Of a stretch of 64,000 bases of DNA, positions 1 to 64,000 are shown in pieces (the first letter of the stretch is position 1; every line of letters starts with the position of its first letter). Under the pieces are notes generated by a model. That model was given only the letters and a program-made list of their open reading frames with translations, ran no database searches and was not told the origin of the DNA. The DNA is from Orobanche coerulescens (taxonomy: Eukaryota; Streptophyta; Magnoliopsida; Lamiales; Orobanchaceae), in NCBI GenBank assembly GCA_033398695.1, contig CM065802.1, forward strand, positions 81,082,096 to 81,146,095. Reading direction: 5' to 3'. The position numbers were made by a program, and so were the translations under genes.

Positions 1-332
1 GAGTCTTTTTAAATGGCCTTTTTGGTATCCGGTAACTTAGGTTACTTTGGCAATCATTTTCTAAATCTATTATGTCGGTACGTGTAAGCGATAGCTTAAC
101 GTATGTTTTTAAACTGTTGAGTTTTGGCATTTTGGGCCTTGTGGTTTCAAATGAGTTTTTACGACGGTTTGATCAACGAGTTTTATAAATCTTCGAATTT
201 TTTTAATAGATAATACCATCGTTAGCCTCTTGGGCGTTTGTAAATGTTTGCGAAAATTTCCTTCAGCCTTGTGGGTTCCATCTCGGGGCCCACGGCGCTG
301 TAATATTCCCGGTTGGATCTGGGGGTCTTACA
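1..332 (+). repeat. Element A 5' LTR, 3' portion only
   Basis: Nearly identical to about 4635-4967. It ends in TCTTACA where the 3' copy ends in TGTTACA, so one terminal base has changed. It carries the end motif common to these LTRs: CGGCGCTGTAATATTCCC followed by a G-run. Confidence 0.88.
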
Positions 333-337
333 GAATA

Positions 338-349
338 TGGTATCGGAGC
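338..349 (+). other. Primer binding site (tRNA-iMet) of element A
   Basis: TGGTATCGGAGC lies six bases after the LTR end. It is complementary to the 3' end of plant initiator tRNA-Met with one mismatch, as in the other gypsy elements of this window. Confidence 0.85.
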
Positions 350-2266
350 TTAGGTTGTGAAAACCTAGGCAGTCGGGTCGAGTTGGGTCGTGCTTTTGTC
401 TTGTCATTCGAGTTGTCGGTTGACAAGTGTTTGAGCTCTGGGTTTTTGTTGTTCACTCGGGCTTGTGCGTTATGTGATTTACCAGTGTGGTACTGGGATT
501 GTTGTAACTTTTTCAAATGGTGTTAACGTGTTTCTTCAGATAGAACTGTGTTGTTTTCTCGAGTTGAATTGAGTTTGCAAAATGTGTGTTTTGAAAATAT
601 CTGTGTCGAGTATTTTCTTGAGTCGAGACATGTGCCAGTATCACGGGGAATCGTCGGCTTCACGATCTGTAAGTATTGGATTTTTGAATTGCATTGAGAT
701 TTATTGCCGTTCTAAGTTGATATGTTCTGAGGTTCAGAAAGATATTATGCGTTACAGTATAAGATGACAGAGTTGGGACATGATTGATGATCTTGAGAAG
801 TTATGATTTTGGAAATCAATATGTCGATTAAGTTTTGGAACGAAATTGTGCATTTGGAAGAATGTCGTGGATTGTTGAGGAGAACATGTAGTCATGTTAA
901 TTCATTTTGTGATATATGAACTGTTTTTGAGCATTTGAAAATGATACTTTTCAAAATGAATGTTTTACGGATGTTTTACCGTAAATGATTTTTGGGCCGA
1001 GACCCAATCGATTTTGAAATGGTTTTATAACTCAGGACTTGGGGTCCGAAAAAGAGTTTTCTACTTTTTAAACTTCTTGTAATGTGGAATGAGATACGGG
1101 CTGAGACCCTAATGTTTCAAAAGACTTTCCTGCTTTCTAAAACTCCCGAGACTTGTAAAATACTTTATCAATCATTTACCGATTTCGTTTCTGCCTGTCG
1201 AGGTTTTGATTTACTTGTTCAAATGAAACTTCTCGGGAAGTTTTTCGCTGTGTTGATTTGTTTCAATGTTTTGTCATAGCATATTTGAGGTGATCCGGGA
1301 TGGAAAATGATTGACGTTGCGAGTCATATGTGGAAAAAGAGTTTTTAGTCGGAGTTTATATATTGAAAATTTCGAAACTCTATCGTGTGGTCTTCCGATA
1401 GAATATCAGTGGATATTGGTGACGAACCGAATTGGTATAGAGGAGTTTGGATGTAGTCGAGCATTTGCATAATTACATTTTTTTTAATCGTGGGTATTCG
1501 AAAAGAATTGTTATCGAGAAACTTGACATAAGCAAACCGATTTAATTTTTCGAAAATTGATTTCGTGGTCCTACGAAGATTTTTGTTTTGAGTTTTGAAA
1601 TTCTTGAAAGGACTTTTGAAAATTTGTCTTCTTGATGAGACTATATGATTTCAGAAAGGTTTTGAAAATTTGATTGATATACATACGCATTTAGTGCATA
1701 GTGCATATCATGATGAAGTTATGAGTATGACTCACAAACTGGATATCATATCGATGGTACGATGAAAAGATATTCGAACTTTGGTATGGTAGTTTGGTTA
1801 TCCAGGAATGATCGGTTGATTGATCAGATAAGAGAAATATACTGCGTGTTGTAGATTCATGTACAGGATGTAATTTTGGAATTTTGAGTTTTGTGAGATA
1901 TGTGCTATGTGACTCTATTGGGGTGGTAGTAGTGCGATTTTACCATAGTGATTTTTGAATGATTTCATTTTAAGTGTAGATTTGGGGATGCTGACTCCAG
2001 GATGGTTGTTTTGGATATTGATTGGTTGTTCCCACTCCAGGTATGATTGGGTATGTTCGTCGGTTTATGATTGGTTGTTCGTATGCCGAAGGGTATGTTC
2101 AACATTCGGGTGCGTTTCTTTGAGATCCACTGTATGTGATTTGTGTAACGTTTTGGGAATTTTATTCGTCCGTATATCTGTCTCTGGGGTTCTGTATTGA
2201 TCGTTGTCGTGATGGTGTCGGAATATTTCAGTTGAACGGTTTATTTGTTTTTATGACGGATTGCAA
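350..2266 (+). other. Element A internal region, no coding capacity seen
   Basis: About 1.9 kb of AT-rich DNA between primer site and polypurine tract. Short open frames occur, but none resembles gag, protease, RT or integrase. The first 100 bases resemble the start of the internal regions of D and G (a GCTTAGGTT box and TTGTCGG repeats), showing shared ancestry. Confidence 0.7.
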
Positions 2267-2302
2267 GTTTCGAGGACGAAACTTATTTTAAGTGGTGTAG
2301 TA
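2267..2302 (+). other. GTTTCG...CGAAAC hairpin plus polypurine tract of element A
   Basis: GTTTCGAGGACGAAAC (2267-2282) is a 6-bp inverted repeat. It is followed by a degenerate purine-rich run ending in GTAGTA directly before the 3' LTR. The same hairpin precedes the 3' LTR of B, C, D, E and I. Confidence 0.75.
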
Positions 2303-2538
2303 TGTAATATCCGGAATTTCTACTACCGTTGTTTAATATTATTTTATCCGAGTTATATTGTACAGCGTGGAATCTATACAATATAGATAAAATAAATGAA
2401 GGACTGAGATGTCAGTATCGGTATAATTGTCGTACTTGGTCGACAATTGTATTAGAGGATATAGTGCGTCATGTATACGTATCCGATATGTCGAGACGTT
2501 GGACAAGAATAGCTGAAAATGGCTAAGTGTGACATTAT

Positions 2539-3053
2539 TAGCGCACGCTAATAATCACGATTAGCGCACGCTATCGTGCAGGTTTAGCGCACGCTACGGA
2601 CATAACTTAGCGTACGCTAGTGAAGAACAGCTCAGAAGGAATCTACGTGTGGACCAGGCCACTTTCGGCGCACGTTCTGATAAGTCAACGGATGTTTGTA
2701 ATGTAGTACTAGCGCACGCTAAACCCTAAAGGTTAGCGCACGCTAATGATATATCGGACAAAAAGGAATCTTATCCTCGTCAGCACTTTCGGCGTGTGGA
2801 CCGATCTTGAGCATATAGACAAACGAGTCAATCTGCGTATAGCGCACGCTAAGGTTAAGGACTTGCGACGCTAGACAATATTTTACGTGCGTTAATACAT
2901 GGGCATTACGTCGCAAGCTAGTTTACGAAGCAAAACGATCGCCTCGGGATCGCGATAGCGCACGCTAACAAAGGACAGTTAGCGCACGCTAAGCTTGTAA
3001 CGTACGTTAATTAAAGATGTTAGCGTACGTTAATAATGTACAGTATATATATA
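2539..3053 (+). promoter_or_regulatory. Palindrome array and TATA box, element A module 1
   Basis: Copies of a 12-bp near-palindrome start at 2539, 2562, 2585, 2608, 2710, 2734, 2840, 2956, 2980, 2998 and 3021. Most are TAGCGCACGCTA; perfect palindromes are TAGCGTACGCTA (2608) and TAACGTACGTTA (2998). Decayed copies continue the register near 2863, 2883 and 2906. The first four are exactly 23 bp apart with unrelated 11-bp spacers. The TATA run starts at 3044, again 23 bp after the last palindrome. A U3 promoter/enhancer role is inferred from position. Confidence 0.72.
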
Positions 3054-3772
3054 AGTGCAGTTGGTCATTATTCGTCATTTCCGTCCATTTCTTCATCTGA
3101 ACCGATAGAGAGAGGTCTTAGAGAGAAGTTGAGGTTCCAAACACTTGAGTTGATCGTCCTTAACAACATTGGAGTTTGGAAACGGATTCAACCTTGGGAT
3201 TCAATCCATTCCTTCAAAGAGGTAATTACTCTTCACTTTGGGATTTCATTTTGGATTGTATATGATGTTCTTGAGTTGATGATCGTCATGTTTATGAGTT
3301 GATGAGTATGGTTATGAGATGGATTACTGAGTTATGTTGATGATATTGTTGATATGCGGATATTGATATGATTCGTGTGGTTTGGAATGGTGTTGTTCTT
3401 CTTCAAGAGATATGTTGGTTAATATCTCCCTTCATTTCGGGTTTTAAATGTTGTTGTTATTGTTTACTTCGTATGATGATGAACATACAAGTGATTATGA
3501 TTCTTGGTGTATATGATATGATTAAGAAGACTATATGTTGAAATGTTAGTGGAAATAAGATTTGGACACTTGTTTGGAAAGTAATGTGTATAAGGTTCGA
3601 CTTTGGAAAATCACCACCGATTCTTGAAAACTCCAAAAATTCTTAAACATAACAGTATAATAGATCATCGAGTTAGCTTTCTAATGGTTCAAACGGTGAG
3701 TTAATCGGAGTCCGGATGAGTGAGTTATGCTCAAAATGGCAAAAACTATACTGTTTGTATTCTGGGAACAGG

Positions 3773-3828
3773 TAGCGCACGCTATTGATGACGTTAGCAT
3801 ACGCTAACATGCCTGGGCGTATAAAAAC
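3773..3828 (+). promoter_or_regulatory. Second palindrome pair and TATA box in element A LTR
   Basis: TAGCGCACGCTA at 3773 and TAGCATACGCTA at 3795 lie upstream of TATAAAAA at 3820. A leader of about 190 bases follows, to a second donor-like GAAG|GTAATT. The LTR therefore appears to hold two tandem promoter modules of the same design. Confidence 0.6.
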
Positions 3829-4967
3829 ATAAAGCAGTCGGGAATTTCATTTCCCAACCCATCCTACACGATCCCCTTTCGTCCCAAATCACCCAAACTC
3901 AGTTTTTAACCCCTAAACCTCAGCTTTTGAGTTGGTTTATCAAGTGATAACATCTAGGAAAGCTTGGAACAAGGATTATAACATCATTATTGATTCTTTC
4001 GCCGGATTGAAGGTAATTGGCTTGAATTCTAATATTTTGGGATGTTTGAGATTCTTGATATATTTTGGTGGTTTAGTTCGTATCGATGGCTAGAATCATG
4101 TAATGTTGAAGGATATATATGTTTGTGATTATGTTCTTCGTGTTCTTGATGTGGTTGGTGTTTGTTGATTGATGATTCGAATATACCTTTGAATTCCGCC
4201 TTCAAGGTGTTTGATTGAAGTTTTGAAAGAGAAATTGATTGGAATATTTTGGTTAAGTTTGTATACTCGCCTTATCGAATCGATATATGGGCTTTGTGGA
4301 ATCATGGGAATGAATTCGTAATTGTTTGAGTTAGATTGTTCGGACTTGTGTTTAATCGAGATATTTTGGAATCGTTGGGTTTGTGGATTAGTTATATCGA
4401 TTGTTGATTGTTATCTAATGTGTGTTAAATCGATTATTGTAATAGTTTGATATTATGGCTGACCCCGTCGTGGGATTTCTTTTTAGGTTCTTGGAGTATC
4501 GAGCTTCTAGCGGTCGTGAAGAGATGAACTTCCCGGAGGATACTGGCAAGGGCATGTATTTGTGTTTTGAGTTTCTGATCAGTTGCTGTATTCCGCTGCT
4601 AGAGTATTTTAATTGTTTGTCTTTATCTGCTGCGTGAGTATTTTTAAATGGCCTTTTTGGTATCCGGTAACTTAGGTTACTTTGGCAATCATTTTCTAAA
4701 TCTATTATGTCGGTACGTGTAAGCGATAACTTAACGTATGTTTTTAAACTGTTGAGTTTTGGCATTTTGGGCCTTGTGGTTTCAAATGAGTTTTTACGAC
4801 GGTTTGATCAACGAGTTTTATAAATCTTCGAATTTTTTTAATAGATAATACCGTCGTTAGCCTCTTGGGCGTTTGTAAATGTTTGCGAAAATTTCCTTCA
4901 GCCTTGTGGGTTCCATCTCGGGGCCCACGGCGCTGTAATATTCCCGGTTGGATCTGGGGGTGTTACA

Positions 4968-6928
4968 TGTTTGATACGATACCCTTCGGCAAATTATGCC
5001 AAATATTATTGTTGTTCGTAAATGGCCGATTTAAGGTATTGCGATACTTGTTGGTAATATATTTGTCGATAGCCGGTTCGCGGTATCGACATATCGATTG
5101 TTATTGTTGATTGATGTTCCTTTGAGATATTGTTGTTGATAACCGGTTCGCGGCATCGACGTATCGATTGTTGTTATTGATTGATGTCCCATCAATATAT
5201 TTTTTGTGAATCGTCGTCAGTGATATCAGTGTTTTTCTATTGATGTCGTTTTGGCCGATTGAAGGCATTGACGTATTCGATTATCATCTTCGTTATCGGT
5301 AACCGATTAAAGGTGCCGAGACATCCGTTGTATAATTGTTATCGGTTAACCGTTCTGAAGGTTATCGATATATTGAATTGGGATTATCAAAGATAATTCC
5401 CATCCGTTGTCAAAAATATAATTCCCATCCGTTGTATAATTGTTATCGATTGGCCGTTCTACGGTAATCGAAGTATTGAATTGGGACTGTCTAGGATAGT
5501 TCCCATCCGTTAAATTATTATTGTCGTGTTGACTGATTCAAGGCGGCACACTATTATTCTTGTGAACTCGGTAATTTTGTGATCGTTGAAGGTTGAGGAT
5601 TTTCCCGAACTGTTGTGTTGTGATCGTTGCTCGTGTTAATCGGTCCTTAGGGATTTTGATCCCAGGATGGTTGTTTCGAATATTGTTGGTCGTGTCGATC
5701 TTTCATTATTCGTGTGTCATCGTTCACTTGGCGAGTCGTATGATTTGTATTGGATGTGTTATCCTTTGAGTTTCGTTGTCATGTTGTATCGTGACATATC
5801 CGGAATCATATCTGCGTTCCGATTGGTTATTGTGTAGGATTTTTAGCCAGGCACATATATAGTCATTGGTGGATATTATTCCGCATTGGACTGTGCACAC
5901 GAGACGTAGTTTCGTGAGGCTAATTAGGTACATTGTCCCACGTATATTCTGGATTCCATATACGGGGCGGACATGTGCACGGACACATTTCCGGATCGGG
6001 CGTACTGTGATGTCCATCTTTGAGCCGTACAACTTTGATCGTCCATAGTATTGGATGAGTTCGACGTTTTGTGACTGAGCGTTCATACGCCTGAGGGGTA
6101 TGTTCGGCGATCATGTTTGTTTCTTTGAGATCTCAGATTGTGATGATTTACGGCTTTCGGCCGCTCGGCTTTCAGGCCATCGTGATATTTTGGCAGCTTC
6201 GGCTGAGGGCTTTCAGGCCATTGTGATGTAACGGTATTTCCGTTTGAGCCTTCGGGCATTGTGATTCTTATTTATTTCAGCGTTGGTTTGGTTGACCTTC
6301 GGGTAATGTATTGTTGTGTTCTATATTGACGATTCGCCGTTGGGCACTTATGTTTTAACCTATTGAGCAGGTATTGATCATATGCCATGGGCATAGTATT
6401 CCACGAATGCTCGATTCTTACTTTGGTTTGTGAGCATCTCGTACTACCATTGTTGTACTGTTTATTCTGCCTTTGGATGCATATCATGTTGTGCATGTAT
6501 TTGATATTCATTATTCGGATGGCCCGACCCGTGGGGGCGGAACATGTTTTCATGTTTTAGGTGCTTGCGAGGAGAGAGTTGAGACACAGGGGCATGACGA
6601 TGGCGACGAGGCATTCGAGCGATACTAGTCCGAGATATTTTGGTGTTCACGTCGGTCAGACAGTTTGGAGTACTCCAATTTTGTTCAGTCGTTGTCGTTT
6701 TGTATTATCCGAGCAAGGCTCGTGTATGTTGTTGTATTTTATTTTGGCCATGTAGGCCCATCCTTGTCGTTGAAATTCCATATCGGAATAGTATGTCGGA
6801 CGTCATAGTAGGGTCTGTGATTTCCTATTTTGGACAGGTTGTTGTATTTTAGTCGTGTTCGCCTGGTGGATCACCTGGTGTGGGGTCCACGGCACTGTAA
6901 TAACCCAATGGGATTTGGGGGTGTTACA
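4968..6928 (+). repeat. Element B 5' LTR, right part
   Basis: Near-identical to 10729-12686 with small differences, for example around 6125-6180. Ends TGTTACA. An acceptor-like TTTTAG just before 6560 is preceded by a CCCGTGGGGGC box. Confidence 0.88.
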
Positions 6929-6933
6929 GAAGA

Positions 6934-6945
6934 TGGTATCAGAGC
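6934..6945 (+). other. Primer binding site (tRNA-iMet) of element B
   Basis: TGGTATCAGAGC is an exact complement of the plant initiator tRNA-Met 3' end, five bases after the LTR. Confidence 0.9.
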
Positions 6946-7389
6946 ATTGGGTTGTGAGATACCCTGGCTTGTGTGTTATGTGGCTCTACCAAGGCGGTAG
7001 TAGCGGGGCTGTCAGGTTATGACAATCTGGACAGTCGGGTTTTGTGAGTCGTGATAGTTGGACGACTGTATGAGTCATTCTTTCATCGAGTCGCCGTCAG
7101 TGAAGACTAGTATCGCAAGACCTCGAAGCTTCGTATGACCTGTGTAAGGACTCTATTCTCTTTTATGTGCATACATTTATTATGCCATTGATTGAACATG
7201 TTTTGTTGACACTTGTATGTGACGATCGGGTGCGATTGATTTATGATTATTTGCTTTGGAGCGTGTGGGCTCTGTATCGGCTATGATTAGCGCGATCGAT
7301 GTGATTGTTTATCTGTTGAGTATGTATACTCGTGTTTTGCGTTGACCTAGCATTCTGGCCGTTGAGGCGTATTTGAGCTGTGGTCATGA

Positions 7390-8103
7390 TTGAACGTTAT
7401 TCTTTCAGTCTGGAAAGAGGACGTGACAGAGGGGGTAGAGGCTGCAGAGTGGGCCGACACCCGAAACCTCGTACCAATAATTTGGGGGCTGACGAATCAT
7501 TTTCGGAGTCGTGCTCGAGAACCCACCGATCGTGATTGTGTTTGGATCGAGTTCAAGACTCTCATGTTAGAGAGATATTATCCGGCTCCACTTCGTGAAG
7601 CCAAGTTGTCGGAGGTTTTGAACCCCGAATCCATCAAGGACGAGGGTGTTATTGTTATCGCTGAAAAGTTTCAAGGACTTCTTCAGTTTACTTCATCTGT
7701 TATCCGTACTGAGGCGGATAAGATCAAGTATTTTAACAAGAGGTTGAATCCGCAGCTGAGGATACAGTTGTTCAATCACAATTGTAACTCACTTGGCGAA
7801 TTCATCGAGAAGGCTCTTGGAGCAGAGCTTTCGATCAAGGAGCTTACTCAGAAGGATTCTCCAGTTTCTTCTGGTGAGAGGACTAGGATGCCGATTCGTT
7901 CAGAGGGACATCGAGCTCCGACGTCCAAGAGGTCATTTCCTAGTCGGCTTCGTACTGGGAAAGCATTTTCTTCTCAGGCGACGAGTTCGACTGTTGTTTG
8001 TTTTAACTGTGATTCAGCGGGGCATGTGAGTACTTGATGTACGATGCCAGCTATTATTTATTTTCTGTGTGGGAGGCAGGGACACCTTCAGAATACTGCA
8101 GGA
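7390..8103 (+). pseudogene. Broken Ty3/gypsy gag (element B)
   Basis: A 215-codon open frame encodes the C-terminal part of a Ty3/gypsy Gag capsid domain, including a segment around WIEFKTLMLERYYP and PLREAK typical of plant retrotransposon gag. It ends in a CCHC zinc knuckle with Cys204, Cys207 and His212. The stop TGA (8035-8037) lies inside the knuckle, and the next codon (TGT) supplies the expected last Cys, so the stop probably arose from CGA by C-to-T change. A second knuckle remnant (CGRQGHLQN, about 8071-8097) follows in the same frame with its outer Cys lost. The N-terminal third of Gag is missing or unreadable, as is everything after the knuckles. Gag would form the virus-like particle and bind the element RNA in the cytoplasm; this copy cannot. 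Confidence 0.85.
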
Positions 8104-8971
8104 GTTCTAGTGCCAGTAAATCTCGAGAGAGCTCACGGGCCTCGAGAGATTTTGTTGCTTCAGTCCGTACTTCATCCAAGGGGTCATATCGGGCTTTGGG
8201 AGCCAGAGGTATGGACACCCGAGCGGGAGTAGCGAGTTCAGATTTGGGTTTTCCTCGAGTCGATGGGATCGAGGAACTCGATGATCTGTAGGATGTTGAT
8301 TTCGGGTACATTTGAGATGTAGCCTTGATTTGTATTTTCCTTGTCTCTCGGATTGATGTTTGACTCGGTCTGTATTTTAATATTGCGGTTGTGAACCATT
8401 TATTATTGATCTATCTTGTTATCATTGTATCTGAGAATCTTGACACTTGAGTCATTTGATGTAATTTTCTTTCCTTTTGGTCCTGTACCCGAGATTTTTG
8501 TGATGATCTGGGTAATCGTTCATTGTGATTCGAGACGTCAAGTCGTGAGGACTTGGGCGTGCGTTCGATATAGTCCCGAGGACTATGTCTGTGTTGTTAT
8601 TTTCTTTTGTGGTGCGAGTCCGTGATTGCATGGGCGTCCGATGCTGATGAGAACGGGGGAGTGTACACCGATGATCGTAGACATGTACGATGGGCGGTAT
8701 TCGCGGGGCGTGTACGCCGGTGTTACGAGTCATGCGGTTAGTACGACTTCCTAGCTGGTCTCTAGCAGGAGAGTCATGATTCGGCTAATCTCGCATTTGA
8801 TTGAGTGTCTTTATCACTTGATTTTTTTCGCCTTGTTCAGGCAGAGGAGACGTGGGGACCCGTGGGGTCGGCCCAGTTGCTTAGGCGGAATTGCTCGTAT
8901 TGAGGAGTATTCCTGGAGATGTTGTTTTCTTATCCTGATGAATAGTCCGTGCCCCGATTTGTGCACCCTGA
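8104..8971 (+). other. Element B internal 3' region, no pol seen
   Basis: About 870 bases between gag remnant and polypurine tract. No RT, RNase H or integrase motif is readable in any frame, so pol has been deleted or replaced. Confidence 0.7.
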
Positions 8972-9007
8972 GTTTCGGGGACGAAACTCTTATTAAGGGG
9001 GGGAGTA
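8972..9007 (+). other. Hairpin plus polypurine tract of element B
   Basis: GTTTCGGGGACGAAAC (8972-8987) is followed by a purine run (AAGGGGGGGAGTA), ending directly at the 3' LTR. The G-rich tract is a good plus-strand primer site. Confidence 0.85.
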
Positions 9008-9215
9008 TGTAATATCCGGGGGTAATTTTTTTTTCGTGTTACTGTTGAGTTGTACGTATTCATTTGGAATTGTACAAGTGTTGTTGTTTGGACCGATACA
9101 ATGTATATTGTATTAGAATATTTCGGGATCGAAATATTTATTACTGGTCGACGGTTTGGTTTCGTCGTTTGGTTGTTGTTTGGCGAGTTTGGAATTTTGG
9201 CTAAGTTTATAGCCA

Positions 9216-9386
9216 TAGCGTACGCTACCTATGTAGCATTACGTACGCTAATTTGTTGCGATTACGTACGTTACGCCCTGAGGTTACGTACGTAATGCGT
9301 GGTAGGTGGTGGGAACCTTCCTCGTGGTCAACTTTCGGGGCAAGGGTATCTTTGGGGTATCATTTATATATATATATATATATATT
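9216..9386 (+). promoter_or_regulatory. Palindrome array and TA-rich promoter of element B LTR
   Basis: TAGCGTACGCTA (9216), TTACGTACGCTA (9239), TTACGTACGTTA (9262) and TTACGTACGTAA (9284) start 23, 23 and 22 bp apart. The first and last are perfect palindromes. A (TA)n run from about 9366 may serve as TATA element. Same design as in A, C, D and G. Confidence 0.65.
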
Positions 9387-9469
9387 AATATTATCACCTC
9401 CCTCACGTTACCTACCTTGTGATTCCTACCTCACCTTATTCCCTTATATATTATATGTATGTGATTCCC

Positions 9470-10075
9470 TTTTTTCCCCCACCTTTTTCTCTCTCTCGTC
9501 CCTTCCATCTCTCCTCCCTCTCTCATTTTTTTTTCTTTCTTCTTCCTGTTACCATCTCTCTCTCTCGTCCTCTCTCTCTTCTCTCCATCTCTCTCATTTT
9601 CCGGCGAGGTGGAGCTGAAGGATGGCAGCCGGCTCTTTCCGGCGACGGACTAGAGTTGACAACCGGAGTTTGATGACATCTCCGGCGACGACCAGAGCTC
9701 GGCGGCGGCCGATCGGAACTTCCGGATCGGAAGGCACTGCAAATCCGGTCGAGCTGTTCCGGCATTTTTTTTTATTCTGGCGAGTCGGAGCTCAGGCGCC
9801 GGTTCTTCATGGTTTTCGGCCATGGATGCGGTTCCATTGATTCCGGCGACCGGAGGTGGTTTTTGTCTAGAACGGACGGCGGAATGGAGGCTTGACATCC
9901 TTCCGGCGAGGAGTTGCAGGCGGAGATGGTGAAAACCGGCCATGGACGGAAATGGGCTGGAGTTGGACGAAGTCCGGCGGGTCAGTTTTTCCGGCGGCCG
10001 AGTTCCAACAGGAGAGTTGTTTTCTGACCGGATTCCGGCGAAGGTCACCCGACCGATCGACTTTTCCGGGTAAGT
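9470..10075 (+). repeat. CT-rich tract and TCCGGCGA-rich leader in element B LTR
   Basis: A pyrimidine stretch (TCTCTC) at about 9485-9600 resembles the Y-patch seen near plant transcription starts. It is followed by about nine scattered TCCGGCGA-like words to 10045. The segment is far more GC-rich than its surroundings and ends in a consensus donor GTAAGT at 10070. It is probably the transcribed leader. No convincing protein is encoded. Confidence 0.55.
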
Positions 10076-10076
10076 C

Positions 10077-10145
10077 TTTGTGTTGTGTGTTGTGTGTTGT
10101 GTGTTGTGTGTTGTGTGTAATGTATAAGGCCTGTGTGTGTACAGG

Positions 10146-10178
<33 letters not shown>

Positions 10179-10420
10179 AATGTATGTACTGTTATATATA
10201 TATATGTGTTTGGTGTGTATGGTTCGTGTGTGTTGTTATATATATATATAGTGTGTAGGTATATATATATATAGTACAGTGGCATGTATATATATATATA
10301 TATAATGTGTGTGTGTGTGCAGTGAGTATATATATATATTTATATATATATATATAGATATTGTGAGTTGCATATATATATATATGTGATGTATGTATAT
10401 TATATATATGTGTGTGTATA
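10077..10420 (+). repeat. Microsatellite cluster in element B LTR
   Basis: A 7-bp GTGTTGT tandem (about five copies), then (GT)n and several (TA)n runs interleaved with short unique words. Confidence 0.9.
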
Positions 10421-12686
10421 CGGATAAATACGAGTATAATATGTGTTCGTGTTGGAATCGGAATTATCTATTGTGTTGTTTTCGGTCGATATCGTGTTAT
10501 CGAATGAATTGTATTTCATTCAAGGTTGTTCGAGTGCTTGTGATTGTCAGAGGACGCGTTGATTGATTCGTGGTAGGACGTTGATCGTGGAAGGACTTTC
10601 TCGCCTTCGGTTTGAGGCAAGTTTTATACTTGTACTGGTCAATGAGATTAATGTTATCATGTATGTGTATGAATGTGTGTATCATTTCAAGACTTGGTCT
10701 CTTTATGATTTTGTTGATATCAGGGGATTGTTTGATACGATACCCTTCGGCAAATTATGCCAAATATTATTGTTGTTCGTAAATGGCCGATTTAAGGCAT
10801 TGAGATACTTGTTGGTAATATATTTGTCGATAGCCGGTTCGCGGTATCGACATATCGATTGTTATTGTTGATTGATGTTCCTTTGAGATATTGTTGTTGA
10901 TAGCCGGTTCGTGGCATCGACGTATCGATTGTTGTTATTGATTGATGTCCCATCAAGATATTTTTTGTGAATCGTCGTCATTGATATCAGTGTTTTTCTA
11001 TTGATGTCGTTTTGGCCGATTGAAGGCATTGACGTATTCGATTATCATCTTCGTTATCGGTAACCGATTAAAGGTGCCGAGACATCCGTTGTATAATTGT
11101 TATTGGTTAACCGTTCTGAAGGTTATCGATATATTGAATTGGGATTATTAAAGATAATTCCCATCCGTTGTCAAAAAGATAATTCCCATCCGTTGTATAA
11201 TTGTTATCGATTGGCCGTTCTACGGTAATCGAAGTATTGAATTGGGACTGTCGAGGATAGTTCCCATCCGTTAAATTATTATTGTCGTGTTGACCGATTC
11301 AAGGCGGCACACTATTATTCTTGTGAACTCGGTAATTTTGTGATCGTTGAAGGTTGAGGATTTTCCCGAACTGTTGTGTTGTGATCGTTGCTCGTGTTAA
11401 TCGGTCATTAGGGATTTTGATCCCAGGATGGTTGTTTCGAATATTGTTGGTCGTGTCAATCTTTCATTATTCGTGTGTCATCGTTCACTTGGCGAGTCGT
11501 ATGATTTGTATTGGATGTGTTATCCTTTGAGTTTCGTTGTCATGTTGTATCGTGACATATCCGGAATCATATCTGCGTTCCGATTGGTTATTGTGTAGGA
11601 TTTTTAGCCAGGCACATATATAGTCATTGGTGGATATTATTCCGCACTGGACTGTGCACACGAGACGTAATTTCGTGAGGCTAATTAGGTACATTGTCCC
11701 ACGTATATTCTGGATTCCATATACGGGGCGGACATGTGCACGGACACATTTCCGGATCGGGCGTACTGTGATGTCCATCTTTGAGCCGTACAACTTTGAT
11801 CGTCCATAGTATTGGATGAGTTCGACGTTTTGTGACTGAGCGTTCATACGCCTGAGGGGTATGTTCGACAGTCATGTTTGTTTCTTTGAGATCTGTATTG
11901 TGATGATTTACAGCTTGGTCATTCGGCTTCGTGCCATCGTGATATTTTGGCAGCTTCGGCTGAGGGCTTTCAGGCCATTGTGATGTAACGGTATTTCCGT
12001 TTGAGCCTTCGGGCATTGTGATTCTTATTTATTTCAGCGTTGGTTTGGTTTACCTTCGGGTAATGTATTGTTGTGTTCTATATTGACGATTCGCCGTTGG
12101 GCACTTATGTTCTAACCTATTGAGCAGGCATTGATCGTATGCCATGGGCATAGTATTCCACGAATGCTCGATTCTTACTTTGGTTTGTGAGCATCTCGTA
12201 CTACCATTGTTGTACTGTTTATTCTGCCTTTGGATGCATATCATGTTGTGCATGTATTTGATATTCATTATTCTGGATGACTGACCCCGTGGGGGCGGAA
12301 CATGTTTTCATGTTTTAGATGCTTGCGAGGAGAGAGTTGAGACACAGGGGCATGACGATGGCGACGAGACATTCGAGCGATACTAGTCCGAGATATTTTG
12401 GTGTTCACGTCGGTCAGACAGTTTGGAGTACTCCAATTTTGTTCAGTCGTTGTCGTTTTGTATTATCCGAGCAAGGCTCGTGTATGTTGTTGTATTTTAT
12501 TTTGGCCATGTAGGCCCATCCTTGTCGTTGAAATTCCATATCGGAATAGTATGTCGGACGTCATAGTAGGGTCTGTGATTTCCTATTTTGGACAGGTTGT
12601 TGTATTTTAGTCGTGTTCGCCTGGTGGATCACCTGGTGTGGGGTCCACGGCACTGTAATAACCCAATGGGATTTGGGGGTGTTACA

Positions 12687-13145
12687 CACGTGCCCCTCAT
12701 GCGCCTTCTCGCCATTAAAACATGTACCTGAATACACGAAAAAAAGAGTATTCACCCCCGAAGGGGTCAGCAAACGGCCGGTACGAGAATTTGATACATG
12801 AATATGTATAACGTGCAATAACAATAAATATAGGACTGAATAGAGTAAAAATACCAGAGAAAAGAATAACCATCATTTACCAGCGTCTCAATAGTATCGT
12901 GACAGCGACATCATAATCCACGTCATTATTCCGGAATAATATGCACATCATATATCATCAAATCACAGGGCATCCAAGTATATACCCGGTCCGAATGTAT
13001 ATTTTGGACGATAATATATACCCCAGAGTCCCTGTCGGGACAACCCTTGTTGGATTGCCCTCCGGGTGGTAGATACCAAGTCAGTAGTCGGCCGAACCAC
13101 CTGAACAATAACATATACCCCAAAGCCCTCGTTAGGGCAATCCCC
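12687..13145 (-). repeat. Fragment J: reverse-oriented LTR remnant of a related gypsy family
   Basis: Read on the minus strand it contains a CCCC-TTC-GGGG hairpin followed by a TTCAG|GTACATG acceptor-like site, the same layout as near the 3' end of the LTRs of B, D and G. No LTR end is visible. It is probably the older DNA into which B and A' inserted. No coding sequence is seen. Confidence 0.5.
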
Positions 13146-13379
13146 TGTAATATCCGGAATTTCAGTATAAATTTTTTGTGTTATTTTATCTGAGATATAT
13201 TGTATAGCTTGGTGTCTATACAGTATGGATAAAATAAATTGAGGACCGAGACAGTTATACTTATGTAATTGACGTTTTGATTGACAGTTATATTGAGGAT
13301 TTGTTGTATCAGGTTGAACTGATTTGGATATCAGGTATATCGTATGAGAATATTTTTTGGGTTGAGTATATGTGTATTC
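13146..13379 (+). repeat. Fragment A': start of an A-related LTR, interrupted by C
   Basis: Starts TGTAATATCCGG and follows the first 230 bases of the element A LTR with moderate divergence (shared box TAAAATAAAT, shared TATTGTA). It stops where element C begins. Confidence 0.7.
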
Positions 13380-13533
13380 TGTAATATCCGGATTTATTAC
13401 TGTGTATTTCATCTGTATTTGAACCCTGTATTATTCGGAATTGTGATCTCGATAATTGGAGTATGATATTTCTTATATTTGTATCCTTGTACATAAGTAT
13501 AACATCATGCAAATTTCGCATGCAAACTCGTGA

Positions 13534-13785
13534 TAGCGCACGCTAAGAATGTAGCTTAACGCGCGCTATCGGCTACAACCAGCGCACGCTACGAATGTAG
13601 GATTTGCGTGCGCTAGGCAATCAATTATTGAGCTAGGCGGCTAGCACATGCGCCAGCCGGGACATGGGTCTGGATAAGATTCCCGCGGACGAACCTGGAC
13701 AATTTTATAGTCAACTCTTATTAGCGCGCGCTAAGGATGTATAATAGCGTGCGCTAATCAGCTATTGTGCATATACTTTATATAA
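13534..13785 (+). promoter_or_regulatory. Palindrome array and TATA box, element C
   Basis: Twelve-bp units start at 13534, 13557, 13580 and 13604 (23, 23, 24 bp apart), then at 13722 (TAGCGCGCGCTA, perfect palindrome) and 13745. TATATAA follows at 13779. Element D inserted at the edge of the 13722 unit in the 3' LTR copy. Confidence 0.68.
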
Positions 13786-14581
13786 GGGACATCACTCCAT
13801 TTTCTTCTCACTTCCTTCGAGTAACCTTCATACTTGACGGTCCAGAGAGAATTTCATCCTCCTTAAACACACTTAGAACACATCTACTTGATCATTGGAG
13901 ATTGGATATTACTTGTGATTGATCATTGAAGTGGAGTAACACCTTGGAGTGGCATACAACCAACCGGAGTTAGATTCTACCCATTTGGTTCAGTGATTTC
14001 GTCATATTAAGGTATGTTAATTCTATCTCCAACCTTAGATTCGGATTCTAAAGAATAGGATGATCATACTAGCAAGATATTGAGTTCCTTTGGTGAATTA
14101 TTCAACAAACATCATGTTTAGAAGATTGGAATGTTTATGCTTATGATATTGTCGTTGGAACCTCGTAGTTGGAATCTTAGTACGTCAAATTATGAGAGGA
14201 ACATTCTGAAGTTGATTATCCGTATGATTTATGTTGTTATATTGATCATGAACTTGGAGGGGTGATATCACTTTTGGTTATAAGGACTTAAGAAAGAATC
14301 ATCTTAGATTGCATCCTTTCTTATAAGCTGAAATTGTTAGTTTATCTCCATGGTTTAATCGGGATGTAATGATGATATTGAAATCTAGTGCGTCGATCTT
14401 AAGAACACCAAACTTCGCATGAGAATTGTAATCAAGATAGATTACGGTGTTGTAATGATTATACGTATCCTTGTATCTCAAAGTTGTTGTTATCCGTAAG
14501 ATCATTCACAAACCGTATGAGCATTATATGCATGGGGATGACATGTATTAACACTGAAGATTTCATGAGTTTCATCACTAT

Positions 14582-14586
14582 TAGAT
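14582..14586 (+). repeat. Left target-site duplication of element E (TAGAT)
   Basis: TAGAT precedes the TGTAATACC start of E and recurs at 23344-23348. The uninterrupted site ATTAGATCAAGTC is seen in C's 3' LTR at about 38866. Confidence 0.92.
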
Positions 14587-17427
14587 TGTAATACCACTGT
14601 ATTTATTTCATATTTTATATATGAATCTATATTTTTATTAAATGCCTAAATCGTAAATTGTCCATAATAAAATCAAAGCTTTGCTTATTTGTTAAAATAA
14701 ATTTTAATGATAATAATTAATCATATAAGGACTACTCAGTTCTTCTGGTATCTTGTCTACATACGTGCATTTCACATCCCTCTTTCATTATCTACCTACT
14801 CTTGTCTTGTACTTAATTATACAACACAGATTAATTTTGTGACATATCACGGGAATTGTATGGTTAACCTACCAACCCAATACTCAATAATAACATATAA
14901 TAGTACTATATTTTTTCTCTATCTTAATCAAACTACAGCTAAGATTCTCTAATGGTTGAATACAACTGTATAACACAAACAACAACTCCATTTTCTTATC
15001 TAATACATCAGATCACCACAATCATTTTTTTTCCATAATCCAACTGGCCAAATCCTCTTAATACACCAGTTAGCAAACTCAGATGAAAACTTAAACTTCA
15101 TCAACATTAGGAATCAGCAGAGATGTATTCCATTCATTCTATACATAGATTGTTCAATCGCCAGAAAATCGAACCGGACTTGAAGTGGTCCAACACTAGC
15201 ATAGGACCTCCGAATGCTGACTGCGGGAACAAGCAAACTACAGCTCGGCTTGTTGAAAAAATCAAGAACTCGATAAACCAGAAGCCCTACCGTGAAAAGC
15301 TGCCGCCTTCCCACTGTTCGGAGCCGTTCGCCACCTCCATCCAGATTGGATTTCCGCGGCCGTACTATTCATCTCGACCTCCAGCGTGACCGACCGCCAC
15401 TGTTCTGTAATGGACGCTGACTCTCCGCCGGACATTATTCTGGAACAAATCGGAATCGGAGACCAAGTTGTATCATCCATCAACCGCCGCCGTCGAGCGC
15501 CTTCCCCGGTGGAACCAATCGAGATTAGTCGCCGTCGTACACTTCAGTTCCGAATTTGCCGTCCGTCGTTGCCACTCTCGCTGACGTTGCTGCTGTCCGC
15601 CGGTGGTAAGTTGTGTGTGTTTCGGAAGAGAAGGAGATGTGAGAAGGGTGCAGGGTTTACCAATCTGTAAACAAAATTAAGAAAGAAGAAGGAGGGATGT
15701 AGAGAGAGAGAGAGAGAGAGAGAGAGTTGACCGAGGTAGATGAGATAGAGTGAGAAGAGGGTGGGTGAGGGGCAGCTGGCGGATGAGAGAAAGAGAAAGG
15801 AGTACCGATCGGTACTATTAAAGAAAAGGAGAATATTAAATTTGAGAATATCAAGGATATGAAATTGGGCCGTAAAATTAATTTGGGCCTGGAGTATTTG
15901 GTTTGGGTCATATTAAATTTGAGTCCATATTTGACTTGCTGAAATTACTCAATTAAATTATGTTAAATTAAAAATGGAGATATTTAGTAGAGTTTTGAAG
16001 TGGAAGAAGTTTGGGCAATTATATTTTGAGTTGGAATTTTGATTGGTTGGTTGTCCGTTGATCTTGGACCGACAGATGAATTTCCTATAAATTCAACTAC
16101 CTTCGATTTTGACCCGATTCAAGGATATGATTATTGGACGTATTTTGGGGGACCATTGAGTGCGTGAGCTGTCCCGCGATCGGAAAATTCATTCGTTTCG
16201 TGGAGGACGTTTCGATCATGTAGAAGTACCTTACGTCTTCGGTATTGAGGCAAGTGAATTCTTGCCTGGTTATTATGATAATATGTCTTATATATGTTAT
16301 ATATATTTACGTTCATATATGCTTTATGAATTTCGATTCATGATGATGTTATTATTGATCTTGTCAATCATCCATTGAGGAACGTTGGTTCCGAGTCTTA
16401 TTTATACCCTCGTTGCGTTTCGGTGAGTTGATTTGATCTTCGTTGGATTCGTATTTTCCTTCGTTGAGTCGTTTGGTCCCTTGTTGGGAATTGTTAAGTC
16501 ATTATTGAATTTCGATGTCACTTTTGTTATCTCGTGGCATTCCGGGTCACACTGGCGTGCCGGTTGGTATGTGTAGGATTTTTACGTCGGGCACATATAA
16601 GGTCGTGTGTTGGTAGTTGACCTCACATTGGACTGTGCACACGAGACGGTTACTTCGTGAGACTGATTAGGTACAAGACCACACCTGTATTCGATCGATA
16701 CTCGTTGGTGGCTTGTGCACGGACACATTTCCATCCCGGGCGTAGTGTGGCGCCATCCTTTTGAACCATAACTGTTAGTTGATTCATACAGCATGTTTGA
16801 TTGCCTATGTATTCAACGGGATTGGGTTATAATCTGGTCGATTCACATTTGATCGCATGTGTTCGACAATTTGAGATTATGATCAAACTTGTGGTTTATA
16901 CAGCATGTGTGATTGCGTATATTCTGGTTTTGGATGATGAGTTGTTAATTCATATATTATGTATGATTATGTATGTTTGACATATTGAGATTTATTATCT
17001 TGTGTAACTGACCCTGTGGTTTTGGGCGAAATATGTTGTTTTTATCATATTTTAGGTCACGGGAAGGCTAAGACACAGGAAAGACAAGGTGACGACGAAG
17101 AGTCTCAAGGATACTAGTCAAGGGCCCGAGTCTTCTTGTTTTCGGATGTATTTCTTTTCAGTTCCGCTGTATTGTTATTCTCCTGTATTTGTATTGTATC
17201 GGTATATCTATCTTCACATAGATTATACCTGTATTATATTGATCCTGGTCTGTTTGGCACATGTTAGCCAGTATATCTGTATAAACTCCTCATCGGAGTA
17301 TTTGGTAAACATAATGTGGTTCGGTACTGCATTTATGTTATGTCAATTATTGTACTGTGTTTCGCCTGGTGGATTCCAGTTGGGGATTCACGGCACTGTA
17401 ATAGCCGCCGGGTTTCAGGGTGTTACA
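14587..17427 (+). repeat. Element E 5' LTR (about 2.84 kb)
   Basis: Starts TGTAATACC and ends TGTTACA. A GC-rich segment (15300-15610) ends in a donor-like GGTG|GTAAGT (GT at 15606), with a (GA)n run at 15701-15726. TATAAAT lies at 16086 with a donor-like TGAG|GCAAGT (GC at 16250). An acceptor-like ATTTTAG ends at 17055. Unlike the other families, no CpG palindrome array is seen upstream of the TATA box. Confidence 0.9.
15100..15930. promoter_or_regulatory. GC-rich, promoter-like segment in E LTR
   Basis: Read on the minus strand this shows two GGCCCA boxes (site II-like, about 15865-15895), a CT-rich tract (15701-15726) and AAACCCT (near 15655). That is the order of a plant housekeeping promoter and 5' UTR. 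Read on the plus strand it looks like a leader exon ending in GTAAGT. The open frames on both strands (for example 15262-15483 minus and 15386-15670 plus) match no family known to me. The same segment recurs in the 3' LTR. Confidence 0.35.
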
Positions 17428-17432
17428 GAAGA

Positions 17433-17444
17433 TGGTATCGGAGC
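17433..17444 (+). other. Primer binding site (tRNA-iMet) of element E
   Basis: TGGTATCGGAGC, five bases after the 5' LTR. Confidence 0.87.
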
Positions 17445-17599
17445 GTGGTTTCGAATACTACGCATCCGAATCGTTTCTCCTTGAGAGTCATCATTGATCA
17501 GACTAGTATCAAGAGATCTTCGCGTCATGTGTGACCTGTGCCAGTGCCAAACCCCACCTACGGTGTACGGTATGTGATTTTATACCATAATTTGATTAT

Positions 17600-17880
17600 C
17601 AGTAAGATGAATGATTGATATTCTCAGTTGATTTTATTGGAGTTTATCATAGTTTTAACATTCTCGGTTGACTTTGTTGGAGTCTATTATGATGATGATA
17701 CTCTCGGTTTATCTTATTGGAGTTTATCATTTTGTTGATATTCTCAGATTTTATTTTTGGAGTTATCGTTTTATTGATATTCTTGTATTTTATTGGAGAA
17801 TATTATTTTGTTGATATTCTCGGATTTTATTAGAGTTTGTCTTTTGATATTTTTGGATCTTGTTCTTGAAGTTCATTGGT
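17600..17880 (+). repeat. Degenerate tandem repeat (about 45 bp unit) in E internal region
   Basis: About six diverged copies of a unit built on TTGATATTCTCGG, then TTTTATTGGAG and TTTATCAT. No coding sense. Confidence 0.7.
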
Positions 17881-17900
17881 TTATTGATCCTCCGAATTAA

Positions 17901-17993
17901 TTTTTTTTTTTTACCTTATATTCGTTCTGACTTTATGTCAAGATACAAGACATTAAAATGGTATTGAGAATTCTAAATCACATTGACTTTATT
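17901..17993 (-). other. A-run and poly(A)-signal-like words downstream of LOG pseudogene
   Basis: On the minus strand, AATAAA (17988-17993) lies about 72 bases past the LOG stop, CATAAA lies near 17930-17936, and an uninterrupted A12 occupies 17901-17912. This order fits the 3' end of a processed mRNA copy. The region is AT-rich, so chance is possible. Confidence 0.5.
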
Positions 17994-18064
17994 ATGATAG
18001 AAATACTGTGGAAACAAACTGCAAATAAAATACAAACTTATAATGATAGATTCACGAATAAACC

Positions 18065-18714
18065 TCACAGAGAGAGTGCTAGATCCAAAGCACGTTTCCG
18101 ACTCGTGCTAGCATCAGTGCGTACGATGCGAATTGCACTTGGATCAGGTTCAGGTGTATATGCGTGGAATTTATCGATCAATTCCTCAGGTGTTGTTGCA
18201 CAAAGAAGGAGTCTTCGTGACAGTGGAGATGTAAAACCTTTCTCCACTAATCCAGAAAAGCGAGGAGGCTATCGAAGAATCCGTCGACGTTGAGTATCCC
18301 CACCGACTTTTGGTGGATGTTCAGTTGTGCCCATGAGAGCATCTGGAATAGATCCTACAACGTATCTAAACCTCCTGGAAGGACGACGAACGCATCGGCA
18401 TTATTACCCATACTCATGATTCGATCATGCATGGATAACACTCTAAACTCATTCCCATAAGTCGGGCCAACAAGTGGTGAATCTGCGAAGGGTTTCAATA
18501 TTACCCCTAAGATTTTTACATCGCCCATCGAAGCAGAGGCTGCCACATGACCCCTTAAACCTGTATTTCCTCCTCCGTATATTAAACTGATTTTTTTTGC
18601 GGCCAACACTTCTCCGAAATTGTCAGCTGCTCTCCGGAAGCGGACATCTTTCCCAAGAGTAGCTCCGGCAAAGACATAGACGGATTGGATGTTATATAAA
18701 GGTGATGATGCCAT
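18065..18714 (-). pseudogene. LOG-like: LOG-family cytokinin riboside 5'-monophosphate phosphoribohydrolase pseudogene
   Basis: Plant LOG enzymes convert inactive cytokinin nucleotides to free-base cytokinins in one step. Starting at the ATG at 18714, the frame shows a Rossmann-type VYVFAGATLGK strand, YGGGNTGLRGHVA, a VLSMHDRIMSM segment keeping the catalytic-type Arg, and LPGGLDTL in place of the family PGGxGTxxE motif. A TAG at 18355-18357 falls within that motif and the catalytic Glu position reads Asp. Past the stop the frame continues with [21 protein letters not shown] frameshift near 18250 then leads to a C-terminal VEKGFTSP...TPEELIDKF segment (18065-18247). Total length, about 217 codons, fits the family. 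No intron is present although plant LOG genes normally have several. It lies antisense inside element E. Non-functional as an enzyme; very likely a captured or inserted retrocopy. Confidence 0.88.
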
Positions 18715-18820
18715 TGATTTCTCGATGAAAGTTATATTTAACGGAGGTATGTGATAATGAGAATGAGAATAGAGAAAGAACTTGAATGAGTTGAATACGA
18801 TTAATTTCTCACTGATGCGA

Positions 18821-18830
18821 CTATTTATAG
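18821..18830 (-). promoter_or_regulatory. TATA-like box upstream of LOG pseudogene
   Basis: CTATAAATAG on the minus strand, about 107 bases upstream of the LOG ATG, leaves room for a short 5' UTR. It is either the native promoter (which argues against a simple mRNA copy) or a chance match in AT-rich DNA. Confidence 0.45.
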
Positions 18831-20424
18831 TGGAAAGGCGGCGTGAATCAAGACAAGTGGAATTACGAATTACGAGAGAAGATTTTAAAAATATATAGAA
18901 CGACAATTGCTCGTGTAGTCACAGTAAAATGTCATTATCAGTGACATATATCGTTTTTGGCAGGATATCGAATAGGCGACGAACTGCCTTTGTCCTATGT
19001 CCTTAAAAAAAAATTCATAGTGGATGAATTATTTATACAGATTACACGACGTCCAAAGTTGAGAGAATATGAATGTAGATAGTGCGATATAATATTTGTT
19101 ATATTATTTCAGATTTAATTTCGTAAATAAGAAATTTTTAACAAAGTGTTGAAAATTTAAACTAAAAGGCATCACCGGCCTTTCAAAAACAAGAAGGAAA
19201 AATAATGATTGAACTCTCAAGAAAATGTATTATTTTGAGAAATCTAAAGTCCGTAATATATTATTTTAAAGCAGATGATCGAGGAATTTAAAATTCTTGT
19301 ATCATATTGCGATCAGAAATATATTTTAAGACAAATATATTTTGAACCTTTTATTTTTTTCAAGTAAGTATTTATAATAAACTCTAAAGAAAATTATTTT
19401 CGAATGGTGATGTCAGTGCAGTTGAAAAACAAGTGATATCATAAATCTTATTTTGTAATTTGGAAACCTTGAAAAATAATAATAATAATAATAATAAGAA
19501 TTTTTAATGAATATTTTTTTTCTTGTGGAGTTGATCTTCAAAATTCTTTTTGAACGGCCTACAATTTTGAGTCATAGATTATAAATATTTTATAACATAT
19601 GTGTCGATATCTTAATCAGGTTATTCTGTTTTTAAGGCGTTTATACGTATTGATTAAGAAACTTGATAATTGAGAATTTATATTTTAACGGGTACTAGTG
19701 AAAACCTAGAAAAGTATATATAGATACTACATATGCGTTGTTTGAGTTACGAGTTAATGCGAGCATGACAATACTGGATAATATGGTTTGAGATGATTGA
19801 TGATTACTGTGATATCGTGATGATATTTAGTATATGATAAATATTTGAGAATAAAATTATTTTGACTGAAAAGTTTTTAGAATGTATATGATATTTATTG
19901 ATTTATGTTACTAAGCCGAGGTAATGTAAGATGTCGAATGGTATTTTCTGATTTCTTTGGATAATAGTTGGTGCGAATATGGCAGTGGCCAACGTCAAGT
20001 TCCCCGATGAATTATTTGGCGAAAGTTATAGAAACTATCCGGATCGTGTTTCGACGCACGATGAGAGCGTGTTTATCTAGTGAATAATTGGTTAAGTCAT
20101 AAGGATATTTTTATATTACGGATAGTTCACTGCTTAGGTTATTGAGAATAACTATACAGATTTAATGGTGTAATTCTGAATGCTCAGTAATTTTATATAT
20201 CCGGATGATATAATTTTAATTAGGTAGTGATATCCATATTGGCTTATCATTATTGTATTGAGTCGGCTGTTGAATCAATCGATGAAACAACTTGCTATTA
20301 AATAAATTACGGATCGAAGTTACACCTCTTGTGAGAGTCGGGTGGTAATGGTAATAGTACAGAAAGATTACATGGTGAACAGAGTCTGATATTAGGGATT
20401 GGTACTCTAGTCGTTCTATCTTAA
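18831..20424 (+). other. Element E internal, AT-rich, no gene seen
   Basis: About 1.6 kb with no gag, pol or host-gene similarity that I can see. Contains an (AAT)n microsatellite at about 19475-19496. Confidence 0.65.
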
Positions 20425-20459
20425 GTTTCGGGACGAAACTTATTTTAAGGGGGATAGTA
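20425..20459 (+). other. Hairpin plus polypurine tract of element E
   Basis: GTTTCGGGACGAAAC (20425-20439) followed by a tract with AAGGGGGATAGTA up to the 3' LTR start. Confidence 0.88.
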
Positions 20460-21560
20460 TGTAATACCACTCTATTTATTTCATATTTTATATATGAATC
20501 TATATTTTTATTAAATGCCTAATTCGTAAATTGTCCGTAATAAAATCAAAGCTTTGCTTATTTGTTAAAATAAATTTTAATGATAAGAATTAATCATATA
20601 AGGACTACTCAGTTCTTCTGGTATCTTGTCTACATACGTGCATTTCACATCCCTCTTTCATTATCTACCTACTCTTGTCTTGTACTTAATTATACAACAC
20701 AAATTAATTTTGTGATATGCATATCACGGGAATTGTATGGTTAACCTACCAACCCAGTACTCAATAATAACATATAATAGTACTATATTTTTTCTCTATC
20801 TTAATCAAACTACAGCTAAGATTCTCTAATGGTTGAATACAACTGTATAACACAAACAACAACTCCATTTTCTTATCTAATACAGCAGATCACCACAATC
20901 ATTTTTTTCCCATAATCCAACTGGCCAAATCCTCTTAATACACCAGTTAGCAAACTCAGATGAAAACTTAAACTTCATCAACATTAGGAATCAGCAGAGA
21001 TGTGTTCAATTCATTCTATACATAGACTGTTCAATCGCCAGAAAATCGAACCGGTCTTGAAGTGGTCCAACACCAGCATAGGACCTCCGAATGCTGACTG
21101 CGGGAACAAGCAAACTACAGCTCGGCTTGTCGAAAAAATCAAGAACTGGATAAACTAGAAGCCCTACCGTGAAAAGATGCCACCTTCCCACTGTTCGGAG
21201 TCGTTCGCCACCTCCGTCCAGATTGGATTTCCGCGGCCGTACTATTCATCTCGACCTCCAGCGTGACCGACCGCCGCTGTTTTGTAATGGACGCTGACTC
21301 TCCGCCGGACATTACTCTGGAACAAATCGGAATCGGAGACCAAGTTGTGTCATCCATCAACCGGCGCCGTCGAGCGCCTTCCCCGGTGGAACCAATCGAG
21401 ATTAGTCGCCGTCGTACACTTCAGCTCCGAATTTGCCGTCCGTCGTTGCCACTCTCGCTGACGTTGCTGCTGTCCGCCGGTGGTAAGTTGTTTGTGTTTC
21501 GGAAGAGAGGGAGATGTGAGAAGAGTGCAGGGTTTACCAATCTGTAAACAAAATTAAGAA

Positions 21561-21643
<83 letters not shown>

Positions 21644-23343
21644 TTGACCGAGGTAGATGAGATAGAGTGAGAAGAGGGTGGGTGAGGGGCAGCTGGCGGA
21701 TGAGAGAAAGAGAAAGGAGTACCGATCGGTACTATTAAAGAAAAGGAGAATATTAAATTTGAGAATATCAAGGATATGGAATTGGGCCGTAAAATTAATT
21801 TGGGCCTGGAGTATTTGGTTTGGGTCATATTAAATTTGAGTCCATATTTGACTTGCTGAAATTACTCAATTAAATTATGTTAAATTACAAATGGAGATAT
21901 TTAGTAGAGTTTTGAAGTGGAAGAAGTTTGGGCAATTATATTTTGAGTTGGAATTTTGATTGGTTGGTTGTCCGTTGATCTTGGACCGACAGATGAATTT
22001 CCTATAAATTCAACTACCTTCCATTTTGACCCAATTCAAGGATATGATTATTGGACGTACTTTGGGGGACCATTGAGTGCGTGAGCTATCCCGCGATCGG
22101 AAAATTCATTCGTTTCGTGGAGGACGTTTCGATCATGCAGAAGTACCTTACGTCTTCGGTATTAAGGCAAGTGAATTCTTGCCTGGTTATGATGATATTA
22201 TGTCTTATATATGTTATATATATTTACGTTCATATATGCTTTATGAATTTCGATTCATGATGATGTTATTATTGATCTTGTCGATCATCCATTGAGGAAC
22301 GTTGGTTCCGAGTCTTATTTATACCCTCGTTGCGTTTCGGTGAGTTGATTTGATCTTCGTTGGATTCGTATTTTCCTTCGTTGAGTTGTTTGGTCCCTTG
22401 TTGGGAATTGTTAAGTCATTATTGAATTTCGATGTCACTTTTGTTATCTCGTGGCATTCCGGGTCACACTGGCGTGCCGGTTGGTATGTGTAGGATTTTC
22501 ACATCGGGCACATATAAGGTCGTGTGTTGGTAGTTGACCTCACATTGGACTGTGCACACGAGACAGTTACTTCGTGAGACTGATTAGGTACAAGACAACA
22601 CGTGTATTCGATCGATACTCATTGGTGGCTTGTGTACGGACACATTTCCATCCCGGGCGTAGTGTGGCGCCATCCTTTTGAACCGTAACTGTTAGTTGAT
22701 TCATACAGCATGTTTGATTGCCTATGTATTCAACGGGATTGGGTTATAATCTGGTCGATTCACATTTGATCGCATGTGTTCGACAATTTGAGATTATGAT
22801 CAAACTTGTGGTTTATACAGCATGTGTGATTGCGTATATTCTGGTTTTGGATGATGAGTTGTTAATTCATATATTATGTATGATTATGTATGTTTGACAT
22901 ATTGAGATTTATTATCTTGTGTAACTGACCCTGTGGTTTTGGGCGAAATATGTTGTTTTTATCATATTTTAGGTCACGGGAAGGCTAAGACACAGGAAAG
23001 ACAAGGTGACGACGAAGAGTCTCAAGGATACTAGTCAAGGGCCCGAGTCTTCTTGTTTTCGGATGTATTTCTTTTCAGTTCCGCTGTACTGTTATTCTCC
23101 TGTATTTGTATTGTATCGGTATATCTATCTTCACATAGATTATACCTGTATTATATTGATCTGATGCATTTGGCGCATGTTAGCCAGTATATCTGTATAA
23201 ACTCCTCATCGGAGTATTTGGTAAACATAATGTGGTTCGGTACTGCATTTATGTTAAGTCAATTATTGTACTGTGTTTCGCCTGGTGGATCCCAGTTGGG
23301 GATTCACGGCACTGTAATAGCCGCCGGTTTTCGGGGTGTTATA
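20460..23343 (+). repeat. Element E 3' LTR (about 2.88 kb)
   Basis: Near-identical to 14587-17427. The (GA)n run is expanded to about 79 bases (21563-21641). Terminal TGTTATA shows a single C-to-T change relative to the 5' LTR. Confidence 0.92.
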
Positions 23344-24524
23344 TAGATCAAGTCTGTTGCCCAGTAGTGTACTGTCCTACACGTTTAACGCACGCTAAGT
23401 TATGTAGATTAACGTGCGCTATCGGGCATGAGTTAACGTACGCTACGTTTGGTACGTAACGTACGTTAGGTCATCAGGCGAGTTAGTCGGCTGATTAGTG
23501 AAGTACTGACCGTGCATAGTTAGCGTACGCTAGGCTTCGTTGTTTGCGTGCGCTAACGAGCAGACTTAACGCACGCTACGTAGAATACTTAGCGTATGCT
23601 AAGCAGTTCAGGCAGATTGCGTTTTATGAACTTTCGGCCATAAATTGGATTGTTAGACATTCGTACGACGTGAGATAAATTCTATATTATTTCTTTTGTT
23701 AAGGTTCAAGCTTGTTACGTGATTGATCGAAGGGGCGACTTTCGAGTGTTTCATTTTCGTGGAAGTATTGTTCTTGTATTCAAATCGAGGCAAGTACCTT
23801 ATTTGTTTTACGTATTGATGTTATACATATTGTCGTGCATATATGTCGTTGTTGTATGTCCACCTCGTGTTGGTCCGGCGGGATTATCGGGAGATCTATG
23901 CTAGCGTGCGCTGGATCATCGGACGGGTTTTTCCACCACGAGTTGGTCTGACGGGATCATCGTGGGTTCTAGGCAGTGAACGCTGGATCTTCGGAATTAC
24001 CATGTGTATGTTAAGATATCATGTTGTGATTATCAGTTGTGTATGTTATTTATGAGTTTCTCGTAGGAGAAGACTCGTTGGTATTTTGTCATTTACGTTA
24101 TTATTGTTCTTCGTGAGATGTTGAATAATATGTTGTGGTACTTGTACTAGCATCGTTGTGCTAAACCCTTAGGGGGTGAACATTTTTTTATGTTCAGGAT
24201 CCAGGAGAGCGGGGAAACAACCACTGAAGATGCATGACGACGAGGGTGCAGAGTGATGTTCCGGTCGAGTTTATTATCTGTTGTTGGTAATTTAATAAGT
24301 ACTCGAGTATGTCGTAATTTGTGATGTTTGGATTTCAGTGATGTATTAATATTCTCCATTTGTACATTTGTATTTTCGGTATTAAACCAGAACTGTCGTA
24401 TTTTATTTCAAGTGATTCCATAAGTTGGTATCTGTCATTATCGTATCATTTATTCAGCCTTGTAAATTCTTATGTAAAGGATTTACGGTGCTGTAATATT
24501 CCTGAATATATCGGGGGTGTTACA
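23344..24524 (+). repeat. Element C 5' LTR, right part (begins with E target duplication TAGAT)
   Basis: Continues C's 5' LTR after E; matches 38866-39340 of the 3' LTR. Contains a second palindrome array, a donor-like CGAG|GCAAGT (GC at 23790), an acceptor-like TGTTCAG (AG at 24196-24197) preceded by CCCTTAGGGGG, and the common LTR end CTGTAATATTCC...GGGGGTGTTACA. Confidence 0.9.
23386..23601 (+). promoter_or_regulatory. Second phased palindrome array, element C LTR
   Basis: Units start at 23386, 23410, 23434 and 23457, then at 23521, 23544, 23567 and 23590. The second set is exactly 23 bp apart. Variants include TAACGCACGCTA, TAACGTACGTTA (perfect), TAGCGTACGCTA (perfect) and TTGCGTGCGCTA. 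The 11-bp spacers are unrelated. No clear TATA box follows. Confidence 0.7.
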
Positions 24525-24529
24525 GAATA

Positions 24530-24541
24530 TGGTATCGGAGC
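24530..24541 (+). other. Primer binding site (tRNA-iMet) of element C
   Basis: TGGTATCGGAGC shortly after the LTR end at 24524. Confidence 0.88.
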
Positions 24542-24714
24542 TAAGATTATGGATATCTTGGCCATTGGGTTAAAATTGGGGTCATATATGTCTTTTGAGG
24601 TAACCGGCCGCGAATAACATCACTGTACTGCCTACTTCTTCGTGCGGGCGGTGGTTGTAAGTTCCTAAACTCTATCTCGTCATTTACATGTGATATTTCT
24701 TTGTACTTGAGCAT

Positions 24715-26493
24715 TTGAACGATATTGTTTCCTGTATATTGAGTATTTATGCTTACAATATATTGAGAGGCGGACGTGGACGTGGTCGCGGTCGCGGACG
24801 CAGACGAAGGAATGCTGAAAGGGAAGCGTCGCCTTCTAATCAAGCCAGTCATAGCTCATGTGAGCCCCAAAGATCTATCAATAACGAACCGGAACCTACT
24901 GTACCAGAAATCCTTCGTCAGGTGGTGAACCAGATGACTCAGTTCGCTCAGGTCGTGGACCGAATGCAGGTGGCGGTGGGATTACAGCAGGGAGATAGGC
25001 AGCAAGGGATCCCAGATATGGGAAATCGAGGTGACCGATGGTTGCAAGAGGTGGCGAAGATGCAACCACCTAAATTCGACGGTATTTCTGAGACTCCCAC
25101 CTGGGACCATTGGTTGAAGGAATTGGAGAAAATTTTTGCCGGGATTAAGCGCCTGGGCAATGGGAGAGCCTCTATCGCTCAATACTTTCTGATAGGGGAA
25201 GCGTCCGAATGGTGGGAAGCTATCCGGCCTGTAGACCATGATGCTGATTGGACAGAGTTTAAATTGATGATGGAAGCTCAGTACTGCCCTCGTCCTGTGA
25301 GGGAAGCCAAGGTTCGGGAGTTTTTCTCCGCTCAGCCTTCAGATGTGCCAGTATCTCAGGCAATTAAGTCATTTAACCAGCAACTGGCATTTGTTCGACA
25401 TCTGGTCAGAACAGATGCAGAAATGATGATCCATTTTGATATGAGGATGAAACCAGAAATCCAGAGCTACATGTCCGGTTTTGAATGTACCACTCTCCGC
25501 CAATACCAGGATAAAGCATTGGCGTACAAAATCAAGGAAGCAGCAATGGAGAAGTTTACAGAGTCCAAGAAGCAGAAAGTCTCTGGTACTTTTACAGAGC
25601 ACAAGATCAGCGGGCCCCGCAAGGCCCAATCATCTTTTCATTCTTTCAAGACACCTCCGCACCCATATAGGAGCGGAAATAACTTCGGAGCAGCATCAAC
25701 CATGACAGATGTCACCAGGAAATGCTTTAACTGTGCCTAGACAGGACACTATCGACGGAATTGCCCCCTACCTGCCGTGACTTGTTTTGATTGTGGTCGA
25801 GAGGGACATTGTGCGGTGTTCTGTGAAGAGGATGCAAAGTCTTTTAGAGCCCGTACACCACAGCCAGTCCAGAAGGAAGCTAGTATCCAACAGACGCAGC
25901 AAAGTGTACAGATGCCTCAAAATTTTGGCCGCGGACGAGGCAGAGGACAGTGGGACCAAAAGGGTACATCGAGTGTCGGATCTGTTCCCCCACGTCTGTA
26001 CGAGATGAGAAGAACAGATGATCAGGATGCTGCTGTCGCATCAGGTACTGTTCAGATCCTTTCCCAGCTAGTTAGCGTTTTATTCGATACAGGAGCTATG
26101 CATTCATTTATATCCTTGCCTTGTGTAAATCGTTTGAATATTTCTGGTTTTCATAATTGTGAATCTTATGTTGTTGGTATACCGAGTGGGGAGAGGATTG
26201 TTGGAAACTTAGAAACTAGAGATTTCCCTGTATCACTTGGAGGCAGAGAGTGGCTCTCAAATCTGATTGTGATAGAAATGCAAGGAGACGACCTGATACT
26301 CGGAGACGATTGGATTAATCGATATGGAGCTATTGTAAACTACCGAAGGAGGAATATCTCGCTGATCGCTGACAATGGTTCCAAAATATTGTTTGAAGGA
26401 TGGAAACCAGGAAGCTCAGGAAAGCTGATCAAGGCGATGAAAGCTGTCAAATTGTTGAAACAGGATCAGATCTTGGATCTTGCTATGCAATGA
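24715..26493 (+). pseudogene. Element C gag and protease (degraded)
   Basis: The first 341 codons encode Gag: an Arg/Gly-rich N-terminus (about residues 18-33), then the retrotransposon gag capsid domain (about 105-260, with PPKFDG, WDHWL, EWWEAIRP and REAKVREFF), and the start of a CCHC knuckle. TAG at 25738-25740 interrupts the first knuckle, whose second half (TGHYRRNC) follows in frame. A second knuckle CFDCGREGHCAVFC starts at 25780. The same frame reaches the aspartic protease, with the active-site triplet Asp-Thr-Gly encoded from 26086, and a further 135 codons to a stop at 26491. A frameshift near 26465-26490 separates it from RT, whereas relatives normally have one continuous frame. 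The ORF start lacks the usual MPRRG-type beginning, so the true start may be lost. Confidence 0.92.
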
Positions 26494-28480
26494 AGAAAGA
26501 AGATGAAATTGTGGAACTTTCATCCATTCCTGTTGTGAACGAACTTCCAGATATTTTTCCTGACGAGTTACCTGGACTACCTCCACGACGGGATGTAGAA
26601 TTCACCATTGAGCTGGAACCCGGAGCTACACCAATTTCTAAGGTGCCGTATCGTATGGCACCTACCGAGATGTATGAACTGAAAAAGCAGCTGGAGGAGT
26701 TACTGGACAAAGGCTATATACAGCCAAGCATTTCGCCTTGGGGAGCACCAGTTCTTTTTGTCCAGAAGAAGGGTGGATCGCTTTGACTGTGTATTGACTA
26801 TCAAGAGCTGAACAAGATGACGATTAAGAACAAGTATCCGTTACCACAGATTGATGATTTGTTTGACCAGTTGCAAGGAGCAACAGTATTTTCTAAAATT
26901 GATCTGAGATCAGGATATCATCAGCTGAGGATTAAGGAATATGATATTCCGAAATCAGCGTTCAGAACTCGCTACGGACACTATGAATTTGTAGTGATAC
27001 TGTTTGGTCTCACTAACGCACCTGCTGTATTCATGCAATTGATGAACCGAGTGTTCATCGAATTTTTGGATAAATTTGTGGTGGTGTTCATTGATAACAT
27101 TCTAGTTTATTCCAAGAGCCCGGAAGAACATGCGCAGCATTTGCGGATTGTATTAGAACTTTTGAGGAACGAGCAATTGTACGCCAAACTTTCTAAGTGT
27201 GAATTCTGTCTAAAGGAGGTAATGTTCCTCGGCCACGTCGTATCAGCTGAAGGAGTCCGAGTAGATCCTTAGAAGATCGAAGCAGTTATAGATTGGAAAC
27301 CTCCTAAGAACGTAAAAAAAGTCCAGAGTTTCTTAGGACTTGCTGGATATTACCGTTGATTCGTGGAAGGGTTTTCTAAAATTTCCCGCCCACTTACTCG
27401 ACTCCTGCAGAAAACACAAAAGTTTGAGTTGAACGAGCTGTGCTAGAACAGCTTTGATGAATTGAAGAGGAGATTGACGACAACACCGATTTTAACACTT
27501 CCATAGGGAACTGGAGGATTCATAGTTTACAGTGATGCTTCAAACCAAGGACTCGGATGCGTATTGATGCAGAATGAAAAGGTGATCGCTTATGCGTCAC
27601 GCCAGTTGAAACCTTATGAAGTGAATTACCCAACGCATGATTTGGAGCTAGCAGCAGTAGTTTTTTCTTTGAAAACTGAGACATTACCCGCGGACTCACC
27701 GCCGATCTTTACGGATCACAAAAGTCTCAAATACATTTTCAGTCAGAAAGAGTTGAACATGCGACAAAGATGATGGTTAGAGCTGATTAAGGATTACGAC
27801 TTGGAAATTTTGTATCATCCAGGCAAAGCGAATGTAGTGGCAGATGCACTTAGCCGCAAGCCTATTTCTATCCAGATGCTGGAGACTCTGACCTCCCAAC
27901 TCAGCATTCAACGAGAGATGATTCAAGAAGGAATTGAAGTGTGGTTACAAAGAGTCCAAAGACAACTGTGCGTGATGGAAATAACTTCATCATTAACCGA
28001 AGAGATCAAATCTAAGCAGGCAAATGATCCTTTAATGATTCGATTACATGATGAAGTAATCAAAGGGAAGGCCCCCGGATTCGTAATTCATGATGATGGA
28101 GTTTAAAGATTTCATAACCGACTCTGCGTTCCTGATGTCGATGTTCTGAAATAGACGATTATGAAGGAAGCTCACAGTTCGCCCTATTCTATCCACCCGG
28201 GCACCAGTAAGATGTATAAGGACTTGAAGCAGAATTTCTGGTGGGGCAATGTGAAGAAAGATGTAGCGAACTATGTTTCGAAATGCTTGACTTGTTAGCA
28301 GGTTAAGATCGAGCATCAACGACCTGCCGGAATGTTGAAGCCGCTCCCGATTCCTGAATGGAAGTGGGAGGACATATCAATGGACTTTATCACTAGTATG
28401 CCGAGAACCAAGACAGGAATGAACATGATTTGGGTGATAGTTGATCGTTTAACCAAATCAGCTCATTTTCTAGGCATTAA
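26482..28480 (+). pseudogene. Element C reverse transcriptase, RNase H and integrase N-terminal half (degraded)
   Basis: One frame, with nine premature stops (26784, 27270, 27357, 27444, 27504, 27771, 28104, 28152, 28296), reads through the RT palm ([26 protein letters not shown]), an active-site box FIDN where FIDD is expected, the RNase H segment ([23 protein letters not shown]) with LADALSRK-like VADALSRK, and the integrase zinc region (two His, then CLTC). It ends just after the first catalytic Asp region ([12 protein letters not shown]). At least five stops fit C-to-T change in CGA or CAG codons, as expected from decay of methylated cytosines. The second Asp of the integrase DDE triad is missing because of a deletion at about 28480. 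Confidence 0.93.
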
Positions 28481-28486
28481 GGACAC

Positions 28487-29293
28487 GTGGGGACCGAATT
28501 GAACTTCAGTACAGCTTATCACCCACAGACTGACGGACAATCCGAGAGGACCATTCAAATGGTGGAAGATATGCTGAGGGCTTGTGCCTTAGATTGGTCA
28601 ACTGATTGGGAAGTTCATCTACCGTTGATTGAATTTACCTACAACAATAGTTGGCATGCTTCCATTAAGATGGCACCGTTTGAGGCATTATACGGGAGGA
28701 GATACAGATCGCCCCTATGTTGGGATGATTCATCAGACTTGATCGGAATAGAACCAGAGTTGATTGTACAGACGCGAGAGAAGATAGCCTTGATTCGTGA
28801 AAGGTTGTTGACCGCCCAAAGTCGACAGAAATCTTACGCAGACGTACGCCGTCGCCCATTGGAGTTCAGTACTGGAGACCACGTACTTTTAAAAGTTTCT
28901 CCTACTCGGGGAATCTTTCGTTTTGGAAGGAAGGGAAAACTGAGTCCGAGATATATCGGACCATTCGAGATCCTTGACAGAGTTGGAGAGTTGGCATACA
29001 GATTGGCATTGCCGCCGTCGTTGAGCCATGTTCATAACATGTTCCACGTATCCCAGTTATGGAGACATATACCGGATCCTAGTCATGTCATTGATTTCGC
29101 CCAGATCGAAATCGCTCAGGATGGAACATTCGAAGAAAGACCAATCAAGATACTCGAGAGTCGAGTTAAGCAGTTGAGAAACAAACCAATCGTTTTGGTC
29201 AAAGTTCAGTGGTCACGCCACGGGGCGGAAGAATCCACTTGGGAAACGGAAGATAGCATGAAGTCCAGATATCCAGAGTTATTTTCGTCTTGA
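28487..29293 (+). pseudogene. Element C integrase C-terminal part with chromodomain (degraded)
   Basis: 268 codons beginning at [16 protein letters not shown], the segment carrying the third catalytic residue (Glu in QSERT). The GPF/Y-type region (YIGPFEIL) and a C-terminal chromodomain-like segment ([15 protein letters not shown] to the end) follow. That terminal module marks the chromovirus (Tekay/Del) lineage and directs integration toward marked chromatin in relatives. About 50 residues between [10 protein letters not shown] and GTELN are deleted relative to the family, so this integrase is dead. The frame differs from the upstream pol frame. Confidence 0.9.
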
Positions 29294-29328
29294 GTTTCGG
29301 GATGAAACTTCTTTTTAGTAGGAGAGTA
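29294..29328 (+). other. Hairpin plus polypurine tract of element C
   Basis: GTTTCGGGATGAAAC (29294-29308; one stem base changed) is followed by a tract ending AGGAGAGTA at the 3' LTR start. Confidence 0.85.
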
Positions 29329-29671
29329 TGTAATATCCGGATTTATTACTGTGTATTTCATCTGTATTTGAACCCTGTATTATTCGGAATTGTGATCTCG
29401 ATAATTGGAGTATGATATTTCTTATATTTGTATCCTTGTACATAAGTATAACATCATGCAAATTTCGCATGCAAACTCGTGATAGCGCAAGCTAAGAATG
29501 TAGCTTAACGCGCGCCATCGGCTACAACTAGCGCACGCTACGAATGTAGGATTTGCGTGCGCTAGGCAATCAATTATTGAGCTAGGAGGCTAGCACATGC
29601 GCCAACCGGGACATGGGTCCGGATAAGATTCCCGCGGACGAACCTGGACAATTTTATAGTCAACTCTTATT
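29329..29671 (+). repeat. Element C 3' LTR, left part, ending in D target duplication TTATT
   Basis: Matches 13380-13721 almost base for base, including the first palindrome set with a few changes. TTATT (29667-29671) is the left duplication of element D. Confidence 0.92.
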
Positions 29672-32600
29672 TGTAATATCCGCAATTTTGAATTTCAGTA
29701 ATTTTCTTTTTTCGGCGGAAGTCCGTTTTGATGACTCTCTCATGACCGTTTCGTCATTCCGAGAATGATTAATTCTGCACTTTTTGTCATTCGAGTTCGT
29801 TTCGGTATCGTTTTGTTGAGTTCCGAGCTTTTTAGCGACTTTTCCGCACTTGAGCTCGATTCTTGCGAATCTCGTCCGAAACTGTTGTTTCGAGTTTCTC
29901 GTAAGTTCATTTAATGTTATTATTCATGTTGCGAGCTTTGGTTCGGTGTTTCGATCACGTATCGTGATTTCCGGGCGTTTTGGGCCATTTTTGTAATTTC
30001 CCAAAGTTTGGGGTAATTACTTCCGTCGTCGAATTCCGACACTTCGGGTGATCAGAATCGGGTGTTCTCTTAGCGCTTGGATTCGTATTTGCGAGCACTT
30101 CGTAACCGTATCTTCGGTTTTTACTCAGGTTCGGGTTTCGGGGTCGTCCGGGCCGTCGGAATGGCCACGGCCGAGTCACGGCTGGAGCAAGGCCTGGCCT
30201 GGCCGTGTTACGGACGTAAGGTGCCGGTTACGGCCGTAATGTGTGCCAGTTACGGCCGTAAGGCGTGATCGGGTACGGCCGTACGGGCGTTGGGCATCTT
30301 CCGGACGAAAGCCGGTTACGGCCGTAATGTGTGCCAGTTACGGCCGTAAGTGTCCGACAGGTGCTAGGCAGATTTTTGACGAATGCCGGTTACGGCCGTA
30401 AGGCTTGCCGAATACGGCCGTATGGGCCGAGTTATGGCCGTAAGGCACTGCCGGTTACGGCCGTAAGTGTCCGGCAGTGACCGGCTATATAAGGCCTGGG
30501 CAACCCGTTTTTACTCATTTCTTCACTTTTCTCGCGGCTATCGGACGGGTGCGACGGGAAATAGGGTTCTTGGTCGATTCTACTCAATTCCAAGACGTTT
30601 TGGAAGATCCTTGTCAATTATATCATCATCCAATCCTTGTTCTTCGTCGGATCGAGGTAATTCTTCCGTAGAACCCTAGTTATGTAATTTTGGGGGTTTC
30701 TTCGTGATTCTTCGATTTAATCCATGGTGGATGAATTATTATGGTATTATTGTTGTCTTGGCCATGATCTTCGGATTTTGTAACTCATATATCGATTTTA
30801 TCACCCGGGACTTGATTTCCGATTTCTTCGAAGGAACCCTCAGATCCTTGTTGTTTTTCCGGTTGATTCGGATTCCGTTTAACGTTATTTATCCGTGGTG
30901 ATGTTATTTTCGTAGCGATCGTGAGGTTGTCGAAGTCTTGGTCGTTTTTGGAGGTTCGAAGGCTACCCGACCGTATCCGTTTGTTGTTTCCCGTTGCTCG
31001 TGGTATCGAGGCAAGTATCTTGCCCATACATTTCGTGTTTCGTAGACGTAATAATTGGTAATTGATTATATGTGGAATTTTAATGTTTCAATGAACTTTC
31101 AAAAAGGATCGGTATATTTTTATAAAGGTTTTCCTTCGAAGATAACTCATAGGCTTTATGAATAAATGTGTTTTCTGGTTAAGTATTTCAGTGTTGTGTG
31201 ATGGAAGATATTGAACATATTATAGTGAATTTAGTAGGCCACAATTATTTGCCGAGGATTGTGTATTGAGATGTGTAATTATACGGTGAATATGTGACGT
31301 GTGATATTAGCTGTTACTCCTTCGTAAGGAGGTTGAGACAATTGGTGTTGTTTGGCATTGGTACTTGTTTGTTGTGGTGTGACATAAATTGTGAGTATAT
31401 GTCAGTTAAAGTGGCCATTCTAGCGAAGTACCTAGCATTTGTATGCATATTCTAGAATTAGAATTATGGGTTCCAGTGGAGTTTTGGATTTTATGTGTAT
31501 GTTAACCTAGGGACGGTATGACGGGACCTCTAGTGATACGTATTGCAGTTAGTGTGCGTATCACAAACTGTGGTTAACCACCCAGGGATGTCCGACGGGG
31601 CTCTGCAGGGTACGGAGGCCGTGAGTCTCGTACCAACGGTTAACTTTGAAATGTTTTGTTGGAGAATTGTGATTTTTGGCGCATATTTCGTCTGATTAGA
31701 ATGGCAGTCCAAATGGTATCGTACTTGGCTGGAATGGCATCGATAAATGTGTTGTGTGTGATTTGTCCCTTGACTGTGATAATATGGTAAGGGTACGTGA
31801 GTCCTGTGGTTGCTCTGTGTATTGTAGCTCTGTGGTGTGTTGAGTTCGACCGTATGGTCGAGTTGCAAAGTTGTGCTCTCTGTTGTCGTTCTGTGAGACC
31901 GTTGTCTTGGTAATGTTGGACACGATGTAGTTTATGCCGGGTTATTCTTGTGAGTATGTGATGTGAATAAGTTGATTGACGGACCCCTGTGCTTGTGGTT
32001 GGAATGTTACGATTGGGTCGTGGACCCCGTATTTTGTTATCGGAATCGTATTTTGAAATAAATGATTTTTGGGCTGTGTCCCTAAGTGTTTCGAAAGGCT
32101 TGAAAATTCTTAAACTCCAAATGCTTTCAAAAACTCCCGAGATCGTAAAATGTCTTGTAAGATGTAAAATGGTTTTATTCCTATCTTTCATAATTCAAAC
32201 TGTTTTGAGCAAGTGAATTATCTCGGGAAGTATATTCACGATTTCTATGTTCTTGGAGTATGATATGTATGGCTTGTCTTTGTATTTATACTTGCACTAG
32301 CAAAACAGTGGAGTTTTGCTAATCCCCGAGTATTCGGGGGGTGGATGTCTATTTTGCGTCCAGGTATTTGCAGGTTGCTGGGGAGCAATTCACAGGATCG
32401 TTACGAAGGATGGTGGAAGACGACGATACTAATCATATGAAGACCGGTGTTGAGTATTTCGGCGATGTCTTGTTGTTTGTCCTTCCATTGTGTCTATTAT
32501 TCCCATTTTGCGGTATTGTTGATTTATGTTAACCCCTGCGTGGGTATGAGCTACGACAAAGAGTAATGTATGGAAGATGTGTATGTTGTGGTAAAAGACC

Positions 32601-32736
32601 AAATCGGTCTAATGGTTCGTTATTTAGCCATATCAGCATGTATAATGTTAATGTGTTTTCTGTATTTAGCCTGGTAGATCCTCACGGAGAGGGTCTGCGG
32701 CGCTGTAATATTCCCGAATGGTTTGGGGGTGTTACA
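29672..32736 (+). repeat. Element D 5' LTR (about 3.07 kb)
   Basis: Starts TGTAATATCCGC and ends TGTTACA. Holds a TTACGGCCGTAA array with TATA box, donor-like CGAG|GTAATT (GT at 30657), donor-like CGAG|GCAAGT inside a GGCAAG-TAT-CTTGCC hairpin (31011), and a hairpin CCCCCGA-GTAT-TCGGGGG type box before an acceptor-like GTCCAG (AG at 32362-32363). Confidence 0.92.
30208..30492 (+). promoter_or_regulatory. TTACGGCCGTAA palindrome array and TATA box, element D
   Basis: Ten units start at 30208, 30228, 30250, 30273, 30316, 30338, 30390, 30412, 30432 and 30455. Steps are 20-23 bp or about double that. Most are perfect TTACGGCCGTAA; variants GTACGGCCGTAC and ATACGGCCGTAT keep perfect symmetry, meaning both arms changed together. 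TATATAA at 30486 and a leader follow. The same array is repeated in the 3' LTR from about 35485. Confidence 0.72.
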
Positions 32737-32741
32737 GAATA

Positions 32742-32753
32742 TGGTATCAGAGC
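32742..32753 (+). other. Primer binding site (tRNA-iMet) of element D
   Basis: TGGTATCAGAGC, an exact complement to the initiator tRNA-Met end. Confidence 0.9.
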
Positions 32754-33980
32754 TTAGGTTGCGGAAACCTAGGCTGTCGGATCGAGTTTTGTGTTGTCGG
32801 GTCTTGTCTTGTCTTGTCTTGTCAGATTTTGTCTGACTGAGTCGTGTCGCGACGCGTCGTCTTAGGTGTCGGTCGTGATTAGTATCGAGGTGCAGCCATC
32901 ATCTTCGTGCGATCTGTGGATGTAAGTCTCCCTACTTTGTTGCGTCCCGTGTTATACGAGCTTGTGTGATTATATGTTATTATGTGGAGTTTAAATGTGC
33001 CTGGTGAATACGTACTCCATACTTGTTTGATTCTCGTATTGTACTAGAATGAAAAGTGATACCGGTTTATAAATGTGTGTATATATTGTGTGAATCGTTT
33101 TATTGAAGTAATGGCTTGGTGTGATCCCGCAAGGAAAGTTTGTCAATGTGATATTTCAAAGTTTAATTATTTTGAAGAGTCACGTAAATTTTATTTTTAA
33201 ACATCCTTCAAGAAAGGAAAATTTTTGATTTCGCATGATGACCTCGAGACCGGAGTATTTTTTTTTAGAACTTAACTACTTATATTTTATTTTCACCTTG
33301 CCTTGCGCGTTTTCAAAATTTGATTTTAAAAACTCAAATGAGGTCTACCAAAAATTTACTCGAAACGTGGCTCTTGCTTTCGACTTTTTGATTTCATGAT
33401 CGTCGGTTCGGGGGTATGTAGTGATGTCGGCATTATTATTTGGTCAATAATGCTCAAAATTGTGATTAAGTTGGTGGTGTGAACGTTAAGTCGTCCTAAA
33501 TGCACTTGTTGTGAGAGTCCTCATTACTGAGAGGTAGGATTTCAGTTTTAGATGTTAATTATCTTATGACGGTCGCTTGTGTGATACTGTAATTACGTGG
33601 ACAGATGATGTTGAAGTGTGATTGGATTTGATGGTAATGGATCGTATTTTGATATAGTGGTAAATTATATCTGTTGTGTGTGTGTTCGAAAACGCTTTTC
33701 TGAAAATTTTATAAACTTGAACGAGTTGTGGAAAATTAAAATTCATAAAGTTTTGACAAGGTTAATTTCAAACCGAGGTACCAAAAATACTCTCAAAGTT
33801 TTATTTTAAATAATCATGCAAATCCAAAGATTTCCAAATGAAACCATTTAAAAGGATACCTCGTGGATCTTCTTATCAAGTTGCTATTAGTTGTCTTATG
33901 TGATATATCAAGCCAAGTTGACAATTTGGTACATTATTTTGCGATGTTGTACCATTGTATTGAGAGAGTATCCGCTTAAT
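32754..33980 (+). other. Element D internal leader
   Basis: Non-coding. Its first 200 bases match the start of G's internal region (TCTTGTCTTGTC repeats, TCGTGCGATCTGT), so D and G are close relatives. Confidence 0.7.
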
Positions 33981-34101
33981 ATGCCGAGGGGCAAAGGGCG
34001 CGGTCGTGACCACGGTACAGGAAGTCATGGAGATTAGATGCGGGACCAAGAGAAGATTTTCGGGAAGGTTGCTATTCTAGCACTTCGCTCTCGTTGTTTA
34101 G
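33981..34101 (+). pseudogene. Gag start remnant in element D
   Basis: ATGCCGAGGGGC followed by Arg/Gly codons is the same beginning as G's gag (63328). After about 20 codons it runs into unrelated sequence, so nearly all of gag-pol was deleted here. The remaining tract leads straight into the first polypurine unit. Confidence 0.65.
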
Positions 34102-34950
34102 GTTTCGGGGACGAAACCTCTTTTAAAGGTGATATGGTGTAATACCCATATTTTTTGCTTTCGTTTTATTCGACTCTATCGACTCGTTTGCGTTCGTCGA
34201 TATTTTCTGGACTTTTTCTACTCTTCACTTTTGTTGTTTGAACAAGTTGCGGTGTTGTTCTGGGTCAATCCAATTGTCGTTGTGACTTTTTCCGAATTCG
34301 GTTCCGCTCTTGTGAATTTTATATGAATTCATATATTGTCGTTTTCACCGGATCGTATATATTGTCTTAAGTCGAGATGTGAACTATGGGGATGCTATTC
34401 GATTTTCGTTATTCGTTAGGATTCATACATGATTGATCGACTGTCATTGTCTCGATCGTTGCAATTCAATTGTTTGATTGTTCGGTTTCTGTTGATCTTG
34501 TTCCGTGATTGTTGAATGTTCAGACTCCGTCGTAATTCCCTTAAGTTTGGGAAATTAGTCTCATTTACAATCTTCCAACCCTTGGGCGGTGGAATTCCAT
34601 ATCTGTTCAGCGACTGGCTCGCGTTTTGATTGATGCACCGTTGGGTTGGTCAATCATATCGATTTTCGTTCGTTGTGTTTTATGATTGTTCGGATAATTG
34701 ACTTGACCATATTATCAGTTTGATGACGCTTGTCACTTGTTGGTTTTATTATGTCTCTATCGGTGGCGTTGTGTTGGTCGTCGTGGAGCGTGTTTTCACG
34801 CCGTATGTGTTTTTGCATTTCTTGCAGCATTTCGCCGTTGGGCGCGAGTTCTCGTTTTTTGTGTATCTCGTCGAGTTTTCCTGGTGGGGATATTACTTCT
34901 CCCTACTTGTTTTAAGTTTCGGGACGAAACTTCTTTTAAGGAGGGTAGAA
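34102..34950 (+). other. Internal polypurine tract, foreign LTR start, and second polypurine tract (element D)
   Basis: GTTTCGGGGACGAAAC at 34102 is followed by a tract and then TGTAATACCC at 34138, which looks like the 3'-LTR junction of a different element. About 780 non-coding bases later a second hairpin (34916-34930) and polypurine tract (34931-34950) precede D's real 3' LTR. The simplest reading is a mosaic formed by template switching between co-packaged RNAs. Confidence 0.6.
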
Positions 34951-37900
34951 TGTAATATCCGCAATTTCGAATTTCGGTAATTTTCTTTTTTTCGGCGGAA
35001 GTCCGTTTTGACAACTCTCTCATGACCGTTTCGTCATTCCGAGAATGATTAATTCTGCAATTTTTGTCATCCGAGTTCGTTTCGGTATCGTTTTGTTGAG
35101 TTCCGAGCTTTTTAGCGACTTTTCCGCACTTGAGCTCGATTCTTGCGAATCTCGTCCGAAACTGTTGTTTCGAGCTCTTAAGTTCATTTAATGTTATTAT
35201 TCATGTTGCGAGCTTTGGTTCGGTGTTTCGATCACGTATCGTGATTTCCGGGCGTTTTGAGCCATTTTTGTAATTTCCCAAAGTTTGGGGTAATTACTTC
35301 CGTCGTCGAATTCCGACACTTCGGGTGATCGGAATCGGATGTTCTCTTAGTGCTTGGATTCGTCTTTGCGATCACTTCGTAACCGTATCTCCGGTTTTTA
35401 CTCAGGTTCGGGTTTTGGGGTCGTCCGGGCCGTCGGAATGGCCACGGCCGAGTCACGGCCGGAGCAGGGCCTGGCCTGGCCGAGTTACGGCCGTAAGGTG
35501 CCGGTTACGGCCGTAATGTGTGCCAGTTACGGCCGTAAGGCGTGATCGGGTACGGCCGTACGGGCGCTGGGCATCTTCCGGACGAAGGCCGGTTACGGCC
35601 GTAATGTGTGCCAGTTACGGCCGTAAGTGTCCGACAGGTGCTGGGCAGATTTTTGACGAATGCCGGTTACGGCCGTAAGGCTTGCCGAGTACGGCCGTAT
35701 GGGCCGAGTTACGGCCGTAAGGCACTGCCGGTTACGGCCGTAAGTGTCCGGCAGTGACCGGCTATATAAGGCCTGGGCAGCCCGTTTTTACTCATTTCTT
35801 CACTTTTCTCGCGGCTATCGGACGGGTGCGATGGGAAATAGGGTTCTTGGTTGATTCTACTAAATTCCAAGATGTTTTGGAAGATCCTTGTCAATTATAT
35901 CATCATCCAATCCTTGTTCTTCGTCGGATCGAGGTAATTCTTCCGTAGAACCCTAGTTATGTAATTTTGGGGGTTTCTTCGTGATTCTTCGATTTAATCC
36001 GTAGTGGATGAATTATTATGGTATTCTTGTTGTCTTGGCCATGATCTTCGGATTTTGTAACTCATATATCGATATTATCACCCGGGACTTGATTTCCGAT
36101 TTCTTCGAAGGAACCCTCGGATCCTTGTTGTTTTTTCGGTTGATTCGGATTCCGTTTAACGTTATTTATCCGTGGTGATGTTATTTTCGTAGCGATCGTG
36201 AGGTTGTCGAAGTCTTGGTTGTTTTTGGAGGTTCGAAGGCTACCCGACCGTATCCGTTTGTTGTTTCCCGTTGCTCGTGGTATCGAGGCAAGTATCTTGC
36301 CCATACATTTCGTGTTTCGTAGACGTAATAATTGGTAATTGATTATATGTGGAATTTTAATGTTTCAATGAACTTTCAAAAATGATCGGTATATTTTTAT
36401 AAAGGTTTTCCTTCGAAGATAACTCATAGGCTTTATGAATAAATGTGTTTTCTAGTTAAGTATTTCAGTGTTGTGTGATGGAAGATATTGAACATATTAT
36501 AGTGAATTTAGTAGGCCACAATTATTTGCCGAGGATTGTGTATTGAGATGTGTAATTATACGGTGAATATGTGACGTGTGATATTAGCTGTTACTCCTTC
36601 GTAAGGAGGTTGAGACACTTGGTGTTGTTTGGCATTGGTACTTGTTTGTTGTGGTGTGACATAAATTGTGAGTATATGTCAGTTAAAGTGGCCATTCTAG
36701 CGAAGTACCTAGCATTTGTATGCATATTCTAGTATTCGAATTATGGCTTCCCGTGGCGTTGTGGATGATATGTGTATGTTCACCTAGGGACGGTCTGACG
36801 GGACCTCTAGGGATACGTATTGCCGTGAGTGTGCGTATCACTTAACCGTGGTTAACCACCCGGGGATGTCCGACGGGCTCTGCGGGTACGGATGCCGTGA
36901 GTCTCGTACCAACGGTTAACTTTGAAATGTTTTGTAGGAGAATTGTGATTTTTGGCGCATATTTTCGTCTCGATTAGAATGGCACCAAATGGTATCGTAC
37001 TTACCGGAATGGCATCGATAAATGTGTTGTGTGTGATTTGTCCCTTGACTATGATAATTTGGTAAGTACGTGAGTCCTGTGGTTGCTCGTGTATTGTAGC
37101 TCGTGGTGTGTTGAGTTCGACCGTATGGTCGAGCTGCAAAGTTGTGCTCTGTTGTCGCTCGTGAGACCGTTGTCTTGGTAATGTTGGACACGTTGTAGTT
37201 TATGCCGGGTTATTCTTGTGAGTATGTGATGTGAATAAGTTGATTCACGGACCCCTGTGCTTGTGGTTGGAATGTTACGATTGGGTCGTGGACCCCGTAT
37301 TTTGTTATCGGAATCGTATTTTGAAATAAATGATTTTTGGGCTGTGTCCCTAAGTGTTTCGAAAGGCTTGAAAATTCTTAAACTCCAAATGCTTTCAAAA
37401 ACTCCCGAGATCGTAAAATGTCTTGTAAGATGTAAAATGGTTTTATTCCTATCTTTCATAATTCAAACTGTTTTGATCAAGTGAATTATCTCGGGAAGTA
37501 TATTCACGATTTCTATGTTCTTGGAGTATGATATGTATGGCTTGTCTTTGTATTTATACTTGCACTAGCAAAACAGTGGAGTTTTGCTAACCCCCGAGTA
37601 TTCGGGGGGTGGATGTCTATTTTGCGTCCAGGTATTTGCAGGTTGCTGGGGAGCAATTCACAGGATCGTTACGAAGAATGGTGGAAGACGACGATACTAA
37701 TCATATGAAGACCGGTGTTGAGTATTTCGGCGATGTCTTGTTGTTTGTCCTTCCATTGTGTCTATTATTCCCATTTTGCGGGATTGTTAATTTATGTTAA
37801 CCCCTGCGTGGGTATGAGCTACGACAAAGATTAATGTATGGAAGATGTGTATGTTGTGGTAAAAGACCAAATCGGTCTAATGGTTCGTTATTTAGCCATA

Positions 37901-38004
37901 TCGGCATGTATAGTGTTAATGTGTTTTCTGTATTTATCCTGGTAGATCCTCACGGAGAGGGTCTGCGGCGCTGTAATATTCCCGAATGGTTTGGGGGTGT
38001 TACA
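34951..38004 (+). repeat. Element D 3' LTR (about 3.05 kb)
   Basis: Near-identical to 29672-32736, with a cluster of small indels around 36740-37140. Followed by the TTATT duplication at 38005. Confidence 0.92.
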
Positions 38005-39340
38005 TTATTAGCGCGCTCTAAGGATGTATGATAGCGTGCGCTAATCAGCTATTGTGCATAAACTTTATATAAGGGACATCACTCCATTTCTTCTCATTTC
38101 CTTCGAGTAACCTTCGTACTTGACGGTCCAGAGAGCATTTTATCCTCCTTAAACACACTTAAAACACATCTACTTGATCATTGGAGATTGGATATTACTT
38201 GTGATTGATCATTGAAGTGGAGTAACACCTTGGAGTGGCATACAACCAACCGGAGTTAGATTCTACCCGTTTGGTTCAGTGATTTCATCATATTAAGGTA
38301 TGTTAATTCTATCTCCAGCTTTAGATTCGGATTCTAAAGAATAAGATGATCATACTAGCAAGATATTGAGTTCCTTGGGTGAATTATTCAACAAACATCA
38401 CGTTTAGAAGATTGGAGTGTTTATGCTTATGATATTGTCGTTGGAACCTCGTAGTTGGAATCTTAGTACGTCAAATTATGAGAGGAACATTCTGAAGTTG
38501 ATTATCCGTATGATTTATGTTGTTATATTGATCATGAACTTGGAGGTGATATCACTTTTGGTTATAAGGACTTAAGAAAGAATCATCTTAGATTGCATCC
38601 TTTCTTATAAGCTGAAATTGTTAGCTTATCTCCATGGTTTAATCGGGATGTAATGATGATATTGAAATCTAGTGCGTCGACCTTAAGAACACCAAACTTC
38701 GCATGATAATTGTAATCAAGATGGATTACGGTGTTGTAATGATTATACATATCCCTGTATCTCAAAGTTGTTATCCGTAAGATCATTCACAAACCGTATG
38801 AGCATGATATGCATGGAGATGACATGTATTAACACTGAAGATTTCATGAGTTTCATCACCATTAGATCAAGTCTGCTGCCCAGTAGTGTACCGTCCTACA
38901 CGTTTAACGCACGATAAGTTATGTAGATTAACATGCGCTATCGGGCATGAGTTAACGTACGCTACGTTTGGTACGTAACGTACGTTAGGTCATCAGGCGA
39001 GTCAGTCGGCTGATCAGTGAAGTACTGACCGTACATAGTTAGCGTACGATAGGCTTCGTTGTTTGCGTGCGCTAATGAGCAGACTTAACGCACGCTACGT
39101 AGAATACCTAGCGTACGCTAAGCAATTCAGGCAGATTGCGTTTTATGAACTTTCGGCCGTAAATTGGATTGTTAGACATTCGTACGATGTGAGATAAATT
39201 CTATATTATTTCGTTTGTTAAGGTTCAAGCTTGTTACGTGATTGATCGAAGGGGCAACCTTCGAGTGTTTCGTTTTCGTGGAAGTATTGTTCTTGTCTTC
39301 AAATCGAGGCAAGTACCTTATTTTTTTTACGTATTGACGT
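38005..39340 (+). repeat. Element C 3' LTR, right part, cut by G
   Basis: Begins with the D duplication TTATT, continues at the level of 13722, passes the uninterrupted E site (about 38866), and repeats the second palindrome array (from 38905). It stops at GTATTGACGT where G begins; C's 5' LTR continues past this point at 23822. Confidence 0.9.
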
Positions 39341-40471
39341 TGTAATATCCGCAATTTCAATTTCTGGTAATATTTTATTTTTTGGCGGAAGTCCATCTTA
39401 GCGACTCTATTGTAACCGTCTCGTCATTCCGAGAATTATTAATTCTGCACTTTTTGTCATCCGAGTTTGTTTCAGTGTCGTTTTGTTGAGTTCCGTGTCC
39501 TTAATCGACTTTTTCACGTGTGAGATCGACTTTGTAAAGTCACCATTAATTCTTGGAAACTCCAAAAATTCTGAATCTTTGTACTATCATAGATCATCAA
39601 GTTAGATTTCCAATGGCTCAAACGGTGAGTTAATCGGAGTCTGGACGAAGGAGTTATGGTCGAAATAGCTAAGACTGCACCGTGTGCCTTTTTATGTTGG
39701 AGCGGGCTGTACTGCGGGCCGCGGCGCAAAGCTGATTTCTGAGCCCATACTGGCCGGTAGCGCATGCTAGTCCAGAAGGATAGCGCACGCTAGGCCGTGC
39801 CAGTATAAATATGACTGAGCAGTCATATTTCCACTCATTTTTGATTTGTTTTCTTTTCTGTCCGCGACTGGACGTTCGGAGAAGGCGAAGGCATGTTGTT
39901 AAAAAACGAATCTACGAAGTCCTAGAGCTTATATCATTGATGAATCATCCTATAACATCCTTTGATCGAGCGAATCAGGTCAGATTTTCTAGAAATCCTA
40001 GTTTTGGGGAATTTGGGTAATTTGTTTGATTTCGTCCGTTTAATCCGATTTAACTTAGTATTGTGATGGTTTGATGATTATTTAGATGTATTATATCATC
40101 TCCCTTGTTATTCCATGGTCGGATCATATAGATTCCTCGTTTTGGTTGTGTTCTTAATCGACACCTTGAAGGTGTCCGGTAGAATGTCATAGAGGGGTTT
40201 TCGGGCATTCTACGATTATTCTTCTTCGTATGATCGTTGATTTATTAATTGTTTGATGTTCGGGTCGAGTTTCTTGCAAGGAACCCATGTTGAACCTTTC
40301 CGTTTGTCGTCGTCTTCCTTTTCGTTTGCATCGAGCGTTTCAAAGCTTCCCGGTTGAGCCGTGTTCGTCGGAATACTTGCGTGCTGATTTTGAGGCAAGT
40401 ATCTTGTCCATACGTTTCATGTTTCATAGGCATAATTATCGATAAATGATTTTATGCAAAATTCAATGTTT
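39341..40471 (+). repeat. Element G 5' LTR, part 1
   Basis: Starts TGTAATATCCGC and shares GGCGGAAGTCC and TCATTCCGAGAAT boxes with D. Includes the promoter unit at 39758 and a donor-like TGAG|GCAAGT (GC at 40395). Joined to truncated copia DNA at 40472. Confidence 0.85.
39758..39811 (+). promoter_or_regulatory. Palindrome pair and TATA box, element G
   Basis: TAGCGCATGCTA (39758), TAGCGCACGCTA (39781) and TATAAATA (39804) start exactly 23 bp apart, placing the TATA box in the palindrome register, as in element A. Confidence 0.7.
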
Positions 40472-41632
40472 AATAAATTTTACAACTACCATTTCCAATG
40501 AAGAAACAAAATCCTTTCCGGTCCAAGACTGGAATGGATACAATATTTTTATGCCCCTTGGGCAAAACAAGTACTTCATCTAATGTCAAAATAAAACCAG
40601 ATTCTAAACCCAGTAGGATTGATCCAATATCGGTTGCCTCGACACTTTGTCCGCTTCCGACAGTGATCATTATTTCCCAGTTTCAAGTTTTCTACTTCGT
40701 TCCAGATCCTGATTCATAGTACAAATGTGAGAAGTGGCACCTGAATCCAGAATCAATGAAGCAGAATATACAGTAGCGGAATAATTTGTTTCAAAAACAA
40801 AAATTTCCGTACCTGATGCGCCATTAATCTTAGGACAAGTCCTTCGCCAGTGACCCAGCTCACCGCATTCAAGGCATTTGTCCGTAGGTTTTGGACCGTC
40901 TACCTTTTGAACCTTTTGGGCCTTGCCCTTTCCTTTCTGTACCCCTTTCTTAGGTTTGTACTGCTCGTAGGTCTTTTTCTTCTTGTTCTTGGACCTCCGA
41001 GGCCCAGAAGAATTCACAAGAGCAACCTCTCTCGTTTAGTCTTCATGTTAGACTGCGCCGTCACCAGTTTATTCATTAGCCCAGCTAATGTGCATGTAAT
41101 TTCGTTACAGTTGAAATTTATTACAAACTGCATGAAAGAGTCAGGGAGAGATTGAAGGATGAGATCAATTTCAAGGGATAAATCCATATTAAAGTTGAGC
41201 ACCTCGAGCCTCTCAATCATAGAGATCATCTTGAGGATGTGGTCTCCCACTTTCTCTCCTTCTTTCATCCTAGCACTGAACAACTGCTTTGATATCTCAT
41301 ATCTAGCATCTCATGCTCTCCATAAAGTTCAGTCAAGTGTGCGAGAATCTGCCTAGCAGAAGTTATTTTCTCGTGCGCTCTCTGCAGCTCATTTGTCATT
41401 GAGCCCATCATAAAGCCACGGACTAGCACGTCATCCTTGACCCATTTTTCATAGACGTCAATATCTTCCTGATTACCCCTGGTTCGGATTGGAGTCGGTG
41501 GAATGTACGCCTCCAAGACGTATCCCAGAAACTCCATACTGAGTTCAATCATCAGATTCTGCAACCAGTCAACAAAATTGGTCCAGTTAGGAAATTCTTT
41601 TCAAGTTGTATTGCAAGTGGGTTTTTAGCCAT
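40472..41632 (-). pseudogene. Copia gag-protease, truncated left copy
   Basis: Runs on the minus strand from the ATG at 41632. The Gag capsid (UBN2-type) region contains VLEAYIPPTP, then frameshifts near 41270 and 41030. A CCHC knuckle CLECGELGHWRRTC and a protease with LDSGATSHIC follow. The copy breaks off within the pre-integrase segment (FIGNGSCKIY) at 40472, where G LTR sequence begins. Almost identical to 47477-48640 of the right copy. Confidence 0.88.
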
Positions 41633-43350
41633 TTTTAGAGAGATTCAGTTTCATTTTCTGCAAAGATTTAGACAAAATTCAATTAGTGACTTGTTTAATT
41701 ATGATCCGAGTAAAGAATTTAAGGGCTTTCTTTATTCATAACTCGGCTCTCACTATTTTAGCGGCATTTACATACTCCCATGTTAAATCTGGAAGTCTTG
41801 GGTGAGTTCATAGTGGTGATCGATTTCTTTATAAAGTTTAATAGAGGGCAACCCATACGGTTTCTATTCTATTATTCTTTATAAAGTGGTGTCTAATACC
41901 AACCCATCTAATGGATGATTCGATCTTCTTTTACCCCTAGTTCACTTGCCCTCAACCCATTCGGTTTCTATGGCTCGCTGAACTATCTAAGTTTAAACCG
42001 TCAACTCCTATTAGTCTGACAATTGAATCTTACCCGGCAACCCAAACGGTTTATAGGGGTTTGATTTGTCACAACCAAAGGCATCTAATGCACTCTAGGA
42101 ATTTATCAACTTTCCCCAAAAATATTACCCCGACATACTCGGAAGAATAATATTCCGGTTTAGATTTCAATTTTCCATGAGTTTGACGGAGGGTAGGAAA
42201 CCTCGTAACCTTTATAACTTAGTGTGTTTGTAGTCGGGAGAATTTCGCGATTAATGTTACACTTTGCACAATAATTCATTTATACGCGCGTTTGTTGGTT
42301 TGTCAATCATTCAAAATGAAAAACAGAACACAGTAACCTAGTTACTACCAACATATAGCTCATGGACCTAATTCCTAAGAAATCTTGGGCCAAGCGAATG
42401 ACCCAATAAATAAAAACACAGTCTTCGAATCTTCGTCTTCTCGGTCGGTTGTCTTCGGTCTTCGTCATACCCAAAATAATAATTATATCATTGAAAAATT
42501 GCATCCTATACAAATTTTTCTAGTAAATATAAATAGGCTTAAAACGGCCTTTACAACCCAATCGAATCGAACAAATCAAAAACTAAGTCCACGAGCTATA
42601 TCACCATCACATAAGGATTCCATACAACATGTAATGGCAACGAAATTAAACAATTAATTTTAATATAAATTAATCTAATTAATCTATAAATTAATCTATT
42701 CAATTTCTACTATATTAATCCAATTAATATAAAGTGGCATTAAATTAAATAATCAATTAATATATTAATCCAATCAATATAAAATTAATCTATTAAATTT
42801 TAATGGTATTAATCCAATTAATACTAATAATCGTCATTTAAATTCATTCGAAGTAATCCGGCCAAAATAATATTTTCGTTTAATTTATTTCCCTTAACTA
42901 AAAAAAATATTCCAAATATTAATTTAGTCAAATTAAAATCCAATTTAAATTTTGGGAAATAATTACAACAAAATATAAACTTAAAACGGAGTCCCAGACA
43001 ATCCGGTTTTAGGCCCAGCCCACGGCCCGATTTAAAATCCGCCAAAAACCCGAGGGTGCTGGCCGAGCCATGCTCGGCTGGCCGAGTCCCGATCGGAGCA
43101 TCGGCCGCCTCTCAAAGCGCGCCGAGACATGGCCGAGGATGGCCGAGCATGCTCGGCAGCCTGGGCAAAGGCCAAAGGCCGCCAGCAACACTCACGGCAC
43201 CCGTTTCATCGCTTTTACGGCTGCTTCCAAAACGTGATGCTACAACGAACAATTTAAAATCTACGATTATTCTAAACATGATTCTAAATCATAATCATCA
43301 TCCGAAAGCATTCAAAATGCACAAATAATCGTATATACGGAAACATTGAC
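41633..43350 (-). other. Copia 5' leader, left copy
   Basis: Non-coding leader between primer site and gag. Contains several ACCCATACGGTTTCTA-like words (41840-42060), a very AT-rich tract with repeated TTAATCCAATTAAT-like words (42650-42840), and a GC-rich block (43020-43200) with the perfect 16-bp palindrome GCCGAGCATGCTCGGC at 43142-43157. Confidence 0.75.
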
Positions 43351-43366
43351 CTCGCTCCGATACCAC
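43351..43366 (-). other. Primer binding site of left copia copy
   Basis: On the minus strand GTGGTATCGGAGCGAG follows the LTR end directly; it pairs with initiator tRNA-Met. Confidence 0.85.
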
Positions 43367-45211
43367 TGTTGGGATTCCGAAAACAAAACGAAATACGCAG
43401 CGGAAAATAAAAACGAATCCCAAACAGGATCGATCAAGTAACGTATATACGAAAATATAAATACGAAGATAAAGATCATACCCTTGAAGTCTTTGAAATA
43501 ATTCTTCGTAAAATTGATGATGATCACGAACCCCGTCCCGAACACGAAATCCCTTCGTTCCAAGCACCGAAATATACGAAGCCTCTACTTCACATGCGTC
43601 AGAAGTTGCCCGAAAAAATTCGATAGTAATCCGTTCTCCAAGAACACGGCTAGGAATTACTATAGGAATTTATATCTCTCTTTTATTTCTTATTTTTTCT
43701 CAACTCAAAGTGAAAGAAAATAAGATGGATAAAATTCTCCCTCCACTCTCAAACTCACGGCAGTGGTCTTCATCTCTAAAGTGAAGGAGTGTTTTTTTTT
43801 TTAAGTTGAGAGTTAGACTTGTCATTTATTAATCACAAAATGATAACAATAATGTGATATATTATATCACCAATTATCACCTTAATCATGACATGATAAC
43901 ATGCATGATGTTATTAAAAAATATCAAGATATGTGTAAAGGAGGGAGGGGGCGGCCCATAGGAAGTTTCCTAGAAAACGAGCCAAGCCACTCGGCTTGTA
44001 TACCGGGCGATCGTCAAACGACTCCGTTAAATACACTACGTTTATTTACCAATGTATTTATATAAATTAATTAATCTAATTAATTAATTATATCAAATAC
44101 AAATATATTTCTCTAAGAAATATAATTTATGAATTAAATTAATTACCCGGTAACTTAATTTTAATTCATAAGACCGCTATTTATGATTTATCCAATAAAT
44201 CATAATTAGATATCCAATATCTAATATAATTAGAGAGATAATAAATTCACATTTATCGGTCAACGCTCCTGATGCGCGACTCCGTAGGTCCGTCTCAAAT
44301 GCATTGGGAGGAACCAATGAGTGCGGGCAAGACTTAGCCACTTAGCGAGCCGCATCAGTAAACCCCCGACTGAGAACGAATGAAGGGATCATTCCAGAAC
44401 CATTATGTCGTGAATACTATATACGTATAGACCCTTCATCAGATGTCCCAGTCAAGTCTTCGGGTCACGATAAAGTCAAACCCTACTGTTGACTAAACGC
44501 TATACATGTGTTAATGCAAATCAAGACCGACTGATTAATAGTGTATCTAATACGACTATATCAGAATGCTTTGGCCAAAGACTTATGATCTTATTTGCCA
44601 TTAACCGTATAGGACATTCGCCTGCTCAATAACAGGAGATAGAATCCTTTCTTGGCATACAGTAAAGACTGCTACCTGCCCGTATAGTCCGCACTTCGAG
44701 GTCGACTCAGCAATTAAGCAAATGACTCTAACTACTCTAATACTGAACCCTCAAGTCAAAGGTCCACGTATACTATCACAACCTTTCAATTCGTCATCGA
44801 CTCTCCGAGAGTGAATACCGTGTGACTGAATCGAGTATGAGTCGTGTTCGAGTATACTGGCCCCACCAATATACTTATAACTATGCTATCAAGACATGCA
44901 CACGTCCTAGCATCAGTTATACAAGTCGTATTAAAACTTAATGCCCATTTTAAGTTTATTGACTTGCGAACAATTTATGTAAATAAACTTTAAACACTTC
45001 CAGTGCATTTTCTCTTATCCCAGAACGAGAATCGAATGTTCGATTTATTGACATGGACTTCACTTCAATATTTACCAAGTCAAGAATGCAGTTGAAATAC
45101 AATAAACAGTGAATGAATCGTATTGCCTTTTTATTAATTATTCCATAATTACAAGTACAATGCCCTTACTCTCTCATCCCCTGAGTGGCATTCGAGGGCA
45201 TATTCCTAACA
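43367..45211 (-). repeat. Copia LTR shared by both copies (about 1.85 kb)
   Basis: Minus-strand ends TGTTAGGAATATG (at 45211) and TCCCAACA (at 43367). Near-identical to 50288-52158; the right LTR has 33 extra bases near 51660 plus small indels. Confidence 0.9.
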
Positions 45212-45227
45212 ATCTCCCACTTGCTCT
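45212..45227 (-). other. Copia polypurine tract
   Basis: Minus-strand AGAGCAAGTGGGAGAT directly before the LTR, a standard plant copia junction. Confidence 0.88.
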
Positions 45228-46421
45228 CAATGCCACACATCATGGTATCCAATACCCATGTTCTTCAGATGTCTTTCCAAGACGGCCTAAGATAATGGCT
45301 TAGTTAGCGGGTCAGAGACATTGTCTTCTGAGTCTACTCTTTGTAGTGAAACATATCCTTTTTCCACCATCTCTCAAATGATGTGGTATTTTCTCTCTAT
45401 ATGCTTGGTGTTGTGGTAAGCCCTAGGCTCCTTGGCTTGGGCAACAGCTCCATCATTATCATAGAATAGTGATATAGGCAGCTCCGCATTAGGCACCACT
45501 TGAAGTTCTTGCATAAACTTCTGCATCCAAAATGCTTCTTTGCTAGCCTCTGAGGCAGCTTGATACTCTGCTTGGCAGGTGGAATCTGCAGTAGCGGTTT
45601 GCTTGGAGCTTCTCTAGGATACTGCTCCTCCATTGAGAGTAAACAAATACCCAGATGTCGACTTAGAGTCGTCATTGTCTCCTTGAAAATCAGAATCGGT
45701 GAATCCAATCACCCTCAGTTCTCCACCACCGTAAGTAAGAACCAAATCTCTAGTTCTTCTTAAGTACTTAAGAATGTTCTTTACGGCAGTCCAGTGTTCC
45801 CTACCCGGGTTTGCTTGAAATCGGCTTACCATACTCATAACGTAGGCTAAGTCCGGTCTCGTTCACAACATAGCGTACATGAGGCTACCCACTATTGAGG
45901 CATAGGGTACCTTACTCATCTCTCTTGTCTTCCTCACTTTGAGGACACATTTTCGTGGTGAGATGAATTCCATGTCGCATGGGAAGGAACCCTCTTTTAG
46001 ATTCATCCATCTTGAATCTTCTTAGGATTTTATCTATATAGAGGGCTTGGGAAAGTCCTATCATTCTTCGCGGTCTATCTCTGTAAAGACGGATCCCTAT
46101 AATATAGGAAACTTCTCCCAAGTCTTTCGTGGAGAACATTTTAGAAAGCCAAGCTTTCACAGTGCTGAGCATTGCTACGTTATTTCCTATAAGTAGAATA
46201 TCATCTAGACATAGTACTAAGAACGCAATATTGCTCCCACTGACCTTTTTGTAAACACATGGTTCCTCCTCATTTCGTACGAAGTCAAAGTCCTTGACTG
46301 CTTCGTCAAATCGAAGGTTCCAACTCCGAGAAGCTTGCTTCAGCCCATAAATGGCTCGTTGCAGCTTACACACCTTATCAAACCTTCGAAGTGGAGGTTA
46401 TGTTACAAAAGGTTCAGTTCC
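45228..46421 (-). pseudogene. Copia reverse transcriptase (N-terminal part deleted) and RNase H, right copy
   Basis: The frame starts abruptly at KLQRAIYGLKQASRSW, so the first RT palm motif with its catalytic Asp is deleted relative to the family. LCLDDILLIGN keeps the second Asp pair. YIIGIRLYRD and the connection follow to 45912. After a frameshift, RNase H is readable (VGFTDSDFQGDNDDSKSTSG-like at about 45650-45720), then the C-terminal region up to about 45260. At least two further frameshifts occur. Non-functional. Confidence 0.88.
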
Positions 46422-47682
46422 TTATCCCTGATTAGATGTCTCTTTAGGACCTTCATTATGCTCTTCCAAAGAGATATTTCTACCTGAGCCACCTTCCTGA
46501 ATGAATTCATCCTCAAGGAAGTGCGCTTGTAATGCCACAAAGACCCTATGGTCTTCTGGCATGTAGAATTGATAACCCATCGAGTCCTCTGGGTATCCAA
46601 TGAAACGTCCTTTGATGGACCTCGCTTCCAGTTTGTCCACCTTAGCTTTCTTGACATAGGCTGGATATCCCCAAATCCTTATGTGATTCAGGCTTGGTTT
46701 CTTACCATTCCACATCTCATGCGGAGTGATAGGAACGGATTTGGAAGGACATCTATTAAGGATATAGGCAGCGGTTAGTAAGGTATACCCCCACAGGTAA
46801 ATAGGTAAATCAGTGTAATTTAACATAGAGCGAACCATGTCCAACAAAGTTCGATTTCTCCTTTCTGAAAGACCATTTAACTGTGGGGTTCCTGGCGGCA
46901 TCAATTGTGAAACTATTCCATGTTCCTTAAGGAACTCATCAAACTCTGTGCTCATATATTTGCCACCTCGGTCCGACCGAAGTGCTTTGATATGACATCC
47001 AGTCTGTTTTTCAACTAGGGCCTTAAATTCTTTGAATTTAGTAAAGGCTTCGGATTTATGTTTCATTAAGTACACAATCTCATACCTGGTATGATCATTT
47101 GTGAACGTTATCAAATATTGATATCCGTCTCGGGCCACTTCTAGAGCACCACAAACGTCGGTATGTACCAATCCAAGTTTATCGGCAGCCCTTTCAAAAG
47201 TCCCTGTGAAGGGGGACTTAGTCATTTTGCCTCTAAGGCAATATTCACAAGTTGGATAGGGTTCTACACCCAATGGACTTAAAAAGTCCATCTTTCTCCA
47301 TTTTATGAACCTTGGTCTGACCAACATGACCAAGTCTAAAGTGCCATTTAAGAGCTTGATTAGTATCTTGCCTACCACATTTCCTAGTTATAGTGTTCAC
47401 TGCTGTTTTATTTTGCATGTTCAGATGATATAAACCATTCAACAATGTAGTTGTGCCAACCAATTTATTTCGAAAATAAATTTTACAACTACCATTTCCA
47501 ATGAAGAAACAAAATCCTTTCCGGTCCAAGACTGGAATGGATACAATGTTTTTATGCCCCCTGGGCAAAACAAGTACTTCATCTAATGTCAAAATAAAAC
47601 CGGATTCTAAACCCAGTAGGATTGATCCAATATCGGTTGCCTCGAAACTTTGTCTGCTTCCGACAGTGATCATTATTTCCAA
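46422..47682 (-). pseudogene. Copia pre-integrase domain and integrase, right copy
   Basis: The pre-integrase zinc region (WHFRLGHVG, CEYCLRGK) is split by a frameshift at about 47260-47370. The integrase core retains HTDVCG, LRSDRGG and GLSERRNRT, the positions of the catalytic Asp, Asp and Glu in the family, followed by ILNRCPSKSV and WNGKKPSLNHIRIWG. The long frame ends at 46422, where the sequence joins RT after a deletion. Best-preserved part of the copia element. Confidence 0.92.
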
Positions 47683-48640
47683 GCTTCAAGTTTTCTACTT
47701 CGTTCCAGATCCTGATTCATAGTACAAATGTGAGAAGTGGCACCTGAATCCAGAATCCATGAAGCAGAATATACAGTAGTGGAACAATTTGTTTCAAAAA
47801 TAAAAAGTTCCGTACCTGATGCGCCATTAATCTTAGGACAAGTCCTTCGCCAGTGACCCAGCTCACCGCATTCAAGGCATTTGTCCGTAGGTTTTGGACC
47901 GTCTACCTTTTGAACCTTTTGGGCCTTGCCCTTTCCTTTCTGTACCCCTTTCTTGGGTTTGTACTGCTCGTAGGTCTTTTTCTTCTTGTTCTTGGACCTC
48001 CGAGGCCCAGAAGAAATCACAAGATCAACCTCTCTCGGTTTAGTCTTCATGTTAGACTGCGCCGTCACCAGTTTATTCATTAGCCCAGCTAATGTGCATG
48101 TAATTTCGTTACAGTTGAAATTTATTACAAACTGCATGAAAGAGTCAGGGAGAGATTGAAGGATGAGATCAATTTCAAGGGATAAATCCATATTAAAGTT
48201 GAGCACCTCGAGCCTCTCAATCATAGAGATCATCTTGAGGACGTGGTCTCCCACTTTCTCTCCTTCTTCATCCTAGAACTGAACAACTGCTTTGATATCT
48301 CATATCTAGCAGTCCTACTGTGCTCTCCATAAAGTTCAGTCAAGTGTGCGAGAATCTGCCTAGCAGAAGTTATTTTCTCGTGCGCTCTCTGCAGCTCATT
48401 TGTCATTGAGCCCATCATAAAGCCACGGACTAGCACGTCATCCTTGACCCATTTTTCATAGACGTCAATATCTTCCTGATTACCCCTGGTTCGGATTGGA
48501 GTCGGTGGAATGTACGCCTCCAAGACGTATCCCAGAAACTCCATACTGAGTTCAATCATCAGATTCTGCAACCAGTCAACAAAATTGGGTCCAGTTAGGA
48601 AATTCTTTTCAAGTTGTATTGCAAGTGGGTTTTTAGCCAT
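47673..48640 (-). pseudogene. Copia gag and protease, right copy
   Basis: Starts at the ATG at 48640 (MAKNPLAIQLEKN). The capsid region is followed by a frameshift near 48240, a basic linker (SKNKKKKTYEQYKPKKG), the CCHC knuckle CLECGELGHWRRTC, and protease WILDSGATSHIC. A frame change at about 47680 separates it from the pre-integrase region. Confidence 0.92.
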
Positions 48641-50271
48641 TTTTAGAGAGATTCAGTTTCATTTTCTGCAAAGATTTAGACAAAATTCAATTAGTGACTT
48701 GTTTAATTATGATCCGAGTAAAGAATTTAAGGGCTTTCTTTATTCATAACTCGGCTCTCACTATTTTATCGGCATTTACATACTCCCATGTTAAATCTGG
48801 AAGTCTTGGGTGAGTTCATAGTGGTGATCGATTTCTTTATAAAGTTTAATAGAGGGCAACCCATACGGTTTCTATTCTATTATTCTTTATAAAGTGGTGT
48901 CTAATACCAACCCATTTAATGGATGATTCGATCTTCTTTTACCCCTAGTTCACTTGCCCTCAACCCATTCGGTTTCTATGGCTCGCTGAACTATCTAAGT
49001 TTAAACCGTCAACTCCTATTAGTCTGACAATTGAATCTTACCCGGCAACCCATACGGTTTATAGGGGTTTGATTTGTCACAACCAAAGGCATCTAATGCA
49101 CTCTAGGAATTTATCAACTTTCCCCAAAAATATTACCCCGACATATTCGGAAGAATAATATTCCGGTTTAGATTTCAATTTTCCATGAGTTTGACGGAGG
49201 GTAGGAAACCTCGTAACCATTATAACTTAGTGTGTTTGTAGTCGGGAGAATTTCGCGATTAATGTTACACTTTGCACATTAATTCATTTATACGCGCGTT
49301 TGTTGGTTTGTCAATCATTCAAAATGAAAAACAGAACACAGTAACCTAGTTACTACTAACATATAGCTCACGGACATAATTCCTAAGTACTGGGCCAAGC
49401 GAATGACCCAATAAATAAAAACACAGTCTTCGAATCTTCGTCTTCTCGGTCGGTTGTCTTCGGTCTTCGTCATACCCAAAATAATAATTACATCATTGAA
49501 AAATTGCATCCTATACAAATTTTTCTAGTAAATATAAATAGGCTTAAAACGGCCTTTACAACCCAATCGAATCGAACAAATCAAAAACTAAGTCCACGAG
49601 CTATATCACCATCACATAAGGATTCCATACAACATGTAATGGCAACGAAATTAAACAATTAATTTTAATATAAATTAATCTAATTAATCTATAAATTAAT
49701 CTATTCAATTTCTACTATATTAATCCAATTAATATAAAGTGGCATTAAAATTAAATAATCAATTAATATGTTAATCCAATCAATATAAAATTAATCTATT
49801 CAATTTTAATGGTATTAATCCAATTAATACTAATAATCGTCATTTAAATTCATTCGAAGTAATCCTACAAAATAATATTTTTGTTTAATTTATTTCCTTA
49901 ACTAAAAAAATATTCCAAATATTAATTTAGTCAAATTAAAATCCAATTTAAATTTTGGGAAATAATTACAACAAAATATAAACTTAAAAGCGAGTCCTGA
50001 CAATCCGATTTTAGGCCCACCCATGCCCGATTCAAAATCCGCCAAAAACCGAGGGTCGCCTGGCGAGCCATGCTCGATGCACTGGCAAAGGCGGCCCGAG
50101 ATCTTTGCGGCAACAACAACCCGTTTCATCGTTTTATGGCTCGTTTCCAAAAACGTGATGCTACAACGAACAATTTAAAATCTACGATTATTCCAAACAT
50201 GATTCTAAATCATAATCATCATCCAAAAGCATTCAAAATGCACAAATAATCGTATATACGGAAACATTGAC
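48641..50271 (-). other. Copia 5' leader, right copy
   Basis: Same organisation as 41633-43350, but the GC-rich block is shorter (about 50015-50130) and has lost the 16-bp palindrome. The primer site GTGGTATCGGAGCGAG (minus) lies at 50272-50287. Confidence 0.75.
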
Positions 50272-50287
50272 CTCGCTCCGATACCAC

Positions 50288-52158
50288 CGTTGGGATTCCG
50301 AAAACAAAACGAAATACGCAGCGGAAAATAAAAACGGATCCCAAACAGGATCGATCAAGTAACGTATATACGAAAATATAAATACGAAGATAAAGATCAT
50401 ACCCTTGAAGTCTTTGAAATAATTCTTCGTAAAATTGATGATGATCACGAATCCCGTCCCGAACACGAAATTCCTTCGTTCCAAGCACCGAAATATAGGA
50501 AGCCTCTACTTCACATGTGTCGGAAGTTGCCCGAAAAAATTCGATAGTAATCCATTCTCCAAGAACACGGCTAGGAATTACTATAGGAATTTATATCTCT
50601 CTTTTATTTCTTATTTTTTCTCAACTCAAAGTGAAAGAAAATAAGATGGATAAAATTCTCCCTCCACTCTCAAACTCACGGCAGTGGTCTTCATCTCTAA
50701 AGTGAAGGAGTGTTTTTTTTTTAAGTTAAGAGTTAGACTTGTCATCTATTAATCACAAAATGATAACAATAATGTGATATATTATATCACCAATTATCAC
50801 CTTAATCATGACATGATAACATGCATGATGTTATTAAAAAATATCAAGACATGTGTAAAGGAGGGAGGGGGCGGCCCATAGGAAGTTTCCTAGAAAACGA
50901 GCCAAGCCACTCGGCTCGTATACCGGGCGATCGTCAAACGACTCCGTTAAATACACTACGTTTATTTACCAATGTATTTATATAAACTAATTAATCTAAT
51001 TAATTAATTATATCAAATACAAATATATTTCTCTAAGAAATATAATTTATGAATTAAATTAATTACCCGATAACTTAATTTTAATTCATAAGACCGCTAT
51101 TTATGATTTATCCAATAAATAATAATTAGATATCCAACATCTAATATAATTAGAGAGATAACAAATTCACATTTATCCATCAAGGCTCCTGATGCGCGAC
51201 TCCGTAGGTCCGTCTCAGCCGGCATTGGGAGGAACCAATGAGTGCGGGCAGCACTTCGCCAGACTAGCGAGCCGCACTGTAAACCCCGACTGAGAACGAA
51301 TGAAGGGATCATTCCAGAACCATTATGTCGTGAATACTATATACGTATAGACCCTTCATCAGATGTCCCGGTCAAGTCTTCGGGTCATGGTAAAGTCAAA
51401 CCCTACTGTTGACTAAACTCTATACATGTGTTAATGCAAATCAAGACCGACTGATTAATAGTGTATCTAATACGACTATATCAGAATGCTTTGGCCAAAG
51501 ACTTATGATCTTATTTGCCATTAACCATATAGGACATTCGCCTGCTCACTAACAGGAGATAGAATCCTTTCTTGGCATACAGTAAAGACTGCTACCTGCC
51601 CGTATAGTCCGCACTTCAAGGTCGACTTAGCAATTAAGCAAATGAGTCTAACTACTCTAATGACAAACTAAACGTCACAGGCACATCTTCTACTGAACCC
51701 TCAAGTCAAAGGTCCACGTATACTATCACAACCTTTCGATTCGTCATCGACTCTCCGAGAGTGAATACCGTGTGATCAATCGAGTATGAGTCGTGTTCGA
51801 GTATACCGCCCCACCAATATACTTATAACTATGCTATCAAGACATGCACACGTCCCAAGATCGCTATACAAGTCGTATTAAAACTTAATGCCCATTTTAA
51901 GTTTATTGACTTGCGAACAATTTATGTAAATAAACTTTAAACACTTCCAGTGCATTTTCTCTTATCCCATAATGAGAATGGAATGTTCGATTTATTTACA
52001 TGGACTTCACTTCAATGTTTACCAAGTCAAGAATGCAATTGAAATACAATAAACAGTGAATGAATCGTATTGCCTTTTTATTAATTATTCCATAATTACA
52101 AGTACAATGCCCTTACTCTCTCATCCCCTGAGTGGCATTCGAGGGCATATTCCTAACA
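50288..52158 (-). repeat. Copia 5' LTR of right copy (about 1.87 kb)
   Basis: Near-identical to 43367-45211; one terminal base has changed (inner end ends CG instead of CA on the minus strand). Element G LTR sequence resumes at 52159. Confidence 0.9.
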
Positions 52159-52208
52159 CATACTTGTTAGTATGGGTCGGGCATGACCGTAAGGTTATCC
52201 AATCTGGG
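52159..52208 (+). repeat. Element G 5' LTR, part 2 (50 bp between H and I)
   Basis: Short host fragment ending in CTGGG (52204-52208), the left target duplication of element I; it continues at 60607. Confidence 0.8.
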
Positions 52209-55200
52209 TGTAACACCCCCAAATCCTATTGGGTTATTACAGTGCCGTGGACCCCACGCCAGGAGATCCACCAGGCGAACATGACTAAAATACATTAAAT
52301 TAAATAACAAGGGAAAATCATAGTCCCTACCATGATATCCGACACAATATTCCGATAAGGAATTTCAACAACAACGATGGGCCTACATGGCCAAAAATAA
52401 AATACAACAACATTCACGAGCATCTGCTCGGGTAATACATAATGACAATGGTAATGATCAAGAACACTCCAACCGATCGACCAACATGAACAACTCGGAC
52501 TAGTATCGCTCGAATGCCTCGCCGCCATCATCATGCCCGTGTCTCAACTCTCTCCTCGCAAGCACCTAAAACATGAAAACATGTTTCGCCCCCATTCGAT
52601 CATCCGATAATGAATATCAAATACATGTATAACATGATATGCATCCAAAAGCGAGAATGAAACGGCATAATGATAATAATAATACGAGATGCTCACAAAC
52701 CAATGTAAGAACCGAGCATTCGTGAAATACTCGCCCTCGGCATACTATTAATACTGCTCAATGTGTTAGAACATAAGTGCCCAACGGCGAATCATAATCA
52801 CAGAGTACCACAATGAATTACACGACATGAACCAAACCAATCAATTATTTATGAATCACAATGCCCGAAGGCTCCAATGAAATTACCAAGACAATCACAA
52901 AGGCACGAAAGCCACTCGGAAGCCGCCAAATATCACAATCACATGAAGCCAAAATAGCCCGTTATCGATTAGGGCCGGCCACGCACGGCCGTATCACCAT
53001 TAGGGCCGAAGCCACGGCACGAAGCCATATCACAATTAGGGCCGAAGCCACGGCACGAAGCCGTATCACAATTAGGGCTGAAGCCACGGCAAGAAGCCGT
53101 ATCACAATTAGGGCCGAAGCCACGGCACGAAGCCGTATCACAATTAGGGTCGAAGCCACGGCACGAAGCCGTATCACAATTAGGGCCGAATCCACGGCAC
53201 GAAGACGTATCACAATTAGGGCCGAAGCCACAGCACGAAGCCGTATCACAATTAGACCATCTAATGGCCGAGACTAGCCTCCAAACATAATTAATCACAA
53301 ACGGCAATGATCCCAAGATTACCGAATTCACGAGAATGATAGTGTGCTGCCTTGAGTCGGCCAACACGACAACAATGACTCATGGATGGGTACCGTCCTT
53401 GGCGGTCCCAATTCAATACCTCGATTACCTTAGAATGGTCAATCGATAACAACGACACAACGGATGGGAACTATCCTCGATAGCCCCAATTCAATACCTC
53501 GATGGCCTTAGAATGGCCAACAGATAACAATGATGCAGCGGATGATTCAATACCTCGATTGCCTTAAAACGGCCGATCGATAACAATGATACAACGAATG
53601 ATTGAGCACCTCGATTGCCTTAGGACGGCTAATCGATGACAATGATACGATGAATGATTGAACACTTCGATTTGCCTGAGAACGGCCAATCGATAACAAT
53701 GATACGAAGGATGCCTCGGCACCTTTAATCGGTTACCGACAACGAAGAAGAGAAATAATTACGTCAACGCCTTTAATCGGCCAAAACAACTTCAAGAACA
53801 AAACTCCAACATTAATAGCAATGATTACAACGACGTCTTAAATCGACATTAATATCAACAATAACGATCGATACATCGATACCGCGAACCGGTGATCGAT
53901 AATAACATTAACAATGAGTATCACAATGCCTTGAACCGGCCATTAACGAACAATAAAAACATTTGGCATAATTGCCGAAAGGTATCGTATCGAACGATCT
54001 CTTAATATCAATGAATTCATGAAGAGACTAAGTCTCGGAATGATACAACACATTCATACACATATATGATAACATTAATCTCATTGACTAGTACAAGTAT
54101 AAAACTTGCCTCAACCGAAGGCGATGAATTCCTTCCACGAACAACGAACGGCGTCCTCCGATAAACACAAGTACTAGAACCACCTTGAATGAAATACAAT
54201 TCATTCAATAACACAATATCAATCGAAATCATCATAACGACCGAAAGAAACTCTTTGAGGCATTTAATCGAACACTAAATGTTCAAAGTTCCTCAAGAGC
54301 CTAAGAATCATCAATCGGGTTGAACAGATCGAAAATATGGATATACAATCCATAGAACACGATTAACAATGTTTACTAACATCAACCGATTCATTAAATT
54401 CGGACGAACAATGAAAATCAAGAAGAAATCTCGAAAAATCAAATTTTAGGAGATTTCAAGAAATTACCTCGATCCGACGAAGAACAATGATTTGATGTTG
54501 ATATAATCGATAAGGATCCTCAAAAACGCTTAGAAATCGAGTGGAATCGACCAAAACTCCATTTCGATTTTTCCGTCGCCCGCACTTGGGTGAAGAAATG
54601 ATGAAAAATGAGGGTTTGGCCGTCCACACTATATATGGCGAAGATTCTGGCCAGTAACGGCGAGGACTTACGGCCATGTAGCATTCGTCAAAACCACTTG
54701 ACCCAATGATCGCTTACTAGAATCGACAAGGACTTACGGCCAGTAACTTCAAGGCCTGCAACCGTGAGTCCTTCTGGCCAGAAGCATTCATCGAAGTGCA
54801 CAGCACCGTCTGGCCAGTAACTCTCGGCCCTTACGGCCATCGCATTCGTCAAGCCATGCTGCCAGCACGTCTGGCCAGAATCGCACCTTACGGCCGTAAC
54901 TCGGCGAGCCGAGGCCGACTCCGTGTGGCCACTCCGACGGCCCGACGACCCCGAAACCCGAACCTGAATACGAATCGAAGATATGGTTACGACGTACTCG
55001 CAAAGACGCATCCAAGCGTTAAGAGAACACACGATTCAGACCACCCGAAGGCTCGAAATTCGACTACCGAAAGTAATTACCCCAAACTTTGGGAAATTAT
55101 GAAAATGGCCCAAAACGTCTGAAATACACGATACGCGATCGAAACACCAAGCCAAAGCTCGCAACACGAATAATAACATTAAATGAACTTACGAGAAACT

Positions 55201-55421
55201 CGAAACAACAGTTTTGGATGAGATTCGCAAGAATCGAACTCAAGTGCGGAAAAGCCGTTTAAGAATACGGATCTCAACAAAACGATACCGAAACGAACTC
55301 GGATGACTAAAAGTTCAGAATTAATCATTCCCAGAATGATGATACGGTCATGAGCGAGTCGTCAAAACAGACTTCCGCCAAAAATGAAAATTATCGGAAA
55401 ATCGAAATTGCGGATATTACA
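52209..55421 (-). repeat. Element I 3' LTR (about 3.21 kb)
   Basis: On the minus strand the first 950 bases (55421 down to about 54466) follow D: GGCGGAAGTC, degraded TTACGGCC units, leader and CGAG|GTAATT. From about 54235 onward they follow B: AATTGTATTTCATTCAAGG, TGAG|GCAAGT and the B terminal sequence. Confidence 0.9.
52970..53256 (-). repeat. 36-bp minisatellite in I 3' LTR (eight copies)
   Basis: Unit of GCCGAAGCCACGGCACGAAG plus CCGTATCACAATTAGG. Because 36 is a multiple of three, it creates repetitive open frames on both strands that are not genes. The 5' LTR has about seven copies with many small deletions (58180-58410). Confidence 0.92.
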
Positions 55422-55457
55422 TACTACCCCCCTTAAAATAAGTTTCGTCCCGAAACT
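55422..55457 (-). other. Hairpin plus polypurine tract of element I
   Basis: Minus strand: GTTTCGGGACGAAAC, a spacer, then AAGGGGGGTAGTA up to the 3' LTR. Confidence 0.88.
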
Positions 55458-55759
55458 TAAAACAAGCAGGGAGAAGCAATATCCCGCCAGGAAAAATCAA
55501 CGAGATACACACGAACAAGAATGATTACAATGAATGATAATGAATCGAAATCCAACAAGGATCAAGAATGACGCACTGGGGTGAAATGATAACGCAATGA
55601 GTGATAGCTCAAATGAAATGATTGGAACCATTGTTCCCCGTGAAGGGAATGATTAGTTTGATAATTATAAGTCTCAACGTGATTGATATATGATGAATGA
55701 ATTATACGAATGAATGAACGACGATGAAATGAATGATTATAATATTACCGAGCAAGAAT

Positions 55760-55930
55760 TAACTTGCTCAAAACCGGTGATAAATGTCCTATTGTATCAC
55801 AGTTAAAGCAAACAACAGTCGAACTAACTCGTAAATGCGAGATGAAGATGCTCTCCCACGAAGACGACTAGAAAACGATCTCTTGGACGTCGAGTCCGAT
55901 GTCCCTCCGATGCCTCTTTCCATACCGAGG
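55760..55930 (-). pseudogene. Gag tail remnant in element I
   Basis: A minus-strand segment related to the end of B's gag (TSKRSF, SRLR, then CFNCD and GH of a zinc knuckle) with frame breaks. The capsid part is missing. Confidence 0.65.
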
Positions 55931-56169
55931 CGGAAAGTCACATGATAATTACGAGATCCGTATGAAGATCGCATTATGATTACGAGACGAAATGATAACA
56001 ATGAGCATACACGCTCTAACACAATGAATGCATTAATAATGCAATGAAATGATCGTCGACATGGCCTAATATGATAAGATCGCATGAAAGATTAAGTGAG
56101 GTGACAAGACTATCGATGAAATTCTGAAATGATTACCTTAAACAAGTTAACAAGGTTGAAAATTTGATT

Positions 56170-57003
56170 CACAAGATCAACAATCAACCGTGAGATGGAT
56201 CGATGATTAATGAATTAATCGAACAATGAGATTAGTGAGTGATCATGAATTAACCGAGCGATGAGATTGATCGAGTGATGAATGAATTAACTGAGCTATT
56301 ATATTGACTAATTGATGAATGAATTAATCAACAATGAGATTAATCGAGTGATGAATGAATTGGTGAGCAATGAGATTGGTGAGTGATGAACGAATTGATC
56401 AACAGTGAGATTGATCGAGTGATGAATGAATTAATCGAACAATGAGATTAATCGAGTGATGAATGAATTAAGCGAGCAATGAGATTGGTGAGTGATGAAT
56501 GAATTGATCAACAATGAGATTGGTCGAGTGATTAATGAATTAATCTGAACAATGAGATTGACTAAGTGATGAAGGAATTAACTGAGTGATGAATGAATTA
56601 ACTGAGCAATGATATTGACTGGGTGATGAATGAATTAACCGAGTGATGAATGAATTAACTGAGTGATGAATGAATTAATTGAGTGATGAATGAATTAACT
56701 GAGTGATGAATGATATTGACTGAGTGATGAATGAATTAACTGAGTGATGAATGATATTGACTGAGTGATGAATGAATTAACTGAGTGATGAATGAATTAA
56801 CTGAGTGATGAATGAATTAACTGAGTGATGAATGAATTAACTGAGTGATGAATGATATTAACTGAGTGATGAATGAATTAACTGAGTGATGAATGAATTA
56901 ACTGAGTGATGAATGATATTGACTGAGTGATGAATGAATTAACTGAGTGATGAATGAATTAACTGAGTGATGAATGATATTGACTGAGTGATGAATGAAT
57001 TAA
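56170..57003 (-). repeat. 20-bp tandem array in I internal region
   Basis: About 40 copies of GAGTGATGAATGAATTAACT with variants such as GATATTGACT. More uniform toward 56600-57003 than toward 56170, suggesting recent expansion near the primer-site end. Confidence 0.92.
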
Positions 57004-57397
57004 CTAAGATCAAAATGATGATTGAGGATTATTAACTGATGAAGGAGTTGATCCTTAACGCTTACACAAGTCACCCGTGCTCCAAAACAATTAGTCATGA
57101 ATCAATCATAACACTAATATCACATATAGGTTTCAACAAAGCATGAATAATTAATGACATGATGAATGTATGAACATAAAGAGAATCGAGTCCTTACACA
57201 GGTCATACGAAGCTTCGAGGTCTCACGATACCAGTCCCAATCGATTTACGACTCGATGAATGAATGACTCGTGCAGTCGTACTAATATTACGACTCACAA
57301 AACCCGACTGTCCAGATTGTCATAACCTGACAGTCCCACTACTACCGCATCGGTAGAGCCACATAACTCACATATCAGGGTATCTCACAACCCAAAA

Positions 57398-57409
57398 GCT
57401 CTGATACCA
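57398..57409 (-). other. Primer binding site (tRNA-iMet) of element I
   Basis: GCTCTGATACCA on the plus strand, i.e. TGGTATCAGAGC on the element strand. Confidence 0.9.
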
Positions 57410-57414
57410 TCTTC

Positions 57415-60400
57415 TGTAACACCCCCAAATCCTATCAAGTTATTACATCACCGTGGACCCCACGCCAGGAGATCCACTAGACGAACATGACTAAAATACA
57501 TTAAATTAAATAACAAGGGAAAATCATAGTCCCTACCATGATATCCGACACAATATTCCGATAAGGAATTTCAACGACAACGATGGGCCTACATGGCCAA
57601 AAATAAAATACAACAACATCCACGAGCATCTGCTCGGGTAATACATAATGACAATGACGATGATCAAGAACACTCCAAGTGACCAACATGAACAACTCGG
57701 ACTAGTATCGCCGAATGCCTCGCCGCCATCATCATGCCCCGTGTCTCAACTCTCTCCTCGCAAGCACCTAAAACATGAAAACATGTTCACCCCACGGTCG
57801 ATCATCCAGATAATGAATATCAAATACATGTATAACATGATATGCATCCAAAGGCGAGAATGAAACGCATAATGATAATAATAATACGAGATGCTCACAA
57901 ACCAATGTAAGAACCGAGCATTCGTGAAATACTATGCCCACGGCATACTATTAATACCTGCTCAATGTGTTAGAACATAAGTGCCCAACGGCGAATCATA
58001 ATCACAGTACCACAATGAATTACACGACATGAACCAAACCAATCAATTAATTATGAATCACAATGCCCGAAGGCTCCAATGAAATTACCAAGACAATCAC
58101 AAAGGCCTCGAAAGCCACTCGATTTAAGTCACAAATATCACAATCACATGAAGCCAAACAAAGGCAAGTTATCGATTAGGGCCGGCCACGCACGGCCGTA
58201 TCACCATTAGGGCCGAAGCCACGGCACGGCCATATCACAATTAGGGCCGGGCCACGACACGGCCGTATCACAATTAGGGTGCCACGCACGGGCCGTATCA
58301 CAATTAGGGCCGAAGCCACGGCACGGCCGTATCACAATTAGGGCCGGCCACGCACGGCCGCGGCCGTATCACAATTAGGGCCGAAGCCACGGCACGAAGC
58401 CGTATCACAATTAGACCATCTAATGGCCGAGACTAGCCTCCAAACATAATTAATCACAAACGGCAATGATCCCAAGATTACCGAATTCACGAGAATGATA
58501 GTGTGCTGCCTTGAGTCGGCCAACACGACAACAATGACTCATGGATGGGTACCGTCCTCGGCGGTCCCAATTCAATACCTCGATTACCTTAGAATGGTCA
58601 ATCGATAACAACGACACAACGGATGGGAACTATCCTCGATAGCCCCAATTCAATACCTCGATGGCCTTAGAATGGCCAACAGATAACAATGATGCAGCGG
58701 ATGATTCAATACCTCGGTTGCCTTAAAACGGCCGATCGATAACAATGATACAACGAATGATTGAGCACCTCGATTGCCTTAGGACGGCTAATCGGTGACA
58801 ATGATACGATGAATGATTGAACACTTCGATTTGCCTGAGAACGGCTAATCGATAACAATGATACGAAGGATGCCTCGGCACCTTTAATCGGTTACCGACA
58901 ACGAAGAAGAGAAATGATTACGTCAACGCCTTTAATCAGCCAAAACAACTTCAAGGACAAAACTCCAACATTAATGGCAATGATTACAACGACGTCTTAA
59001 ATCGACATTAATATCAACAACAACGATCGATACATCAATACCGCGAACCGGTGATCGATAATAACATTAACAACGAGTATCACAATGCCTTGAACCGGCC
59101 ATTAACGAACAATAAAAACATTTGGCATAATTGCCGAAAGGTATCTTATCGAACGATCTCTTAATATCAATGAATTCATGAAGAGACTAAGTCTCGGAAT
59201 GATACAACACATTCATACACATATATGATAACATTAATCTCATTGACTAGTACAAGTATAAAACTTGCCTCAACCGAAGGCGATGAATTCCTTACACGAA
59301 CAACGAACGGCGTCCTCCGATAAACACAAGTACTCGAACCACCTTGAATGAAATACAATTCATTCAATAACACAATATCAATCGAAATCATCATAACGAC
59401 CGAAAGAAACTCTTTGAGGCATTTAATCGAACACTAAATGTTCAAAGTTCCTCAAGAGCCTAAGAATCATCAATCGGGTTGAACGGATCGAAAATATGGA
59501 TATACAATCCATAGAACACGATTAACACTGTTTACTAACATCAACCGATTCATTAAATTCGGACGAACAATGAAAATCAAGAAGAAATCTCGAAAAATGA
59601 AATTTTAGGAGATTTCAAGAAATTACCTCGATCCGACGAAGAACAATGATTTGATATTGATATAATCGATAAGGATCCTCAAAAACGCTTAGAAATCGAG
59701 TGGAATCGACCAAAAACTCCATTTCCCGATTTTTCCCGTCGCCATCCGCACCCGGGTGAAGAAATGATGAAAAAATGAGGGTTTGGCAGTCCACACTATA
59801 TATGGCCGATCGTTACTGGCCAGAATCATAGGGACTTACGGCCAGAAGCATTCGTCAAAACCGCACAGCCCACTGATCGCTTACGGCCGTAGCAAACAAG
59901 GACTTACAGTAGTAACTCTAAGACTTACTGGCCGCATCTTGAGTCCTTACAGCCAGAATCGCATTCGTCGTGAAGTCATCAGCACCGTCTGGCCAGTAAC
60001 TCTCGGCCCTTACGACCGTAATCGCATTCGTCAAGCCATGCTCGCGAGCACGTCTGACGCAGAATCGGCACCTTACGGCCGTAACTCGGCGAGGCCAGCG
60101 GCTCGTAGTAGCCACTCCGACGGCAACGACCACGAACCGAACACGAATACGAATCGAAGATATGGTTACGATGTACTCGCAAAGACGCATCCAAGCGTTA
60201 AGAGAACACACGATTCCGACCACCCGAAGGCTCGAAATTCGACTACCGAAAGTAATTACCCCAAACTTTGGGAAATTACGAAAATGGCCCAAAACGTCCG
60301 AAATACACGATACGCGATCGAAACACCAAGCCAAAGCTCGCAACATGAATAATAACATTAAATGAACTTACGAGAAACTCGAAACAACAGTTTTGGATGA

Positions 60401-60601
60401 GATTCGCAAGAATCGAACTCAAGTGCGGAAAAGCCGTTTAAGAATACGGATCTCAACAAAACGATACCGAAACGAACTCGGATGACAAAAAGTGCAGAAT
60501 TAATCATTCCCAGAATGACGATACGGTCATGAGCGAGTCGTCAAAACGGACTTCCGCCAAAAAATGAAAATTATCGGAAAATCGAAATTGCAGATATTAC
60601 A
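57415..60601 (-). repeat. Element I 5' LTR (about 3.19 kb)
   Basis: Matches 52209-55421 with scattered small indels, notably in the 36-bp repeat and in the TTACGGCC region (59790-60100). Shows the same D/B hybrid structure, so the hybrid predates this insertion. Confidence 0.9.
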
Positions 60602-61737
60602 CTGGGTATGTCTTGCGGGGACTCCGAGGTTCGGGGCTTGCTAGCCTGATGCCGTGAAAACTTGTGGGGGTTATCATCGGGTATGTCTTGCGGGGATTAC
60701 AAGGTTCGTGGCTTGTTAGCGTGATGCCGGGATAACTTATGGTTGTGATTTGTTATTGGTTCTGTGACTGTTGTCACGAGGACATGTGATTCGGTATGGT
60801 TTCCTATTGGGTTATTCACTCGGGTATGTTCCGAGGGAGCATCTGAGGTTCGTGGCTTGTTAGCACGGAACGCGAATAATCCTCAGGAATATGTGTTATG
60901 TGATTTGGGTCGTGGACCATGTGTCATGTGATTTGGGTCGTGGACCCTGTGTTTTGTGATTTGGGTCGTGGACCCTGTGTTTTGTGATTTGGGTCTTGGA
61001 CCCTGTGTTTCGTGAAATGGGTTGTGGACCCCGTGAATTGATATCGGAACTTGTATTTTGGAAAATGATATTTGGGCCGTGTTCCTAAGTGTTTTCGAAA
61101 GACTTGAGAATTTATTATTTCCAAATGTCTTCAAAACTCCCGAGATTATAAAATGTTTTGTAAGAGATACATGGTATTATTTCCTACCCTTTTTATAATT
61201 CAATGGTTTTGATCAAGTGATTTATCTCGGGAAGTATATTCAAGATTTTTATGTTCTTGAAGTATGTTGTGTATGGCTTGTACTTCTGTTTTATACTTGC
61301 ACTAGCAAAACAGTGGAGTTTTGCTAACCCCCGAGTATTCGGGGGGTGAATGTCTGTATTGCGTTCAGGTACTTGCAGGTAGCTGGGGAGCGAATCACAG
61401 GATCGATACGAAGGATGATGGAAGACGAAGATACTGATCACGTGAAGACCAATTGTAGAGTATTTGGTAGAGTCGTGTTGGTTATCCCTCCGATGTGTTA
61501 TTTTCTCGATTTATGGGAGTGTTATTATATTCCAGCCTCTGCGTGGGTATGTGTTCTGGGCAAGAATCTTGTATGTAATGTTGTGTGTGTTGAGGTAAAG
61601 ATCAAATCGGTCTGATGGTCCTTTATGTAGCCATGTCGGCATATGATTGACTTATCGTTTTTGTATTTTGCCTGGTAGATCCTCACGGAGAGGGTCTACG
61701 GCGCTGTAATATTCCCGATTGGTTTGGGGGTGTTACA
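60602..61737 (+). repeat. Element G 5' LTR, part 3
   Basis: Begins with the right CTGGG duplication of I and continues to the LTR end TGTTACA. The last 750 bases follow D (CGGAAC, CTCGGGAAGTATATTCA, CCCCCGAGTATTCGGGGG, acceptor-like GTTCAG at 61363-61368). Three imperfect copies of a unit starting GGTATGTCTTGCGGGG occupy 60605-60880. Confidence 0.85.
60892..61031 (+). repeat. 28-bp minisatellite in G LTR (five copies)
   Basis: Unit TGTGTTTTGTGATTTGGGTC plus GTGGACCC. Element D has a single copy of the core (GGGTCGTGGACCCCGT, near 32013). Confidence 0.88.
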
Positions 61738-61742
61738 GAATA

Positions 61743-61754
61743 TGGTATCGGAGC
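61743..61754 (+). other. Primer binding site (tRNA-iMet) of element G
   Basis: TGGTATCGGAGC shortly after the LTR end. Confidence 0.87.
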
Positions 61755-63327
61755 TTAGGTTAAGGAAACCTAGGTTGTCGGCTTGAGTTGTGTGTTGTCG
61801 GGTCTTGTTTTATCTTGTCTTGTCAGATTTTGTCTGACTGAGTAGTGTCGCGATGCGTCGTCTGAGTTGTCGATCGTGATTAGTATCGAGGCGCAACCAT
61901 CATCTTCGTGCGATCTGTTGATGTAAGTCTCCCTACTTTGTTGTGTCTCGTGTTATACGAGTTTATGTGATTCTGTGTTATTATGTGGAGTTTAATTGTG
62001 CATCGTGAATACTTACTCCATACTTGTTTGATTCTCGTGTTGTGCCGGGATAAAGAGTAGTACCGGTATGTGTGTATGTATATATATACATCCTTGTGTG
62101 AAATTGTTTTTACAGGAGCGATATTTTGGATTGGTTACTCAATAAAAGTTTATCAGTGTGGTATTTTAAACTTCAAATATTTTGGGGAAGTCACGTAAAT
62201 TCTATTTAAAAATATCCTTCGAGAAGGAAAAATGATTTGATTTTCGGATGATGACCTCGAGACCAAAGATTTTTAGGAATTCAACTACATGTATTTTATG
62301 TTCATCTTGCATTGAAAATTTTCAAAAATTGATTTTTAAATGCTCAAACGAGGTCTATCAAAAATTTACTTGAGACGTGACTTTCGCCTTCAACTTTTCG
62401 GTTTCATGAATTTCGGTTAAAGTTATGTAGTGGGGATGTAAATTGTTGGCGTTTGGATTCGTACGTTGCTGTCTATTTTTAACCTTCGACTTTTGGTATC
62501 ATTTAGTGTATGCTCATGAATGTGTTGCTGGATTAGAAAAGCTAGCGCGCGCTAACGTGGCATGGCTAGCGCACGCTAAGTCTCTGTTAAATCATACACT
62601 AATTGGTCTGATCAGAAGCTCGGAAACTACATTCTGGCCATAAGTCTAACTTTTGCGATTGTTAAACTGACCGTTTGAGACCGTACTCTATGTGTGTTGT
62701 TCAGGAACAACAAATGTTGTGTATGATTATGTGTAATTTGACTGTGTTCTTGTCCGTTGCGTGTGTAAAGTTCAAATGACTTTTTGGTACTTTTGCCAAA
62801 TCGTGTGTGTTTTAAAATGACCTTTCGGATATCTTGTAAATTTGGGTTATTTCGTTAACCTTTTTTCGTAACTCTTTTGTTGGTACGTTTAAGGGATGAC
62901 TTAACGTACGTTTTGAAACTATTGAGTTTTGGCGTCTTCGCCTGGTAATTTCAAATGGTATTCTATGACGGTATTTGGTATTCGGGAAATGACTTTTGGT
63001 GAGTATTTGGAAAAGTATTACCATCAACGGCTTTTTTTGGCATTTTTGAATGTTTTTGAAAATGGTTTTCAACTTGATGAGTTCCGGCGCGGAACCCATA
63101 CAGAAAATGATTTTGATATAGTGAATGACTTTAATTTCATTGCATTTATAATTCACATAACAACGACATTATTAATGAAGATTGTCGGGATAACACTTTG
63201 TATATTGTGCTCTAGCTTGAATTAAATTGTAATATGTATATGATTTAATGGTATGATTATAGACGGAAATGTGAATATCTTGCTATGTGTTATGATCTTT
63301 CGTTACCATAGGTTATTGTTTGTTAGT
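61755..63327 (+). other. Element G internal leader
   Basis: Non-coding; the first part matches D. Two palindromes, TAGCGCGCGCTA (62543) and TAGCGCACGCTA (62567), lie 24 bp apart here, outside any LTR. About 62760-63080 resembles the end of the element A LTR (AACTTAACGTACG-like and TTGAGTTTTGGC words). Confidence 0.6.
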
Positions 63328-64000
63328 ATGCCGAGGGGCAGAAGTCGTGGTCGTAACTGTGGTGCTGATGGCCACGGGGATCAGATGCAGAATCGAGAGA
63401 ATGTTGCTGTGTTGCTACTATATTGCAACAGGTAGCAACTCAAATGACTCAGTTGACCCAGGTGGTTCAACGTAGCATTGACGCGAGTCAAAATGTCAGT
63501 GTAAATCAATGGCTTCGTGAGGTAGTTCGTATGAATCCCCCTCGATTCGCTGGTGCTGCGGATGCATTGGGCTGGGAAGGTTGGATTTTTCAGTTGGGAA
63601 AGATTTTCGAGTCTGTCGGATGTCCCGAAGAGCGGAAGGTACCTATCGCTCAGTACCTTCTTGACAAAGATGTCGCTAATTGGTGGGAAGCTGTTAAACC
63701 TCGCGATCATGATGTCACGTGGGCAGAGTTCCAAGCATTTATGGAAGCTGAGTTCTGTCCGAAATCGATTAGACAGTAGAGGATTCGTGAATTTTATTTG
63801 GCAGAACCGCAAGATATATCGGTGTCGCAGGCTATCATCGATTATAGCAAACAACTCAGTTATGTGCGAGACCGGGTGAGAACCGAGGAAGAGAGGATCC
63901 TTCACTTTGACATGTGGATGAATCCGGATATTCGTGTGTATATGTCGGGATTCAATTGCACTTCATTAAGGGACTATCAAGATCGAGCCTTAGCTCGTGA
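63328..64000 (+). pseudogene. Element G gag (frame-broken, runs off window)
   Basis: Begins MPRGRSRGRN at 63328, shifts frame by about 63430, then reads VATQMTQLTQVV, WLREVVRMNPPRFAG, WWEAVKPRDHDVTW and EAEFCPKSIRQ, a typical plant gypsy capsid domain close to that of C. TAG at 63777-63779 is followed in frame by IREFYLAEPQDISVSQ and HFDMWMNPDIRVYMSG. The window ends inside the domain. Gag-type protein, non-functional as it stands unless the stop is an assembly error. Confidence 0.9.

Follow-up and report, generated by a model that had tools for sequence, protein, structure and literature searches.

Why does a stretch of plant DNA rich in long terminal repeats (LTRs) carry short CpG-bearing palindromes in evenly stepped arrays, and what might read them? 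The window analysed here, 64 kb of the Orobanche coerulescens genome, holds several such arrays, inside LTRs of Ty3/gypsy type. The phased arrays noticed in a first-pass annotation are real, and the phenomenon is far larger than the window. We think it probable, judging from sequence, that they are promoter-proximal arrays of predicted binding sites for a dimeric activator, probably one of the host. The arrays and the features around them are arranged as follows.

Up to 332: end of the left LTR of element A, with PBS TGGTATCGGAGC at 338
2303..4967, plus strand: right LTR of A, TGTAATATCC ... GGGGTGTTACA
2539..3032, plus strand: A array 1, 12 boxes, mostly TAGCGCACGCTA, steps of 18-24 bp inside blocks
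3044..3055, plus strand: TATA box of A, 23 bp past the last box
3773..3827, plus strand: second promoter-like module of A, boxes at 3773 and 3795, TATAAAAA at 3820, 25 bp past the last box
4968-6928: left LTR of B, 5' end truncated
9008..12686, plus strand: right LTR of B
9216..9295, plus strand: B array, 4 boxes, steps of 23, 23 and 22 bp
From 9365: (TA)n of B, 81 bp past the last box
13534..13756, plus strand: C array 1, 6 boxes, of which one has a mismatch, then TATA at 13779, 34 bp past the last box
23386..23601, plus strand: C array 2, 8 boxes, of which one has a mismatch, after a nested element and about 850 bp downstream of the TATA box
24694..29293, plus strand: stop-interrupted gag-pol region of C (gag, protease, RT, RNase H, SH3_Tf2-1)
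29483..29564, plus strand: right LTR of C, first part of the array 1 copy, 4 boxes, two with a mismatch
29672..32736, plus strand: left LTR of D, PBS at 32742
30208..30466, plus strand: D left-LTR array, 10 boxes of TTACGGCCGTAA type; TATA at 30486 (31 bp)
35485..35743, plus strand: D right-LTR array, 10 boxes; TATA at 35763 (31 bp)
38009..39120, plus strand: right LTR of C, remainder of arrays 1 and 2, 10 boxes, of which four have a mismatch
39341..40471, plus strand: 5' part of the G LTR, first 190 bp D/F-like (82%)
39526-39676, plus strand: G stretch resembling the one that precedes A's second module (82%)
39758..39810, plus strand: G boxes at 39758 and 39781 and TATA at 39804, 23 bp past the last box
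54635..54899, minus strand: F1 array, word drifting between TTACGGCCGTAA and TTCTGGCCAGAA; TATATA 21 bp past the last box
59802..60084, minus strand: F2 array, same drift; TATATA 23 bp past the last box
62543..62578, plus strand: box pair with a 24-bp step, 800 bp downstream of the PBS (61743) of the J element

The window contains 58 exact matches to TWRCGNNCGYWA, compared with a mean of 0.62 and a maximum of 4 in 500 dinucleotide shuffles, and 28 pairs of matches 20-24 bp apart, compared with none in every one of those shuffles. Each coordinate listed in the first-pass annotation carries a box, and the listed boxes fit its consensus except for one mismatch each in 13580, 23590 and 39758. Its near-constant 23-bp spacing also stands, with steps of 22-24 bp in its A, B, C and G lists. 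The array at 23386-23590, which it counted among arrays upstream of TATA boxes, belongs to the C LTR of array 1, split by the nested element, and lies downstream of that LTR's TATA box. Family F, on the minus strand, is a further array family that it missed.

In the 34 boxes drawn from A, B, G and the left LTR of C, the conserved positions are C4 (34/34), G5 (33/34), C8 (32/34) and G9 (34/34). Nearly all information falls within the 12 bp, with flanks at no more than 0.33 bit, and identity is 82% among boxes against 28% among spacers. The description of the boxes as palindromes is only partly accurate, since perfect 12-bp symmetry is found in 7 of these 34, although the left D array has it in 8 of its 10 boxes. 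Outside the array, the LTRs of D and F align at about 85%, both as far as its start and from shortly after the TATA box onwards. Inside the array the alignment is absent, and despite this GGCC-centred dyads are kept in both.

The same lattice recurs in a genome sample of 25 stretches of 10 kb (250 kb), 7 of which contain no TWRCGNNCGYWA site. Autocorrelation, run on this sample rather than on the whole genome, shows a peak at 23 bp (70 pairs), with further peaks at 24 (26), 46 (27) and 69 bp (13); 100 of 111 adjacent pairs no more than 40 bp apart are spaced at 22-24 bp. In neither the window nor the sample are boxes and spacers equally conserved. The earlier statement that the spacers are unrelated holds between loci, where sampled spacer identity is 25.8% against 25.3% expected from composition, but not within arrays, where it reaches 32% overall and 43% for consecutive spacers (21 pairs). 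The 23-bp ladder is therefore in part a history of duplication. Tandem Repeats Finder reports periods of 22-23 at several arrays.

Genome-wide counts in the 3.65-Gb assembly, with the same word read backwards as a control in brackets, reveal the extent of this system. The word TAGCGCACGCTA occurs 1,017,744 times (56), TAGCGCGCGCTA 148,354 times (4), TAGCGTACGCTA 143,744 times (48), TTACGGCCGTAA 184,551 times (83) and GTGCCGCGGCAC 101,126 times (26), while ACACGGCCGTGT, a weaker class with other steps, has 7,426 copies (210). Together with TTACGTACGTAA, TTACGTACGTTA and TAACGTACGTTA, whose reversed counts are 255, 14,628 and 473, these nine words sum to about 2.1 million copies. The negative-control palindrome TGACGTACGTCA has 17 copies (77). 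CpG observed/expected is 1.01 in the genome sample, meaning no CpG depletion at all.

Arrays are also closer to TATA boxes than random intervals are. With this, none of the three outcomes that the first-pass annotation had named as refuting was observed in the samples examined. Among the 46 arrays checked, 32 have a TATA-like box within 75 bp (at least two of them by chance, at B of the window, 16 bp, and at C array 2, 52 bp, where the box is on the side opposite the LTR direction), compared with 12.6% of 4,000 random intervals. Counting just the 25 sampled stretches, the figure is 24 of 37. Many arrays are copies of each other, so these counts do not represent independent events. No such box lies within 75 bp of the other 14 by the patterns used, and these include all six GTGCCGCGGCAC arrays; a TATA-like box stands at 107-129 bp in three of the five of these that were checked. 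For the TAGCG class, the commonest of the word classes, the offset is 23-25 bp in 9 of 18 hits and 45-47 bp in 3 of 18. Placement of the TATA box on the next 23-bp step had been claimed for A and G, and is correct there (3044 and 39804), whereas in B, D and C the distance is 81, 31 and 34 bp.

Matching changes in the two arms were suggested by the D variants GTACGGCCGTAC and ATACGGCCGTAT, which the first-pass annotation noted as keeping symmetry. Within word classes such changes find no support. In the TWACGTACGTWA class, the only one so counted genome-wide, TTACGTACGTAA, TTACGTACGTTA and TAACGTACGTTA number 170,680, 242,758 and 79,338, against 173,098, 237,921 and 81,757 expected under arm independence, a fit within 3%. 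In the sample, the outer base of the TTACGG class is symmetric in 27 of 40 boxes (27.0 expected), the box centre in 69 of 108 (70.1 expected) and GTGCCGCGGCAC in 8 of 34 (13.8 expected). Between classes both arms differ together: AG/AG is found at 43 of 108 sites, TA/TA at 25 and AG/TA at only 3. Further, the centre of TAGCGYRCGCTA is an asymmetric CA/TG in 77.7% of 1,309,842 copies (50% expected), so that this word is not a simple homodimer palindrome. The independence of arms in the class counted genome-wide favours two separately read half-sites and disfavours hairpins.

Hairpins are nonetheless the proposal made for maize Sirevirus LTRs, whose transcripts would fold into palindrome stems feeding small-RNA production. 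As RNA, the D and A arrays fold more strongly than shuffles do (z of -5.5 and -4.4, with no shuffle equalling them), and Sirevirus palindrome regions are described as small-RNA hotspots in the portions of PMC5311732 and PMC10760457 available to us. Any repeated palindrome folds well, so these z-scores are expected under every model. There is no excess of matching changes in the class counted genome-wide, two copies of the commonest word pair with two central mismatches, and most TATA-linked arrays would be left out of transcripts started at that TATA box; we regard this explanation as very unlikely. It is least probable of all that the arrays are functionless remnants of 23-bp tandem duplication, amplified by successful elements. 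The similarity of consecutive spacers, the periods of 22-23 and an internal duplication at 72% in L029 would fit such a history. Against it, words persist while spacers of different loci sit at composition level, LTRs that do not align around the word still have it in common, spacing is held at 22-24 bp, and TATA boxes are close by.

Two further explanations accept a binding protein and differ over what it does. The arrays could be landing sites for an element-encoded demethylating protein, in the manner of VANC motifs, which are likewise family-specific, noncoding, repeated and variable between related elements in the accessible part of PMC5735166. That part mentions neither palindromes nor a TATA link for them. 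Of the protein itself, which the first-pass annotation had envisaged as element-linked, no candidate emerged: coding-strand ORFs of at least 50 aa in the internal region of C all fall inside the gag-pol span, and the 8 of 14 L029 ORFs of at least 90 aa that were searched gave gag-pol domains or no match. We consider an anti-silencing role quite unlikely. Alternatively, a host DNA-binding family might recognise the words in order to silence the elements, with word changes as escapes. Words do differ among related LTRs, and the arrays are a hotspot of turnover, yet sites bound by a repressor should be lost, while up to 18 copies per LTR and about two million in total are present. A position one step from TATA also suits activation better, and we hold repression to be highly improbable.

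Element context was established for the arrays of the window and for L029, and in part for L009, L012, L025 and L027. Both C and L029 encode gypsy-type gag, RT and SH3_Tf2-1. Their C-terminal matches to the PF00385 chromodomain (E 1.5e-4 and 22.0 bits in C; E 6.8e-4 and 19.9 bits in L029) are below the curated cut-off of 25.1. These elements may be chromoviruses of the Tekay/Del clade. The ACACG (ACACGGCCGTGT) array of L009 belongs to an ATHILA element, identified by PF03078 (E 5.7e-27) and an integrase core. There, an array at 8574-8868 on the minus strand, with a TATA-like box, lies between the integrase and the PF03078 ORF; this is the one clear case of its kind. The L012 array at 2455-2637, before a PF20167 ORF, may be a second array upstream of an env-like gene, an arrangement not seen in C or L029. 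Elements with GTGCCGCGGCAC were recovered in pieces only (gag, protease and PF20167 in L012, integrase in L025, gag in L027), and with the PBS of L027 presumably of Athila type, these arrays probably sit in Athila-like elements.

The closest known kind of structure is the repeated motif (RM) of Sirevirus LTRs rather than the VANDAL motifs. In these Ty1/copia elements, family-specific CpG-bearing palindromes are repeated many times within the upper half of the LTR, a short way upstream of TATA, and also upstream of the env gene where one is present; among the Ty1/copia elements compared, RM is specific to Sireviruses (Bousios et al. 2010, PMC2829016). The hosts here are instead of Ty3/gypsy type (C and L029, with ATHILA in L009). 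The CGG-CCG core of RM is present in the D-type GGCC word TTACGGCCGTAA and in ACACGGCCGTGT, but the two commonest classes, TAGCGYRCGCTA and TWACGTACGTWA, lack it. Compared with at least 8 RM copies per element, clustered upstream of TATA, boxes per LTR number 12 in A, 10 in D and 18 in L029, but 4 in B and 2 in G. The arrays also differ from RM in their 23-bp lattice, which often takes in TATA, and in that identical words are common to LTRs that do not align around them.

Other promoters and replicons offer looser parallels. Tnt1 and ONSEN carry stress-responsive repeated boxes, arrays of transcription-factor sites in U3 with few copies per LTR; we know of no such fixed lattice in LTR promoters of this type. 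Plasmid iterons, to which the first-pass annotation likened the arrays, offer a dimer-forming protein short sites regularly spaced at about two helical turns, but the setting here is a promoter, and no replicon or Rep gene was noticed. VANC targets of Arabidopsis VANDAL elements are, in the available part of PMC5735166, short noncoding repeated motifs that differ between related families, as here, but their motif YAGTATTAY is different and not palindromic. Nor was a VANC-like gene found in C or among the L029 ORFs searched. According to the accessible sections of PMC10760457, arrayed repeats, at times palindromic, often make up the cis-regulatory regions of various elements, and the maize Sirevirus palindrome is present in Helitrons too; on these statements, a palindromic array beyond Sireviruses is not in itself a novelty. 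Five of the 12-mers sought in print gave matches only on unrelated topics, by title. The consulted portion of the literature on palindromes in gypsy, chromovirus, Sirevirus and Athila LTRs, which took in few subscription journals, does not describe these arrays, and the part covered names no binder of plant LTR palindromes.

The dimer-operator idea of the first-pass annotation thus survives in its word-confined information, spacing, TATA proximity and, in the class counted genome-wide, independent half-sites, but without compensatory arm changes within classes. Protein binding, activation and the identity of the protein are the parts of this model that we infer. A dimeric DNA-binding protein, probably encoded by the host, would occupy each 12-bp word, and its two subunits would each separately read one half-site (TWRCGY in the main classes). 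Neighbouring dimers would pack together in a lattice with steps of about 23 bp, and the last would abut the TATA-bound initiation complex, which would account for TATA often lying one lattice step past the last box. Related factors differing in specificity would read the various word classes, namely TAGCGYRCGCTA, TWACGTACGTWA, TTACGGCCGTAA and TTCTGGCCAGAA and the Athila or Athila-like words ACACGRYCGTGT and GTGCCGCGGCAC. Duplicated 23-bp units would account for part of the growth of arrays. The half-sites resemble TTRCGT, which we take to be NAC-type. Among the matches listed in the literature, none links NAC proteins to a 12-bp palindrome of this form, and we therefore name no protein as the binder.

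Palindrome arrays in plant LTRs have hitherto been reported chiefly as a feature of Sireviruses (copia). Here one genome shows the same design in two Ty3/gypsy lineages, in some two million boxes and with a lattice that includes TATA. Exact words, exact spacing and independent arms, which separate protein binding from hairpins, make the purpose of the palindromes directly testable. If a host factor binds them, they would form an enormous sink of sites, bearing on the tuning of both elements and host genes. We further speculate, as a rather unlikely but not negligible extension, that this is a retrotransposon promoter code in which a small family of dimeric factors polymerises on the 23-bp lattice with TATA as its last register. 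Chromovirus and Athila elements would have moved independently onto different words, and the roughly two million words would mark the elements that a given factor can start.

Two minor observations concern the elements themselves. Viral contigs searched with the RT piece gave no relative, and gag gave one weak match, from Rhododendron. Element D adjoins the edge of a C palindrome, a single case that led us to consider insertion targeting.

Arrays of 12-bp near-palindromic words (boxes) set about 23 bp apart are real, occur across the genome and are associated with TATA boxes, and we infer that a dimeric activator would bind them. Within the window, exact TWRCGNNCGYWA sites number 58, against 0.62 expected from 500 shuffles, and 28 pairs of these sites lie 20-24 bp apart, against none in the same number of shuffles. 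When repeated 12-bp dyads were sought without specifying a word, 30 same-word pairs at 20-24 bp emerged (100 shuffles: mean 0.05, maximum 1). The box coordinates of the first-pass annotation were all borne out, and a further array family, F, lies on the minus strand, its word drifting between TTACGGCCGTAA and TTCTGGCCAGAA.

The words are abundant across the genome, where exact matches were counted with the same word read backwards as control.

Exact genome-wide copies of array words, and of their reversed controls
TAGCGCACGCTA: 510,633 + 507,111; control 23 + 33
TTACGGCCGTAA: 184,551; control 83
TTACGTACGTAA: 170,680; control 255
GTGCCGCGGCAC: 101,126; control 26
TTACGTACGTTA: 121,648 + 121,110; control 7,444 + 7,184
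TAGCGCGCGCTA: 148,354; control 4
TAGCGTACGCTA: 143,744; control 48
TAACGTACGTTA: 79,338; control 473
ACACGGCCGTGT: 7,426; control 210

All counted words sum to 2,095,721 copies and their controls to 15,783, almost entirely those of TTACGTACGTTA. The palindrome TGACGTACGTCA, one symmetric change away from TTACGTACGTAA, has just 17 copies genome-wide (control 77). We also sampled 25 stretches of 10 kb from the 16 largest contigs, 20 at round-number positions and five at random. The pattern XYZ-CG-NN-CG-(reverse complement of XYZ) allows 64 words; these 250 kb hold 102 of TAGCG, 71 of TTACG, nine of ACACG and four of TAACG, with a median of 0. With simple repeats excluded, TAGCGCACGCTA is the top 12-mer in the first 20 stretches, and ranks 2-5 are words of its kind or overlap such words. 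CpG is not depleted in the 25 stretches (observed/expected 1.01; TpG 1.04, CpA 1.07), which is unusual for a transposon-rich plant genome.

The sample contains 236 sites, spread over 18 of the 25 stretches. The 23-bp autocorrelation peak looked for on the strength of the first-pass annotation is present in these 250 kb: pair distances peak at 23 bp (70 pairs), 46 (27), 24 (26) and 69 (13), and 100 of 111 adjacent pairs no more than 40 bp apart stand at 22-24 bp. The accompanying claim, that word and spacing are kept while spacers drift, holds between loci, where spacer identity is 25.8% against 25.3% by composition, but not fully within arrays, where it reaches 32% overall and 43% for consecutive spacers (21 pairs). 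Consequently, arrays appear to grow partly by unit duplication, and the spacing outlasts the spacer sequence.

Proximity to TATA boxes was assessed for 46 arrays of at least three boxes (37 in the 25 stretches, seven in the window and two in L029, a further stretch chosen for its arrays), leaving aside F, which has another word, and family G, which has two boxes. A TATA-like box lies within 75 bp on one side of 32 of the 46, compared with 12.6% of 4,000 random intervals, so that arrays have a TATA-like box nearby more often than intervals placed at random; restricted to the 25 stretches, the figure is 24 of 37. A pair of hits in the window (family B at 16 bp, the second array of family C at 52 bp) is counted as chance, since both are on the side opposite to the LTR direction. 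A stricter pattern within 150 bp was found for 13/24 against 17.9%, and counting by edge gave 10 of 78 at 20-36 bp against 2.5%. Offsets vary among word classes, named by their arm letters: 23-25 bp in 9/18 and 45-47 bp in 3/18 for TAGCG, 22-24 or 31-32 in 6/7 for TTACGG, and 25-31 in 5/7 for TWACGY. L029 has 18 boxes, most of them grouped in fours, the last of them 24 bp before a TATA box; at 175-737 the fours keep steps of about 23 bp, the blocks themselves recur about every 130 bp, and two stretches are 72% alike. The link to TATA boxes stands, but the arrays are not universally upstream, as had been proposed, since one C array lies about 850 bp downstream of the TATA box of the same LTR.

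If the two arms of a box must pair, an excess of symmetric variants is expected. Compensatory changes of this kind, suggested in the first-pass annotation as a check, did not emerge within word classes. For TWACGTACGTWA, the sole class counted whole, the counts (170,680 / 242,758 / 79,338) are close to those calculated for independent arms (173,098 / 237,921 / 81,757), with symmetric forms slightly fewer than predicted. Independence also describes the sample, both for the outer base in the TTACGG class (27/40 symmetric, 27.0 expected) and for the centre (69/108, 70.1 expected), and symmetric forms of GTGCCGCGGCAC fall short of expectation (8/34, 13.8 expected). Only when the TAG and TTA classes are pooled does symmetry exceed expectation (72/108 against 38.9), as their arms are seldom mixed. 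Although the arrays do fold well, these arm statistics are not those predicted by a selected hairpin; they agree with a prediction in which a few factors each read the two half-sites separately. In the TAGCG word, an asymmetric CA/TG centre is favoured over both perfect palindromes: TAGCGYRCGCTA has CA or TG there in 1,017,744 of 1,309,842 copies (77.7%; about 654,900 under independence), possibly a founder effect.

The 64-kb window consists of nested LTR retrotransposons. Most array-bearing LTRs begin with TGTAATATCC or similar and finish with GGGTGTTACA, and in most the primer-binding site (PBS) TGGTATC[AG]GAGC follows wherever there is an internal region. We call these elements chromovirus type, of a clade we take to be Tekay; among these families, Pfam-matched coding domains come from C alone:

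24694-29293: C gag-pol, interrupted by stops, with gag, RVP_2, RVT_1, RNase H, SH3_Tf2-1 and a chromodomain match below cut-off

The binding protein might be a host or an element-linked one, as first suggested. Coding-strand ORFs of at least 50 aa in the C internal region all fall inside the gag-pol span, and no antisense ORF of at least 150 aa occurs there. Eight of the 14 L029 ORFs of at least 90 aa were searched; five gave gag-pol domains, and the remaining three, of which two lie in the pol span and one is antisense, had no match. Thus, no element-encoded binder was seen in the C internal region or among these eight ORFs.

LTRs of families D and F align at about 85% from the LTR start up to the array, resuming shortly past the TATA box; inside the array there is no BLAST match, and GGCC-centred dyads are kept in both. 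The first 190 bp of G are D/F-like (82%) and the next 151 bp resemble family A (82%), specifically the stretch just before A's second module, where two boxes and a TATA box repeat the G layout. D entered the first C array at the initial base of a palindrome, leaving the 5-bp duplication TTATT (window 13718-13722, 29671, 38005). The F LTRs carry a 34-36-bp tandem repeat (52968-53255 and 58175-58414) that differs between the two. In J, the element with a PBS at 61743, a lone box pair (62543-62578) sits between PBS and gag, neighbouring a segment with 74% identity to the end of the A LTR, which may reflect uptake of an old LTR fragment.

Arrays also occur in Athila and probably Athila-like elements. 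Boxes of GTGCCGCGGCAC, often in steps of 21 bp, adjoin ORFs for gag, aspartyl protease and PF20167 in stretch L012, and lie near integrase in L025 and near gag and a presumably Athila-type PBS in L027; their TATA boxes are at 107-129 bp in 3/5 arrays. In L009, the region separating integrase from a PF03078 ATHILA ORF contains ACACGRYCGTGT boxes, followed by CCTTTATAAAGGG. This placement recalls the layout published for Sireviruses (PMC2829016), whose motifs occur both in the LTR and upstream of env. The available text of the open-licence literature, including PMC12844716, PMC5735166, PMC6911290, PMC11302176, PMC11963269 and PMC5311732, yielded no description of a 23-bp lattice with a shared word vocabulary. 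Because Sireviruses already show the array design, and PMC10760457 notes palindromic cis-regulatory repeats in other elements as well, the arrays are best seen as a variant of that design in Ty3/gypsy elements.

Another element of the window (14587-23341) appears to have taken up a host gene, since two 2.85-kb LTRs, 96% identical and showing no repeated palindrome word, flank this fragment:

18355-18918, minus strand: LOG-like gene fragment (PF03641)

For 18358-18918, all ten matches come from Orobanche hederae, O. minor or O. gracilis proteins, at 78-83% identity and 49-64% query coverage, which makes a broomrape relative the probable source plant. A copia-type element (40472-52158), with SH3_retrovirus and integrase core at 46422-47387, contains a direct repeat (about 4.7 kb) encompassing an ORF that bears a zinc-knuckle-like motif; the repeat may have arisen by unequal recombination.
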